Assembly (NCBI GenBank): GCA_009761415.1
Contig: QUOL01000010.1
Coordinates: 1,455,296-1,519,295 of the forward strand
Source of the DNA: Sarcomyxa edulis
Lineage: Eukaryota > Basidiomycota > Agaricomycetes > Agaricales > Mycenaceae
DNA length: 64,000 nucleotides
Reading direction: 5' to 3'
Shown in pieces: positions 1 to 64,000 of the stretch. The position numbers were made by a program, and so were the translations under genes. Each line of letters opens with the position of its first letter. The stretch's first letter is position 1. Under the pieces are notes generated by a model. The model was not told the origin of the DNA, made no database searches, and saw only the letters and a program-made list of their open reading frames with translations.

Positions 1-2575
<2,575 letters not shown>

Positions 2576-3209
2576 GACGGGTATACCGAAGAAAGGTATG
2601 TTCCGAGAGTCGAGAAGCCCAGATGCAAGCTTAGTCGTAGTCGGAAGAGAAGAGATGTTTTTGACTTGGAAATTTCGAGGCGCCAACGTCTCAAGTAAAA
2701 TACGGGGCACGTGGGTATGAACTGACGTGGCACACTCAACCTCGGACTGTAAATGAGAACTGCCGGGATACGATCTCACCGGGAAAAGATGTGGAAAGGC
2801 GATGTTTGATCCATTCTACAGCTGAGGAGGAGAAATAGGAAGATGTGTGGGTGCATCCCTAACTAATCGCCACCGGAAACGCTTGTGATACCCAGAGACC
2901 TGCCACTCGGATATTCTACATGCATGTCGTACTCATGGCCCTCCTAAGCTATAGTACGCTCGTATTACATTGTACTGGTAGATGGTTGATATATAATCAT
3001 TTGCTTAGTGAGAAACCGCCACTTGAGTCAAACAAAAGTACATCCTCGAATTAGCGCCCGCTGGTCACGACCCGACTCATTGGGCAGACACGGCTAGCTG
3101 CCGACAACTTGTTCCCTCCAAAGGCAACCACAGGAACAAAAGTATCCTCTGATTGTCCTTCGGTTCTTCGACACTACGTAGGGCGTGAGGCCGTATCTCT
3201 TTTCTTCCC
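2576..3209. promoter_or_regulatory. Shared upstream region of the divergent calcium pump and SIP5-like genes
   Basis: No coding frame is supported here. The pump gene starts at 2575 on the minus strand and the SIP5-like gene at 3210 on the plus strand, so these 634 bases must hold both promoters. No clear TATA box or repeat was seen. Confidence 0.5.
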
Positions 3210-5225
3210 ATGGGCAACAGCTCCTCCTCCTCGGGGCGTGGCCACCAAGACGACCTCGTCGATTACGGCCACCTGACTCCCCAGGGCGTATATACCGGTG
3301 TCAGAGACTGGAATCATGCTATTGTCTCACAGCTCATATGTGCCAGAAAACTCGCCCCCTTCTATCGTCCTCTAGAGGATTACGATGAATCCTGGGACGA
3401 TGACCAGATCCTCGCAGCTAGAAAGGAGCTACCCCAGGATCCAGACACCTACCATCCAGATTCCATTACGCGTATCGAAGCAAGTCTTTCTAACAACTCC
3501 AGGCTTATTAACAAGAAACCAGCTTCTCTCAAAGAACCGAGTAAGCCAGAGGCTGCCGTATACAGGGGTGCTGTAGAATGCCCGATATGTTTCTTGGTGC
3601 GTAGTTCGTCGTGTGGCTTGTCAGCTCCTCATATTGATACCACGCATTATTTCACTCTAGTACTATCCTCCGAATATCAATCGTTCCCGATGCTGTGACC
3701 AGAACATTTGTACCGAATGCTTTGTTCAGATAAAACGAAGTGAACCCACTACTACACATCTTGTTTCTGACCCCGCGGCTTGTCCCTACTGCGTCCAAGA
3801 CAACTTTGGCGTGGTATATACGCCCCCTCCTTGGCGTAGTGGTATCGGCAGTGAACCAGCGGTCAGTTTCTTCTTCTGATCTATCGTTTACTGTGTCTGA
3901 TACCCCACCCTACGATATGGACCATTATCCGATTCTTAGGGATCCTTATGGTCTGAAGCACCTCGGGCGCAACCCTCAATAGAGTCGACGCCCTACCCTA
4001 CGCATAAACGACGACAGAAGAGCTTTGGTCCTGATAGTCCCGAGGTTGTCACAACAGGCGAGTATTCTTTTGCAGCCCTGCGAATCCCAACAACCTTAAC
4101 AGCTTCCAATAGACCAAATTCGGCCTGACTGGGAGGCTAAATTGGCTGCTGTTCGTGCTGCAGTCACACGACGTGCCAATAGACGCATTATAATGCGGCA
4201 AGTAGGAGACCGACTCATTCCTGTTGGCGTCACGAGTGGTCGGGTACATGCTCTGACTCCTGAGGAAGCTGCACAGAGTGAAGTTGCCGAAGGAGGTGGA
4301 AGTCGGAGGTCAAGACGGAGACAGCAGCAGCCGCAAGCAGGCGACGGTTTCGATCAATTTATGGGATCGATGGGTCTTGGAGGACACGATTTGGAGGAAG
4401 TGAGTTACCCTAGTTGTTCAATGCAAATCCAGAAATTTACGTGTAACGATACAGCTTATGATAATGGAAGCCATGCGGCTGTCTCTCATCGACCAAGAAG
4501 AACAGCAGAAGAAGGACGCTGAGGAGAAAAAGAAGAAGGAGAAAGAACAAGCAGATAATCCAGGCCAAGCCGGCCCTTCGACTTTGGAGGGTCAGTCTAC
4601 GAATCAAGGATCGGGTTCATCATCATCTTCCTCTCATGACGCCTCTCCTGTAGACTCTTCAGTATCGCCGTCTCCTCAAAGCACAGATCCAGCTTCGGGA
4701 GAAAACCTTGGTGCTCAACGAACTTCCTCGAGCGCCTCGCGGAGTCGAACGCCGTCTCCAGCGCCACCCAGTCAAACTCAAACTCTGTTACCCCACACAG
4801 CGAATTGGCGACCGCAGACACCAAATCCTTCTCCCTTCAGCACCCTCAACGCTGCACTAAGCGCAGCTACAACAGCAACTGCTATTCTCAATCACAGCAA
4901 CACGGATGTCAGCACTTCTTCCACTTCTAATGACACTTCTTCAGCAGTAGCGCCAATCATCACGATAAGCAATGACGCCGCAACACAGCACGATTCTAAC
5001 GATACCACCTCTGCCACAAGTGCAGAGCCGATCAACTCATCACGACCCGAGGCAGCTCCTCAAACCGACTCCTTTGCATCGTCAGTTTTCTCAGCCTACG
5101 ACAATCTGCCTTCCTCTCCTGATACATCATCCCACCTACCTTTATTGGGTGAATCACAACCCGGAGAGGCTTCGGCCACAAAGGCCACGACGACACCGGA
5201 AGAGCGTACTGATTATTTTGGGTGA
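3210..5225 (+). CDS. SIP5-like RING-type zinc-finger protein
   Basis: Resembles fungal SIP5, a Snf1-interacting protein in yeast that bridges the kinase to the Reg1/Glc7 phosphatase. Start ATG at 3210 gives [10 protein letters not shown]; Gly2 is a plausible myristoylation site. A RING-like zinc-binding region begins with CPICFL, is interrupted by an intron, and continues with [12 protein letters not shown] and CPYC. After it come a basic segment ([18 protein letters not shown]), the [13 protein letters not shown] block, an [16 protein letters not shown] helix with a lysine/glutamate-rich coiled-coil tail, and a long low-complexity Ser/Thr/Pro C-terminus ending at the stop 5223-5225. Several short introns; one (4058-4112) has a GC donor (GCGAGT) and keeps the frame. 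Function is inferred from the family; the disordered tail is typical of basidiomycete members. Confidence 0.8.
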
Positions 5226-6001
5226 TTAAATCTCATTATTCTGTTCTATCCTCGCTAACGCAAGCTTGGGTCGGGGATGCAGTGAGGCTAGCACACAGGG
5301 ATGAGGCCCGTTATAATTGTAACATTTTAGGATCGTGCTCTGTAAACCCTCTCATTACACTCTTCTCCCATACCATTCATTCTGCTGTAGCCTATCTAGA
5401 TGACTCTCTCTACTTTTTGCTCTTTTTCTGCTGCATTTGGTGCGTTCAAATCTCTCGTCCCTCCGACATAATACACTCCTCCCTCTATCCTCCCTCTATC
5501 CTCCCCGGACACCCGGTTATCCTGCTCAATCGTCGTTTCTTCTCCTCTTATGTGAACATATAATATGACATATTCTTAGAATCGCTCGCCAGCTATAGGA
5601 GTTGCCTGCATGATGATGGTTGGAGTTCCTCGAGCTCGTCAATACTGCTATACATAGACTCAAATCAAATCGTCGACAGTCTGCAATAAGCATCATTCGA
5701 CTGGTAGATGAACGCATAGCGGGGGCCGATAGGTAGATATGTAAGATAGTGCTAGTTGTTCGACGTTGAACGTTTGAACACTGAAACCGACTGATATGAT
5801 ACAACTGGAACCAATGTATCTCTCCATCGATCTACCCGAGGTGTTTCGTTCGAAAAAGAAAAGCTGATGAGATGGTCAACGTTTTCAAGTTTGAGGTATT
5901 ATGTGGGTGTGGAGTTACAATATCGTAGAAGGTTGTGATGCCTTCGATATTTTGGAGAAGCGCTAAGTTCCCGGACCGGGAGGTGGATCGATGCGTGATT
6001 T
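5226..6001. other. Convergent 3' spacer, no gene seen
   Basis: Lies between the 3' ends of the SIP5-like gene (+) and CBP4 (-). Pyrimidine-rich near 5400-5530. The short open frames here have no motif and no splice partners. Confidence 0.4.
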
Positions 6002-6896
6002 TTACTTCCTTTCAGCCCAGATGGGTTTCATGGCATCCGGGTCTGCCAGCTCTCCCTCGGGCTTTGTTGGGGACTAGTACACGTGGAACAAAGGAGGACC
6101 ACGATCACGGCCACGAGAAGAGCGAGAAGGAAAGTAAGAAGGAAAGTTCGAAGTCAGTTTTTTTTGGAACACAGAAAGAAAGCGGCGGTGAGAATGTGAA
6201 GTAATACGAAAAGAGCTGACCTTCTGCGCGTCGGCCTGACGCGTCACGGCTTCTTCTAGAGCCCGATTCGCAGCCCGCCTTGCATCCACTCTTCGTCTAA
6301 GGTCGGGGGCTAAGGCCTATGATAGAAAGTAAAACACAATACATCAGTACGACAAGATCCTTGAATGTTACGCCACAGAACCACCCAAAACTCAAATGAA
6401 TCAGATGAGCATGCTGTTAATGTTGGATGAATGTAGAACAGGCAGGGGCAGGGGGCAGGGACACGAAGGAAGGGGAAAACGGAGAAAAGGACTTCGCTCA
6501 CCTGGTACGTTTCTTCCGGGGTGGGCACGGTAGCTAATAGATGGAAAAATACCACGCGCATATGATCCGCGAGCAGGATGGCAGAGAGTCAGGGGAAGGG
6601 GATGGTAATGGGAAAAAAACTACGAGCCTCTCATCAACCCATAGCCAAATGTTGTAACTGGTTGTACGACCGCACATGTCCGTTTGGAGGGGTGGAGACG
6701 TTTACAGAATCGAAGCGGTCCAGTTCCGAAGAGAATCCATGAGGGGGTCGTGTGTATCCACAGGTTCGGGATAGCGGAAATATGAAGGGAAATATGGAAG
6801 TACAATGACATTGAGAACTTTTCTGGATGCAAACGAGAGAGAAAACGCACGTCCGACTGCCGCTATAGCGAATCTAATCCAAGGGAATCCTGACAT
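6002..6896 (-). CDS. CBP4: CBP4-like assembly factor for mitochondrial cytochrome bc1 complex
   Basis: Small mitochondrial inner-membrane protein needed to assemble ubiquinol-cytochrome c reductase (with Cbp3/Cbp6, around newly made cytochrome b). Five small exons on the minus strand: 6896-6851, 6657-6628, 6533-6502, 6316-6221, 6073-6002, giving 91 residues, the usual size. The N-terminus MSGFPWIRFAIAAVG leads into one membrane helix ending FGYGLMR, then the family motif ATVPTPEETYQALAPDLRRR, a charged helical region, and a tail ending DPDAMKPIWAERK. Start chosen because MSGFPW.R is the family N-terminus. Exon 2 must end at a GC donor (GCTCGT) to keep the frame, which is unusual. The first intron (193 nt) contains a misleading open frame. 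Recognition is from the motif pattern; no search was run. Confidence 0.8.
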
Positions 6897-7417
6897 CGTG
6901 CTGATTACCCCAACTTGGTCGCGCAAACTGAAATGACCCCAACTAAGAAAAGAGAAAAGAGGAGTAGAGCAGTTTGCTTCTGAGCACTAACCTAACGGAA
7001 ATGAGAGTCTTCTGGCTAGCGTGCTCAGAACCGTGTAAAATATAAGTACAACCAGCTAGCTGCTGTGCTCGAAGGATTTGAGGTCGAAGTTCTGTTCAAG
7101 TTTGGCGAAACTTGCTCAAACTCAGAACGCGTCCGAGTCCAAATCGATCATGTGGGCTCGACACAGCGCAAGTGCTGATATCATACAAGGAGCAATATAG
7201 AAAAATATAATAATTCAAGGGCATCAATAATAGTAATAGCAACACAATAATGTACGGGATACAGATGCGAGGGCGGGAAGCGGGCGCGTTCGAAGCAGTA
7301 GTGCAAAAAAATGTCATGAAGTTCGAGAGCCCCCAAGTTCCCAAACGGCGTATATCTCATGAATATATCATCAACACCAAGGGCGCGGCACCACAGACAT
7401 TAGCGAGACGGAGATTC
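6897..7417. other. CBP4 upstream region / arrestin-like 3' region
   Basis: About 520 bases between two minus-strand genes. No supported coding frame; probably the CBP4 promoter and the 3' UTR of the next gene. Confidence 0.4.
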
Positions 7418-9594
7418 CTAAGCCTCTCCAGCAGCAGGATACTGCACAGTCATCCGTTTCCTCTTATAGGCAAACCCTACCATATCGCTCGACTTCCGAC
7501 TTTGCTGCTCTATCCTCTCCAACTCCTCCTCCCACGCCCGCACCTGCACCTGATCTACAGCCCGCAACGGAGTCCCCTGTACCCCACTAGTAGCGGTGAT
7601 GGTACTTCCAGTGACACTCTGTGTGCTCAGGACAGTTCCCGCATCATTACTAGTAGGCACGAACGACATTCGGGGAGAAAAGTACTTGCGTTGCGTTACT
7701 GTGACATCTACATCATCCGTCGTACGAGGATTCACGAGTCTCCTTCGACAAGATAGATTTTCAACATCGTCTTCCTGCGGCCTTGTACGCCCGTACGCTT
7801 CGATCCTCGCACCCGAAAAGCTAAACGGTTTATCCCGAGGACCCGCAGATGTGTGCGGCCTCCGCGTTGATGTCTTTGTTTTTGTGGGTTTGCCACTAGT
7901 GAATGGAGCTGATGCTGACGACATGTTGTGTGAGTGGGCGAGATCTATAGCCATCGATTTGCGTAATCCCGAGTCAGCGATTTCACCGTTGGCGGGCGGT
8001 GGAGGTGGAGGCAGGGTATCACGGTGCTCTCGTTTTGTTCTGCGAGGCGACTTGGATTTGGAACGACCATTCCCGAGGCCGTCGCCGTCGAGAGATGATT
8101 GAGAAAATGTTGCCAATTCGGTGTATTTGGATATAGCGAGCTGACGTTCCGAGTCGTTGGTCGAAACGATGAGTAATTCCTGTTCTGCCAATTCTACGGT
8201 ATCGGTTCCAGAAGGCGAGGATATGGTGATCTAGTATCAAGATTTCGCTATCAATTTGAAAGCAAACACCCCAAAGCAAAAAGAAATGCGTCACCTTTAT
8301 TCGGACGAAAAACCTAACGGAGATTAGGTCGGAACGGATGGTCTCGCCTATTGCCCACCGGCTTTGGGATTTCGCTGCAGGCCATTGGAGCGTTAGTGTC
8401 TTACTCCACACACCATTGCTGTCCCGCGCAAATATGCCGGACGTTTCGGTACCGGCTACGGATGTAATGTTTATTTTCGACTCCGGTGGGGTAGGGCTGG
8501 GCGGCACCTTGGCATTGAGGGCATGGGTGGAATCTGTATCGCTGATTAGAGACGGAGTGGACGGTGAGATAGGACTATCGGTGGGGTATAATGTTGCAGC
8601 GTTATTAGTCGTGAGGAGAGCGTTCGATGAGTCATGGTATAATGCAGTGGGGGAATAGGAAGTTGATGTTGATGATGATGGCAATGAATATGATGGTATT
8701 GGTACGGGTAACGAACTGGAGTTTGACATGGGAAACTCTTGGGATGTTGGAGATGCTGGAGAGAAGGGTTCATAGAACTGAATGCGTCGTTCGATGACGA
8801 CGTGTGCGCTACGAATGGACACAGACGGGTCGACGGGGAAGAGATGGAGAGGGATCGAGATGAGGTCGAGCGGACCTATAGGTGATGTAGGAGGTTTCAG
8901 GCAATATCGAATCCGTGGGGCGCGAGGTTTGTTTGTCTGGAGGTTGAGGATGGGCGCTGGAGGTGTGGGAGTGGTGGGAGTATGTGGCGGAAGGTCGTAC
9001 CGTATGAGAGGGAGCTCGAAATGTTTGATTTGCCGGCTACCGACACCGGTAATATGCATGTGTTGCATGACTAGGCCAACATAAGCTCAATCGCGTATAG
9101 AGATTATAGAGCGTACCTGCTTCGACTCTCCAGACACACCGATAATCCACGAAGGATGTCGTGCTGAAACCTGCTACTTTGGCAGGTATTACGATGCGGA
9201 AAGGCAGCTCCATGTCGCCAATGTCTTGATAATTCTGACCTTGTGGTTTCGACCACAGCACCTGTGGCATGTCTACCAGTACATTCGAGCTTAGAACGCC
9301 AGTGCGGCCTATGCGGGACTCGTAGCAGCGAACGGTGATGGTAATAGACGTTGCGGGGAGTTGTTTCAGATCGGATTCGATTTTTGTACGGACAACTGTG
9401 AGGGGTTTTAGTAATATTCTGCAATATTAAGCGCGACGTGTACCTCCTTCGACCTTGACTGGGGTCATACCCAGATAGCCGGTGTATGGAAAGTATCTAA
9501 CACCCTGGTTTCCTACGAGGAGAGTTAGTTGTATATTTTGGGTATAGTGGGATGGGACGGAACCTTTTGGGGAAGCAAGGATGAGTTGAACCAT
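7418..9594 (-). CDS. Arrestin-fold protein, function unknown
   Basis: Four exons on the minus strand. Start ATG 9594-9592 (MVQLILASPKGSVPSHY); introns follow KVEG, RVEA and FFVRIK, and the frame is continuous across all three. The N-terminal 250 residues look like an arrestin sandwich: an early strand QNIQLTLLVGNQGVRYFPY, then ELPFRIVIPAKVAGFSTTSF followed by the re-entrant strand VDYRCVWRVEA. The second half has HITGVGSRQIKHFELPLIRY and, after a long Pro/Ser/Thr insertion, a last strand KITISSPSGTDTVELAEQEL. The C-terminal 240 residues are disordered and basic (KSKSPRRTKREH), with a short helix REWEEELERIE-like near the end (AWEEELERIEQQ). Fungal alpha-arrestins act in ubiquitin-dependent endocytosis and pH signalling; no PY motif was noticed, so the role is open. 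Confidence 0.68.
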
Positions 9595-9806
9595 AGTTTG
9601 TTGGTGGAAGAGCGAAAAGAAGAGAGTGATGTGTGGACCATGGCAATGAAATAAGTGAGCAAGGAAGAACCTACTTCGCGTGACTGTCACTTCGATCTCT
9701 GTGACAAGAACCCATCATTTCATACCATCCCTACTCGGCTGCAGTCTAGTCTAGTCACTGCGGTCTAAATCTTGGCCCCCACTAGCTCTCCTCCTCCTCA
9801 CACACA

Positions 9807-11831
9807 ATGCCTTCCCCATTCTTCGTTCCAATTCTGCTGGCCGGAATGATCCTCACCGCAAGTTATCGTATATTTTGCATTCACCCTCTTCATTTACCCT
9901 ATCTCTTCTAATAGGGCTCTAGTAACTCGTTATGGAGCAAATGGCAGGTAACTCGCATTTCGTCCATCTCATATCACCCACCCTTAATCCCCATCGCCAG
10001 GATATGCAATGTGTAGAGAACTGCGCTGATCCAGATCATCAAGTTCTCTACGAACAGCCCGTCTGGCAAACTCTGCAGATGTTCCGTGCGTGTCCAATCT
10101 ATCTTATCCTAACAATCCACTTCTAACATTCCGAACCAGTCGGAGAGATGCTCTGTCAGTCTCAATCCTCTCAATCCAGCCTTGCCTATTACGCTAACCG
10201 GTACATGTGCTCCCATCTCAAGGTTTCCTCCCCGTCATATACACGTGGCTTAGAACAAGATGGCACTCATCTTCCGTTCAACTTCCGACCGATGACCCCG
10301 ATACCGAAGAACTTCCTCAAATTCAAAACAAGCTCGTCCCCCAACAACTCACCGGATGGAAGGTTCTCCTCTTATGGATTCCGGCCGCCTGCGATCTCAC
10401 CGCTACAACCGTCAGTCCTTGACCTCCTTCACTAACGCTGGCGCTGACGCCCAATGTCTTTCTCTGTCAGTTGATGAATGTAGGCCTACTATATACCCCA
10501 GTGTCCATCTATCAGATGACCAGAGGCGCCCTTGTCCTCTTCGTCGGCACACTTAGCGTCGTATTTCTCCGCCGCAGGCTCTGGCTGTATCAGTTCAGTC
10601 GCCCTTGTTCTCTGTTCATCTTTTGCAAATAGATTGACTTCCCGCCTTTGTTCCCTAGATGGATATCCATGATCACAGTCATGGCAGGCGTGGCTTTGGT
10701 GGGCTTTAGCGGTTCTCTGATCAAGGACACTGTCAAAGACGCCCTTGTTCGAGCATTCGTTCCAGGGATCCATAACGCCGGTTTGCCACCCCCCGAACCC
10801 ATTGAGAAGCCCGAACCCACCACAGTGCTTGTCGGTGAGCAATCATTACCGATCTTCTATATTAGGTACACCCCATGTATACTGACGTATCCGTGATTTT
10901 TAGGCGTATTCTTTATCCTTTTCGCTCAAATCTTGTAAGACACTTCTATTCCGCGGTCCGGACACTAATCCAACCTTGCACTCAGCACTGCCACTCAATT
11001 CGTCGTAGAAGGTATCTCACAACATCCTTATGGTGCTCGCCGTATCATATATGTGACTAAATATTTCGTTACAGAAAAGATTCTAGGGCATTATGCCGTC
11101 GCCCCGCTTGTCGCAGTTGGCTACGAAGGTCTTTTCGGCACAATTTCCGTCCTCCTATTCGTACCCATCCTCTCAATCCCATCAATAGCCTCCCTCACGC
11201 CTTTCTTTGACCTTCCGCGCGGCTGGCATCAGATGATCGACACCCCCGCAGTCCTATATTCCGCCTTGGCCATAGCATGTAGCATCGCGTTATTCAACTA
11301 CTTTGGTTTGAGCGTCACCAGGCATGTCAGCGCCACGGCGCGGAGCATAGTCGACACATGCCGAACTCTGGTGATCTGGATCATCAGTTTAGGTTTAGGC
11401 TGGGAAAGGCTTTTATTCCCTGTCTCACTTTTACAGGTCCTCGGGTTCTCGTTGTTGGTGTTAGTACCAAGATTCTTCTACTAGAACAGCCTCTTTGGAT
11501 TTAGAACTTACTGACGGTTTTGTTTTGTTCATCCCGTGTAGGTACGGAACTGTGAGTTATTTATCTTTGTATACATTTCTCCGTGGATTTATCTAGCCCC
11601 TTGTAGTTCCTCTTCAACAATCTCGTGTCTCCACCATCATGTATCCCAGGCCACCCTCCTGCACCTCCAGTCGAACGTGCTACAGACGCTGAAGAAGCCG
11701 AGGGTCTGCTTTCCCCGATCGACGAAACTGCCATACTTCCAGCCGACCTAGGACAGAGCGGGTACGACGTCGTTCCAGAAGGCCAACACGCCATAGCGCG
11801 GGCGAGTAGCACCGTTGCGCGTAACGATTGA
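9807..11831 (+). CDS. SLC35F6-like multi-pass transporter (drug/metabolite transporter superfamily)
   Basis: Predicted ten-helix membrane carrier like SLC35F6 and nucleotide-sugar transporters. Start ATG 9807 opens MPSPFFVPILLAGMILTGSS; the first intron (9858-9914) has a GC donor, GCAAGT. Family features: GSSNSLWSKWQ after helix 1, FLGEMLCFLPVIYTWL, LLLWIPAACDLTATTLMNVG, YTPVSIYQMTRGALVLFVG, and the motif AQIFTATQFVVEEKIL. Later helices include GYEGLFGTISVLLFVPIL, ALAIACSIALFNYFGLSV and TLVIWIISLGLGWERLLFP. A polar acidic tail follows (stop 11829-11831). Roughly nine introns, many interrupting codons. The substrate cannot be read from sequence. Confidence 0.82.
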
Positions 11832-14080
11832 TGCCTCATGTATAATATCTTTCTTGCACCCTTTCTTGGATGAATCACTATGGACATAAGCTGACTTGTT
11901 AATACTACCTAAATTCTACTGACATTCAAACTTCGCGAGTAGGATCCGGAAATCGTTATGCCAACCACCGCCACCAGCCTGGACGAGGAGCCACCTCTGT
12001 AAAACCCGGCTCCGTCGGTAATTCGTGTTTTGCGGCCATCGTGCTATTCCACGATTGTTTTTATCCCTCGAAATCTTTCTAATCTTGAAAAACTGCGCGG
12101 CCCGGGTAGGATCTAAGAATGTGGAACTTTCCACGCGTAACGCGTCGAAAGACTTGGCAACACCGGCACGCGTCCACATTCTGGGTTTCGCTTGACACAC
12201 GTTGCCGAAGTTCGTGATATACAGTATAACGCGCCATCACAGGCCATCGCCATTACGATCATGCCCGAGGATGAAATCGCGCAAACTTGGAACTAAGTAG
12301 TAGTCGGCTAAACAGTATTCTGAATAGGTAAGGGTGACAAAACTTATATTCTATCCGAGGCTGCTTATAAAACCTTACTCAGCAGGTTCTTCATATATAT
12401 CGCTACCTTACAAACGCAAGTGCTCTCGGTTCAAAAATGCTTTTTAGCAACTTCTCAATCTTTCTCAGCCTGATTATGTCCTCCTCCGGAAGTCGGACAC
12501 TTACGCTTCGACGGGCGGTCCATGATTCAAGAAATTCGAAACTCGAATACTTGAAGTCTTTCTCGGGCTCTTCCCGTTCTATGAATAGTTCGAATCGAAA
12601 GGTGGAGGTGATCACTTGCTTCAACACCATCTCCATCTCCATGATTCTGATCGTTGTAAGCTTTGTGTAAGCTGCACGTTCAAATCCCTATAGAAACCCT
12701 ATAAGCGCTGGTCTTAGACCTCCAGAGTATGGACTCCTCCGAGTCTTAACGTGTATCCCGCGGATTCTCCGCCTTCCATCTACGCGTTGATGCGTTGTGC
12801 AGTTCTCTCGGGCATTGATGGCTTTATCGGACTCATATAGGCTGGTGGCGCCCACATGCATTCTCACATTTCCCGAGTGGCCGTTTTTTTCTTTCTTCTT
12901 CTACAAAGGAAAAAGGAAATGGCTTCTGCTTGAGTCTTCTTCTTGAGTCCAATTCTCAGTTCATTTGTATTGTCTCCATAGTGCATGGCAGTACTTTGAA
13001 GGATTCACCACGAGGTAGTAATAGAGAGGGTGATTTATTGTGCGCGGAAGCCTTCTTCGAAGGCTCTATATCATGTATGATTGCAGCTGCACAGTAGAAC
13101 GTACACGCAGCACGGGCACGGTAATCCTCTATCCCCGGGCCCGATCAATGGTAGCTCATCGAGCTGAAGAGTCGGCGAAGCTCGTGGTGACACCGAGCAA
13201 CGAGCTCATCGTATCAAGGGAGTCATCGGAGTGAGAAGGGGTGTTTTGATGAAGCTCGTGACGGTCTAGGATCCAAGACGTAGCACAGGCGTCGGTGATG
13301 TTATATAAAAACGCGTTGACGGAGCATGTTCTCGGTCATCGTCCGCGAGATTGGTGAGGTTGACCAGATTATGAGTCAGAGGCACCTAATCAAAAAAAAT
13401 TCAAACGTTTCTTGTCATGCAGACGACGGATTGCATCTCTATCGAACCCCGACTTCTCTCTCCAGGAGTAACACGAGGTGAAAGACGACGAGACGATGGG
13501 AATGCAAAGCTAATCTTCCCGCATTGATCAGACCGTCGAGGTCACTCAGCCTCAGGAAGGCGCGATGAGGTGTTACTTTCTCGCTGGTATTAAGGGAGTT
13601 CCAAATGAGGTTGAAAGACGCTGTCCGGCGATGAGACCTCGGAAACAGAGGTGGCTGTTTGTTGTCAAGATAGGCATTTTTCTAATACACTGTAAGTAGA
13701 GCCTTGTATGCAGTGCACGCGTATCAAACACTAGAACCAAGAGTCCAACTATGCACGACAGTTCAAGTCATTGCTTGAGAGAGCAAGAGATTGTATCGAT
13801 TCCGCAGTTCCGATTTGAATGAAAGAAGAGGTCAGTGTTGTGTTATTGCTTGTGAACGTCCGAAGAAGGTGTCCCAAAAATAGAAGTGCGATAGTATTGA
13901 CATTTATTGACCATAGGCTTCGAGAAAACTTGCAATTGTGAGGAACACGCTCGTAACAATGTTCGGAAAAAACGATAGAGATTATATATGTAAGATATTA
14001 AGTGGTCAAAGAACAAGAAATGGGGGGTCACTAACACAAAAAAACGTACTAGGTATCAGTTCAAAACTACCGAGTCCCAG
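11832..14080. other. 2.2-kb region without a supportable gene
   Basis: Lies between the 3' ends of the transporter (+) and the DUF2235 gene (-). Small open frames exist, for example 12642-12403 on the minus strand (79 codons, charged), but none has splice partners or a known motif. Poly-T/A runs and scattered short palindromes (one near 13050-13066, AGCCTTC/GAAGGCT) suggest decayed repeat DNA; that is inference. Confidence 0.4.
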
Positions 14081-16329
14081 CTAATCTTCCCAGATAACTC
14101 GCTCCAGATCGAAATGGGCTTTCGGCTGATACTTATTACCGCGAGCATCCTCAGCCTCCAATCTGGTCTTCACAGTCCTATGCACTCTGACAGGACGCCC
14201 TTTCCCTTTAGTGGCCTGACCAGGAATGTGTCTCCCTCGCCCGAGGTTCCATCCAAAGTCCGATTGCCAACCCGCCTCACCATATTTCTGATACTTCTGC
14301 TTCATGGGAAGTAACTCCAAGAACCACCAGAACCACCACACAAGCGACAACTGATCGTAAATTGGGGCTACGAGGTCGTGCAAGTCGTGCTCTTCCTCTG
14401 TCAGAACGGGGGGCTCCTCATCGTCCAGACCAGCATAATTCGTATGGGATCTGTCCTTCGCGGCTTGCGTAAGGAAATTGGAATCGGGAATATCAAGAAG
14501 TTTGAGATTCCCGAGAGGCAATTGAGGGGGACGGGGTTGGACGATCGGGTATACAGACGCGGGGTCTAAGCCAATTTCCTTGAGGCCTTGGGAATCGAAG
14601 AGAATGCCAGTCTCGGTCTTGAAACACTCGCGGATCATCCAGCGCAAGGGAATGCGCGCCAGACTGTGTGGCGTATCATTCGGGACGGATCCACCTCCGA
14701 CATCTAGATAATAGCATACTTTGTCAGGCCAAGATAAAGCACACAATCTGATCCACAAACCGCAATGGCACCCGGCAAACCAGACTTCTTTGGAGTCAGT
14801 AGGCTTTCCATGGTTGTGACTATGCTTTTTCTCGAGTTCCTTCAAAGAGGCATGCCTGTGTAATTTGGGCTTCTTCGGATCTTTGGCCTTAGAAACAGAG
14901 CCGCTAGGGAGACTGGTGTCATCTGGAACTTGCGTAGTACCGATATCGGGTTGCGACGATGTGTCCTTATTCTCTTTGCGGTTCCAGAGATTGGCCTTGA
15001 ACTTGGCTCGGCGCTCGTCGAGAGAAACTGCGTGGCGGAAAGTACGGACGATGGTGTTACTGGTGGTGAAGGGTAAACGACGGGGAAAGAGGCCAACAGA
15101 GTTCACCGTGTCTGACACGACGCGAGGATAAGCTATTGATCCGGAACGAAGTATAACGATGACTTACCCCATACACCAACAAATTCGATGTCGACGTCGA
15201 TGGAAAATGCCTTTTTGAATGCGTTAGATTGGGCCCAACCAGTCTCATCGTCTCGCGTGAACATCTTATACGCAAATGGGACTTGCTATGTAAATGAGGA
15301 GAAGACAGTCAAGATTATGATATCCAGGCCCAAGAGTTATACACGCGTGCCTGATGATTACACGCAGGCAACAATCCAACCTATCGTGAATATTCCTAAG
15401 ACAGTGGATCTACACAGAAACAAAACTTCGAGCGTGCTTACCTTGTGAAGCATACCAGCCAGAGCTCTAGCGGTATAGGCGCCTCTACTGAAACCAAAGA
15501 TACAGATGCGATCTCCTGCAGTATCTGGAAAAAGTGCTCAGTCGATCTATCAGCTGGATGTAAGAATTCCCTCACAGTTCTGCATGAGAAATTCGTAGCC
15601 GTCTGATCTTCCCAGTCAGGAATCGGCTAAAGATGTTGTTCGAAGATGCTCACCCATGACATGCGCATTCAGGTTCCACGCAATGGCTTCGTCGAGCGTC
15701 TGTCATCGCATTTTCGTCAGCATTGCGATAAAGGTCATATAGTGGTTTAACCTCGAACCTTGGAGACTTTAGACATGAATGGCGTGGCCACCTGGGGCGA
15801 CGTATACTGTATCGAGATCAGATGCGTGCAGAAATCCCAAGACGATCGAGAGCTTTACCGTTCCTATACCGGCCTATGGGTCTGGATGAGTATATATTAG
15901 GCATGGAACAGAAGCAAAGAAGTTACTTGGTAATAGACCATCTGCTTGCTTCGATCATCTTTCTTGAGCAGCGTGAAGAATTGAACTATGTTTGAGTTCT
16001 GCAATTCCAAGTCTTAGCTGGGTGGGATACTCTCGTCTCAGGTGACTCACATCGGTATTGAATTTAGAAGGATCGTTAGACGTCGAAGCAAGCATAGGAA
16101 ACAATTGTACATACTGATCACCAGTGCCGTCAAAACAGAGCACAAGAGTGCGAGCTCTGTCGTCTGTGTCGAGAGGAATGATCGATGGGATGACCGGTGC
16201 AAAGGTTGGAACTTCCTCGTCTTCAGGCGTATGTTTGAAGGTAGAATTCTGCGGACTCTCCGACACACCAACGATGGTGTCTGTAAATGATACAGTGCTA
16301 CCAGCCTGAATATGATTGCTGGAAGACAT
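14081..16329 (-). CDS. DUF2235 / Tle1-type alpha/beta hydrolase
   Basis: Member of the DUF2235 family, which shares its catalytic domain with bacterial Tle1 phospholipases; fungal copies are uncharacterised. Start ATG 16329. Motifs in order: TLVLCFDGTGDQ near residue 60, NSNIVQFFTLLKKDD, an AGIGTYTSPQV block, the nucleophile elbow ICIFGFSRGAYTARALAG (GxSxG), FVGVWDTVNSVGLFPR, then WFAGCHCDVGGGSVPNDT, which carries an acidic residue of the catalytic set, and LARIPLRWMIREC. The C-terminus is basic. About six introns. The one at 14704-14760 is 57 nt and stop-free, so retention would keep the frame. A likely former intron at 16064-16114 has lost its acceptor AG. Role in lipid or ester cleavage is family inference. 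Confidence 0.85.
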
Positions 16330-17698
16330 AGCGACAAGAGGGATAGAAATTTCGAGTAAAACGCTGCATTTTCAGTCGATTGACCTTTATACCTGTGGCA
16401 AAGAAGATCACGGTAGCTGAAATCGGGGGGTCGGCCGCTAAACGTTCCCGAATTGAGCTCCTAAAGTACCTTCTATTCATCCTGTCAAAGGAACTGATAA
16501 CAAGATTGTGGGTCCAATCAAACCTTTGCTATTTAGAGGTTAGCATAGCCAGGACCATCTGATACTCTGTCGCGAATGATGTCTCGCGATATAGGGGTGG
16601 GAAATTGCTTCAACCGATAGAGTATGTGCGTAGATTGGGGGGGTGAGGATGACTATCGCGCGCAAGGTCCACTGGAAGACTCATTTTTCTGCGATGCAGT
16701 GTGGAACCGAACAAGGCCTTGTGCAACGCGATCTGTTATTGTGTAGACAGCAACTGACAGCGGTGACAGATACATGGGTGACCATATGTTTCTCGGAGAC
16801 TAGAAGTCGGAGGGTAAGCTCAGGGAGGATGGAGGTATTAAAGTAAGATGTCGGCGACTGCCAACTCAACTTGAGGTGAACCACTTTTTTCGGCGCGTCA
16901 CGGTGACCTTGTCACCACCTTGGCACCTGGTCCATACAAGTTGCAGCGACCTTGCAGGGACCTCAACAGAAGCCTTGATGCTTTTCTTTCCAAGTATCTG
17001 GTATACTCGGTCAACTCTAGACTGCGATTTATTATGCTTCAGAGATTTCAGCGCATCGGAGACTTCCCGAAGAGAGCCGAAGAGCTTCACGTCGCGTTCC
17101 CAGATACTTGTTCACGCGACGAAGGAGGGATGCACTAATCCTGGATAACTCCGTATACACGAGCAGCTTGCATCAAAAATGACATTGACACGGACATCAC
17201 ACCTGACTTTCTATGTCGGGGAAGGTGTCGCCACCTTCTTGACATCGTGCTTGGAAGATGGAACTCTTGTCAATCTCTCATAGCCAGTCATGGCTCCGCG
17301 ATATCAAGTTATACTTCGATCGTTACTGTTTGCGAGCTCTCGGAGACGAATGAACACCGAATGTCGATGACGATTGGCTGGAGCCTACACAACATTTTGT
17401 ACGACCTAGGGCCTTACACTATGTTACTCATAAGCCTATTTCGGTCTTCTTTCAACAGATTTGAAGCGTTCGAAGAGAAGGACGACGGCTTTCTAGTGTC
17501 TCCGCCCTGCCCTGTGTCTGGCCTTGTCTGCAGCCAACTATGTTTCTAAAATGTACCCGAATAGGACAGATGTCAGAAAAAGACTCGTTTCGGTTATATC
17601 CCCGCGGCAGCTTTACAGGCCAAATTTAGCGAGGTTCCTTGGACTATGTTGACCAAGTATAAGAACTGTATCATCGGTCGCTTCCGTTCTCATCCAAC
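16330..17698. promoter_or_regulatory. Divergent promoter region of the hydrolase and oxygenase genes
   Basis: 1.37 kb between two divergent starts (16329 minus, 17699 plus). Short open frames on both strands look random. A TATA-like GTATAAGAAC lies at about 17656, roughly 40 bases before the oxygenase ATG. Confidence 0.45.
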
Positions 17699-20600
17699 AT
17701 GCCTAGTATCTCTCCCATCCAAGCGTTCTCTCTTGGTGCAGACGCTGCTTATCTGGCCAAACGCCCTCTTCCAATCGCACCAGATGGCCACTATGACTGG
17801 GAGATGTCTGCGGACGCCCGCTTGAAACCCGAGAACCATTCAGGTGTTACGAACCTCATTCAAAAGGTATGCATAAACTTCGGTCTTTTGGATCGGGTCT
17901 CTGATATATCTTGTACTTAGGCCGAGAACATCAAAGCAAAAGGCGCGATCAGTCCTGATCCACGCGTAGTCGTACGTGAATTGATGCAAGTCCGCACTAA
18001 TTCGCTAATAGGCTCTCCCAGGGTGCATTCCTGGACACTGCACTCCATCCCGATTCCGTCGATGATCGCAAAGGCGCCGTGAGTCTACTCCACGTTCGTC
18101 ATGTTAGCGTTACTGATTGTTATGTTTAGTTCGCGGATGGCCTGACAATCCTGTCTCGTCTTCCTCCCAGCTCGGAAATCGCTACCGACATGAGCAATGC
18201 GGCGGTTGGGCTGTTGTACAACACCGTTCCCCATCCCCCTGCCTCATTTTTGGGCCCTGTTCATTCGTGGCGCTCAGCTGACGGAGGAGGTAACAATTTG
18301 CAGGTTCCCGATTGTGGCCGAGGCGGAACTGCATATGCTAGGAGCGTCCAAGGGCAGTGGTGCCTTGCCGCTGAGTCCCTGCCAGACCCTGGATTGATAT
18401 TCGACACGCTTCTAAAGAAGCGAGTGGTGCGTGTATAGGCTCCCATCTACCACATTTTCTAACAATACTGTAGCACAAAAATCATCCGAACGGGAATTCA
18501 AGCTTCACATTCGCCTTCGCATCGCTAGTCACCCACTCCCTCTTTCGGACCGACTTCAAGGATTGGAGCATCAACAACACAAGTTCATACCTCGATCTGA
18601 GCCCGCTGTATGGATATAGTCAGTTCTCGCTCCCTTCTACGTTCAGAGTATGCCAAACTAATATCTTTTGACCCAGACCAAACCACTCAGGACCAGGTCC
18701 GCGATAAAGCAGCTGGTCGCGGTAAATTGTACCCCGATACATTTTCGGAGGAACGGCTTCTATTCCTTCCTCCTGCAGCTTCTGTGGTAAGTTTCGCTCA
18801 AAATCGGACCGTGATCCTGTCAACGATTTACCTTTTTTCAGCTCCTGGTGATACTTTCCCGCAACCACAATGTCAGTTGATCCTTCACTATGTCTATGTA
18901 CTCACCAGCACTAATCACTATATCCCGTATCGCAGTATATTGCGGACATGCTTCTCAAAATCAACGAGCGTAAAACCTGGTCGGATCCTCCTCCGACCGA
19001 CGCAAAGAAGCGTTCACAACAAGATGAAGAGATCTTCCAGACCGCGAGATTAGTCAAGTAAGTGTTTTCTTGTCGAACCTCGGCTCAACAATGACTCAAT
19101 CTATGTTCAGTTGTGGCCACTTCATGAGCTTGATCATGGGAGACTACGTCGCCGGATTCCTCGGTCTTTCCGAAGGAAATGCCTGGAACATGAATGCGTT
19201 TGACGTCAGTCCCACGAAGTCTTTCATTTTGAGGGATACTAAACCTGTCTTGTATCTAGCCAATCAAGACCAAGGACGGTGTAGAAGTTACTCGAGGCCA
19301 AGGAAATCATGTCAGCGTGGAGTTCAATGTCCTCTATCGCGTAAGCTTCTCTGTCTTCGTGAATTTGCATGTCCTTGACCATCGGTCCCGTTCTTCAGTG
19401 GCACGCCACCACTTCTCAGGCAGACGAACAATGGACAAATGACTTCTTCTCCAAGGCTTTCGGTGGCAAACCATTTGATCAGGTCTGTCTTACGACCGAT
19501 GTCGTTCAAGATGTGAATTCAACCTTCTTCATGCAGCTCACTCTCCAAGATTTCGGCGGGGTCCTGCTCAAGGAGTTCCAAAGCATCAATCCTGACCCTA
19601 GCAAGCGTGAATTCGGCGGGTCAGTCCAATCTATCGCCTTCACATTGCACGTGCTAAAGTTCTCCAATGCATAGCTTGACGCGTGGACCTGATGGGAAAT
19701 TCTCTGACGATGGTCTCGCTAACATCCTCCACGACGCGACGGAAAATCCTGCTGGTGCATATGGTGCAAGAAACACCCCAGACGTCTTGCGAGTTATCGA
19801 AGTCATGGGTATTCAACAGGCTCGACAATGGGGCGTGTGCTCCATGAACGAGTTCAGGAAGTTTTTGGGGCTGAAGCGTACGTCCTACTGACTCACGTAC
19901 TTCTACGCGTCTTTACCGTTGTCTTTACAGAATTCACAACGTTCGAGGAGTGGAACTCTGATCCTGACGTAGCTGTAAGTTCATTCTCCTGTTTCACTTG
20001 ATCGTTTCTCGAACAATTGTCATCTCCCAGGAATCCGCCCGCCGCTTATATGGCCACATCGATAATCTCGAACTTTACACGGGTCTAGTCGCCGAAGAGA
20101 CCATGCCCCTTTCTGGTGGATTGCGCTTTGCCTGCGGTTACACAGTACGTACGGTCGACCTGAGCTTGCTCGTTTGATGCTCAAGGCCTGTACTAGATGA
20201 CGAGAGCTGTCCTTGGTGATGCAATTGCTTTGGTCCGCGGAGACCGATTCTATACCACTGACTTCACCCGTTCGTACTTCGATTGTTATTTACTTACCTC
20301 TCCCATTCTAATCTTCTCTTTCAGCATCGAACTTAACAACTTGGGGCTTCCAGGATTGTACGCGTGATCCTCATAACGGTGGACTCGGTGGCGAAAGTAA
20401 GTAATGGACATTGTCCTGCGCAATCTCTATGTCTTGTATTGACCTATACACAGTGCCGAAGTTACTGATGAGGCACTTACCTCGACACTATCCCTACGTA
20501 AGTTTCCATCCGTCTGCCTGATTTCCAGGTCTGACAATGCGGTCAACGTCCCAAACAGAACAACGTTTATGGTGTCTTCCCCTTCTTCACCCCGCAGAAG

Positions 20601-22537
20601 ATGAAGGACAGTCTGACCAAGCAGGGTATCGCCGATCAGTACACTTTCGACCGACCCGTCGCCACAGTGATCCCTAAAGTCCTCAACACTTTCACGGGTA
20701 TCAAATATGTCTTCAATGATCCTGCCCGCTTCAAGACCGTCTACGATATGAAAGGCCTAGGTGATGGATATGGCTTCATGCTTACTTTCGATGAAGCTGC
20801 CAAGTGAGTGCTCTACAATCAAGAGAACAGTATTCAGACATTGATATTGTATTTGTAGGCATGATGCTGATAGGGCCTTGGTAAGAGTACATATCCTCGA
20901 AACAAGCAGCTATTGACTCGAATGTCTGTTCCAGGCTTTGCATGCTTTGTTCCCCACCAAAAATTCCCTCGACGAATACCGAAAATGGTACAGCAGCCAG
21001 ATCGCTGCAAAGATTGCGGAACGATCGTGGCAGTAAGTGAGATACCCTGTTTATCGTTACCAAAATTGCTGAGTATCGCAAATTAGATACAATGGTGTTC
21101 CGGGGACATACGTCGACATTGTCCGGGACGTGATCAACATTGTTTCTGTCCACTGGGCTGCTGACCGACTTGTGAGTTGTCCTTATCCTATGAATATCAT
21201 CGAAATGACACTATCATGACAGTGCGGACTGCCCGTCAAAACCAAAGAGAACCCCAAAGGTCTCTACACGGAGCAAGAAATCTATGACATGTTCTCGACT
21301 TTGGTGAGTCTAATGAGTCTTTTTGTCTCCCTCCTGCTAACTTTTATTCAGTTCACGTAATTATGATCCCCATTTCGTTTCTCGATTTCCGCTGATCCAA
21401 TCATCATAGCCTCACTTTCCTGAGCATCGGTGACAACGAGCATGGGTTCTCTTTGCGCTGGGCTGCAGTTCAAGCGGGTGGAGTGATCCAAGCTCTCATC
21501 GCGAAGTCCGTCATGGAGATAGCCCCGCAGAGCGCTTCGGTATGTCTTTCGTTCTGTATCTCATGTTGTTCCTTGTTTCACCATATTACCTAGAATCCAC
21601 TCGTGACGTTCGTCTCTCACGTTGCAGGCTATATATGGCCTCCCAGTCAAAAAGCTTGCTATCCGTTCCTCAGCGAATTGGCGGAGACAGGAAGACCGTT
21701 GAACGAATTGGTTGCCACTGTCGTCGGTCTCGCAGTTGGCTCGTCTGTCAACTATGCTCAAGGTTTGCCACTACCCAGGTCTCCGTTGTTCATCTCCTAA
21801 CCTAGTATATAGCTGCGGTACATGTCATCGACTTCTACCTGGACGACAAGCATAGCGCTCAGAAGGCAGATATTGTGAAGCTGGTGCAACGCGATGATAT
21901 ACAAAGTGTCGAACTCGTCCGAGGCTATGTCCGCGAAGCAATGAGTGAGTGATACATTATCGTCTCCAACATGTTCTGCCAGATTTACTCGCATCATAGG
22001 ACTCAATCCTCAGTTCACCGGTCTCTGGCGTGACGCTGCTGAAGATGCTCAGATTCCTCAGGGCCCCGGTCTCCCTCCCTTGAATGTTAAGAAGGGCGAT
22101 CGTCTCTGGGCTAGTTTCAAGAATGCACATCTCAATGTACGGATTCATACTTCCATCTCTGATCGTCGACTTACCTCTCACGTCGTTACAGCCCCTTGAC
22201 TTCCCCAATCCTCAAAACGTTGATCCCAGAAGGCCCAAGACTTCCTACAGTCTCAACGGAACCGGTTTCCACGGATGCCCAGGCGTCACATACGCGGAAC
22301 AAACTATTGCTGAGATCGTCAAAGTTGTCTTCAAGCTCAAGAATGTCCGACGTGCTCCTGGAGATGCTGGCAAACTTGCTGGCTTTACAACCGTGGTCAA
22401 TGAAACCGAGACCAACGTGTTCATCACTCCGAACGGTACAACGAGTCCTTGGCCTGGCTCGATGTACATTGTGGTGAGTACATTGCATATTGTCAGCCTG
22501 ATTCACCACTCATTCCTTCTCCTAGTACGACGAGTGA
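17699..22537 (+). CDS. Psi-factor-producing oxygenase: fatty-acid heme dioxygenase fused to a cytochrome P450
   Basis: Ppo/linoleate diol synthase family. The N-terminal heme peroxidase-like domain oxygenates linoleic/oleic acid, and the C-terminal P450 rearranges the hydroperoxide; products act as oxylipin signals for sporulation in other fungi. Start ATG 17699, many short introns, stop TGA 22535-22537. Dioxygenase motifs: LPDPGLIFDTLLKKR, VTHSLFRTDFKDW (distal His), SSYLDLSPLYGY, VLLVIFSRNHNYIAD, ARLVNCGHFMSLIMGDYV, and FNVLYRWHATTS holding the catalytic Tyr and proximal His (split by an intron after Arg). P450 motifs: VREAMRLNPQF (ExxR) and GTGFHGCPGVTYAEQTI (heme-thiolate Cys). The residue after the distal His is Ser where I expect Asp in many Ppo proteins. 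Both active sites otherwise look intact, so a bifunctional enzyme is likely. Confidence 0.93.
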
Positions 22538-22872
22538 GGCGGTGCGCTGGTTTGGGCTCTGGAATGTTGACGTTGAATTCCACTTCGCTAACGGCTTTCT
22601 TGGTTTTCGTGCACTCATCACAAGTAATTAGTCATAATTATATTATCTCAGTGGCTTGATGTATAGCGTGGACGGTTGTTTTGCGTGATTAGTTTCAGAC
22701 CGTCTTGAGTTTTGTGGGCTGTAACAGCTCTGACCCTCCCAGGCAACTACTTCTGTTTGAAGCTGCCTGAAATGTGACTTGACATTCTCCATACACATAC
22801 AGGATCCCGTCTCGTAGTCATGAATCATCTCTACTAGATTGAATACCCCAGTTCTTAGGCCAGCTCTTAGGC
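22538..22872. other. Convergent 3' spacer, nothing seen
   Basis: 335 bases between the oxygenase stop (+) and the F-box protein stop (-). No repeat or gene recognised. Confidence 0.4.
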
Positions 22873-24225
22873 TCACTCGAAATAGAATGGGGATAAATAT
22901 CTTTCGATACGGGCACGCAATCCCCGCGCACGAAAGAGTCGAAAAAGCTCGAGGTCGGAGGAGGTGAGCTCAGGCGATATTTGGAGTTGAATGCGGTTCA
23001 GAGTTGGTGGGGAGCGAATTTTCGAGCCAAGTTCTTCGTATCCGCGAGACTTGATGATGTCGATGAGTGGGTGACTAGTACAAGGAGTATATGTAACGAC
23101 ACCCGTGATGGTCAAGGACTCGAGATGTGGGACGAGCATCGGCAACGAGGCGTCAGGTTGGCAGACCAGTTGAGCAGATAATGTCTCATTAATCGCGAAG
23201 CCGGCCGGAGCGAAAAGACTGAGTTCGACCAGTTTTGGTGTCTCCTTGAGTATACTGATCAGTGCATCTTCATCAAGCCATCGTCTCGCGCGAATGTATA
23301 GTTTTCTAAGAGAGCAGGATGATCGATTGAGGAATGGACTGAGTGAGTCGGCAAATTGAATCGAACAATCTACAAGGCAAGGTGCCGTGATACAGCTGAG
23401 TAGCCCATGAACATGTTGCCCAGCTGAATTCTTCGAATGAACATCTAATAATTGGAGATGTGGCAGTCGGATAGCAGGACACTCTATCCATCCACCACGA
23501 TAATTCTGCAATACGAGCTGAGCGATATTCGGGCAACGCCGTAGATAATCCATGATTTCTTCGAACCGATTCCAATCACCAGTAAGTCTTTCCAGCTGAG
23601 ACCAAGGAATTACGAGGATGTCACGTAGATCCGGGCTAACGATGGACATGGTACGCAACAGTGGAGAAATCTCGAATGCATCCAATACTGGAGATGGCCC
23701 CCAAGAAAGGTCATTTGTGGAAGCGATCGCTAGTGTGCGTAATAGAGACACGTTTCCTTTGACTTTGTTGAGAAGGGGGAAGAAGGCAGAAGGAAGAGTG
23801 ATATCGACGTCGCTCCAGCGATGGGAATGCGAGATCAATACGTCAAGTGTCGAGCTGCTGGATTCAACTGTAAAAGAGGCACGAATAGAGAGTGGCTGCC
23901 CTCCAGATTTCTGGAGGGTCTCTGCGAGGAGGGACTGAGCTGGTAGATCCCGGACATCATTTATCAATCGGGACCAAAGTCTGGGAGAGTCGAACGCGAC
24001 TGCTCTCCAGGAGCTGCATATATGAGTCAACAGCCAAGGTGACCTTGTTATATTGACATTAGTCCTGGGGGTGTTATCTGAGTCTGTGAGCTCGATCGAA
24101 ACGGAGTGGTAGAATATCTCCAATAGAACATCCTCGGGAAGTCTTCGAATGGCCGATATGATAGATGAACGCTCGGTGATGTAAGTTTCGAGCTTCTGGC
24201 GGTCACGTATCAGATCTGCTAACAT
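22873..24225 (-). CDS. F-box protein (agaric type)
   Basis: Single uninterrupted frame of 450 residues from ATG 24225. It starts with a short coiled coil (DLIRDRQKLETYITERSSII) directly before an F-box at residues 24-70, SAIRRLPEDVLLEIFYHSV, then NITRSPWLLTHICSSWRAVA and SPRLWSRLIND, the usual agaricomycete layout. The rest has irregular leucine-rich spacing (LVLQNYRGGWIECPAIRLPH, LRKLYIRARRWLDEDALISI), as in substrate receptors of SCF ubiquitin ligases. Such genes are present in hundreds of copies in agarics; the target cannot be inferred. Confidence 0.85.
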   Translation of the reverse strand: MLADLIRDRQKLETYITERSSIISAIRRLPEDVLLEIFYHSVSIELTDSDNTPRTNVNITRSPWLLTHICSSWRAVAFDSPRLWSRLINDVRDLPAQSLLAETLQKSGGQPLSIRASFTVESSSSTLDVLISHSHRWSDVDITLPSAFFPLLNKVKGNVSLLRTLAIASTNDLSWGPSPVLDAFEISPLLRTMSIVSPDLRDILVIPWSQLERLTGDWNRFEEIMDYLRRCPNIAQLVLQNYRGGWIECPAIRLPHLQLLDVHSKNSAGQHVHGLLSCITAPCLVDCSIQFADSLSPFLNRSSCSLRKLYIRARRWLDEDALISILKETPKLVELSLFAPAGFAINETLSAQLVCQPDASLPMLVPHLESLTITGVVTYTPCTSHPLIDIIKSRGYEELGSKIRSPPTLNRIQLQISPELTSSDLELFRLFRARGLRARIERYLSPFYFE

Positions 24226-24315
24226 CTCTTGTGTAAGATCATAGTCAGCTTGGATGTTACGAGTCCTTAATTTATTAAGTAATCGTTCCCTTTATCCCTG
24301 TTCCAGCCAGAAATT

Positions 24316-24600
24316 TGCGAAAAATAACGATGTCTATCGCGTGGGAACATTTGCACAGCCACTGAATCCAACGTGACTTTGCACCGCCACATCTCAGAGG
24401 CAAATTTCGACGATGTCTATAGCGTGGGAACATTTCACAGCCACTGAATTCAATGCGACTTTGCACCGCCACATCTCAGTGGCAAATTTCTACGATGTCT
24501 ATCGCGTGGGAATCCTTGCACAGCCACATAATCCAATGTGACCTCGTACGATGTCTATGACATGGGAATACCTCCTCCTCCTCCTTGCACAGCCACTGTA
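24316..24600. repeat. Imperfect tandem repeat, about 83-bp unit
   Basis: The decamer CGATGTCTAT recurs at 24328, 24411, 24493 and 24549, each followed by CGCGTGGGAA-like sequence, a CACAGCCACT block and CACCGCCACATCTCAG. Spacings are 83, 82 and 56 bases, so there are three units and a shortened fourth. Lies between the F-box start and the 3' end of the next gene. No coding potential. Confidence 0.75.
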
Positions 24601-25669
24601 AAATTGCGCCCAAAAATTGCTAAGATAATGGTCTGAGTTGCAATCAAGTCTGGATTCTTTTGTTCAATTCTCTACTTTCCAGATACTAATCAATTCTGGT
24701 ATTCTATCTCATCGTCTGGATTATTGGACCTTTTACGCTTCGAGTTCCTTGTTTCTAAAGAAGTGGTGTCTTGCTCGTCCGTGATGAGTATGGAGTGTGC
24801 CGTGGAACTTCCAACAAGCTGCTGTGGCAGATCTTTAATATTGTCAGATAGGTATATTGTAACGTATAAGTCGTCGTTGACATACCGACAGCAACATTCT
24901 GTTGACCTTGAGTTTGTACTCGATCGTAAGGGTCTATTTCATCCTCAGAATCCGTATGGATGACTTCCAATGCAGCACCTCCAGCATTGTCGTTGCTCTG
25001 ATATACGTAACATAAGCTTGAAGTGAACTAGGCAAACATATTCACTTACCGGTGCACTTGTGACTGGTCTCTTGTCGGCTAGAACCTGGAACAAATATAA
25101 GATAATTGAACGAACATTAGAGCAAAATTAGAATCTGACGCACCACATTGGCTCTCTGGACGCCCCACAATCTGGAGTCTTTCAGACGTGATTTGGCTCT
25201 GTCGAGTCTATTCTCGAGACCTGCTATTTCCTCCCTTTTCGCTCCCAATGCATTGCGAAAATCATCTCGCTGCTTGGTAAGGGTAATCAGGTCCTCCCAA
25301 AGTTCCGCATTGATCCGTAATTCTGTCGTCCAAGAGCTTTCCAGATTTGTGTTCTCCTGTGTTAGTTGATCTACAGTATTCTGAAGTTTCTCCAGTAGTT
25401 TGATGTCTTCTTTTGTGTCGCTATACATGTTGGCTTGAAGGTGCACGTTGGAATAAAACTGAAGTACTTGTGAGTTCTTCAGACGATTGAAGTTGACCTG
25501 TGTTTGGACTTATTATATTTGCCCAAGCTTGATCAATAATGGCATCGAATGAGAACATGTTTTTCAACTTCAAACTGGTTTGATTGTATCTTGGATGCGT
25601 CCAAATGTGCGTTCAAGATGATTAGTCATTCAATTTTCATCGCTATTCATGAGACTATAGATTTTATGG

Positions 25670-25741
25670 ATTATGTAATCAATGATGTCAGTAGGATGAT
25701 CGGCGTCTCGATCATCTTATTGACGTCATCGATTATGTAAT
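25670..25741. repeat. MITE-like 72-bp hairpin, copy 1
   Basis: Imperfect inverted repeat with arms ATTATGTAATCAATGATGTC and, at the right, GTCATCGATTATGTAAT, around a short loop. Closely related to the hairpin at 25822-25893 and the same length. Lies in the probable intron or spacer of gene A. Confidence 0.75.
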
Positions 25742-25821
25742 ACTGAACTTATCGATCCTTCCAGGAGTCTATCTCTCCTGCCACGACGGTCGGTTGTCCA
25801 AAACGATATATATATTAGATA

Positions 25822-25893
25822 ATTACATAATCAATGACGTCAGTAGGATGATCGGTCTCCCGATCATTTTGTTGACGTCATTGATTATGTAAT
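25822..25893. repeat. MITE-like 72-bp hairpin, copy 2
   Basis: Nearly perfect inverted repeat: left arm ATTACATAATCAATGACGTC, right arm GACGTCATTGATTATGTAAT, loop near TCTC. Each arm holds the palindrome TGACGTCA, a consensus bZIP (CRE/ATF) site. Shares its core with copy 1. Confidence 0.8.
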
Positions 25894-26657
25894 ATATGAT
25901 GTAGATATTTTTCAAGTCATTTTTTGATTGACGGTGGCAAACTTTGAAATTTATTTCTCTATGTCTGCAGCTCCTTCTCCTCTCCCTACATTTAGCTGTG
26001 CCATGCCCATACGTGCTTCCACGACTTCTTCATCTTCATCATACCCAATTCTCCGTTTTAAATGATTTGGAGCAAATATGGGACGTGCAACAATGTGATG
26101 CTCAGCCCTGGCGCTGCTTGCCATCTATGATCATGTATGAGTATACAATAGAAGTTACCAGTGAGACATAAATACCTTGCTGAAACTATTGTCCAAGAGC
26201 GTTACGGCCTGCAGTATACAGTGGATAGTAATCTTGTTGTTTTTGACAGGAATTGCTCGAAAGGTGTGCTGAACCTCGACAATATCTCCAACTTTGAAAA
26301 TACTGGGATTAATTGGAGAGTAGCTGTCGAACGTCAGCAAAAGTTGAGAGTATATTGGACTACCACGACTCACATAGATTTTCCTTCTGCCGACACTTTA
26401 TGACCATAATACACAACGTCATTGTCCGCTCCATGCATGAGCGTATCCCCCATCATGTTTCGCAGATTACCAGCTGGATCCACCATGTATCGGAATGGTA
26501 CGGACACTTCATGTGGAGCATCTTGAATTGGAGTGAAGTATCTGTTCGATGCCGTGATGGTATCTCCGTAATCTAGATATTTAGCTGGTTCCCAAGCCTT
26601 GACCTCCCCTTCGGGGAAAGAAATAGCAAATAATTCGTGAACTTCTCTCAGCTTTGT

Positions 26658-26663
26658 AACGCT
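26658..26663. repeat. Target site duplication of the outer element, left copy
   Basis: AACGCT occurs here and again at 50555-50560 across the outer element. The exact 4-6 bp limits are ambiguous because the last base overlaps the TG/CA ends of the LTRs. Confidence 0.7.
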
Positions 26664-28411
26664 GTGATGAGGACTGCGGCGCTAGGAGTAGATGTGCTAG
26701 ACTCCTAACTATAGTTCGCCTCTAGGGGGTAAGGTGACGTTTTCTCGGAGGGGATTTTACGTAGCGAGAAATCCTAATGCCCAGTGACTTGTGTTTGGAT
26801 AATGTGTTCGTAAGACGGTGGTGAGGTGGGTATGAGATGATGAGGTGTAAGGTAAGCTTCGGACTTGTAGGATCGTTCTCGGTAGGCCGTTTAGAGGCTT
26901 CGGACAGCTATAGGTTCGTTCTTGGAAGACCTACGAAGGCCTCGGATAGCTTTCGGAGAGCTGATCGATGCTTCGGACGGCTTATAAAACGTCTTCGGAG
27001 AGCTATCGAGGGCTTCGGACAGCTATAAGTTCGATCTTGGAGAACCTACGAGGGCCTCGGACAGCTTTTGGTGAGCTGACCGATGCTTTGTATAGCTATA
27101 AAAACGTCTTCGGAGAGCTATCGAAGGTTTCGGACAGCTCTGAACTGATTTCGGAGAGCTTCGAGGGTTTCGGACAGCTCTGGACTGATTTCGGAGAGCT
27201 TCCTTCGTTCCGGGAGTGGTACTGCCGACTGAATCAAGTCCTTTTTCTCTTGTTTTGACCGACTCCTGTAATCGTTCCTTGTCTCGGTTTCAGAAGTATG
27301 AGAAAGAGATAGAATTCCTATAGAGAGTAACTGGGTAGTTGGTCGATTCGGGTATGTTCCTCTGGTTCTCGTCCACACTGGTTCTATCTACCGTTCTCCA
27401 TGTCCTATCCTACTTTATATATGAATTCCTTCCCTGTCCTTGCCTAATTCTTCACCCCGAGTGCCATCCCAAGGTCCCCGAGATCTCCAATGATGAAACA
27501 GATCCGGTATTGGTTTTGATGTGTCCGAACCTCGCTCAGTGTGAAAGGTTAGGGCCTGAGGTGTTCTCTGAAAGCGTTGCAAGGTGAATTTGTGAAGGGA
27601 TGAAACATGTCCGAGTGAGCAGGATGATGGGGAGCTTCCGATAGATTTTTCCAAGATGCGACGGCCAAAGTTGTCCGAGAAGAGTGAATTTGATGTGGGT
27701 TGCTAGGCGGAGACCTGTAGTGTCTTTGTTAGCGGGCGATACCTCGCTTACAAGTGCTGTGTCATGTGATAAACACAGAGGGAAGAATATTCCGTAGCAC
27801 CACTTGGTCAGGGTGGACGGAGGTCTTAACGAGGCGTCCAGATGCATGGAAAGGTGTGAATTGAGATCACAATGTAAAGGGAATATGTCCGATTTGATAG
27901 GTAGAACAGCTCAGGGCAGCAAGCATCACGTTGGCGGTATGTCGACTGGTGGCAATGTTTTATCGGTGAAGTATCTCTCGATGAGGTCTTCTAGAGGTGA
28001 AAGGGAACCTGCTGAAACGATTTGGGATCTGTCCGAAGGATCTAGGGGGCTGCGGAGAGGTGATCGAGTACGTTGGGCCTTCGGTCAGGTGAAACGACGA
28101 TAGGGAATTGGGTTCTGGCGGTAGATTTCCTTCGGAGAAGTTGTTCGTGTGTGATTTCAAGTATTCCGAAACGTTCTGAGACGTGACCGAAGGCGGGTTA
28201 GCATTTCGTGAGTGGATGAAGAGGCCGCTTTCGGGGAGGAACCGTCAAGTAGTGGGTACTTGGTGTCTTTCAGTGTCCGGTCATTCGAAAAGTAAGTCGT
28301 TTGTGGTAATATCACCAGTATCTCTGTAGTTAGCTATGTCTGGGGAGTCGCATAAGAGTAGGTCGTTGTATAGTTGTCGATTCCTTGGCTGGGGATGCTG
28401 GCATCCTCACA
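26663..28411 (-). repeat. Outer element LTR, left copy (3' LTR by polarity)
   Basis: 1749 bp, matching 48807-50555 at a constant offset of 22144. The only difference I noticed is at 26670 (A) versus 48814 (T). Carries an array of TCGGA motifs near its plus-strand start. No protein-coding frame is supported; open frames in it do not resemble anything. Confidence 0.9.
26853..27200 (+). repeat. TCGGA-rich tandem array inside the LTR
   Basis: Thirteen TCGGA pentamers in about 340 bases, mostly in the contexts TTCGGACAGCT and TTCGGAGAGCT. Higher-order structure: a unit of 115 bp starting at 26898 is repeated at 27013, then a 40-bp unit at 27126 is repeated at 27166. The same array exists in the right LTR at 48997-49344. 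Confidence 0.85.
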
Positions 28412-28420
28412 CTTCCTCCT
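28412..28420 (-). promoter_or_regulatory. Candidate polypurine tract of the outer element
   Basis: On the minus strand this reads AGGAGGAAG and is immediately followed by the LTR start TGTGAGG. This is the position and composition expected for plus-strand DNA priming if the element's RNA is minus-strand. The other end of the internal region has no comparable purine run next to the LTR. Confidence 0.6.
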
Positions 28421-28570
28421 AACTTTTAAATATCGACCGTCCCCGGTCGATCATCCGGAGGGCAAACACAACAGCGTGTCCGTGACCGAAACAGGGCAAG
28501 GATGACCGGCCAAGGACCTATAAATTCCAAGGTCAAGACAGCCAGGGCTTTCCTGAAAGCAACAAGCCAA

Positions 28571-29509
28571 ATGGATCCCATAGCAAAAGAACTCTTCTTT
28601 ACGCGCTGCCTCGATCTGGACGGGATAGATGGCGATATTACGATGGCAACTTTCCTCGGATACCTGCGTAACAATATCCGTCCCATGGTTCACCTAGTCG
28701 TCAGCTGCATTTTTCAAGATGCTGTGGCAGACGTTCTCCTTCCGGAGTTCTCGAGTCACGGTGTATACACGTTGAGAAAGCACGTTAAAATCTTGTGCCA
28801 GCACATGGTGAGTGCGTGTGCGCCTTTCAGGGGGTCCGTGCTAATTGCGAAGGTTAAGGTATTCATGCTCAGACTTAGATGGGTACTGAAGGGGAGGTGC
28901 ATGGACGATACCACGGAGCCGTTTCCCAAGGAAGCAGTGACCGCCGTTTACCAGGTGCAGCGATGTGTCCACGTCGTAGGGTTTTCCGGGGATCAGGACG
29001 AGGACGAGGCACATAAGATCGACGTTATCTTGTACTTCATAGAAGAATATGCCCGCCGATCGACATTTGGCGTCGCTTTCGATTACATCGAGGCGGACCC
29101 GCGTGGTCGGTTCCATGCGCATGCCGTGTTGAAGAAGCATCCATACAGCGGTCCCAGGGTACATCGAGATGGTACGATTAGTACGGACAGGGGCAACAGC
29201 CTCGAAGGGGAAGAGAATCCGGCTAACAACGAAGACGAAGGCATATCCGTCATAAGTATTGCAACGGACGACGAGGACGAGGAAATGGAGGTGGCCGAGG
29301 TAGAAAGGGCCTTGTCCGGTAAGAATTCTGACACTTTAGCGGTGCGGCAACGAGCTGATCGGAGAGGCACAGTCCAGCCACTCGCGAGCTTGGCAACACA
29401 CGGGGCATTTCGCCTGCTTTTGGAGACGTTATCCGAAGAGGAGAGGAACGGTTTGATTGGCGGGGCAGCGATTATTGAACAGGGACTAAACGGCTTGTCG
29501 GGGGCATGA
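28571..29509 (+). CDS. Outer-element family protein 1 (unknown function)
   Basis: Start taken at ATG 28571 because a TATAAA at 28519-28524 lies 47 bases upstream and because the resulting N-terminus (MDPIAKELFFTRCLDLDG) lines up with the other members; an upstream ATG at 28502 lies before the TATA box. Exon 1 is 79 codons and holds the shared motif FLGYLRNNIRPMVHLVVS. A phase-0 intron of 51 nt (28808-28858, stop-free) follows HM; exon 2 starts VFMLRLRWVL. About 295 residues, longest of the family, with an acidic stretch DDEDEEMEVAEVE and an extra C-terminal domain (RLLLETLSEEERNGLIGGAA). No known domain recognised. Confidence 0.65.
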   Translation: MDPIAKELFFTRCLDLDGIDGDITMATFLGYLRNNIRPMVHLVVSCIFQDAVADVLLPEFSSHGVYTLRKHVKILCQHMVSACAPFRGSVLIAKVKVFMLRLRWVLKGRCMDDTTEPFPKEAVTAVYQVQRCVHVVGFSGDQDEDEAHKIDVILYFIEEYARRSTFGVAFDYIEADPRGRFHAHAVLKKHPYSGPRVHRDGTISTDRGNSLEGEENPANNEDEGISVISIATDDEDEEMEVAEVERALSGKNSDTLAVRQRADRRGTVQPLASLATHGAFRLLLETLSEEERNGLIGGAAIIEQGLNGLSGA

Positions 29510-29604
29510 GGCGGCGAGAAGAGGGAAGGGTTCGGACAGGTGATCGAGGGCATGCAGTCTTCATGTACATATAAACGACGAGTCCCGTCGTGTTGAAAAT
29601 CGAA

Positions 29605-30193
29605 ATGCCTGCCCGCAGTATGCAAATGGCTCGCGAGAGGCTCTGCGACTACTTCATGACGCTGAACGTCCCGTCCTTTATTCGACCCGTGTTCTATCCG
29701 CACGAGGGCTTCGATGGATTCTTTCGCAAACGCCTTCGTATGATGTTCGGTGTCATCCAGGCGACGCTTCCCCATAGGGTGACAGCATTTCCCGATGACA
29801 CCGATAGCGTTATCGGGCAGTATACGCTGTCGAGGCGGCTTATGCGGTTTTTCGTCGAGAACGTTGTACGGGCTTCCATCGTTTTTCAGCGGGGCAACGC
29901 AGAGATACTAAAAAAAATATCCTTCTGCGCAGGAACTCATCGTTGCATACCGTCAGCGGGCCAGGACCGATGCCAACGCTGCCGAATTTAAAATTCCTTC
30001 AGAGGTATCCCGTATGATGGAGTTCAGTCTTATCGTTTATGACAAGGTCGGATTTCATGGGGACTGGGCCCTCAGCAGCGTCGGTCAGAGGAGGGAAATG
30101 CTTCAGTCACTAAAAGATGAGGCCGACGTTAACGCTTCATTGACTGGCGGGGCAAAGGAGTATCCCGAATTTGAGGACCTGGTGTTCTGGTAA
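29605..30193 (+). CDS. Outer-element family protein 2 (unknown function)
   Basis: ATG 29605, 30 bases after TATAAA at 29570-29575. Exon 1 (29605-29865, 87 codons) contains GFDGFFRKRLRMMFGVIQA, the family motif; a phase-0 intron 29866-29932; exon 2 (29933-30193) begins ELIVAYRQRARTDAN and contains KIPSEVSRMMEF and FHGDWALSSV. 173 residues. Homology to neighbours is inferred from the shared motif, the intron position and the PSE block; no database family recognised. Confidence 0.62.
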
Positions 30194-30378
30194 GCAGGCG
30201 CCGTCGGTCTCGTTCTTTGGGCCCCTCAGAGGGATACTAATAGTCGGAAATTCGCATTTCAGAACGCACGCGTAGCGGGGAAGCTTTCCTGGATGTGACC
30301 GAGGGGGTTTTTGTCGTCGTTGGTACTTTAATGGGTAAACACTCCTTTCGCGTGCCGTGTTCAGAGATCTTGTAGTTT

Positions 30379-30746
30379 ATGGAATGCACTGTCAGTCCGG
30401 AGGGCAACAACGGTCTCGGGCAGCCGCCCAACCTCCTTTACAAAGGGTATCGATGTCCGATGATTCCACCAGGAGGCGAGTGAGATGAGAACGGAGAGAG
30501 GTTATCAATGCTTTCAGAGCTTTTCTCCTTTACAATTTCGCTATATCGCTCAGTGGCCTGGTCATCATTTCGTTCTTCCGTAGCCTCGCCGTTATACGAT
30601 GGCAGGATGATCTTCTCGTCCCGTTCAATAACTCGGCCGGCGCAAGATGCTGTTTTCTTCTTCAAGATGATGCAGTTGCATTTCTACAGCGCTCAAAGCC
30701 GACAGCCGTCAAGCGCCAGTGGCTTCATGAAGTCATGGCCGTTTAG
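30379..30746 (+). CDS. Possible small two-exon gene with one hydrophobic helix
   Basis: ATG 30379 opens MECTVSPEGNNGLGQ; a very short possible intron (30480-30517, 38 nt) restores a frame with a hydrophobic stretch LLYNFAISLSGLVIISFF and a basic tail ending QWLHEVMAV, stop 30744-30746. The intron is shorter than any other here, its phase differs from the family, and no TATA box was seen, so this may be a decayed family member or chance. Confidence 0.3.
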
Positions 30747-31180
30747 ATCGAGGTGGCTTGCGTCCTGATCGTCGTTGTTCTTACGGCGCAGTTGAGACTG
30801 TGCGTGTTAATACGTGTGCGAGTGATGTGACCGCGATCTTGCGAAATCTTTGCGAAGGAACGAGACACGGCGAAGTGTATCAGGTGAGGCAAGGACCTGC
30901 GACAATAGTCGAAAAGATGGTCCCAGGGTAGCGGCGCGACGTGGCGGCTAGCTCGTGTTCTTTTGCATGTGGCATTCGCAATCGTTCCGTGAGCATCTAT
31001 ACCGAAGAACAGGCGTCTTTACTGCTTCTGATAAGGCACGGTCCGGAAAATCCAACGGCTAACAGTGGCTGCACGGAGTCCGTTCGGACACCTCTTATCG
31101 GTCCGAGACGTCAGTCCTAAGTCCGATGAGGTATAAAGAACGCCAGCTGGCGCAGGATAGCCATCGTTATTCCAGCCAAA
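30747..31180. other. Spacer with promoter of family gene 3
   Basis: No coding frame. Contains several GTCCGA/TCGGAC sites (about 31085-31130) and TATAAA at 31132-31137, 49 bases before the next ATG. Confidence 0.45.
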
Positions 31181-31776
31181 ATGTCGCATGTCGTTAGTTC
31201 ATCGTTTACTCAAGCTCTCCGAGACGAGTTTTTGTCGTACGCTCATCCTCCTGAAGTTCTTGCCGGGGATTTCGCTCCTACCGAGGGCTTTACAAACTTC
31301 CTTCGATTCCGCCTCCGCCCTATGGTGGAGATCGTCGAGCGGGGGTACGCGGCTTATCTTATAACGAGTTCCCCAAGAGACACTGTTGAACCAATCATAT
31401 GGAGCGAGACGAAAGGCTGGTTCCGCATCGTGTTGGATCATTTGGTAGGCGTCCGTGTTTCACTCGATGAGCTTCGGAGTGTTAACCTTACGTCTTCTAG
31501 GATGCCATTCTACGGTTTAGGGATAGGGTGACGGCAATTGGCCGAGGAGACGAGGCCGTGGTTCCGTCAGAAGCGTTGCGCCTCGCAAGCATGGTGCAGC
31601 TATTCCTTATCCATCACGGAGTTGAGCTCGGGTACGATGAAGATGTACTTGTGAAGAGGAAGGATTTAACGAAGGAGTTCCTTTGGTCTATCGTCCCTGT
31701 AATGCACCGAGAGGCAGTTGCCGTGGAATTTCCGGAGTTCGTGATACGGTTGGCAGGGGAGGGTACGGGCAAGTAG
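31181..31776 (+). CDS. Outer-element family protein 3 (unknown function)
   Basis: ATG 31181. Exon 1 31181-31444 (88 codons) with the family motif GFTNFLRFRLRPMVEIVERG; phase-0 intron 31445-31500; exon 2 begins DAILRFRDRVTAIGRG, then VVPSEALRLASMVQLFLIHH and ends RLAGEGTGK. 179 residues, probably all-helical. A TATA box lies at 31132-31137. Function unknown. Confidence 0.65.
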
Positions 31777-31861
31777 AAGGGGTGTCCGATAGCTGAATAG
31801 CGCGATATTTTTAGTATAAAGAGGGTGAATCAATTCCTCCGTACAGGTCACCGCAGAGCCC

Positions 31862-32580
31862 ATGAAAATTATGGAACCCCTACACCAAGTCCTTTTGAAC
31901 ACTCTTGCCCAAGAGGCAGCAACGTTCGATATCCTCGATCGTGACGGAATGATTCACTATCTCAGGTGCCTCCTGCGCCCCGCTGTCGGCCTCGTTGCCG
32001 ATTTTATATTTCGTGAACTCGGGCCTGATGGCTACTTTGTAGCTTTAACTGGTCGCGAGAGGGTTCCCTACTACTGCAATGCGCAAATCGTGTTGCTCCT
32101 CGCGGTACGTTGGTCTAAACTCGACCCTTATTGATTTCATCGTTTGACGGGTTTTCACTTGATCGGTAACAGGTCCACTTCCACAGCCAGTGGCAGGAGC
32201 TAAACAAGCAGGACAGGCGTTTATACATGATTCCGTCCGAGATGAATAGAACGATCAGCCATTTGCGCTTGATTTGTCGGGCTGTCCGAATTCAGCCAGC
32301 AAGCCCCATTCATTGGGAGGTCGAAGCCGTCCGAGCTCTTACCGAGCTTAGCATACGCGCCCTGGCAGCTTACGCGTCGGCTGAGGATGCCTTCGATTGG
32401 CCGGAGTACGAGAAGCCCGGGGATGCCGCGTTGGAAAGCGCGATGACCAGATCGATCCGTCTCGATCTCCTCGAAAGGGTCGTGCCTAAGCGCGTTGTCG
32501 TAGTCGAGGGGGTGTCCGAAGGTGCAGGATATAGCGACGCGGAGGACTGGCCAGGGTCGGAGGAGGAAACGACGGAGTAA
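31862..32580 (+). CDS. Outer-element family protein 4 (unknown function)
   Basis: ATG 31862, 47 bases after TATAAA at 31815-31820. Exon 1 31862-32104 (81 codons) contains MIHYLRCLLRPAVGLVADFI; phase-0 intron 32105-32172; exon 2 begins VHFHSQWQELNKQDRRLYMI and continues with PSEMNRTISHLRLICRAVRI. Acidic C-terminus (DAEDWPGSEEETTE). 216 residues. Same design as its neighbours; function unknown. Confidence 0.65.
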
Positions 32581-32681
32581 AGTAACGCTCCCAGAATCAT
32601 ATGCCACTTATTGTAGTCTGCATATATAAACCTCCCCGAATCGTTTGCTCTGATCCTTAAGTCAGCAAGGTTCCATCAACG

Positions 32682-33147
32682 ATGTCCTTTATTCTCCGTT
32701 TGTCTGCAAATCGCTTTCCCGAAAATCCCCAGGATCCCGACCTCGAAAATGAGAGGTCTCCGACCACCATCTGGTCTCGGTCAATTCGTAGCCTCCTAGG
32801 CATCGTTCATCTCTCCGTTAATGGGAGGTGTCCGACGGATGTTCCTCTCGAGGAAAGGCTCTGGGTCAGGACCCTCCTCACCCGGATCGTCAATTACGTA
32901 GTAAGCGGCTCGCTTGTTTTTCCTTCATCGTTCCTCTTTCAACATCGTCCGTCCAGCATCAAGCTATGAAGCTCCGAGCCTCCGAGGCCATTAAATCAGG
33001 CTCTTGGGATACCATTCCGGTTCCTGCTCAAGCCACCACTACCGTCGCCATGCTCGAGTTCTTTCTGAAGAACTTTGGTTTCGAGGGGGACTACGTTGCG
33101 GTCAACGTTAGGAACGTTGGGTATCTTTTATCGTCGGTGAAGAGCGA
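32682..33147 (+). pseudogene. Outer-element family gene 5, 5' portion (split by the chromovirus)
   Basis: ATG 32682, 52 bases after TATAAA at 32625-32630. Exon 1 32682-32900 (73 codons, with SIRSLLGIVHLSVNGRCP); phase-0 intron 32901-32956; exon 2 begins HQAMKLRASEAIKSG and runs into FGFEGDYVAVNVRNVGYLLS, where the chromovirus LTR interrupts it at 33148. The remaining coding sequence continues at 45428. As it stands the gene is broken. Confidence 0.7.
33143..33147. repeat. Target site duplication AGCGA of the chromovirus, left copy
   Basis: AGCGA here and at 45423-45427 flank the inner element exactly at its TG and CA ends; five bases is usual for Ty3/gypsy integration. Confidence 0.95.
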
Positions 33148-33630
33148 TGTGGTGGTCGTACGACTAGTCCCACAAATATTTGAGGACACGATTCGAGTCT
33201 GACGAGAATCTGACGGGCTAAGATCTAATGGGGACGGGAGTCTCACGAGACGTGCTAAGTCCAGGCAATCCGTGGACAACGTACACGTCTCCGTCTTCTC
33301 AGGCAATCCGTGAGAAGAGAGACTCGGACCGTCCTACGGATAGATCGCAGAAGATCAGCTTCGACACTCCTATTATAGCACTTACCTGAGTAAAGCCCCT
33401 GCCCGCAATTCCAGTCTAAGGCTGTAGATTGAGGCCCTTGGGCAGTTGGGGATGATGATGGTAAGATAAGAGTGATGTTATTCTTGCGTCACAGCGCGTT
33501 ACACAGATAGGTAGAGAATATGAAATAGAATCGTGACTGGTCGTGACGCTCGGAATATCGAGTCTGAGAGTAAGAAAGTGAAACGTATCCAAAAGAAGAA
33601 TAGGAAGAAAGTAATTGTATATTCGCCACA
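33148..33630 (-). repeat. Chromovirus 3' LTR
   Basis: 483 bp, TG...CA ends, identical by eye to 44940-45422. Contains the repeated motif AGGCAATCCGTG twice. Confidence 0.95.
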
Positions 33631-33644
33631 AACCCCCCCACTCT
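33631..33644 (-). promoter_or_regulatory. Chromovirus polypurine tract
   Basis: Minus strand reads GAGTGGGGGGGTT directly before the 3' LTR, starting just after the third ORF's stop codon at 33645-33647. Confidence 0.8.
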
Positions 33645-36272
33645 TCAGGCCTCGATAGGATCCCAAACTTCCGGAACGGCGAGGTCACTGAGAGCACCGC
33701 GATTCCAAGTTTCCTTGTAACCCGTCTGAAGACGCGTCAAGGCTTCCGAAAGTACCGCCGTCGTAACCACCTTCTCCGGAGCAAATTCCCCACGATTATC
33801 TGAACGGAAGAATTGGGCCCAATCGCCCGGACTACGTGACTCGGCAGCGCCATTCTCCATCTCCAAGTGAAGGTTGTTGAAGATCCGCTCACAGTCTTCG
33901 TTCCACTCCCCGCTGTAGTGACGACAGGATGCTAGGAGGATCCTCTCGTCCGGCCATAGAGTGCGGTCCGTCGAACGGGATCCCGTTCCTCCTGCGGTGT
34001 ACCCCACGACTGTTTTCAACTCGTCGGGTGACATCTCGTCGCATCGGAAGAAGAGGAAGCTTTCCTTGTCGGACCAGCCACGCTGATGCAACGTGACCTG
34101 AATAGAGGGTCCATACATGAATTCCCGCACCAGTCTAAGGCCGCTGAACTTGCGAGCAATCCAAGAGTACGGACCGCCCAGACCGATAAGAGCCCGAGCA
34201 TGAGGGCGCTGCAATACGTCCAGTAGATTAACCTTATACTGTCGGTACAGCTCGTCGCTGGGCAATGCGGTCGATAAAGCCCGGCTCGGGGCGCCGGTCG
34301 AGTAGTAAACGTCGGCGACGAAGTCGCGAGTTTCGATCCCAGGCGGCAAGAAAATGGCGTTGTCCTTGGGATCAGTGCAGATTCGGAAACGTAGGCCGTG
34401 CTCGATAGCGGTGACAAGGACCTTCCTGATATCATCGACCTTCTCCCAGCAGTTGGCCCAGTAGCGCATTCTAAACTCGCTGCTGGGTTCGACGTAAAGG
34501 TAGCCGTAGCGTAACAGATCGGCGCGCCAAACCCAGGAAGCAGGGATCGAGAACGTGGAGCCTGTTGCTACCAGGGGACGACCCCATTCCCTCAGATCTT
34601 CCAGGAAGGCCGCCTTGCCCGCGTAGTGTTCTTGTCCCGAGGGAGGAGGAAGCGCGACGCGAATAGTGCCCCGTAAGGGACCTAGATGCAAACGATCCGC
34701 TAGTTTGTGCGAGGAAGTCATCCGAGGTGCTGCCATGGCGTTTACCCACGAAGTCGGAGCTGGTTTACCCACCTCCAGACTCCTTGAGCTGCTCGAGCTG
34801 TCGCGGTCCGATTCCCGAGCACTCCTTCTCTGAGCCCTCGTCTTTCGTTTCTTGCGACGTTTCTCGGACAAGGGTTCAGGAGGCGGAGGTCGCGGAGGGT
34901 TATTGTCTCCCATGACCACGTCCTCCTGAGACTCTGCAGAATCAGGATCAGTGTAACCGAGGCGGGAGTCGATAATCGCTTTGTCGAGAGCTCGAGCCGA
35001 CAACTCGACCAACGATGGCAGAGGCTCCTTCGTAAGCAAAAGTCCGGTTTCCAGAGAGTATACCTGTCCCGGCTGGGGAGCGTACCGAGCCTTGTAAACT
35101 TCTCTAATGACCGTGACATCGTCCTCGTCCAAGGTGGCGGTGGTGAAGTCAATGTCGCTGCTACGCAGCGGGCGCGATCGCCAGAACAGCACGACGTTCT
35201 GACCTTCTTCTTCCAAAAGGGCGTAATGGTAACGGTTGAAGTAAGCGTCCACTTGCATATCGTTCGATAATGGACGTCGTCCCCAGCCCGGGAAGTCGGC
35301 TACGGCCGAAGTGTACTGCAGTCCTTCCGGCACTGGAGAAGCTCTGAAGCGAGGAGTTGGGTTTCTTTTACGCCCCAAGTGATCATACTCCTTTAGCCCC
35401 CAGAACTTATCCAGGAATCCCGGGATCTGCGCCGCAAGCCACCCGCTAGTGGATCCCGTTGTCATCAGATAATCGCGATAAGCGTCGTACATGACGGGCG
35501 AGTACAGATGGAAGCGCGGGTCCACCATCTCTACGATCGTCCACGGGTAGAACACCGGGACGTCATTCTTAATGAGATGGGCAATGTTGATCGATTTCCA
35601 ATCGCGGGCTAGATCGATAAGTACCCCACGGCGGCGACGATTGCGTATAGGAAGCTCTTCAATGGTATCAATGATTGCGGAGCGCAGTCCCTCTTTCCAA
35701 TCTCCCGCCGAGTTAACCCACCACGAGAGAAACCCGATGCTCGACAACGCGCTTCGCTTGGCTGTGGCCGCGGCTATTTCGACGTCGAGGGCTGAGAGAT
35801 ACTCGTAGACAAAGCGGGTGTGGTCCACTCCTTCGGGTCGGGGGGTATTGCGACCGTACTCGGTTCCTGTCTGAATCGCTAAGCAGCAAGAATCCAGATC
35901 GACGAGAAGAGTCTTCATCGCCATAGCCCACTTGGAGGGCATCTGGTACTTCATTCCCCGATCCACCGGTTCGGGCATCACTGACCGGTTCATGTCCAGC
36001 AGCCCTTCTCGATAATCTTCCAGATGGACGGGAATCCAAGCCTCCCAGTGTTTGTTGAGACGATGCCAGTTGGGCTCCAGCGCTGAGTCCATTTCAAGCA
36101 GGACGCCGGTAGGGCCGACATCAGACGAGCCGATCTCCTTGTCTTTATACTCGTAAGCCTCAAGAGGTACGCATTGCCCTCCCGCATTGTACTCGAGCCA
36201 ATGTTCGTTGTTGATGACATGCACCGAAGGGAGCACGATTTCAGCACGCGAGTTGATGAAGAATTGATCCAT
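33645..36272 (-). CDS. Chromovirus third ORF, unknown function (875 residues)
   Basis: Open frame from ATG 36272 (MDQFFINSRAEIVLPSVHVI) to just before the polypurine tract, the position env genes take in other retroelements. Two globular parts flank a disordered linker: residues about 1-450 (with DYREGLLDMNRSVMPEP, SWWVNSAGDWKEGL and FHLYSPVMYDAYRDYLM) and about 540-875 (with LRYGYLYVEPSSEFRMRYWA and GGPYSWIARKFSGLRLVRE). The linker holds a proline run and a strongly basic SEKRRKKRKTRAQRRSARE, a likely nuclear signal. No signal peptide or membrane helix was noticed, so an envelope protein is unlikely. Between it and Gag-Pol is a 556-base spacer; whether it is made from its own promoter or a spliced RNA is unknown. 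Confidence 0.85.
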   Translation of the reverse strand: MDQFFINSRAEIVLPSVHVINNEHWLEYNAGGQCVPLEAYEYKDKEIGSSDVGPTGVLLEMDSALEPNWHRLNKHWEAWIPVHLEDYREGLLDMNRSVMPEPVDRGMKYQMPSKWAMAMKTLLVDLDSCCLAIQTGTEYGRNTPRPEGVDHTRFVYEYLSALDVEIAAATAKRSALSSIGFLSWWVNSAGDWKEGLRSAIIDTIEELPIRNRRRRGVLIDLARDWKSINIAHLIKNDVPVFYPWTIVEMVDPRFHLYSPVMYDAYRDYLMTTGSTSGWLAAQIPGFLDKFWGLKEYDHLGRKRNPTPRFRASPVPEGLQYTSAVADFPGWGRRPLSNDMQVDAYFNRYHYALLEEEGQNVVLFWRSRPLRSSDIDFTTATLDEDDVTVIREVYKARYAPQPGQVYSLETGLLLTKEPLPSLVELSARALDKAIIDSRLGYTDPDSAESQEDVVMGDNNPPRPPPPEPLSEKRRKKRKTRAQRRSARESDRDSSSSSRSLEVGKPAPTSWVNAMAAPRMTSSHKLADRLHLGPLRGTIRVALPPPSGQEHYAGKAAFLEDLREWGRPLVATGSTFSIPASWVWRADLLRYGYLYVEPSSEFRMRYWANCWEKVDDIRKVLVTAIEHGLRFRICTDPKDNAIFLPPGIETRDFVADVYYSTGAPSRALSTALPSDELYRQYKVNLLDVLQRPHARALIGLGGPYSWIARKFSGLRLVREFMYGPSIQVTLHQRGWSDKESFLFFRCDEMSPDELKTVVGYTAGGTGSRSTDRTLWPDERILLASCRHYSGEWNEDCERIFNNLHLEMENGAAESRSPGDWAQFFRSDNRGEFAPEKVVTTAVLSEALTRLQTGYKETWNRGALSDLAVPEVWDPIEA

Positions 36273-36828
36273 CCTGCTAGCTTCCAGATTTCCGTCTTCC
36301 AGGCAATCCTTGAAAGACTCAATCGGCCTCAGGAGGAACAGTCAGGCAATCCGTGACTATCTAACCCTTCTGAGGAGCTGGGGGGAGAACGGGAAGAAGG
36401 AGGTTATCGCGTTGAATTGAGGCTTTTATGATTGTTGCGACTTCCAATTTCCAATTTGCCACTCGCCGCATGACACGTATAGGTTCCGTAAGTTCCCTCG
36501 GTTCCGAAGTCGTGATAGGCCTTGGTCGCGTGGTAGGGAAGAATAGGGTGTTTCCCAGTTCGATGCGTTCGAGAGGCCGGGGAGTCAACCGAGTCGACCA
36601 AGACAGAGGAAAGCGGCCGAGTTAGAACCTGAGAGGGAGACGAAGGATGTTGAAGCGAAGAGGCGAAGGCAAAAGAAAAGAAAGTAACTATTAATTTGGT
36701 AAGGGGGAAAGAAGATGCATAAGAAGGATGGAAGAAAAGAACAATCGCAAAATGTGAAAAAATAAAACAACTAGATAGTACAACGAAAGAGAGGAACGGG
36801 TATACAGAGTTAGTACTCTCCTTTGTCC
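36273..36828 (-). other. Spacer between Gag-Pol and the third ORF
   Basis: No conserved frame. Near the third ORF start it carries AGGCAATCCGTG (36344-36355) and a variant AGGCAATCCTTG (36300-36311), the same motif found twice in the LTR, so it could hold a promoter or processing signal for the third ORF. Confidence 0.45.
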
Positions 36829-39800
36829 TCATCCTTCGGAGGGTAAGACTTGGTTCTGACTTTTCCGATAACGTTCCAACGCCAGGGGGGCGTTCTTGAC
36901 GTTAATGGCGGGTTCCCAAGTATCAAACTGCGGACCGTATCCTTCCCATCGAACAAGGTACAAGATACGGTTCCTCCGTTTGTCGAATCGATGACCGAGT
37001 ATCTTTTCCACATCGTATTCAGGTTCCTCGGGGCGTTTAGTACGAGTTTCCGGTAGTATAGTTCTCGCCCCCAAGTCCTTCGGGGATTCGACGTAAGCTT
37101 TCAAATGCTCCACGTTAACAACAGGAGATCCGGGATCCTTATTGCTCATCTTCAGTCGGTACACGTTCGGATTCACGCGCTTCATGACCTCGAACGGGCC
37201 AATCCATCTCTGCACCAACTTCTTCCCTTCGCCCTTGGACTCGATCCATTCGAGCGTGTGAGGATTCACCAAGACCTTCGATCCTTCCTTGAACTCAGGT
37301 GGAGGCCGGCGACCCTTGTTGTAGGTACGAGCTTGGTCGTTCTGAGCTTCCGCAATGGCTTGACGGGCGTGTTCTCGATGCATGTTTAAAGCGTTCAGGA
37401 ACCCCTTAGCGTCACCGTTCATTGCCAATTCCCGTAGAGATGCCGACGCGTGAGGATTCAGGAAATCCGCTGGCGTTTTGGGTTCAAAACCATACAGCAG
37501 GAAGTACGGACTAGACCCCGTGGAACTATGAACCGCCCCATTATAGGCAAATTCCAGCAGATGGATCCAATCTGACCACGAATCCTTGTCTTGGCTCACG
37601 TAAGCTCTCAACATGATTCCTAGTTGACGATTGACCACTTCGGTCTGCCCGTCGTGTTGAGGATGATGGGCAGATGAAAGCGACATTCGCGTCTTGAGAT
37701 GACCAGCCGTAGCCTTCCAGAAGTCCGATGTCCATCGGGGGTCCCTGTCCGTGACTATACTGTCGGGTAGTCCGAATCGACAGACTATCTCCTTGACGAA
37801 TAGGGAGGCGAACTCCTCCGAGGTTATCGCCGTCGTAGTGGGAACAAACCGAGCATGCTTGGTAAGTCGGTCGACTACCACGTATACGGCGTTGTAACCG
37901 TTTGACATCGGTAGATTGACTATGAAATCCATGGAAATAGATTCGTACGGTCGGTTAGGAATGGGATTTGGAATCAAATAACCATAGCGGTTGAAGTTCG
38001 ACGGCTTCGTCTTTTGGCAAACGTCGCAAGAACGGCAAAACGACAAGACGTCGGTCTTCATCCTTTTCCAATAGAACTTTTGGCTAAGCTTCCCGTACAG
38101 CTTTTCAGGACCTCCATGAGCCGTTTGAGCTGGGCCATCATGTACTTCGCCTAGAATGAACGGTTGCAACGACTTGGGAACGCACAAACGTGGCTGATAG
38201 TCCGCGTTCGCAAAAAACAGTAACCCGTCCTCGTCTTGGAAGAAACGACAACCTGGAATCCACTTCTCCGGGGTGGAACTAGCCTCCTTCCAAATGCGTC
38301 GGAAAAAAGCGTCGTTTTCGTACCCTTCCCGAAATCGAGTGCGAAGTTCTGGAGCCATAGCCACATGAAGATTAGGAGGCGGATTGGAGGCCGCCCAGTA
38401 GGAGTCCGAAGCGTCGGTTAACTGGGAGCTTATATTCTCGTCGCGTATCCCCTGTTCTATGTTCAGATCCTGTATGACTTCCCCCCCATTGAACGAGGAT
38501 GCGTGGGGCTCAGGTCGACTCTGGCTGCGTGTCACGGCCCAGACCGATTTAACGCCTTCCAAGCAGTCGTCAAGATCCCAAGCCACGAATGTCGCGCGTT
38601 TAGCTGGGGACGAACTCGAGAAAGGGCGCTCCAAAGCCTCCACCCGGGAGGAGTCCGTCACTATAGGAACTTCCTGATCCATTACCGGCGAGAGGTGTAT
38701 AGGGGGTCCGCGCGGTAATCGCGACAGCGGATCGACGTTTGAATGAGTTCGACCGGGTCGATGAACTATCTCCAAATCAGGGAAAGCTGCAAAAACCACG
38801 CCCCACGCTGCTAAACGGCGGTTGGCGTTCTCATAGGTACGAGCCCACTGTAGGGCGGAATGGTCTGTCACCAGAATCACCTTTTCCCCCTCAATGAACG
38901 GTAGGAATTTGACTAAACCCTCCTTTGCACCCAAAGCTTCCCGTTCCGTAGTCGAATAGCGCGTCTCCGCTCCCTTGAACGTCCGGGACCAGTAAGCGAT
39001 AACGCGTTCAACGTGGACAATCGTGTCCTCGAAATCCGCAGCCCAGACTCCCGTTTTGGGACTGTCGTCGATCTTCAAGGACAACGACGTAGTGAGCTTC
39101 GGTGGCGGCAGACCAGCATCGAACGCTTTGCGAAGCCGCTCGAATACTCGAGTGCCTTTCAGATCCCGCACGGCAATGGGCTGGATCTGTTGCAGTGCGC
39201 AGCCCAAAGCCTCGTCCGACGCGTCTGTGTACAATCGATAAGGCAATCCTTCGATCGGATGTCCGAGCACAGGGGCCATCCTTAACGCGTCCTTCGTCGC
39301 TTTGAACGCCCATTCCTGTTCGGCGCCCCAAGTCCACTTTGCTCCCTGCCTGAGTAGCTGGAATAATGGAGAGCAGGTCGAGGCGTAAAAGGGAATAAAC
39401 GCAGAAAAGTAGACCGCCATCCCTAAAAAGGTCTGGAGCTGGCTAACCTTGGTGGGTCGTTCCAGCTCCAATATCGCGCGAACTTTCTCCAGGTGCGTGG
39501 ATAGTCCTAGACGCGAGACTTTGTGCCCAAGAAGTAGAATAGACGAATAAAATAGATGGCACTTGGACGGAGACAGAGTGATACCAGACCCTTCAATAGC
39601 CTCCAAGACTTTGTCGAGATGAACGATATGATCCTCAAACGTCTTGGAATATATGACGATGTCGTCTATATATACCAAGCAGAATATCCACAAATAAGGC
39701 GCTAGCACTGACTGCATTACGCGTTGAAAGATAGACGGTCCATTACGAAGGCCAAATGGCATACGTCGGAATTGAAACAGACCCCGGTGCGTTCGAAAGG

Positions 39801-42800
39801 CCGTCTTTTCGACGTCATCCGGATCCATCTCCAACTGGGTGAATCCTGACAGTGCATCCAGTGAAGACAGAACTTGAGCCCCCGACAAGGAGGATAAGAT
39901 GTCACTTTGCCTAGGGATTGGAAACTCATCTGGTATGGTGACTGCATTGAGCTTGCGGTAGTCGACGCAGAACCTGGCCTTTCCGTTTCGATAGGCTATC
40001 ACGACGGGGGCGCTCCAGGGACTCCTAGATTCCTCTATCACGCCTTGCGAGAACCACTTATCGATTTGTTCGTCTATGACCATCCGCTTTGCCGGCGACG
40101 TTCCGTACATCGGGACCGAGATAGGGACTTGCCCGTCCACAGTGCGTATATGCACCTTAGCCGGGTGATGGCCAAGTCTACCATCGAATCCAAACGCTCC
40201 TTGACGGCGCTCCAGCATTTCCCAAACTTGAGCCTGTAAATGGTCCGGAATATCTCCTACGTCCAACGATAGTTTCATCTGAGAAGAGGGCTGGTCGGCC
40301 AAGTCCGGCATCGCGGCGGTTTTTGGGCCGTAATCCTCGTCAGTAGGTGCGATTTCGTCCTCCGACTGTGACGAGGTTGGAACCGAGCTCGATGCCGCCA
40401 TATTAGCTTCAAGTATAGTTTGTAGGCGCAACGTCTCCCAGCTGAGAAGATTCAAGTGCTCCTGGGTCCGTGGAGTGTCAAAGTAAAGAGCCGGGTCTTT
40501 CAGCGATCCAATAATTTCGCCCTTCCTGACATAGCGAGGCTGGTCCGTAGGATTGCAAATCGGGACCCAAGGCTTAGAAGACGAGATAAGGACGTTTGGG
40601 ACCGCAAAGTAGGTGTGACTGTTGCCGGCCAGAAGAGTTTTCTCTACCAGCCAGTCACGTTCCTCCCCGAGATCTCCGGTCACCCGGACAGGCTTGCATT
40701 CGTGCGGTTTCAGTTTGTAGTCGTCCGCGGCACGCACCAACGCTTTCTCTTCCTCCGTTCTCCGCTTCAACTGTCGCCGTCTCGCTTTATTCCGACGGTG
40801 GAGTTTTGCTCTGACGAAATGCGCTGACAGATAGGCGCTCTGCCGCATTCTACCGAAGTCTGGAGATCGCGTAGCTCCCTCCACTGGCACCGAATACGGC
40901 GTACGGGAGTAAACAAGGTGCGTACCTCTCTCCACATTCCGTTCGACGGATAACTCGAACGTTTGTTGGTAGTCCTCGCCCAGCAAGATGGGGACAGTCA
41001 TTCCCGGCACCACGTACACTTCTGCTTCCGTTTCTAGCAGCACTCCCTCACTCAATCTCATGAAGATGGGGAGCGTCACATATCCTTTGAGGGACGACGT
41101 TTTATCCGTCAGCTGCCATAGTTGCATCTTGAGTCCTTGTTGAATAGGCGGAGGGGATCGCAGCGAGTTGTAGAGATCCTCCGAGATCAGACTAACGTCC
41201 GCTCCGGAGTCGATACGAATTTCGATCATCGCATCCTTGACACTGGAGACCCATCCTCTGGTCATAAGTACGGAGACGCCCACTGCCGAACTACCCGAAG
41301 GCCGATAACGCCGTTTAGGTAGTCTGACCGGTACATCATCCTCGGTGGGGACTGGATAATTTCTGACGTCGAATGTTGGCGGTAAGGGTGGATCCTCTCC
41401 TTCCCTCTCCAAAGGCTCCTCCTCCATTTCAGATGAGTATTCACCCGCTGGAGGCATCGACCCGTTGTTTTCCCAGTAGTACTCGTCAGCCGTGTTCGTC
41501 CTGGAGAAATACGCAGTCTTGGTCGCTTCCTCCTCTCCATCATGACTCCTTCTCTCCGAGGTTTGCGTCTCCTCATCGACATCCAGCAAACCTCTCTCCG
41601 CTTTGGGCATCCTACGGTGTTCCTCCCAAGACTCATCTTCCACTTCTTCCATGAAGACTTTCTTAGAGAAACTACCCCGTGAGCCTTCTTCCTCGGGCTT
41701 ACATTCCGTTACCTCGTCGTTGAAGCTCTTCGACGCTTCAGAGGTGGACGGAAAGGCCGACTCAAAACCCGACTGGTCGCCGCCTTCGTCCTGATGCTGA
41801 GATTCCTCCTCTACTAGACGTCGGTTAAGCAAAGCCCCGTAAGCGCTGGCGTAGACAGTCTCATCTTCGTCCGAACGAGCTATGACCAAGTTAGCTGATC
41901 GCCTTTGCCGCTCCAGATAAACGTTCCAATTCGAACATTCTTTATCCCAGTGATTTTTGCTACCACAGACCTTACACGGCGACGGCGGTAAGCGACCCAT
42001 CTGAGTGGTAACTGAATCGTTCTTTGGGAAGGGGTATCCTCCCTTAGGAGGCAGACGAGTCTTCTTGAGGACTTGGTAAGCCTCGTTAATGACGTGATCG
42101 TCGTTGGCTAACGTCTTCACTATCATTTCCAGATCGTCGTTATCTTCCCCCCCAGGACCCGCTACACTCTCTCCAGCTGACTGGATCGCGTTGGCTCGTC
42201 GACTACCGAACCTGGGCTTCGAATCCACTTCAATACCCAGTCGACGTAATTGGCCGGCCAGCGAGTCGGTAGTAACCACGTTCGCTGAGGATCCCCGAGA
42301 CGCAAACACAAGCGCATCCGATTGCTCGACTACTCTGGAGTACAACGTGGCCGAATCGAGTATGGTATCCAAATTCAACGTAGTGTGCCACGAAAGGGGA
42401 GCCCGCGTCATTATAACGTACACTTCGACTGGCCCTCCATTGTCCGCGGCAGCCAGCATTCTCGTATACATGATCCGTCGAGTTATGAACCCTTGAGGGG
42501 TCTCGTTCTCGTAGCCCCTTTGGCGGAATCTTTGCTGACCAAACTCTAGATTCATTCGCTGTTGCCACCTCTTTCCTAGATACTCGCGTTTAATAACTTC
42601 CAGATAGTTGAGGTAGTGACTTCGCATGAACGCTTTCCGACCGGGATCCAACATTTGCCACCAGTTTTGAATATCCGAGCCAGCTTCCAGCTTTTTCCAT
42701 AGCCAATAGCCTAAGGCTTGCGGCATCCATCCTCCTAAAGCGGCGATCTCCTGGACATCCCAAAAATACTTAATGGCCGTCCCGAAATCCCCGTCCCATG

Positions 42801-44865
42801 AGGGTAGGTCGTCTTGCTTCAGTTCCGGCTTAATGGTGGGTAATGCCGTTCCATAGGGCGCTGCCATCATCGTCTGACGACCAGCTGCCAGGGGTCCCCC
42901 CGGCGCGCCTTGCGAGCCGAAAGGAGGAGGGTACCCTCCTGGAGGACCATTGCCTCCTGGTGGTCCATTGCCCCCAGGTGGTCCTGGGTCATTTCCTCCA
43001 CCACCACCACCGCTACCACCGCCTACGAAGGGTTGGTTGGGCGGCGGAGGCGGAGCAGCGTAATCGTCGTAGCCCGAGAACGCATAACCACCTAGAGGAT
43101 TGTTGTTCCCTCGATTCGGACGAGGTGTGTCGGCCTCGCGTCGTGGGGCATTGTATTCCCCCGAAGCTTCACCTTCTCGTTCTACCGGCGGGTTGGAAGC
43201 AGCCCTGCTACGCGGTCCTTGATCTAAGGGAGTGCCAAAATAGCTACGCTCAGTGCCGCTAGAGTCAGTATCTTCTTCAGAAGCTTTGTTACCGGGAGCG
43301 CTCATTCTAACGTCTCTGGGATTTGGTTCGTAGGGCTCCCTCCGAGGTTGACCATAACCTGTCCCTCCCGGCGGTTTTCCGTAACCGAAAGGAGTGGCCG
43401 CTCCCCAAAGGGTATCTGGCTGTTGCCACGGAGTACTCTCCCGATCTCCCACGGGAGGCCTTGCGAAAAAAGACTTTTCGTCTTTGAATTGAGTCTTTTC
43501 CCCTAGCAAAGGGCCTGCTTGGTGAAACGCGCTAGCGTCAACGTTCGGCGTGAACGTTGAAGCTCCCGACTGTCGTCTTATTTCCGGATTTCTGCCCTCG
43601 TGACGGTCTTTACTGGAACCTTGGTCGAAAGCGACGCTCTTACGACCCGTTTTGTTTCTGCGAGTCACGCCAGAGTCGTCCTCCGGGAGTTGAAACTCTT
43701 TTCCAGCTTTGTAACTGGTTCTAGCTCCGTAGTACTTCGTTTGCTTATCACCCCTTTCATCGTAGTAAACCGTAGCGGGCGCGTTCTCAGCCTCTCTCAA
43801 GGGAAACGACAGCAGCAAAGGGGAAGGCGGCGAAATGACTTCGGTGATTGACTTTCCTTGTTGCAAAGCCGCTTGCTGATTGGCCGACAGATGGTTCGCT
43901 AGATGGGGAACATTCTGGTACAGATAGGTCATCCTCTGAACCGGGTTCGGAGATCCCGGTAGAGGGTCATAGGTGGCTGGAATGGTGGAAGCCGGCGAAA
44001 AGACTTCGATAGAATCCGGACTCTCGTATTCTCGATTGTACTTATCGAAGTACTTCTGAGCTAGATCTAAACGGATCCTGATAGAACTCCAAGCCGCGCT
44101 CAATTCTTCCAAAGTATCACATCCCTTTAGTGAGGACATGAACGTATCGTAGGGATCTACTATGTAGTAGGCAGCTCGTCCAGGGACTAGAGCTGAAGCT
44201 CGCCTGCATAGATCCTGCATCTCCTTCACCGTTTTCTCGAGAGTACGACCGAGATTAGGCTCCAACGTGAACCGAGGTTTTGTCCCCGATCTTGAAAACC
44301 CGGAATCTATCACATCCTTCTTCCCAAGAGCGTTCTTCTTGCCTAGCAACGCCACCCGAGAAGAAATCGACGACATAGCTTCGGTTTCTTGATGAAACTC
44401 CAGGCGTAGGGGGGCCATGCTCACGCTCGGTGGTTGTCCGTTTCCACCCTTAAGAAACATGAACGAATTCTCTGGTAATTCCTCCGCCGCAGTTACGGTG
44501 GAAGACATGTTTCGGGGACTCGAGATTCGACTTCCCACAGGAAACAAAACCCTTTCTAGGGGCGTTCGTCCTGATTTCGAAGTAACGAAGCTCTCGTCTG
44601 ACGAAGAATCTTGGTCGGCGTCCTCTCTCGGGCCCAACGACGTCCTCGATCGCAACGGGCGTTTGTCTAGTCGAGCTAAGAAAAGAGCCTGTTGATGTTC
44701 CTTAGAGGCTAACTCTTCTTCCACCGTTGGTAACGGTTCCTTGTTGCCTAAGCGCTTGCCCTTGGACTTCGGTCCAGGTAACGCGGGAATCCGAGACGCC
44801 GTAAGGCGAGATCGATTAAAATGTCCGCGAGGACGAGGGTCGGTGGAATCAGACGAGTAAATCAA
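36829..44865 (-). CDS. Chromovirus Gag-Pol polyprotein
   Basis: One frame of about 2678 codons with no frameshift between gag and pol. Open to 44865 but without ATG there; the first in-frame ATG is at 44508 (residue 120, MSSTVTAAEEL), so the start is uncertain. Order: disordered N-terminus with Gly/Pro runs; capsid-like Gag around 700-850; zinc knuckle CKVCGSKNHWDKEC near 961; aspartic protease DSGAD near 1218; reverse transcriptase about 1590-1790 with FCVDYRKLNAV, MPFGLRNGPSIFQ and catalytic YIDD near 1731; RNase H YTDASDEALG near 1877; integrase with the HHCC finger near 2250, then D, D and E in MDFIVNLP, VTDRDPRW and HPQHDGQTEVVNR; C-terminal chromodomain about 2612-2670 (YLVRWEGYGPQFDTWEP), which in this group guides integration to marked chromatin. 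Confidence 0.96.
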   Translation of the reverse strand: MIYSSDSTDPRPRGHFNRSRLTASRIPALPGPKSKGKRLGNKEPLPTVEEELASKEHQQALFLARLDKRPLRSRTSLGPREDADQDSSSDESFVTSKSGRTPLERVLFPVGSRISSPRNMSSTVTAAEELPENSFMFLKGGNGQPPSVSMAPLRLEFHQETEAMSSISSRVALLGKKNALGKKDVIDSGFSRSGTKPRFTLEPNLGRTLEKTVKEMQDLCRRASALVPGRAAYYIVDPYDTFMSSLKGCDTLEELSAAWSSIRIRLDLAQKYFDKYNREYESPDSIEVFSPASTIPATYDPLPGSPNPVQRMTYLYQNVPHLANHLSANQQAALQQGKSITEVISPPSPLLLSFPLREAENAPATVYYDERGDKQTKYYGARTSYKAGKEFQLPEDDSGVTRRNKTGRKSVAFDQGSSKDRHEGRNPEIRRQSGASTFTPNVDASAFHQAGPLLGEKTQFKDEKSFFARPPVGDRESTPWQQPDTLWGAATPFGYGKPPGGTGYGQPRREPYEPNPRDVRMSAPGNKASEEDTDSSGTERSYFGTPLDQGPRSRAASNPPVEREGEASGEYNAPRREADTPRPNRGNNNPLGGYAFSGYDDYAAPPPPPNQPFVGGGSGGGGGGNDPGPPGGNGPPGGNGPPGGYPPPFGSQGAPGGPLAAGRQTMMAAPYGTALPTIKPELKQDDLPSWDGDFGTAIKYFWDVQEIAALGGWMPQALGYWLWKKLEAGSDIQNWWQMLDPGRKAFMRSHYLNYLEVIKREYLGKRWQQRMNLEFGQQRFRQRGYENETPQGFITRRIMYTRMLAAADNGGPVEVYVIMTRAPLSWHTTLNLDTILDSATLYSRVVEQSDALVFASRGSSANVVTTDSLAGQLRRLGIEVDSKPRFGSRRANAIQSAGESVAGPGGEDNDDLEMIVKTLANDDHVINEAYQVLKKTRLPPKGGYPFPKNDSVTTQMGRLPPSPCKVCGSKNHWDKECSNWNVYLERQRRSANLVIARSDEDETVYASAYGALLNRRLVEEESQHQDEGGDQSGFESAFPSTSEASKSFNDEVTECKPEEEGSRGSFSKKVFMEEVEDESWEEHRRMPKAERGLLDVDEETQTSERRSHDGEEEATKTAYFSRTNTADEYYWENNGSMPPAGEYSSEMEEEPLEREGEDPPLPPTFDVRNYPVPTEDDVPVRLPKRRYRPSGSSAVGVSVLMTRGWVSSVKDAMIEIRIDSGADVSLISEDLYNSLRSPPPIQQGLKMQLWQLTDKTSSLKGYVTLPIFMRLSEGVLLETEAEVYVVPGMTVPILLGEDYQQTFELSVERNVERGTHLVYSRTPYSVPVEGATRSPDFGRMRQSAYLSAHFVRAKLHRRNKARRRQLKRRTEEEKALVRAADDYKLKPHECKPVRVTGDLGEERDWLVEKTLLAGNSHTYFAVPNVLISSSKPWVPICNPTDQPRYVRKGEIIGSLKDPALYFDTPRTQEHLNLLSWETLRLQTILEANMAASSSVPTSSQSEDEIAPTDEDYGPKTAAMPDLADQPSSQMKLSLDVGDIPDHLQAQVWEMLERRQGAFGFDGRLGHHPAKVHIRTVDGQVPISVPMYGTSPAKRMVIDEQIDKWFSQGVIEESRSPWSAPVVIAYRNGKARFCVDYRKLNAVTIPDEFPIPRQSDILSSLSGAQVLSSLDALSGFTQLEMDPDDVEKTAFRTHRGLFQFRRMPFGLRNGPSIFQRVMQSVLAPYLWIFCLVYIDDIVIYSKTFEDHIVHLDKVLEAIEGSGITLSPSKCHLFYSSILLLGHKVSRLGLSTHLEKVRAILELERPTKVSQLQTFLGMAVYFSAFIPFYASTCSPLFQLLRQGAKWTWGAEQEWAFKATKDALRMAPVLGHPIEGLPYRLYTDASDEALGCALQQIQPIAVRDLKGTRVFERLRKAFDAGLPPPKLTTSLSLKIDDSPKTGVWAADFEDTIVHVERVIAYWSRTFKGAETRYSTTEREALGAKEGLVKFLPFIEGEKVILVTDHSALQWARTYENANRRLAAWGVVFAAFPDLEIVHRPGRTHSNVDPLSRLPRGPPIHLSPVMDQEVPIVTDSSRVEALERPFSSSSPAKRATFVAWDLDDCLEGVKSVWAVTRSQSRPEPHASSFNGGEVIQDLNIEQGIRDENISSQLTDASDSYWAASNPPPNLHVAMAPELRTRFREGYENDAFFRRIWKEASSTPEKWIPGCRFFQDEDGLLFFANADYQPRLCVPKSLQPFILGEVHDGPAQTAHGGPEKLYGKLSQKFYWKRMKTDVLSFCRSCDVCQKTKPSNFNRYGYLIPNPIPNRPYESISMDFIVNLPMSNGYNAVYVVVDRLTKHARFVPTTTAITSEEFASLFVKEIVCRFGLPDSIVTDRDPRWTSDFWKATAGHLKTRMSLSSAHHPQHDGQTEVVNRQLGIMLRAYVSQDKDSWSDWIHLLEFAYNGAVHSSTGSSPYFLLYGFEPKTPADFLNPHASASLRELAMNGDAKGFLNALNMHREHARQAIAEAQNDQARTYNKGRRPPPEFKEGSKVLVNPHTLEWIESKGEGKKLVQRWIGPFEVMKRVNPNVYRLKMSNKDPGSPVVNVEHLKAYVESPKDLGARTILPETRTKRPEEPEYDVEKILGHRFDKRRNRILYLVRWEGYGPQFDTWEPAINVKNAPLALERYRKSQNQVLPSEG

Positions 44866-44939
44866 AGCGGAACGCAGGTTTTGAACGTTCGTTTGATAGC
44901 CAGCCAGGTCGTCGGAGCGTGTCCGGATTTGTCCACCTT

Positions 44940-45422
44940 TGTGGTGGTCGTACGACTAGTCCCACAAATATTTGAGGACACGATTCGAGTCTGACGAGAA
45001 TCTGACGGGCTAAGATCTAATGGGGACGGGAGTCTCACGAGACGTGCTAAGTCCAGGCAATCCGTGGACAACGTACACGTCTCCGTCTTCTCAGGCAATC
45101 CGTGAGAAGAGAGACTCGGACCGTCCTACGGATAGATCGCAGAAGATCAGCTTCGACACTCCTATTATAGCACTTACCTGAGTAAAGCCCCTGCCCGCAA
45201 TTCCAGTCTAAGGCTGTAGATTGAGGCCCTTGGGCAGTTGGGGATGATGATGGTAAGATAAGAGTGATGTTATTCTTGCGTCACAGCGCGTTACACAGAT
45301 AGGTAGAGAATATGAAATAGAATCGTGACTGGTCGTGACGCTCGGAATATCGAGTCTGAGAGTAAGAAAGTGAAACGTATCCAAAAGAAGAATAGGAAGA
45401 AAGTAATTGTATATTCGCCACA
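44940..45422 (-). repeat. Chromovirus 5' LTR
   Basis: 483 bp, TG...CA ends, matches 33148-33630. On the minus strand it is followed by AAGGTGGACAAATCC; TGGACAAATCC is the best primer-site candidate but I cannot match it to a tRNA. Confidence 0.95.
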
Positions 45423-45427
45423 AGCGA
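45423..45427. repeat. Target site duplication AGCGA of the chromovirus, right copy
   Basis: Second copy of the duplicated host pentamer directly after the LTR end. Confidence 0.95.
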
Positions 45428-45897
45428 GATGGTTGCCCAGGCGCGTTTTACTTATTTCTTGGTTCTCATCCTTTGTTGATTTATTTCTTTTCGTCCTTTT
45501 CTAGGTCGGATACGTCGGGACCGCCCTGGATTTTGATGGTTTTGAGTCGTCCGATGCGTACAACGTGTACGGCGTGCTTCCCGAAATGAAGCAGCAGCAA
45601 GTCAACGACTTGCTCAGATCGCGGGCGGCTTTCGTTCCCAATCCTATTCTTCCTGCTCCTCAATATCCTCTTGTCCCCTTCGTCGCGAGGTTTCCCGTGA
45701 AAGAGGGCTTTGAAGAGGTCCGTCTTCACGGAGACGTTCCCGATCCTCGTCTCGGAGGCCTCCACCAAGTTCATTTCGGCCCCGGAGCTTTCGGACAGGT
45801 AGATCCTCGGAACGCTGCGACGCGTGGGAGAGGTCGCGGAGGGGCAAGGGCTAATCGTCGAGGAGCTGGAGCGGTACCTGATACTACCATTCTGTAG
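45428..45897 (+). pseudogene. Outer-element family gene 5, 3' portion
   Basis: Continues the frame interrupted at 33147. A few codons follow the duplication, then an intron (probably starting GTTGCC and ending TTTTCTAG near 45503) and an exon beginning VGYVGTALDFDGFESSDAYN, with VLPEMKQQQVNDLLRSRAA, an FPVKEGFEEVRLHGDVPD block and an Arg/Gly-rich tail (TRGRGRGGARANRRGAG); stop near 45897. AATAAA-type signal at about 45936. Whether the tail is nucleic-acid binding (RGG-like) is inference. Confidence 0.6.
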
Positions 45898-46584
45898 ACC
45901 GTCCGATGAGTTTCCGATTCCTTGTCTCTTGTAAAATAAATGCCTGATAACAGGCGCATAATTCGTTCATAATTTGCATAGTGTGAGATCCAGCGTCTCG
46001 GTCTCCTCGTAAATCTGTAAAACGTTGTGAGTTGCATACTTTTAATCATATCAGCGCATAATTGGGTTCGGTCTGCGTCAGTAGATCCGCTGGCCAGCCA
46101 GATCTACCGTCTCCGAACCCCGCATAGTCGTTTTCTTCCAATTTCTTTCGATCGTTTGTTGTCCGTGGTCTTTTCGCAGTATTTCGTCACTGTGTACAGG
46201 AGAGCCGTCGCTCTCTATCCGTTCTGGGTTTATGACTCCCATGGCGCGAACTTGTCCGTTTCGTGCTTGCTTTGATCGTTCGTTCTTCTTATTGACTTCC
46301 TGGGTACCGTTTAACCCTTAACTTTTGTGTTCGATGACTTCCGTTATTTAATTTCCAATCGTGCTTGTTCGCCTGGATATGCTTGCTCCGACGATTTTTA
46401 TCTCCTCGTTTGTCGTTCTCCGGTCTCAACTTTCTTCGTTCTTTGATGTGATCGAGCTCGATCTCCTTTAGGCTGTCCGATCCTTCGGTTACCAGTGGAT
46501 GTTTGGCATCGGCTTCCCCTTTGTTTGGTGCCGTCGCGAGATACGAAGCGCGATTAGATCGACACGTGCCTGGAGATACCCGAA
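45898..46584. other. Spacer upstream of the Zn2Cys6-like gene
   Basis: No supported frame. It should contain the terminator of family gene 5 and the promoter of the next gene; no clear TATA box was seen. Confidence 0.4.
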
Positions 46585-48457
46585 ATGAGATCGCCGAGGT
46601 ATGGAATCGCTTTCGAACTTTATCGATCAAATCTCTCTCGCCCTCTGCCCATCACCTTTCCAGCACCAAACGCGCCTCGATCACCTCTCCCATCACCTCC
46701 TAAGACCACTCCAATGGCTCCACCATCGTCAGCGTCCCAGACCGCCCCCGATTTCACGTTCTCCGAGGCCTTCAATTTCGCGCTATCCGGTGGCCTCCCC
46801 ACCACCAAGGTTCCAGCACAAGTTTTGGCCTCTATGAGGTCGACACGAAGGATTTCAGGTGCCGAGTATGGTCTGATTGAGGCGCTTTGTCCAGCTACCG
46901 CGAGAAGTCGCGAGGAACTCCACTCGGCTTGTGTGGCCTTTCTACACATCGGATGGACGCCTCCATTCCCTCCCGTGTTCGACGATTTCCCTGCCTTGGA
47001 TGACGATATCATTGGCTTTGTTCGCCAGCTGGTTGTTATTCCCGACTTTTTCTTAGAGGCGCTCGAATATAATCTCCCCGCGCGTCGCACTCCCCTCTTC
47101 CTTCCTGCTAAGGAAGAGACTCCTGCTCCGTGGTACGGTAGCTTTGAAAAGATACTGGGGACTTCCGAGTTTCCCAACTTGTCCGAGGACGAGATCGACG
47201 AGCTTGGTAAGTCAGTTCCCATTTTCCCGTCCTCCTTTGACTGATTCCGATTTATTCTTTTTAGCCGAAGATACCGATTCCGGTCCTAGCGGCGTCGCTA
47301 CAGTTCACGCGACAGATCCACCCCCAGCGACCATCGGTTCCGCGGTCAACCCCGAGAGTTCCGAGGGAGACGTATCGTCTCCTGAAGTGAGGGTCAGGCA
47401 TCCTCGCGGTGTCAAGCGCCCAAGGGAGGAGTTTAGTACCGACATCGTTCATCCTCGCGTCGAAGTTATAGGTTCTTCCAAAATTCGCGTGGTCCCTATC
47501 AAGAAAACCCCGGGCATTTCTTCAAAGAGAGCAGGTCGTATTTTAAAGGCCCATCAGCCTTATTTCATCCGTCACCTAGTACGTTTTCTCCCTTTTGTTC
47601 TAACTCTTTCTAAGCCCCCTATTTTTCTTTACAGGACTGGCGTTGTAGCGCGTGTATTAAGAACAACGTGACCTGCAACGGGCATCGTAGCCACGCCTGC
47701 GACCGGTGTTTTGCTCGAAGGATCGGCTGTGATATACACGAGGGCGAAGGCCTCCTCGACCTTTCCCAAGCGATTCAACTGGGGGAAATTGTTATCGCCC
47801 CAAAGAAAACCGCTCCCGTCTTCGAGACTTCCAACAGTCTCCCTGGCCCTTCGACTATCAGCAAGCGCCAGGAAATGCCTTCGAAAGGTAAAGGGAAAGG
47901 AAAGGCTCGCGAGACTTCACCGGTTGTCGTCGAAGGATCCCAGTCCGCGTCTTTGAAAATACGTGGTGCGTTTTGTTCCAGGGGTCGCGTTTCCCTTGAA
48001 TTTACTGCTTTCTTTATTCGTAGTACCCAAGCTTGTTGGTGGTCACCATGCTGCGGAGTCAGCACCCAGCGATACTTTGTCCGAAATTCCAATTTCTTTT
48101 GGTGAGATGCGCATTCCCGAGACCCGCAAGACCGTTCTTCAGCAAGAACCCGCGAGCCGATTCGAAGGTTTTGATGATACGGGTATTGTTGAGCCATCCG
48201 GTTCTCCTGGACCTTCCTCGATCAATCCCCCGTCCGTCTCCCAGGGTCAACAGGCCACAGGTCGTCGAGAAAAGTGGAAGTCAATGGTTGACGGCTTGAA
48301 GGTCAGGATACTTGACGGCGCCGCTGGTGTCGAGGTTTTCGGTAAGCTCGCCCCGGTCATCCGCGATCAGTTGTCGGGTGTTATCGACGCCGCAATATCG
48401 CAAGTTGAGGACCAATACGGGTTTATTTTCGAGGAGGAGCAGGCCGATACCGCGTAA
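46585..48457 (+). CDS. Outer-element protein with a Zn2Cys6-like cysteine cluster
   Basis: Start is either ATG 46585 or ATG 46713 (MAPPSSASQTAPDFTFSEAF); the second looks more natural. Four exons with introns near 47206-47265, 47578-47634 and 47966-48023, all in frame. The third exon opens DWRCSACIKNNVTCNGH, then SHACDRCFARRIGCD (about 47644-47730). The six cysteines follow C-x2-C-x6-C-x7-C-x2-C-x6-C, which satisfies the fungal Zn2Cys6 binuclear-cluster spacing, although the basic recognition loop is in the second half. Around it are a helical N-terminal domain (SGAEYGLIEALCPATARSRE), a basic stretch (RHPRGVKRPREE) and a helical C-terminus (FGKLAPVIRDQLSGVIDAAI). Likely a nuclear DNA-binding protein; it may equally be a structural zinc protein of the element. 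Confidence 0.65.
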
Positions 48458-48786
48458 AACAGTAGTTCGGATTGAAAATAATATTTTGTTTCCTATGTAT
48501 TTTATGAGAAAATAATCCACGATTTTGCTTCTTTTAATTTCGGAGACCGAGAGACGTATATTCGTTTTAATATAGTCGTTGGAGGTAGTGTCCGTGGATA
48601 GGGTAGAGAAGTAGTTCTTTTGTGCGCGATGTCTATGATTGGAAGGAAGCGTCTGGGATAAGACCCATCTGTGATTTATCGATGGTAGTAGCGGTGAACG
48701 GAGCAGTTTCTTTGGAGAGTTTGTTTTACGGATATTTTAACGGATAATCGCGGTATTTGGAAGTCCTAAGAAGAGGCTTTCAAACC
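48458..48786. other. Spacer before the right LTR
   Basis: 329 bases of AT-rich DNA downstream of the Zn2Cys6-like gene. On the minus strand it would be the 5' leader of the element's RNA. No gene seen. Confidence 0.4.
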
Positions 48787-48804
48787 CCCTCGCGGTGGGC
48801 TCCA
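48787..48804 (-). promoter_or_regulatory. Candidate primer-binding site of the outer element
   Basis: On the minus strand TGGAGCCCACCGCGAGGG begins 2 nt after the LTR end (..CATCACA). TGG is the complement of a tRNA CCA tail. I cannot name the tRNA. A comparable TGG site is absent just inside the other LTR. Confidence 0.5.
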
Positions 48805-48806
48805 GT

Positions 48807-50555
48807 TGTGATGTGGACTGCGGCGCTAGGAGTAGATGTGCTAGACTCCTAACTATAGTTCGCCTCTAGGGGGTAAGGTGACGTTTTCTCGGAGGGGATT
48901 TTACGTAGCGAGAAATCCTAATGCCCAGTGACTTGTGTTTGGATAATGTGTTCGTAAGACGGTGGTGAGGTGGGTATGAGATGATGAGGTGTAAGGTAAG
49001 CTTCGGACTTGTAGGATCGTTCTCGGTAGGCCGTTTAGAGGCTTCGGACAGCTATAGGTTCGTTCTTGGAAGACCTACGAAGGCCTCGGATAGCTTTCGG
49101 AGAGCTGATCGATGCTTCGGACGGCTTATAAAACGTCTTCGGAGAGCTATCGAGGGCTTCGGACAGCTATAAGTTCGATCTTGGAGAACCTACGAGGGCC
49201 TCGGACAGCTTTTGGTGAGCTGACCGATGCTTTGTATAGCTATAAAAACGTCTTCGGAGAGCTATCGAAGGTTTCGGACAGCTCTGAACTGATTTCGGAG
49301 AGCTTCGAGGGTTTCGGACAGCTCTGGACTGATTTCGGAGAGCTTCCTTCGTTCCGGGAGTGGTACTGCCGACTGAATCAAGTCCTTTTTCTCTTGTTTT
49401 GACCGACTCCTGTAATCGTTCCTTGTCTCGGTTTCAGAAGTATGAGAAAGAGATAGAATTCCTATAGAGAGTAACTGGGTAGTTGGTCGATTCGGGTATG
49501 TTCCTCTGGTTCTCGTCCACACTGGTTCTATCTACCGTTCTCCATGTCCTATCCTACTTTATATATGAATTCCTTCCCTGTCCTTGCCTAATTCTTCACC
49601 CCGAGTGCCATCCCAAGGTCCCCGAGATCTCCAATGATGAAACAGATCCGGTATTGGTTTTGATGTGTCCGAACCTCGCTCAGTGTGAAAGGTTAGGGCC
49701 TGAGGTGTTCTCTGAAAGCGTTGCAAGGTGAATTTGTGAAGGGATGAAACATGTCCGAGTGAGCAGGATGATGGGGAGCTTCCGATAGATTTTTCCAAGA
49801 TGCGACGGCCAAAGTTGTCCGAGAAGAGTGAATTTGATGTGGGTTGCTAGGCGGAGACCTGTAGTGTCTTTGTTAGCGGGCGATACCTCGCTTACAAGTG
49901 CTGTGTCATGTGATAAACACAGAGGGAAGAATATTCCGTAGCACCACTTGGTCAGGGTGGACGGAGGTCTTAACGAGGCGTCCAGATGCATGGAAAGGTG
50001 TGAATTGAGATCACAATGTAAAGGGAATATGTCCGATTTGATAGGTAGAACAGCTCAGGGCAGCAAGCATCACGTTGGCGGTATGTCGACTGGTGGCAAT
50101 GTTTTATCGGTGAAGTATCTCTCGATGAGGTCTTCTAGAGGTGAAAGGGAACCTGCTGAAACGATTTGGGATCTGTCCGAAGGATCTAGGGGGCTGCGGA
50201 GAGGTGATCGAGTACGTTGGGCCTTCGGTCAGGTGAAACGACGATAGGGAATTGGGTTCTGGCGGTAGATTTCCTTCGGAGAAGTTGTTCGTGTGTGATT
50301 TCAAGTATTCCGAAACGTTCTGAGACGTGACCGAAGGCGGGTTAGCATTTCGTGAGTGGATGAAGAGGCCGCTTTCGGGGAGGAACCGTCAAGTAGTGGG
50401 TACTTGGTGTCTTTCAGTGTCCGGTCATTCGAAAAGTAAGTCGTTTGTGGTAATATCACCAGTATCTCTGTAGTTAGCTATGTCTGGGGAGTCGCATAAG
50501 AGTAGGTCGTTGTATAGTTGTCGATTCCTTGGCTGGGGATGCTGGCATCCTCACA
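48807..50555 (-). repeat. Outer element LTR, right copy (5' LTR by polarity)
   Basis: 1749 bp direct copy of 26663-28411, including the TCGGA array at 48997-49344. Confidence 0.9.
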
Positions 50556-51408
50556 ACGCTTAAAGAGAAAGTATCGCTTCCAAGACCTGTGAGTCCAATG
50601 TGTTGACGAAGATAACGATTTTTATGAGACTGCGATCTATACAGATTACCGTGAGCGTTGTAGTTTATGTCTATATTATATGGCGCTATCACTTACCTTT
50701 TCTGTACGGGGGGTAGATTTTTCTCAAAGAGAATACCTTGTACTCTCAATACTACTTCGTCTGAATGGGTCTCGCCATCGTCGTTGACCTTTGGTCTTCC
50801 GAGTCTCCATATATTAGGATTCTCGAATGGCAACAAGTTAATATCTTCAAACTTGTATATATAAATACATCAGTCTCAACAGTTTTGTGAATGAAAGAGA
50901 TCCAACGCACTGATATTGTACTTAGTTGAACGCATGGCTTGTTTGCATTGGTAGTCGACTTTATACGTGCAGCAGAGATCTCCTCCAGTCTCGCTTCTAC
51001 AAATTTGGTCAACAAGCTTTGTCTTTGTGAAATGAACCTCTATGCTTACTTGCAGCTGCAAAATTGTAGTGACCATCCATGTCGCTTTTCACAGTGTCCA
51101 CAAGGGAAACAAGAAGAACTTGAGCCAGTTCGCTTGACTCCAAACTGCTAGTGGTCCTATCTATATTTATCATTGTGCGATCGATCGGTCTACTTCCGAT
51201 TCGATCATTTACCTTGGCAACTGCAATTGATTCCAATCTATTTTTGCTCTGTTGGCTTCGGAGAGATAACTCCATAATTGAACAATGATTGATGTCTTGT
51301 AACCCTGTCAAACACATTGAATTAAATTGATAACTTGACTTCAACCTTGATTTTCCTTCACATATCCATTGTGTTCACTATTCTTTCCATAATGTTGCAT
51401 GTGGTCAT
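50556..51408 (-). pseudogene. Disrupted gene of unknown function, 5' portion (gene A)
   Basis: 5' part of the gene whose 3' part is at 24690-26657. Start uncertain: ATG at 51408 or 51390 (MERIVNTM); an open frame upstream lacks ATG. Readable exons include LQDINHCSIMELSLRSQQ, SSELAQVLLVSL, then (after an intron ending TTGCAG) VHFTKTKLVDQICRSETGGD, then INLLPFENPNIWRLGRPKV and HSDEVVLRVQGILFEKNLPP. The last exon starts after ACTCACAG near 50588 with LGSDTFSLS and is cut by the LTR; the frame resumes exactly at 26657. No known domain. Confidence 0.6.
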
Positions 51409-51621
51409 TGCTTGTGGACGATCGGTTGCAAAGTGTTTCGGTTTAGAATTCTGATCCCTTTTTTCCTTTTTTGGTTTAATTTGGCCAGAATCAGACTGGT
51501 CTACCCGTAAATGTACCTGCTTTGTTGTTCTTGGCCTCAAAACTGGTTAAGCCTCCCCTAATCCTAACATTTAAAAGACCACAATCATACTTTTTGTATG
51601 TCACTTTTTGTCGCTTTCGCC
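51409..51621. promoter_or_regulatory. Short divergent promoter between gene A and gene B
   Basis: About 210 bases separate the two opposite ATGs (51408 minus, 51622 plus), so they probably share control elements. TTTAAAAG occurs near 51570. Confidence 0.45.
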
Positions 51622-54552
51622 ATGCCTCCCCGTACTCGTCGCATGTCAGTATTCTCACTTGTGATGTAAATGCATGATTGTACTAACGACTTGTGTCCTC
51701 AGACCTAAACCTTCCACCCCTGTCGATTCAGATGGGGAGCCTGACGGTGTTGAAGAACCATATATTCCTGAAGATCTTGATCAGGATCTTGAGGGGTTTG
51801 TTGTCGATGACGAGGCAGAGGAGGGGGAGGAGGAAGAAGATGGAGTTTTGGCTGAAATGTGCGTAATTCATGATTCATATCACTTCACATTCATTGACTC
51901 TACATTATCTGTAGTTCTGACGTCGAAGAAGATAATCATAATGATCTTTCAGAGCCTGAGGAGGAACCTCCTGTAACGTATGTCAGTCTTGATTCTAGAT
52001 TGAAACACATTGACGACCATTATGTATCCATTTTTAGACCCACACCAAGGAAGAAAACCGTTCACCTTCAAATACTTTCAGACGAAGAAGATCCTGAAGA
52101 CGATGTCATGAAAACGTGAGTTTTTTTATCTCTACGTTTACAATTTTGTATTAATTTCCTTCGGTCATCTAGTCCATCGCCCACCAAAAGGCGCAGTAGT
52201 TTGAGACGTATCCCTTTGCCTGGAGAGGATGACATTGGCGATGGTGATTCTGGAACAACGTGAGTCAATTTATTGCTTTCTCTTTGAGCAATATTCAGTG
52301 TATATGTCAGACCTATGCCAGCGTCGAACAACAAGCCTGTAATTGTCGACCATAAAACTCCTGTCAGGAAATCTACGGTTCAAAAGGTTATCACTCCGGT
52401 TACATCTTCTTCGTAGGTTTCGTTCAATTTCCAAGTACGTTCTTTTTACTTATTACCAAATTGACTTTCAGGACCATTGAAATTTTCTCTGACGCCGAGT
52501 CAGATGGGTAAGATCTTTATCTTCTTGTGAATCTCAATAATATTAACGTCTTCTCAATTACAGTGTTGTTCCCCTCGATCGGGATGATTCGTAAGTATAT
52601 ATATATTGATATATTATTTCATTTATCTGACCGTTCGAACAGAATGTATCACGGTTCCAAACCAAAGAAGCCTAGTACTCCCATAGCCACGAGGTAATTG
52701 TCATGATTCCTTATCGATTTCCTGTGATACTGATATATTATCAGGGGCCAGAAGAGATTACAGATTGATCTATCTCCTACCGCTGATGTCTCGGATGACG
52801 AAGTGTAAGTTTTGTATACTATTCTCCTACTTGTGTGTCTCACAAATGTACAGATTGAAGAAAGTCAAGATTTCTGCTACCGTCTCCCAAGTATCGCCAA
52901 AGAAACAGAATGTTCAGTATGTATATCTCTGATCTCTCTTGTGAGCCTGTATACTGAATTATTTGCAGAGCGCCATCCACACCATCTGCGAGGAAAATGT
53001 CACCCATCAAAGCGCCCAAATTCCAGTAAGCTATTCTTCACGTCGGGTATGATACGCAATATCAATGATTGTCTCTAGAATCATCAAGAAAGAAGATGTT
53101 CCCAAGCCTACTCTGGAATCATCTCCGTTCATGTGCGTCAGTATAGTTTTCTGATCTTTCTTGTCGTTAATGTGATGTTGCGTAGTGCTAAAAAGGTAGC
53201 ATTGAGCAACGGAAGTAGATCCAAACCCAATGACGATGCAGAGTTCAGCGACTCCGAGATAGTTGTCAAAAGTCCAGGAGCCAAGTGCGTGTGCCCCACT
53301 TTGATTCCTTCTTGTACTCATTCTCTGCGTTAGACAAGTCTTGAAGCCCAAAGACAAAAAGGCTGCTGCCGTTCTTTTAGAAGATGCACTGGACACTACT
53401 ATGTACGACTTCCAGGTTTTTATATATGACAATATACTGACGATCTGGATGCATCAGAATTGTCCCTGAAGTCTGTAAGGTATACAGATCTGATCTTACC
53501 GACCCCAAACTGCTCAAATCCTACAAAGGGCTTACGCCGCTGAAGTTCGTCAAGTTATTTTACTTTGATGTTTCTCTTGGCTAACGGTTATGATAGCGCT
53601 GCTATCCTGACGTCAACTTGGGACTCCCGTACGGGAGGACAGGCCAGGTATTCTGGCATTCTCCAGCAGTCTGACAGAGTGATTGTCAAGTGAGTATTCC
53701 AGGATCCGTCTTTAGCATGCACATCACTTACCTCCAGTTCTTAGACATTTATACAATGCGGTCACCTTCAAGAACCATAAGCGTTATGTCAACCTCTCAC
53801 GAGTCGACCCTCGTTTACTCAGTAACCATTCTCTTGTCGCCAACAATTCAAGATTTGCAATATATATGAAGTCTGGAGGTCCCGCCATTTGTTTATCGAC
53901 AATTGTCGTCGGACAATCTCACTTGTTGGAGAAGTCTGGTCCCGGACTTTTGTCGAAGAAAATTGATGGTACTTTTTTGTCTCTAGAGTGGGAGCGGTTT
54001 GTGGCGGTTGTATGTTCCATCTTTGGCCACTCCGAAATGCAGGCCCAAATCAGCGTCACCAACCTCACGTTTGCAACCAGATCGGAAGCTGGAGGTGTGT
54101 TCCCTTCATTTTATCAAATCTGATCACTTATCCAAGGTGTACTTAGGTGCCACCAATAAATCTCAGCCTACCGGAATGTTTGGAGCTGCACCTTCTCCAG
54201 CGTCGCTCTCTCCTTTCAAGCGCAAGGCGGATAGCTCGTCATCCTCCGTAAAATTGATACTCGATCCTGATGACATTGGTGCGATCATTATTGCTTATTT
54301 GTTCTGTATTATCATTCTGACCCCTCTGTCTTTACAGTCCCTGTATATGATGCTCGTATCGCTGGGATTGACTTCGCAGATTTGGATGATATTGGCGAGC
54401 GTTTGCCCTCGTTCGAGGAGGAACTTCCGCAGTACTCGACGGCTCTTGTAGCTTACACAGTATCAACGTACAAACAGGGCAAAGCTCCTAAGCTCTGGGT
54501 AGCTAGTTGTAATGTTCAATGGGTCGCAGTCTTGGCACTTCCCAAGGCTTGA
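51622..54552 (+). CDS. Gene B: acidic/basic, many-exon protein of unknown function
   Basis: ATG 51622 (MPPRTRR), first intron after 20 nt, then PKPSTPVDSDGEPDGVEEPY. The first 1.8 kb is a string of small exons of acidic and basic low-complexity sequence (DEAEEGEEEEDGVLAE; SPTKRRSSLRRIPLPGEDD; PRKKTVHLQILSDEEDPEDD), typical of a disordered nuclear protein. From about 53460 a folded part follows: VCKVYRSDLTDPKLLKSYKG, NAAILTSTWDSRTGGQARYS, RHLYNAVTFKNHKRYVNLSR, MKSGGPAICLSTIVVGQSHL and FVAVVCSIFGHSEMQAQISV; the end is KQGKAPKLWVASCNVQWVAV, stop 54550-54552. No family recognised. It is divergent from gene A and convergent with gene C. Exon joins in the first half are approximate. Confidence 0.6.
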
Positions 54553-54683
54553 CCAACCGTAATCCTTACTTCTTATCAGAATTACTTATCCTGTCGTTGC
54601 AATGGAAATATATTGCTCCAAATGTCGTTCAAATTCATTTTTTAGCTAATAATACATGACGACAAACCCTTACTCGTCCCTCG

Positions 54684-57349
54684 TCAAATCCTTCGGCATA
54701 GTGCAAGGTTCTGTGTACGTACGCTCAAAGTCCTCGTAGGTTCCTGTCGCCTGGTATTTATGTCACGAGCATTCAGACACTGCTTCACCATCCAATAGTC
54801 TATCCCTCTGGTGTAGCTGATCAGCTGTACCCGGAGTCCTATATCTGCTGGACCGCTAACAACTACCGCATAATCCTTAGGCTGTGAAGGTCGGACTGGT
54901 TGAATTGAGGCTATGGACGCAATTATTCCTTGACCTCGTTTACAAGTTGCTGTGTGCACCTTGATCACCTCGGTTCCTTCCTTGACAACACCGTCGAACA
55001 CAATAGTTCCCATGCCTGATAAACCCGAAGGCGTTGAGAATGTGACTTGGATGTCGTCGTTCCACCTCAGATCCGGATGAGCGATCCAGCTTGGACGGGA
55101 TTGTGCTGCATGATATCATTTGAGATCCAAGTATTGTGCGTTATGAAGACACTTAAATGATGCTTACGCAGAACTATGTCTGGCATTGGGGCTGCGGGAT
55201 CCCATGCAGGTTCTCGAGGCCCTGTTTGTATCTCTGATTCTTCGGCGGTCCACAATGGAGTGGACGGCGGTGCTACAGGTGACATAGTTGGTGCTAGATA
55301 GCGCAAAGCTGCAGGAGGCGCAACATCGTCCTCTTGTACCGGAATATTAGTACTATGTATCATGTTAGTTCTTTCTCGGGTATAGACAAGATACATTGAC
55401 TCACTATATATGCACCAGATTATCTAATGAACATCGCACTATGACTTTTTTCGTTTGGACAAGCGGTGCGGATATCTCCACGTCAGCAAGTCCGTTGCGG
55501 TAGTCTTTTATATAGCCATTATAGCCCCTCCACTGCTTGACAGATGACTGTGCCTTGTCGCCCAAAGAGCTGACAATCGTAACCTTGAGATCTGCTAGAT
55601 GGTGGTTGTCGCGTTTGTAAAGTGCCTGAGGGTCTATCTCCACAGGAGCTGGTCCTAGGATGGTCGGATAAAGGGGAGTGGGGTTTGACATATTTGATAC
55701 CCGCTTTGAACGCTGCAGTCTCAGTGACCAAGCCTTTCGAATAAACTTATCCTCGATAAGCCTACTGGGTCAAAGAAATATACAGATATGCAACATACCT
55801 GACGGACCTCCTGATCACCTTGCATTTGACTAGTATCGGTGTTTGGTTGAACGTTACGCCATCTGAAATCTATGTTTCGCCGTTCCAAGATGTTTCCGAC
55901 AATATTTGGAGGATGCAAGTGGATGTATGCACACGTTACTTGATCGCCTGATACATGTATCACCCATGCTTGTATCCCATCCTCTGTTCCACCTATCGCC
56001 TCCACAAGATCCCCTATTTTGAAAACTCGCCCCAATGCCCTCTTGTCGACATCAAATTTTAGACCCGTCCGCAAATCCTTGATGACAACTAACCCTTGAG
56101 TGGATGCAGAGTCTTCGACAATCGTACCGATGCAATCCGCTTGAGGACCTTCCTCGATGACCACCCGTTGTCCGACATCCAGAGTGTTGCAGATGATTGT
56201 TTTCTCTAACCATGACAGGGATTCTTGGAACGTCGCCTCCCGAGAAGGATGTGCTTGTATACGCGTAAACTGTAAAAATTCGTCCGGGGTTGCATCCAAT
56301 GCCGACGCAAGATGTCTGATAGGAATCTGCATTTCCAGCAATCCATCGATGAAAACCATTCCTTTCATCACGTATACGGTGTTACGCCGAACTGAGGCAG
56401 GCCATTGGTGTGGATTGAACAATGCAGCAGGAGTTCGTTGGAAACGGGGTCTCTGCTTTCTGTCCTTGCCCTTTTTGTTCTTTGGGGCGTCGTTGCTCAG
56501 GCGAGGAATCACCCTGACTTCTACCATGCTTTGGTTTGCCACCGAAACATCTGTCACCATAGCAAGATCGTTTGCATACCGTCCTTTGGTGATACGAACC
56601 CAGGGAAAGTCTTTGATCGTTGTCCAGTGATGGCGCATTGAGAAGAATCGATAAACGTCTTCGTGAGTGATCTTCTGGATAGAGTGGGTGGAAATCAAAG
56701 GGAAATGGTTGCGAAACACGGTTAGAACACATTTTTTGTCCTGGGCTTCAATGTAGATGTAGCCTCGGGTTGCGGGCGAAGTGAATACGGACCGGATGCC
56801 AGTTAAGATGATATTGTTGCGGCGATTTGTTGACAAAGTGCTAAATCGTGCTACGATAACGTCTTCTGTCCCGGCCTACGAGAGTTTCAATGTTTGAGTC
56901 GGGGCCAGCAGAATATCAAAACTTACCTGGACTTTGAGACTCCATACTGGGTCGTCTGTATCAGTGCGCACCAGAGATTCGTCGTCCATCCTTGCCATTG
57001 TACTTCTAGTTACACTTGACGCTCCCATGTGCCGAATTCTCATATCCGCAACCTGGGCTTCCGACTCGCGTAGAAACAGATCCGGATCGAAGTGTTTGAA
57101 ATGGTGCTGCAGTATTGGGGGTGCATTATTGTTGTCGTTCTCGGAGACTTTGAATATATATGTTATCAGCTTATAATTACTTGACAAACATGCATCGTTT
57201 CATTGCTCACCTTTGCCGTTTACCGAACCCTCTGAATCTGTATCCTCTTCCTCGTCTGATCCGTCTGATTCGTCTGATTCGTCGGCTTCATCGTCAACGA
57301 ACGTCCTTGCGATTGCTGTGATTTCTTCCCTTCTGCGTTTCGATGACAT
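54684..57349 (-). CDS. Gene C: Spt5-like protein with NGN-like and KOW domains
   Basis: ATG 57349 gives MSSKRRREEITAIARTFVDD followed by an acidic Asp/Ser/Glu run, the layout of Spt5 N-termini. After exons with SLKVQ, the main exon (56836-55800) starts with an NGN-like fold (TRGYIYIEAQDKKCVLTVFR) and then a KOW-type motif WVRITKGRYANDLAMVTDV. Further KOW-like blocks: LDVGQRVVIEEGPQADCIGT, RVFKIGDLVEAIGGTEDGIQ, and near the end QAGSLIRIWRNDDIQ. Spt5 with Spt4 is the universal RNA polymerase II elongation factor; this copy diverges strongly (weak KOW glycine pattern, extra C-terminal region), so it is probably an accessory paralogue rather than the housekeeping gene. Convergent with gene B, divergent from gene D. 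Confidence 0.7.
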
Positions 57350-57720
57350 TGTATGCTGCCTCGAGCGTTAGTGTGATTTGATACATACACGCCGTTGTAA
57401 GATTCCAATACTCACCAATTTTCTGATCTTGTTATCACCCCTTATCTCGCCTGTCTTTGCCTCGGAACTGTCCAGATCTGTCGATAACAAAATACCTGTC
57501 TGTATGGTGACTATTAGCTATACACATTCCTGTCATTTCATTTTCAACGCGCTAATTTCAGGCCTATTCACCGCCTTTGTTCTGATTTTGGGAGTTGTTA
57601 TTTATCGTCCAACGTTCCTTTATTACTCTAACTATTGTTGTATTTATCTGATAGGCGGAACTTACCGTGAAAGGTACGACAATATTGTCGTATATCGACT
57701 TGATGCAGATCGGAGGTGAT

Positions 57721-57905
57721 GGTTCAGAAAGAAGATTTGCAAAGTCGCGTTGGGACTTGAAGTACCGACGCGCGTCGGAAGGTCTTGGTACACAGGTGTA
57801 CACAGGTCCATGGGCCGGGCTCCGTGTATCCTTGTTTACCAAGACCTTCCGACGCGCGTCGGTACTTCAAGTCCCGACGCGGCTTCCCAGATCTTCTTTC
57901 GAACC
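57721..57905. repeat. 185-bp palindromic MITE-like element
   Basis: Arms of about 70 bp (57721-57792 and 57836-57905) are inverted copies: left GGTTCAGAAAGAAGAT, right ATCTTCTTTCGAACC; both contain ACTTGAAGTACCGACGCGCG or its complement, and within each arm CGACGCGCGTCG is itself a palindrome. A centre near CACAGGTGTACACAGG separates them. Foldback DNA element without coding capacity. Confidence 0.85.
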
Positions 57906-58126
57906 ACAATCATCTCACTCCGCCCTATAGTGTAAGGTACGTTTTTTGACTCTCTTCAGTCTATTATAGTAGAGTAGCATTAGTGGTAGACAATACACCG
58001 TGCCAGAATGCATCACAATTACAATAAGAGAGTAGTAAAACGAACAAAAAAGCCTCAAGGGCTGACATGTTAAAGTGTGGGCGTACGCAGCTGCATGAAG
58101 TCCGTTACTGAATACTGTTTTGCAGC

Positions 58127-58415
58127 TCTCAGGTCGCCACTATCGTTTCACTACGCTGGGATTGGGAGGGGAAACGGGGAAGATTGGGAGGGGAAACGGG
58201 GGGAATTGGGAGGGAAACTGGGGAGGATAGGTTGCGAGCGTGAGGTTGTGGGTGCGGCAAGCCCATATGAACCGAGGTGCGCCACTTATGATTCTCACTA
58301 CGCTGGGATTGAAAGAGGAAACAGGGAGGATTGGGAGGGGAAACGGGGAGCATTGGGAGGGGAAACGGGGAGGATTGGGAGGGGAAACAGTGAGGATACG
58401 TTGCAAGCGTGAGGT
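58127..58415. repeat. G-rich minisatellite in two tandem blocks
   Basis: Two blocks of about 145 bp, each starting CACTACGCTGGGATTG and ending GCGTGAGGTTG or AAGCGTGAGGTTG, contain three to four copies of a 19-bp unit like ATTGGGAGGGGAAACGGGG. Runs of three or more G at short spacing make G-quadruplex formation possible on the plus strand. Confidence 0.85.
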
Positions 58416-58420
58416 TGCAG

Positions 58421-58541
58421 TCCTCCGTCCCCTATGGAGGCAATGATGTCAGTAGCTCAATCCACACCCCGATCATTGTACTGACATCATTCCGCCTCGA
58501 TCAAGATCGAAACAGCCCCTGTCTCCTGTACGGAGGATCTT
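58421..58541. repeat. MITE-like hairpin
   Basis: Inner inverted repeat 58436-58498 (GGAGGCAATGATGTCAGTA ... CTGACATCATTCCGCCTC), with outer TCCTCCGT and ACGGAGGA at the margins. The core AATGATGTCAGTA matches the hairpins at 25670 and 25822, pointing to one family. Confidence 0.65.
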
Positions 58542-58646
58542 CCTACCTCTCGAAATCTCTAGACCATCCCCACTGGTATGAATTCATGACCATGTCATTG
58601 TTTCGTTCCTGACCATGGCCCTACTTTCTGTAGCATTGATCAAGAC

Positions 58647-61600
58647 ATGAGCAAGATGCCCGTACTCGATTCTCCTAACGATTCCCCTAACAATTCTCCT
58701 AACAATTCCCCTAACGATTCCCCTAACGATTCCCCTAACGATTCTCCTAACGATTCTCCTATCAGTATTTCTCCTGTCATCCAAATCTCCTATCCAGGCC
58801 TATATAACTCCAAGCTTCACAGGGGGTCATCTGTTCGATTACTACTCTATCGACCTTACTTTGATTATACGTGAGTACCTAGCTGTTTCTTGATCAATCC
58901 CCCCATTTCTGACGCTACTTCAGTCTTTTGTGTGTCCTTTCATTACAAATGTCTTCCACAGCAACCAACGCAATGCGCTCCCTTGGTCCTATCTTGGGAA
59001 TTGAAACGCATGCTCTCCGCGATCGTCACTTGCCCACTCTCTATGTATTTCAAGGAATACACCCCCTCAGTCCATACGGCAAACGCGTTCTCGTCAGACT
59101 TCAAGACAGATCCAAGAAAGCTATGAAGAAGACCTTCGAGTACGATTCAAAGCTCGAAGTTCCCGCTGGAGATGACAAGCAGATGGCCGCTCTAGGTGGG
59201 TTTTCACTTTTGATCTATATTCTTCCCAACGTGACTAACTCAATCTCAGGCTTACTAGAATTGTTTCCAGGAGATGTGATATTCAGTCGGGACAAGGATG
59301 GTACCGGCGACCCCATCGACGACATTATAGCTATATGGGTTACTGGACCGTGCGTTCCTTTTGCATATTCTTGTGTCGATTTCACTGACTTGGTCCATTC
59401 AGCGACGACTTTCCTGCCCAAGCTATACTCGACTTCAACAACGCACGCGATCTAGTTCTTGGGCCTCAAGAACTCAGAACTTCGTGTAAGCCACACATCG
59501 ACGGATCCAAGAAAGTAGTAGGAGGAACGGCCTTGGAACGTACCGGCCATCACGGTAAAACCCCCCTCAAGCCCGTTAAAGCAGATGGTGGACGGTGCTA
59601 TACTCTTGGACCATCTTACCAGTGGACTCCAACCTACATGTCTCCTTGCGCCGGGAGTAAGCTTCAGGGTGGGGAGTCTGAGTCTTCCATAATGCGTAGA
59701 AAAATTATACTGGTAAGTTCGACTTCATACCTTCTGATTTCCTCAAAACTAAGTTGAACTATAGGCTGGATCTGTATTGGCCAAGACATCAATGGAACAT
59801 GCACCGCCCGAGATACGAGACAATATCAAGGCTCACGCTAGCATGTTAAATGTTCCCGGACTTGGTGTTGAAGGTAACGACACCTACTCTGCAATTCAAA
59901 TCAACATACAATCAGCTCAAAATTACGGTCAAAGTAAGCATCTAATTATCCGTCCTCTCCCTACTAACATTGTGCAATTTCTTATAGCCAAGATGGCCGA
60001 AATGAAATTCTTCGGATCAGCTCACTCCGACGACATTGATAGTCCGGCCCATTTTACTCATATGGTAGTCAACTCGGACTTGCCTGCAGATTACCATCCT
60101 GGCCGCTTCCATATTCTCAGCTACGGTGTCTATGTCACAACATCCAACAACCGCTGCATCTGCTTTTCTGGATTACTGCGACACGGAGGTTCTTCCCCTA
60201 CCGCTCCTTTTGGTCAGCAAGTTCGACCCGACGCTACACGGGTGGCGCTTATCTTCTATGTCGCATACACTATGCTGACCGGTACCGCACGTCTCCCTAT
60301 CTGTGCTTTACCTCGTGGACGCATGTTGAAAGCCTCTCAAGAGATAATCAATATAAAGTGAGTTACATCTAAATATATTATACACATCTATTAACATTGC
60401 GATAGGCCTCAACGAAGAGAAGATAACGGATGGTGCAACAGCTCAACCTACGCTGAAGACGGTGGGGTTCTAGCGGAACCCTTACCTCACGTCAGGTTTG
60501 TTGCTCGATCCCTATTAGAAGTTGTTTTATACGCGGTCCGTCAACTACCTGAAGACTATCGCATGCAAGTCGACAGTCAGCAATTACTTGACAGTATCAC
60601 CCTCGAATCGAATGGGCATCGCCAAACCACTGGACTCTGGGACTTGGCTCCTGGCTGGGCGCGTGTCCCAGATGCGCCTCTCCTTCCTGGCGGTCTACCA
60701 CTTCTACAGCCTCAAGATGCTGTACGCGAAGCCCAGGTACACAAATGGGCAAAATTCCATCAGAAAATTGCAGAGACCGTTCCGAGAGCTGTTGCGAAGG
60801 GAGACACAATGCCTTATGTGTTTTCCCCAAAGTCGGTGAAACCTGTCTATTATGAATACGACGACGACGACGGTTTCATTACGGACAAGTCGCAACGTCA
60901 GGTAGCAACAAAAATGCGAGCTGATCAGGAGGTTGATACATTCCGAGGTCCTCGACCTTCAAATTCTCGAGCTCCTAGTGCGTATATCTTAGTTTGTTTA
61001 CCCCGTTCGATTCTAATTATTTCACAGAGTCTACCTCTGCTAGCAAAAAGAGGAAAGGTGCATTGTCTTCCGTTTATTCTCTTTTGCTTGTCTTATATTT
61101 GGCAGGTACTACTGATGGGGCAAACTCGTCACCTTCAAAACAATCCAAACGTCTCAAACGTTCAATCCCTGCCACCGTACATTCATCCGATGACGAGGGC
61201 TCTAATACGCCCGTACGCAGTCGTTTCAACAGCACTCGTCAAAAGGGTCATCCGTCTACCTCCAAGAAATCCAGTATGTTATCTTTCTTTCTTTCCAACT
61301 ATGCACTTGTCGCTAACGCGTATTTGGCAGTGCTTGTTGTGCCTTCCAGTGATGATGAGGAAGAGGAACGTGATCGTATTGCGTTGAGAGGCCTCCCATA
61401 CGGCTTTAGTGAGTCTGTCGTTCTTTGCCTACCTCTCTGTTTGGCTCATTCATATCTTGGTTTAGGGCGTAGCTTTGATGTGGAGTCTGAATCTGGTCAT
61501 TCAAATGGCATACAAAGTCCTGCCATTCCTTCCAGTGATCCTGAAGTGGATGGTGAATGGTATGAGAGCGATGGTACGTCTTCCCCTTATAGTTTTTGCC

Positions 61601-63575
61601 AGTATTTTTATGAATTTACTTCAGCCACTACACGTCATACTCGCGGCACCCATCATGACGCTTTGGCCTTAGACGAAGAGGATTCTATGTTCTGTACGTA
61701 GTATTTTTTGCAATACATGTTTACTTCGGTCACTCAAGCGTTCATCTAGCTACACCTCTATTCAGAAAATTGACTCTGAATAATATTGACTCTGAGCAAA
61801 TCAGCGTCGAGAGGGCCTGCATCTCAAGTTCACGGACCAACGTACCTCACAAGTCTGACCGCGAATCCGCCCACATTATAAACCAGTTCTATGGAACTCT
61901 TTCCAGTGATCCATCGTCCCTGGGTATGCCGCTACTCATATCCTCATTATGGCCGGTACTTGCCACAAAACTACAACAGTCAGTCGACAAAGAAATCACC
62001 GCGCGTATTGCTCACCGGGACATCATGTTCGCCACGCTATCTGCATGGACCTGGCTTGAAGATCATTGCGTCAAGGTCATCGCTGACTACCTAATGGGAC
62101 TTCCTGTACCTGAGACATGGGTGGTTCAGCTGACCGAGTATATCCTACTCTTGGTCCAAACCAGGGCGCCCAATCGTGACATCCACCCATCAAGATTCTC
62201 CAGCCAACTTCCAGGCGAAGTGTTCCACTACACCCTTACTGGACACCGATACCTGGATTCAATCCAACAGATTCTCCTTACCACAAGGACAACATTGGAA
62301 ATCGTCCAAACTTGGTTAGGATTTCCTACAGGAAAAAACAGTCGGTCGCAGGGACTGTTTTTGATATTGTTGGTACGTTTGTGCGGCCACGATATTCTTT
62401 TCCTCGACTCCATATGGTCAGCCTATAACAACATATGCCGACAAGTTCTCATGCTTCCCGCGCCACCTTCTGCGTCATCGCTGAACATCTCCCTCTTCGA
62501 TCCATTTGTGAAGGCTCTGAAATCCCACCCTATACATTCGCAACATTCTTCTCATCGTTTGTCTCTTGACTTAATGACCAGACACATTCATCTCTACATG
62601 TATCATCGGTCCAGCATTGCCCAGCACATCAACCCGATCACTAAACGTATAACTTACACAGACCCTGAAGATCCGACCGGAACTTTGTCCTATGTCCTGT
62701 TATATCTTCGCCAACTTTCACCGCTACTACCTGGTCACCCTCTCCTCGAGGAATCCGCCATGACTCCTCTCCAGTATGCTGTCCACCATAATCGTGATCG
62801 TCTACTTCCCTTCCGTGAACGGGCGCCTACAAGAATCAATTTCTTAGCAGCGGATGGACCTTACACGTCTAACGTTGTTCGTACTCGGAGCGGGTTTTTT
62901 AGCGCTTTGATCATGCGTGGAATAACATTCAACACCGAGTTCTCTAGAACAAAACAATCCCTGTTCAAAGACATCGACGAATGGGACAACTACATTTCCG
63001 CATTCGCCAATTATCCACCGACCTTCTCATGTAATACGCGTGCCTATGGAACTCCCATTGGAGGACGATCCATTGGTCTGGCGGATGGATACTGGAACGC
63101 CACGTTGGAAGGGGAAACCTGGTCAGACTTTGTTGGGACTCACACCATTCCCTTTGACGATTGTGTCCGTTTCCTTCTGCGCTCAGATCCTACCAAGCGC
63201 TTCCTCGAGATTGGTCCATTCATTGCCTATCTCACAGCGGTCGATTTCTCATACGCAGGGGTGGTTGATGTGCCATCTACGGACGACATGGGCAAGATCA
63301 TTCGGAATATCAATCGAGGCGCAGCAGCTGGGTTAGAATCACTTGGATTGATCCCTCGGCGACCGATTACTGCTGCAGGTAGTATTGGAAAGTCAACCGT
63401 TGGCGCCTGTCAGATGGGATTTTCCCGTATGCAGACTTTCCTCGGGCATCATTTCACAGACGCGGAGAAAGAAGACATGGTATTCGATGATTTTCTAGGT
63501 GAGAACACCTTATGCAAGCTCCAAAGAGCCATCAATCTTGGTTTATTCAATGTACCTACTCTTACTCTCTCTTAA
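58647..63575 (+). CDS. Gene D: large protein with a TET/JBP-like 2-oxoglutarate dioxygenase core
   Basis: Predicted Fe(II)/2-oxoglutarate oxygenase acting on 5-methylcytosine or thymine in nucleic acid, by family analogy. ATG 58647; an intron 58871-58920 joins in phase to LLCVLSLQMSSTATNAMRSL (ATG 58949 is an alternative start). The N-terminus holds SPND repeats. The oxygenase core lies at about 59990-60300: iron ligands H-x-D in FGSAHSDDIDSPAHFTHMVV (His 60023-60025, Asp 60029-60031), strand GRFHILSYGVYVTTSNNRC, FSGLLRHGGSSPTAPFG (second His, 60182-60184), and the 2-oxoglutarate Arg in DATRVALIFY. After it come disordered basic/acidic exons (KQSKRLKRSIP; PSSDDEEEERDR) and an uninterrupted 601-codon helical C-terminal part (61770-63575) with no recognised domain. 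Many exons; joins in 61000-61770 approximate. Confidence 0.65.
58671..58763. repeat. 12-bp minisatellite encoding SPND/SPNN
   Basis: About eight copies of TCTCCTAACGAT/TCCCCTAACAAT in frame with gene D, giving four-residue repeats Ser-Pro-Asn-Asp. Every unit keeps the reading frame. Confidence 0.85.
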
Positions 63576-64000
63576 TTAATGTGATAATAATATGTGTGTG
63601 TTATTTTCCTTTCCGTTTTCCCCTTGGTGAAATTTCGGACTTGTAATTTTAAAGCCCTAAGTCTGTTTATATTTATTTACCAGAGGCCCCTTGTGGCTTT
63701 GTTGTAGGTTATGTACCAGCACCCTCCGGCCACGGCCAATATTTAAAGCTGTGACGTGGCATCTGTTGCTTCTTTCCAAACATCGTCCATCTTCCTCACC
63801 GTAAGAAATTTGCCTTGTGTGCCTCTTGCTGTCTAATTAACGAGTTGTTCCTTGAGTTTCTAGGGAATATGTTAGTGAAGATTGATATTCAGTTGGTGCT
63901 TTGTGCACTAGTTGCATGTACTGGGATACTTATACCACGCCTGTGTCCTAATGTGTTATATGGCTTCGAAGACATGGTTCCCATGTCTAGAGTTTCATAT
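63576..64000. other. Downstream of gene D, no gene seen
   Basis: 425 bases of AT-rich DNA to the window end. No supported coding frame or repeat; an exon of a gene outside the window cannot be excluded. Confidence 0.35.

Follow-up and report, generated by a model that had tools for sequence, protein, structure and literature searches.

Six intron-containing antisense genes in a recently inserted LTR element of Sarcomyxa edulis without its own gag-pol

How an LTR element without gag-pol comes to keep intron-containing genes on the strand opposite to its genomic RNA, and what these genes may do, are the questions raised by a locus of Sarcomyxa edulis lying in a stretch of 64,000 nucleotides (contig QUOL01000010.1, positions 1,455,296 to 1,519,295), here called the window. 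A reading made from the sequence only had recognized at this locus near-identical 1749-bp repeats with TG/CA ends and matching flanks, and a primer site and purine tract on the minus strand. These structures were located as follows:

26659..26662, no strand: target site duplication ACGC, left copy, from flank comparison
26663..28411, minus strand: LTR, the 3' LTR in genomic-RNA sense
28412..28420, minus strand: polypurine tract AGGAGGAAG, adjoining the 3' LTR (genomic-RNA sense)
48787..48804, minus strand: primer binding site, complementary to the tRNA-Lys(CTT) 3' end plus CCA
48807..50555, minus strand: LTR, the 5' LTR in genomic-RNA sense
50556..50559, no strand: target site duplication ACGC, right copy, from flank comparison

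The comparison of the two LTRs (26663-28411 and 48807-50555) revealed 1 mismatch in 1749 positions, and ACGC was found on both sides, which bears out the repeats as first described; the outer element is a recent insertion and has the TG...CA LTRs and short target duplication that characterize Ty3/gypsy elements. The primer site TGGAGCCCACCGCGAGG lies on the minus strand with its first base 2 nt inward of the right LTR, as had been noted, and the comparison with tRNAs proposed at that time gave a match, the complement of TGGAGCCCACCGCGAGG minus CCA occurring at the 3' terminus of two tRNA-Lys(CTT) genes. Both genes carry a 30-nt intron and were recovered by ARAGORN with introns permitted (0 by default ARAGORN). 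The primer-site pattern had 52 matches with at most 2 mismatches, as against 4 for a reversed-pattern control. The purine tract next to the left LTR was likewise confirmed, and the primer site and purine tract share one strand, the minus strand, as is also characteristic of Ty3/gypsy elements. Based on the positions of these two sites, the genomic RNA corresponds to the minus strand; the plus strand was ruled out as genomic RNA by the primer site, the purine tract and the gag-pol of sibling elements (see below), all of which are on the minus strand. Further copies with different flanks exist, as the same reading had anticipated, with matching 4-bp duplications in 7 of the 8 LTR pairs tried. 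Among six of the matched pairs that were compared, five showed 0-2 differences per ~1748 positions and the sixth (C8) showed 20 per 1745. The eighth pair (C11 652620/685596) was rejected as a single element, its LTRs being 33 kb apart, different at 31 of 1737 positions and flanked by CCGC and ACGC, and was judged to represent two elements.

The interior of the window element contains a second insertion, which interrupts the second intron of one antisense gene (gene E) and is not part of the outer element:

33148..45422, minus strand: nested complete Ty3-type element, 483-bp identical LTRs, target site duplication AGCGA
36829-44955, minus strand: gag-pol of the nested element, with chromodomain
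33645-36341: extra frame of the nested element

The statement that the locus has no gag or pol thus fails for 26663-50555 as a whole, where the nested element carries a minus-strand gag-pol, and is correct for the outer copy itself. An autonomous relative with similar LTR ends, which had been suggested as a target for searching, was found. Reading of 19 primer-site places (18 genomic stretches plus the window) revealed six loci that share the LTR and primer site of the window element and have sense gag-pol next to them, eight with a window-type LTR and gag-pol absent from the part read, three belonging to a sister family and two to other families. Gag-pol was absent in L026, L029, L031, L032, L035 and L036, which were read from gene F to the primer site. 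Two siblings, C1 and C7, were read across the block, and in both of them the antisense genes lie 3' of pol. The gag and pol frames were unbroken in five of the six siblings, and every intron found is antisense. A search with the sibling gag gave 27 rows, 13 of which span 2334-2401 of the 2401 nt at 98-100%, and three gag relatives (P0002-P0004, 62-87%) were obtained among 7993 candidates scored. Pfam analysis identified a gag protease and, in pol, RT_RNaseH and Integrase_H2C2 (integrase zinc domain); at E 0.1, RVT_1 and rve were not listed for pol. In the same-LTR siblings, and not in the window copy, gag and pol are present in the sense of the primer site, RNase H preceding integrase, as is typical of Ty3/gypsy elements.

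Six plus-strand intron-containing genes were present, where six or more had been proposed, and are arranged as follows:

28571..29509, plus strand: antisense gene A, probable intron 28808-28852, possible second intron near 29319
29605..30193, plus strand: antisense gene B, intron 29866-29932 (may extend to 30375 in a longer form)
31181..31776, plus strand: antisense gene C, paralogue of B, intron 31451-31500
31862..32580, plus strand: antisense gene D, intron 32105-32172
32682..45897, plus strand: antisense gene E, exons 32682-32900, 32957-33136 and 45505-45897
46714..48457, plus strand: antisense gene F, 523 aa, introns 47207-47264, 47579-47634 and 47966-48023

In genes A-E, pN/pS was 0-0.14 across 7-8 copies, with variation mostly at silent sites and variable codon sites mainly at third positions (14 of 14 in gene B); L008 was excluded throughout, and copies with at least 5% gaps were excluded gene by gene. 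The value of 0.14 belongs to gene A, which was scored as a single exon with the probable intron left in, so that some non-coding sites enter the count; insertions with respect to the window were removed, masking a 2-nt insertion of L005, and L026, which has frame-breaking deletions close to the end of gene A, was absent from the copies scored. The probable intron of gene A shows a 2-nt indel in one copy and an in-frame stop in the sister family. No above-cut-off Pfam match was obtained for any of A-E. The gene A protein had one relative (P0001, 79%) among 3979 candidates, and its predicted structure was uninformative (pLDDT 36). Genome-wide, gene C had 78 matches, 62 at 94-100% and 16 at 26-34%; their places agree, as judged by eye, with copies of the two element families, and no host gene was apparent among all 78.

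Gene F retained its GT-AG sites and an open frame in all seven complete copies despite differing intron lengths (L037, a partial copy, was excluded from the gene F counts). Its dN/dS was 0.10-0.18 in 20 of 21 pairs and 0.32 in a near-identical pair, with no sign of positive selection across the whole gene; windows of 40 aa gave 0.02-0.34, with 0.85 only for the final 9 residues. The codon-position bias and the length-variable introns rule out A-F as chance open frames, and these data show protein-level selection on all six genes. At the same time, gene F is deeply polymorphic (dS 0.2-1.0) while its flanks are 97-99% identical, and the divergence is limited to the F unit (200-300-nt bins) in autonomous and non-autonomous copies alike. 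In the non-autonomous set the alleles grade into one another, with 76-99.9% identity in pairs, and 14 of 17 rows of the search with this F span ~2.0 kb; the window-type F and that of the autonomous siblings share only 24-43% aa identity in matched stretches. The leader types 3' of the primer site also vary among copies. The cysteine spacing of F is Zn2Cys6-like as judged by eye, with a score against Pfam Zn_clus below the cut-off (13.2 bits, cut-off 21; E = 0.1; 12 residues), and no relatives were found at E 0.01 among 7994 candidates scored.

The sister family has a different LTR body and keeps the order A-E, with 27-50% aa identity over longer stretches, and its F has no detectable similarity to that of the window family. 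Its antisense block was read in pieces; the C2 copy, whose likeness to other sister copies stops ~900 nt past the primer site, where another element begins, was left out of this comparison. Promoter analysis of the window element revealed a minus-strand TATA box near 27421 in the left LTR, with five TGTCCGA boxes upstream of it and a second box group (TCGGACA) at 26900-27176. Upstream of the genes, the TATA box and nearest box were found, respectively, at -52 and -94 (TGTCCGT) for A, -35 and -73 (TCGGACA) for B, -49 and -97 (TCGGACA) for C, -47 and -79 (TGTCCGA) for D, and -59 and -169 (TGTCCGA) for E, while no TATA was present within 260 nt of F; a box within 100 nt of the ATG thus occurs only in A-D, and not in E or F. 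TGTCCGA occurs 10 times in the LTR (shuffled mean 0.22) and 7 times in A-E (0.71), and is absent from both in the sister family. There, CCGATCG occurs 21 times in the LTR (shuffled mean 0.53) and 21 times in A-E (1.43), compared to 0 and 1 in the window family, and a box lies within 150 nt at 2 of the 4 starts tested. No enrichment of either motif was seen in the nested element or across 24 kb of neighbouring sequence. The CG boxes are family-specific and common to the LTR and the antisense block, which offers a directly testable regulatory model.

Taken as a whole, the window element is a recent gag-pol-less Ty3-type member, probably mobilised in trans, whose antisense genes A-F would encode accessory or regulatory proteins of the element. 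Autonomous members run, in genomic-RNA sense, from the LTR through the tRNA-Lys primer site, gag and pol to the antisense block (F, E, D, C, B, A), the purine tract and the second LTR. Given the young LTRs and the absent gag-pol, we infer that LTR-driven minus-strand RNA relies on gag-pol provided in trans for its packaging and reverse transcription. Genes A-F would be transcribed from the plus strand, so that their introns would stay unspliced in the genomic RNA and survive; the sequence fits such intron survival through antisense position. From the earlier picture of a gene-carrying, trans-mobilised retroelement, the recent, presumably trans-mobilised, gag-pol-less copy with spliced antisense genes is retained, and the pol-less family is not. 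Our best guess is that A-F regulate the element itself. All six are under protein-level selection even without gag-pol, and five are order-conserved in a second family, which suggests a function that the element cannot borrow. LARD and TRIM elements are non-coding derivatives without coding capacity, unlike the present copies, in which A-F are open and constrained.

An independent LTR family wholly without pol, carrying captured genes backwards, would agree with the window copy, which has no gag-pol apart from the nested element, and with six further copies in the same state. Such a family is very improbable, since sense gag-pol is present in siblings that share the LTRs (94-99% identical to that of the window), the primer site and the antisense genes, autonomous and non-autonomous copies are intermixed in the LTR tree, and the gene C matches all fit, by eye, the two element families, with none host-like. 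It is also unlikely that the plus-strand frames act as antisense RNA, for example as dsRNA tuning silencing, rather than as proteins: overlapping sense and antisense transcription would yield dsRNA, as discussed for plant elements (PMC7264820), but the third-position bias, the low pN/pS, the open F across length-variable introns and the amino acid identity kept between the two families point to proteins. There is similarly little probability that A-F are passengers of host-level benefit, kept for the host and not for the element; the TATA boxes of A-E and the retention of A-F in gag-pol-less copies would suit such passengers, while the finding of gene C only within these elements, the box common to the LTR and the conservation of the block across two element families favor proteins serving the element.

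In the narrowest form of the regulatory guess, F, which has a zinc-cluster-like spacing of cysteines, would bind the boxes with a CG core in the LTR and in the antisense promoters, although a host factor could bind the TGTCCGA box instead. Since gag-pol-less copies keep F under selection, F probably serves mainly its own copy or lineage, whereas gag and pol can be borrowed. An element-run regulon is a more tentative proposal, possible but doubtful, in which F would be a diverging DNA-binding regulator reading the family-specific box in the LTR and the other antisense promoters, its old, diverse alleles being self-recognition-like and each copy requiring its own F. A polymorphic F in an element that is uniform elsewhere prompts the question whether self-recognition operates among copies of a transposon. 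Alternatively, and with a chance only slightly short of even, the F island may result from repeated replacement of F from distant element lineages, with the LTR and A-E homogenised by template switching. The confinement of divergence to the F unit in both kinds of copies, the low identity to the F of the siblings and the varying leader types are in favor of replacement, but the graded F alleles would call for many donors, and leader and F are not always linked (L029 has the leader type of the window and an F 78.5% identical).

A spliced regulatory gene in antisense orientation is also known from the retroelement HTLV, namely HBZ; it differs from the present case in being the one antisense gene of a human retrovirus, and no relationship is claimed. 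An HTLV antisense promoter is mentioned in PMC7264820, which also describes plant elements, and the fungal Boty, with antisense genes located after pol and before the 3' LTR, so that the earlier statement that no such family had been described was too strong. Boty-like elements of Botrytis carry the antisense gene brtn (Zhao et al., 2011, as cited in PMC8365987 and PMC7264820) and are likewise fungal LTR elements in which an extra antisense gene separates pol from the 3' LTR; compared by description only, they have one antisense gene named versus six here, most of them spliced, and the available parts of both sources describe no gag-pol-less derivative retaining the antisense gene, as is present here. 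Maize Grande (gene23) and rice RIRE2 (aORFs) have antisense genes in the same position, with gene23 transcribed from its own promoter opposite to gag-pol; these have plant hosts, and the present element has a block of six genes (PMC7264820 for Grande and RIRE2). A literature search, mostly outside subscription journals, found no report of several spliced antisense genes grouped together in a fungal element, and the active transposons of Marasmius oreades do not match this family by the description available (PMC9674265). Single antisense genes are known (Boty brtn, Grande, RIRE2, Retand), and the six-gene spliced block is new here, as are the family-specific CG boxes (TGTCCGA or CCGATCG) and a deeply polymorphic F between near-uniform flanks. 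The plant Retand lineage, as far as the available account goes (PMC11963269), has a long region from pol to the 3' LTR with antisense ORFs past pol, a proposed DNA-binding role and some non-autonomous members, and introns go unmentioned in that account; its antisense ORFs mostly bear a TRP28 domain, whereas no TRP28 Pfam match was found in A, B, C, D, F or the scanned part of E. The bdelloid Terminons and LTR elements with captured ORFs, as described in part of PMC5408684, are similar in bearing multiple extra ORFs; the Terminons use Athena-type reverse transcriptases, and the ORFs are of other types (GDSL, DEDDy).

The outer element (26663..50555) is bounded by LTRs at 26663-28411 and 48807-50555, which mismatch at 1 of 1749 positions, and is flanked on each side by ACGC (26659-26662 and 50556-50559). 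It contains the following features:

Start 2 nt inside the right LTR, minus strand: primer site, TGGAGCCCACCGCGAGG
33148-45422, minus strand: nested, complete Ty3-type element with identical 483-bp LTRs (33148-33630 and 44940-45422) and target-site duplication AGCGA

ARAGORN with introns permitted detected two genes for tRNA-Lys(CTT), both containing a 30-nt intron and a 3' end that is the complement of the primer site minus CCA; the default run detected none. Like the primer site, a purine tract adjoining the left LTR lies on the minus strand, and the genomic RNA is therefore assigned to that strand, in agreement with the sequence-only reading. The nested element sits in the second intron of the antisense gene E and has a single gag-pol frame of 2708 aa with RT, RNase H, integrase and a chromodomain. 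The earlier statement that gag and pol are absent thus fails for the interval as a whole and holds for the outer copy itself, which measures about 11.6 kb once the nested element is removed. An additional frame of 898 aa, in the same sense, lies downstream of the nested pol and matched no Pfam family at E 0.1.

The content of related loci was determined at 19 places, namely the window and 18 of the 45 exact primer-site places, read as 10-kb stretches and sorted by LTR match, open frames and tblastn. Eight places carry this LTR with F-type sequence and no gag-pol in the part read (window, L026, L029, L031, L032, L035, L036, and L037, which is interrupted by another copy), six carry this LTR with sense gag-pol and are termed autonomous siblings (L023, L025, L033, L034, L038, L039), three belong to a sister family with a different LTR body (L024, L028, L030), and two to other families. 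In these last two (L027, L040; near position 2440), an identical 17-nt tRNA-Lys(CTT) primer site occurs with unrelated LTR ends, representing two further families. Leaders 3' of the primer site were of several types among copies with near-identical LTRs (30 rows, 19 places), and leader type tracked the F allele only in part, L029 being an exception.

In five of the six siblings, gag and pol are unbroken frames of 869-878 and 1269-1280 aa, respectively, while gag of L033 is interrupted. Pfam matched a gag protease, with DUF4100 below the cut-off, in gag, and RNase H and an integrase zinc domain in pol; RVT_1 and the integrase core were unmatched in pol at E 0.1. Both genes showed pN/pS of 0.03-0.13 (five copies), and pol was more divergent than gag (pS 0.04-0.18 vs 0.02-0.06). 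In copies C1 (L042, L023; 17.5 kb) and C7 (L033, L043), pol is followed by antisense genes B-E, with a distant version of F adjoining pol (24-43% amino acid identity in matched stretches, all siblings); gene A and the second LTR were found as DNA matches, also in L006. Of 27 rows matching sibling gag, 13 cover 2334-2401 of its 2401 nt and eight, at 74%, are the sister family; non-autonomous F gave 17 rows, 14 of them over about 2.0 kb, window included. The LTR tree did not separate autonomous from non-autonomous copies, and therefore sequence passes between the two kinds or each repeatedly gives rise to the other.

This anatomy suggests that the element would be transcribed on the minus strand from its LTR, packaged and reverse-transcribed with gag-pol from the siblings, a supply that would explain a young copy lacking these genes; since it is their complement that the genomic RNA contains, the antisense genes can keep their introns. 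The outer element is a variant of a kind already known: plant elements (PMC7264820; PMC11963269) and Boty (PMC7264820; PMC8365987) have antisense genes located between pol and the 3' LTR. The TRP28 domain of Retand had no match in the antisense genes here. Within the library searched, no listed fungal element carries several spliced antisense genes in a block.

In the 35.6-Mb genome there were at least 40 LTR matches (40 of 110 candidates scored), at least 28 full-length matches among 32 rows for the initial 2 kb of internal sequence, and at least 45 exact primer sites among 52 at up to 2 mismatches, compared to 4 matches for the backwards-read control pattern; all copy counts are lower bounds. 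Seven of eight LTR pairs tried had matching 4-bp duplications. The eighth pair, C11, 33 kb apart and differing at 31/1737 positions, was tried as a single element and judged to be two. In five of six duplication-matched pairs compared, the LTRs showed 0-2 differences per ~1748 positions, and in the sixth, C8, they differed at 20/1745. Between the LTRs of C8 (L008, L035) lie another LTR and a broken second stretch of antisense-block sequence. Target-site preference is strong and centred on CG: at each of the 15 insertion sites read, the two central bases of the 4-bp target are CG and the target fits VCGY (ACGC 6, CCGT 3, CCGC 2, GCGC 2, GCGT 2), a pattern at 1.8% of window positions outside the element.

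The antisense genes are real. Among 7-8 copies, pN/pS was 0.14, 0.00, 0.09, 0.11 and 0.05 for A, B, C, D and E (first two exons of E), and no stops or gaps occurred in the A-E copies counted. In gene B, variation fell at third positions at 14/14 sites and its intron had indels of 1-4 nt, while exon 1 of gene C was open in 31/31 family matches. B and C are paralogues (26% amino acid identity, E 2e-7), C matches A of the sister family (26%, E 3e-4) and B matches its C (32%, E 3e-6), so that at least A, B and C form one gene family, to which D is weakly linked.

In the sister family (L028, L030), LTR end and primer site are the same, gag is related, and antisense genes lie 3' of pol, with E at 45-46% over longer stretches. 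The E region has eight full-query-length copies at 99-100%. In C12, E is followed by D (27.5%), C (35%), an extra gene, B (33-41%), A (39%) and the LTR, in the same order. Nearer pol than E lies a gene with a cysteine pattern, a putative F equivalent by position and by that pattern as judged by eye; no similarity to F was detectable. The extra gene, also antisense and lying between B and C (L047, gene-strand 2522-3231), was seen in the sister family only, with no counterpart in the outer element's family, and its stretch LAEHVRPLLAYI resembles by eye a motif of the other genes.

Gene F was open in 7/7 complete non-autonomous copies, with three introns of 54-67 nt and GT-AG ends. Between these copies the F unit was 76-99.9% identical, compared to 97-99% for A-E against those of the window, and synonymous divergence of F was 0.2-1.05 except in one near-identical pair (A-E pS 0.04-0.05), with dN/dS of 0.10-0.18 in 20/21 pairs. 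Ahead of the end of pol, five of five siblings matched L033 at 93-100%; from there into F, L023 and L034 dropped to 72-89%, two held 94-100%, and L039 stayed at 98% up to the start of unrelated sequence. L023, the sole sibling readable past F, returned to 96-99% beyond it. F is thus far older than its surroundings, being divergent between near-identical flanks, and may comprise either several alleles kept by selection or versions swapped in from other lineages. The retention of F at dN/dS 0.1-0.2 in copies that lack gag-pol suggests that copies do not simply share F.

The commonest 7-mer of the outer element outside the LTR array is TGTCCGA (16 vs 10 for the next), with 10 occurrences in the LTR and 7 in A-E (shuffled means 0.22 and 0.71), and absent from the sister LTR and antisense block. 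These instead carry CCGATCG, 21 times each (shuffled means 0.53 and 1.43), found 0 times in the LTR and once in A-E of the outer element's family. Neither box exceeded shuffles in the nested element or in 24 kb of adjacent DNA. The minus-strand TATA box of the LTR is preceded by five TGTCCGA, and in A, B, C and D a TGTCCGW box stands 73-97 nt before ATG, followed by a TATA box at -35 to -52. Genes E and F go against this pattern: the TATA box of E is at -59 and its box only at -169, and F has its box at -240 and no TATA box within 260 nt. From its cysteine spacing by eye (Pfam E 0.1), the box location and the family-specific box switch, we would guess that F is a regulator reading the boxes. 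In the sister family, a box and a TATA box occurred within 150 nt at 2/4 starts tested.
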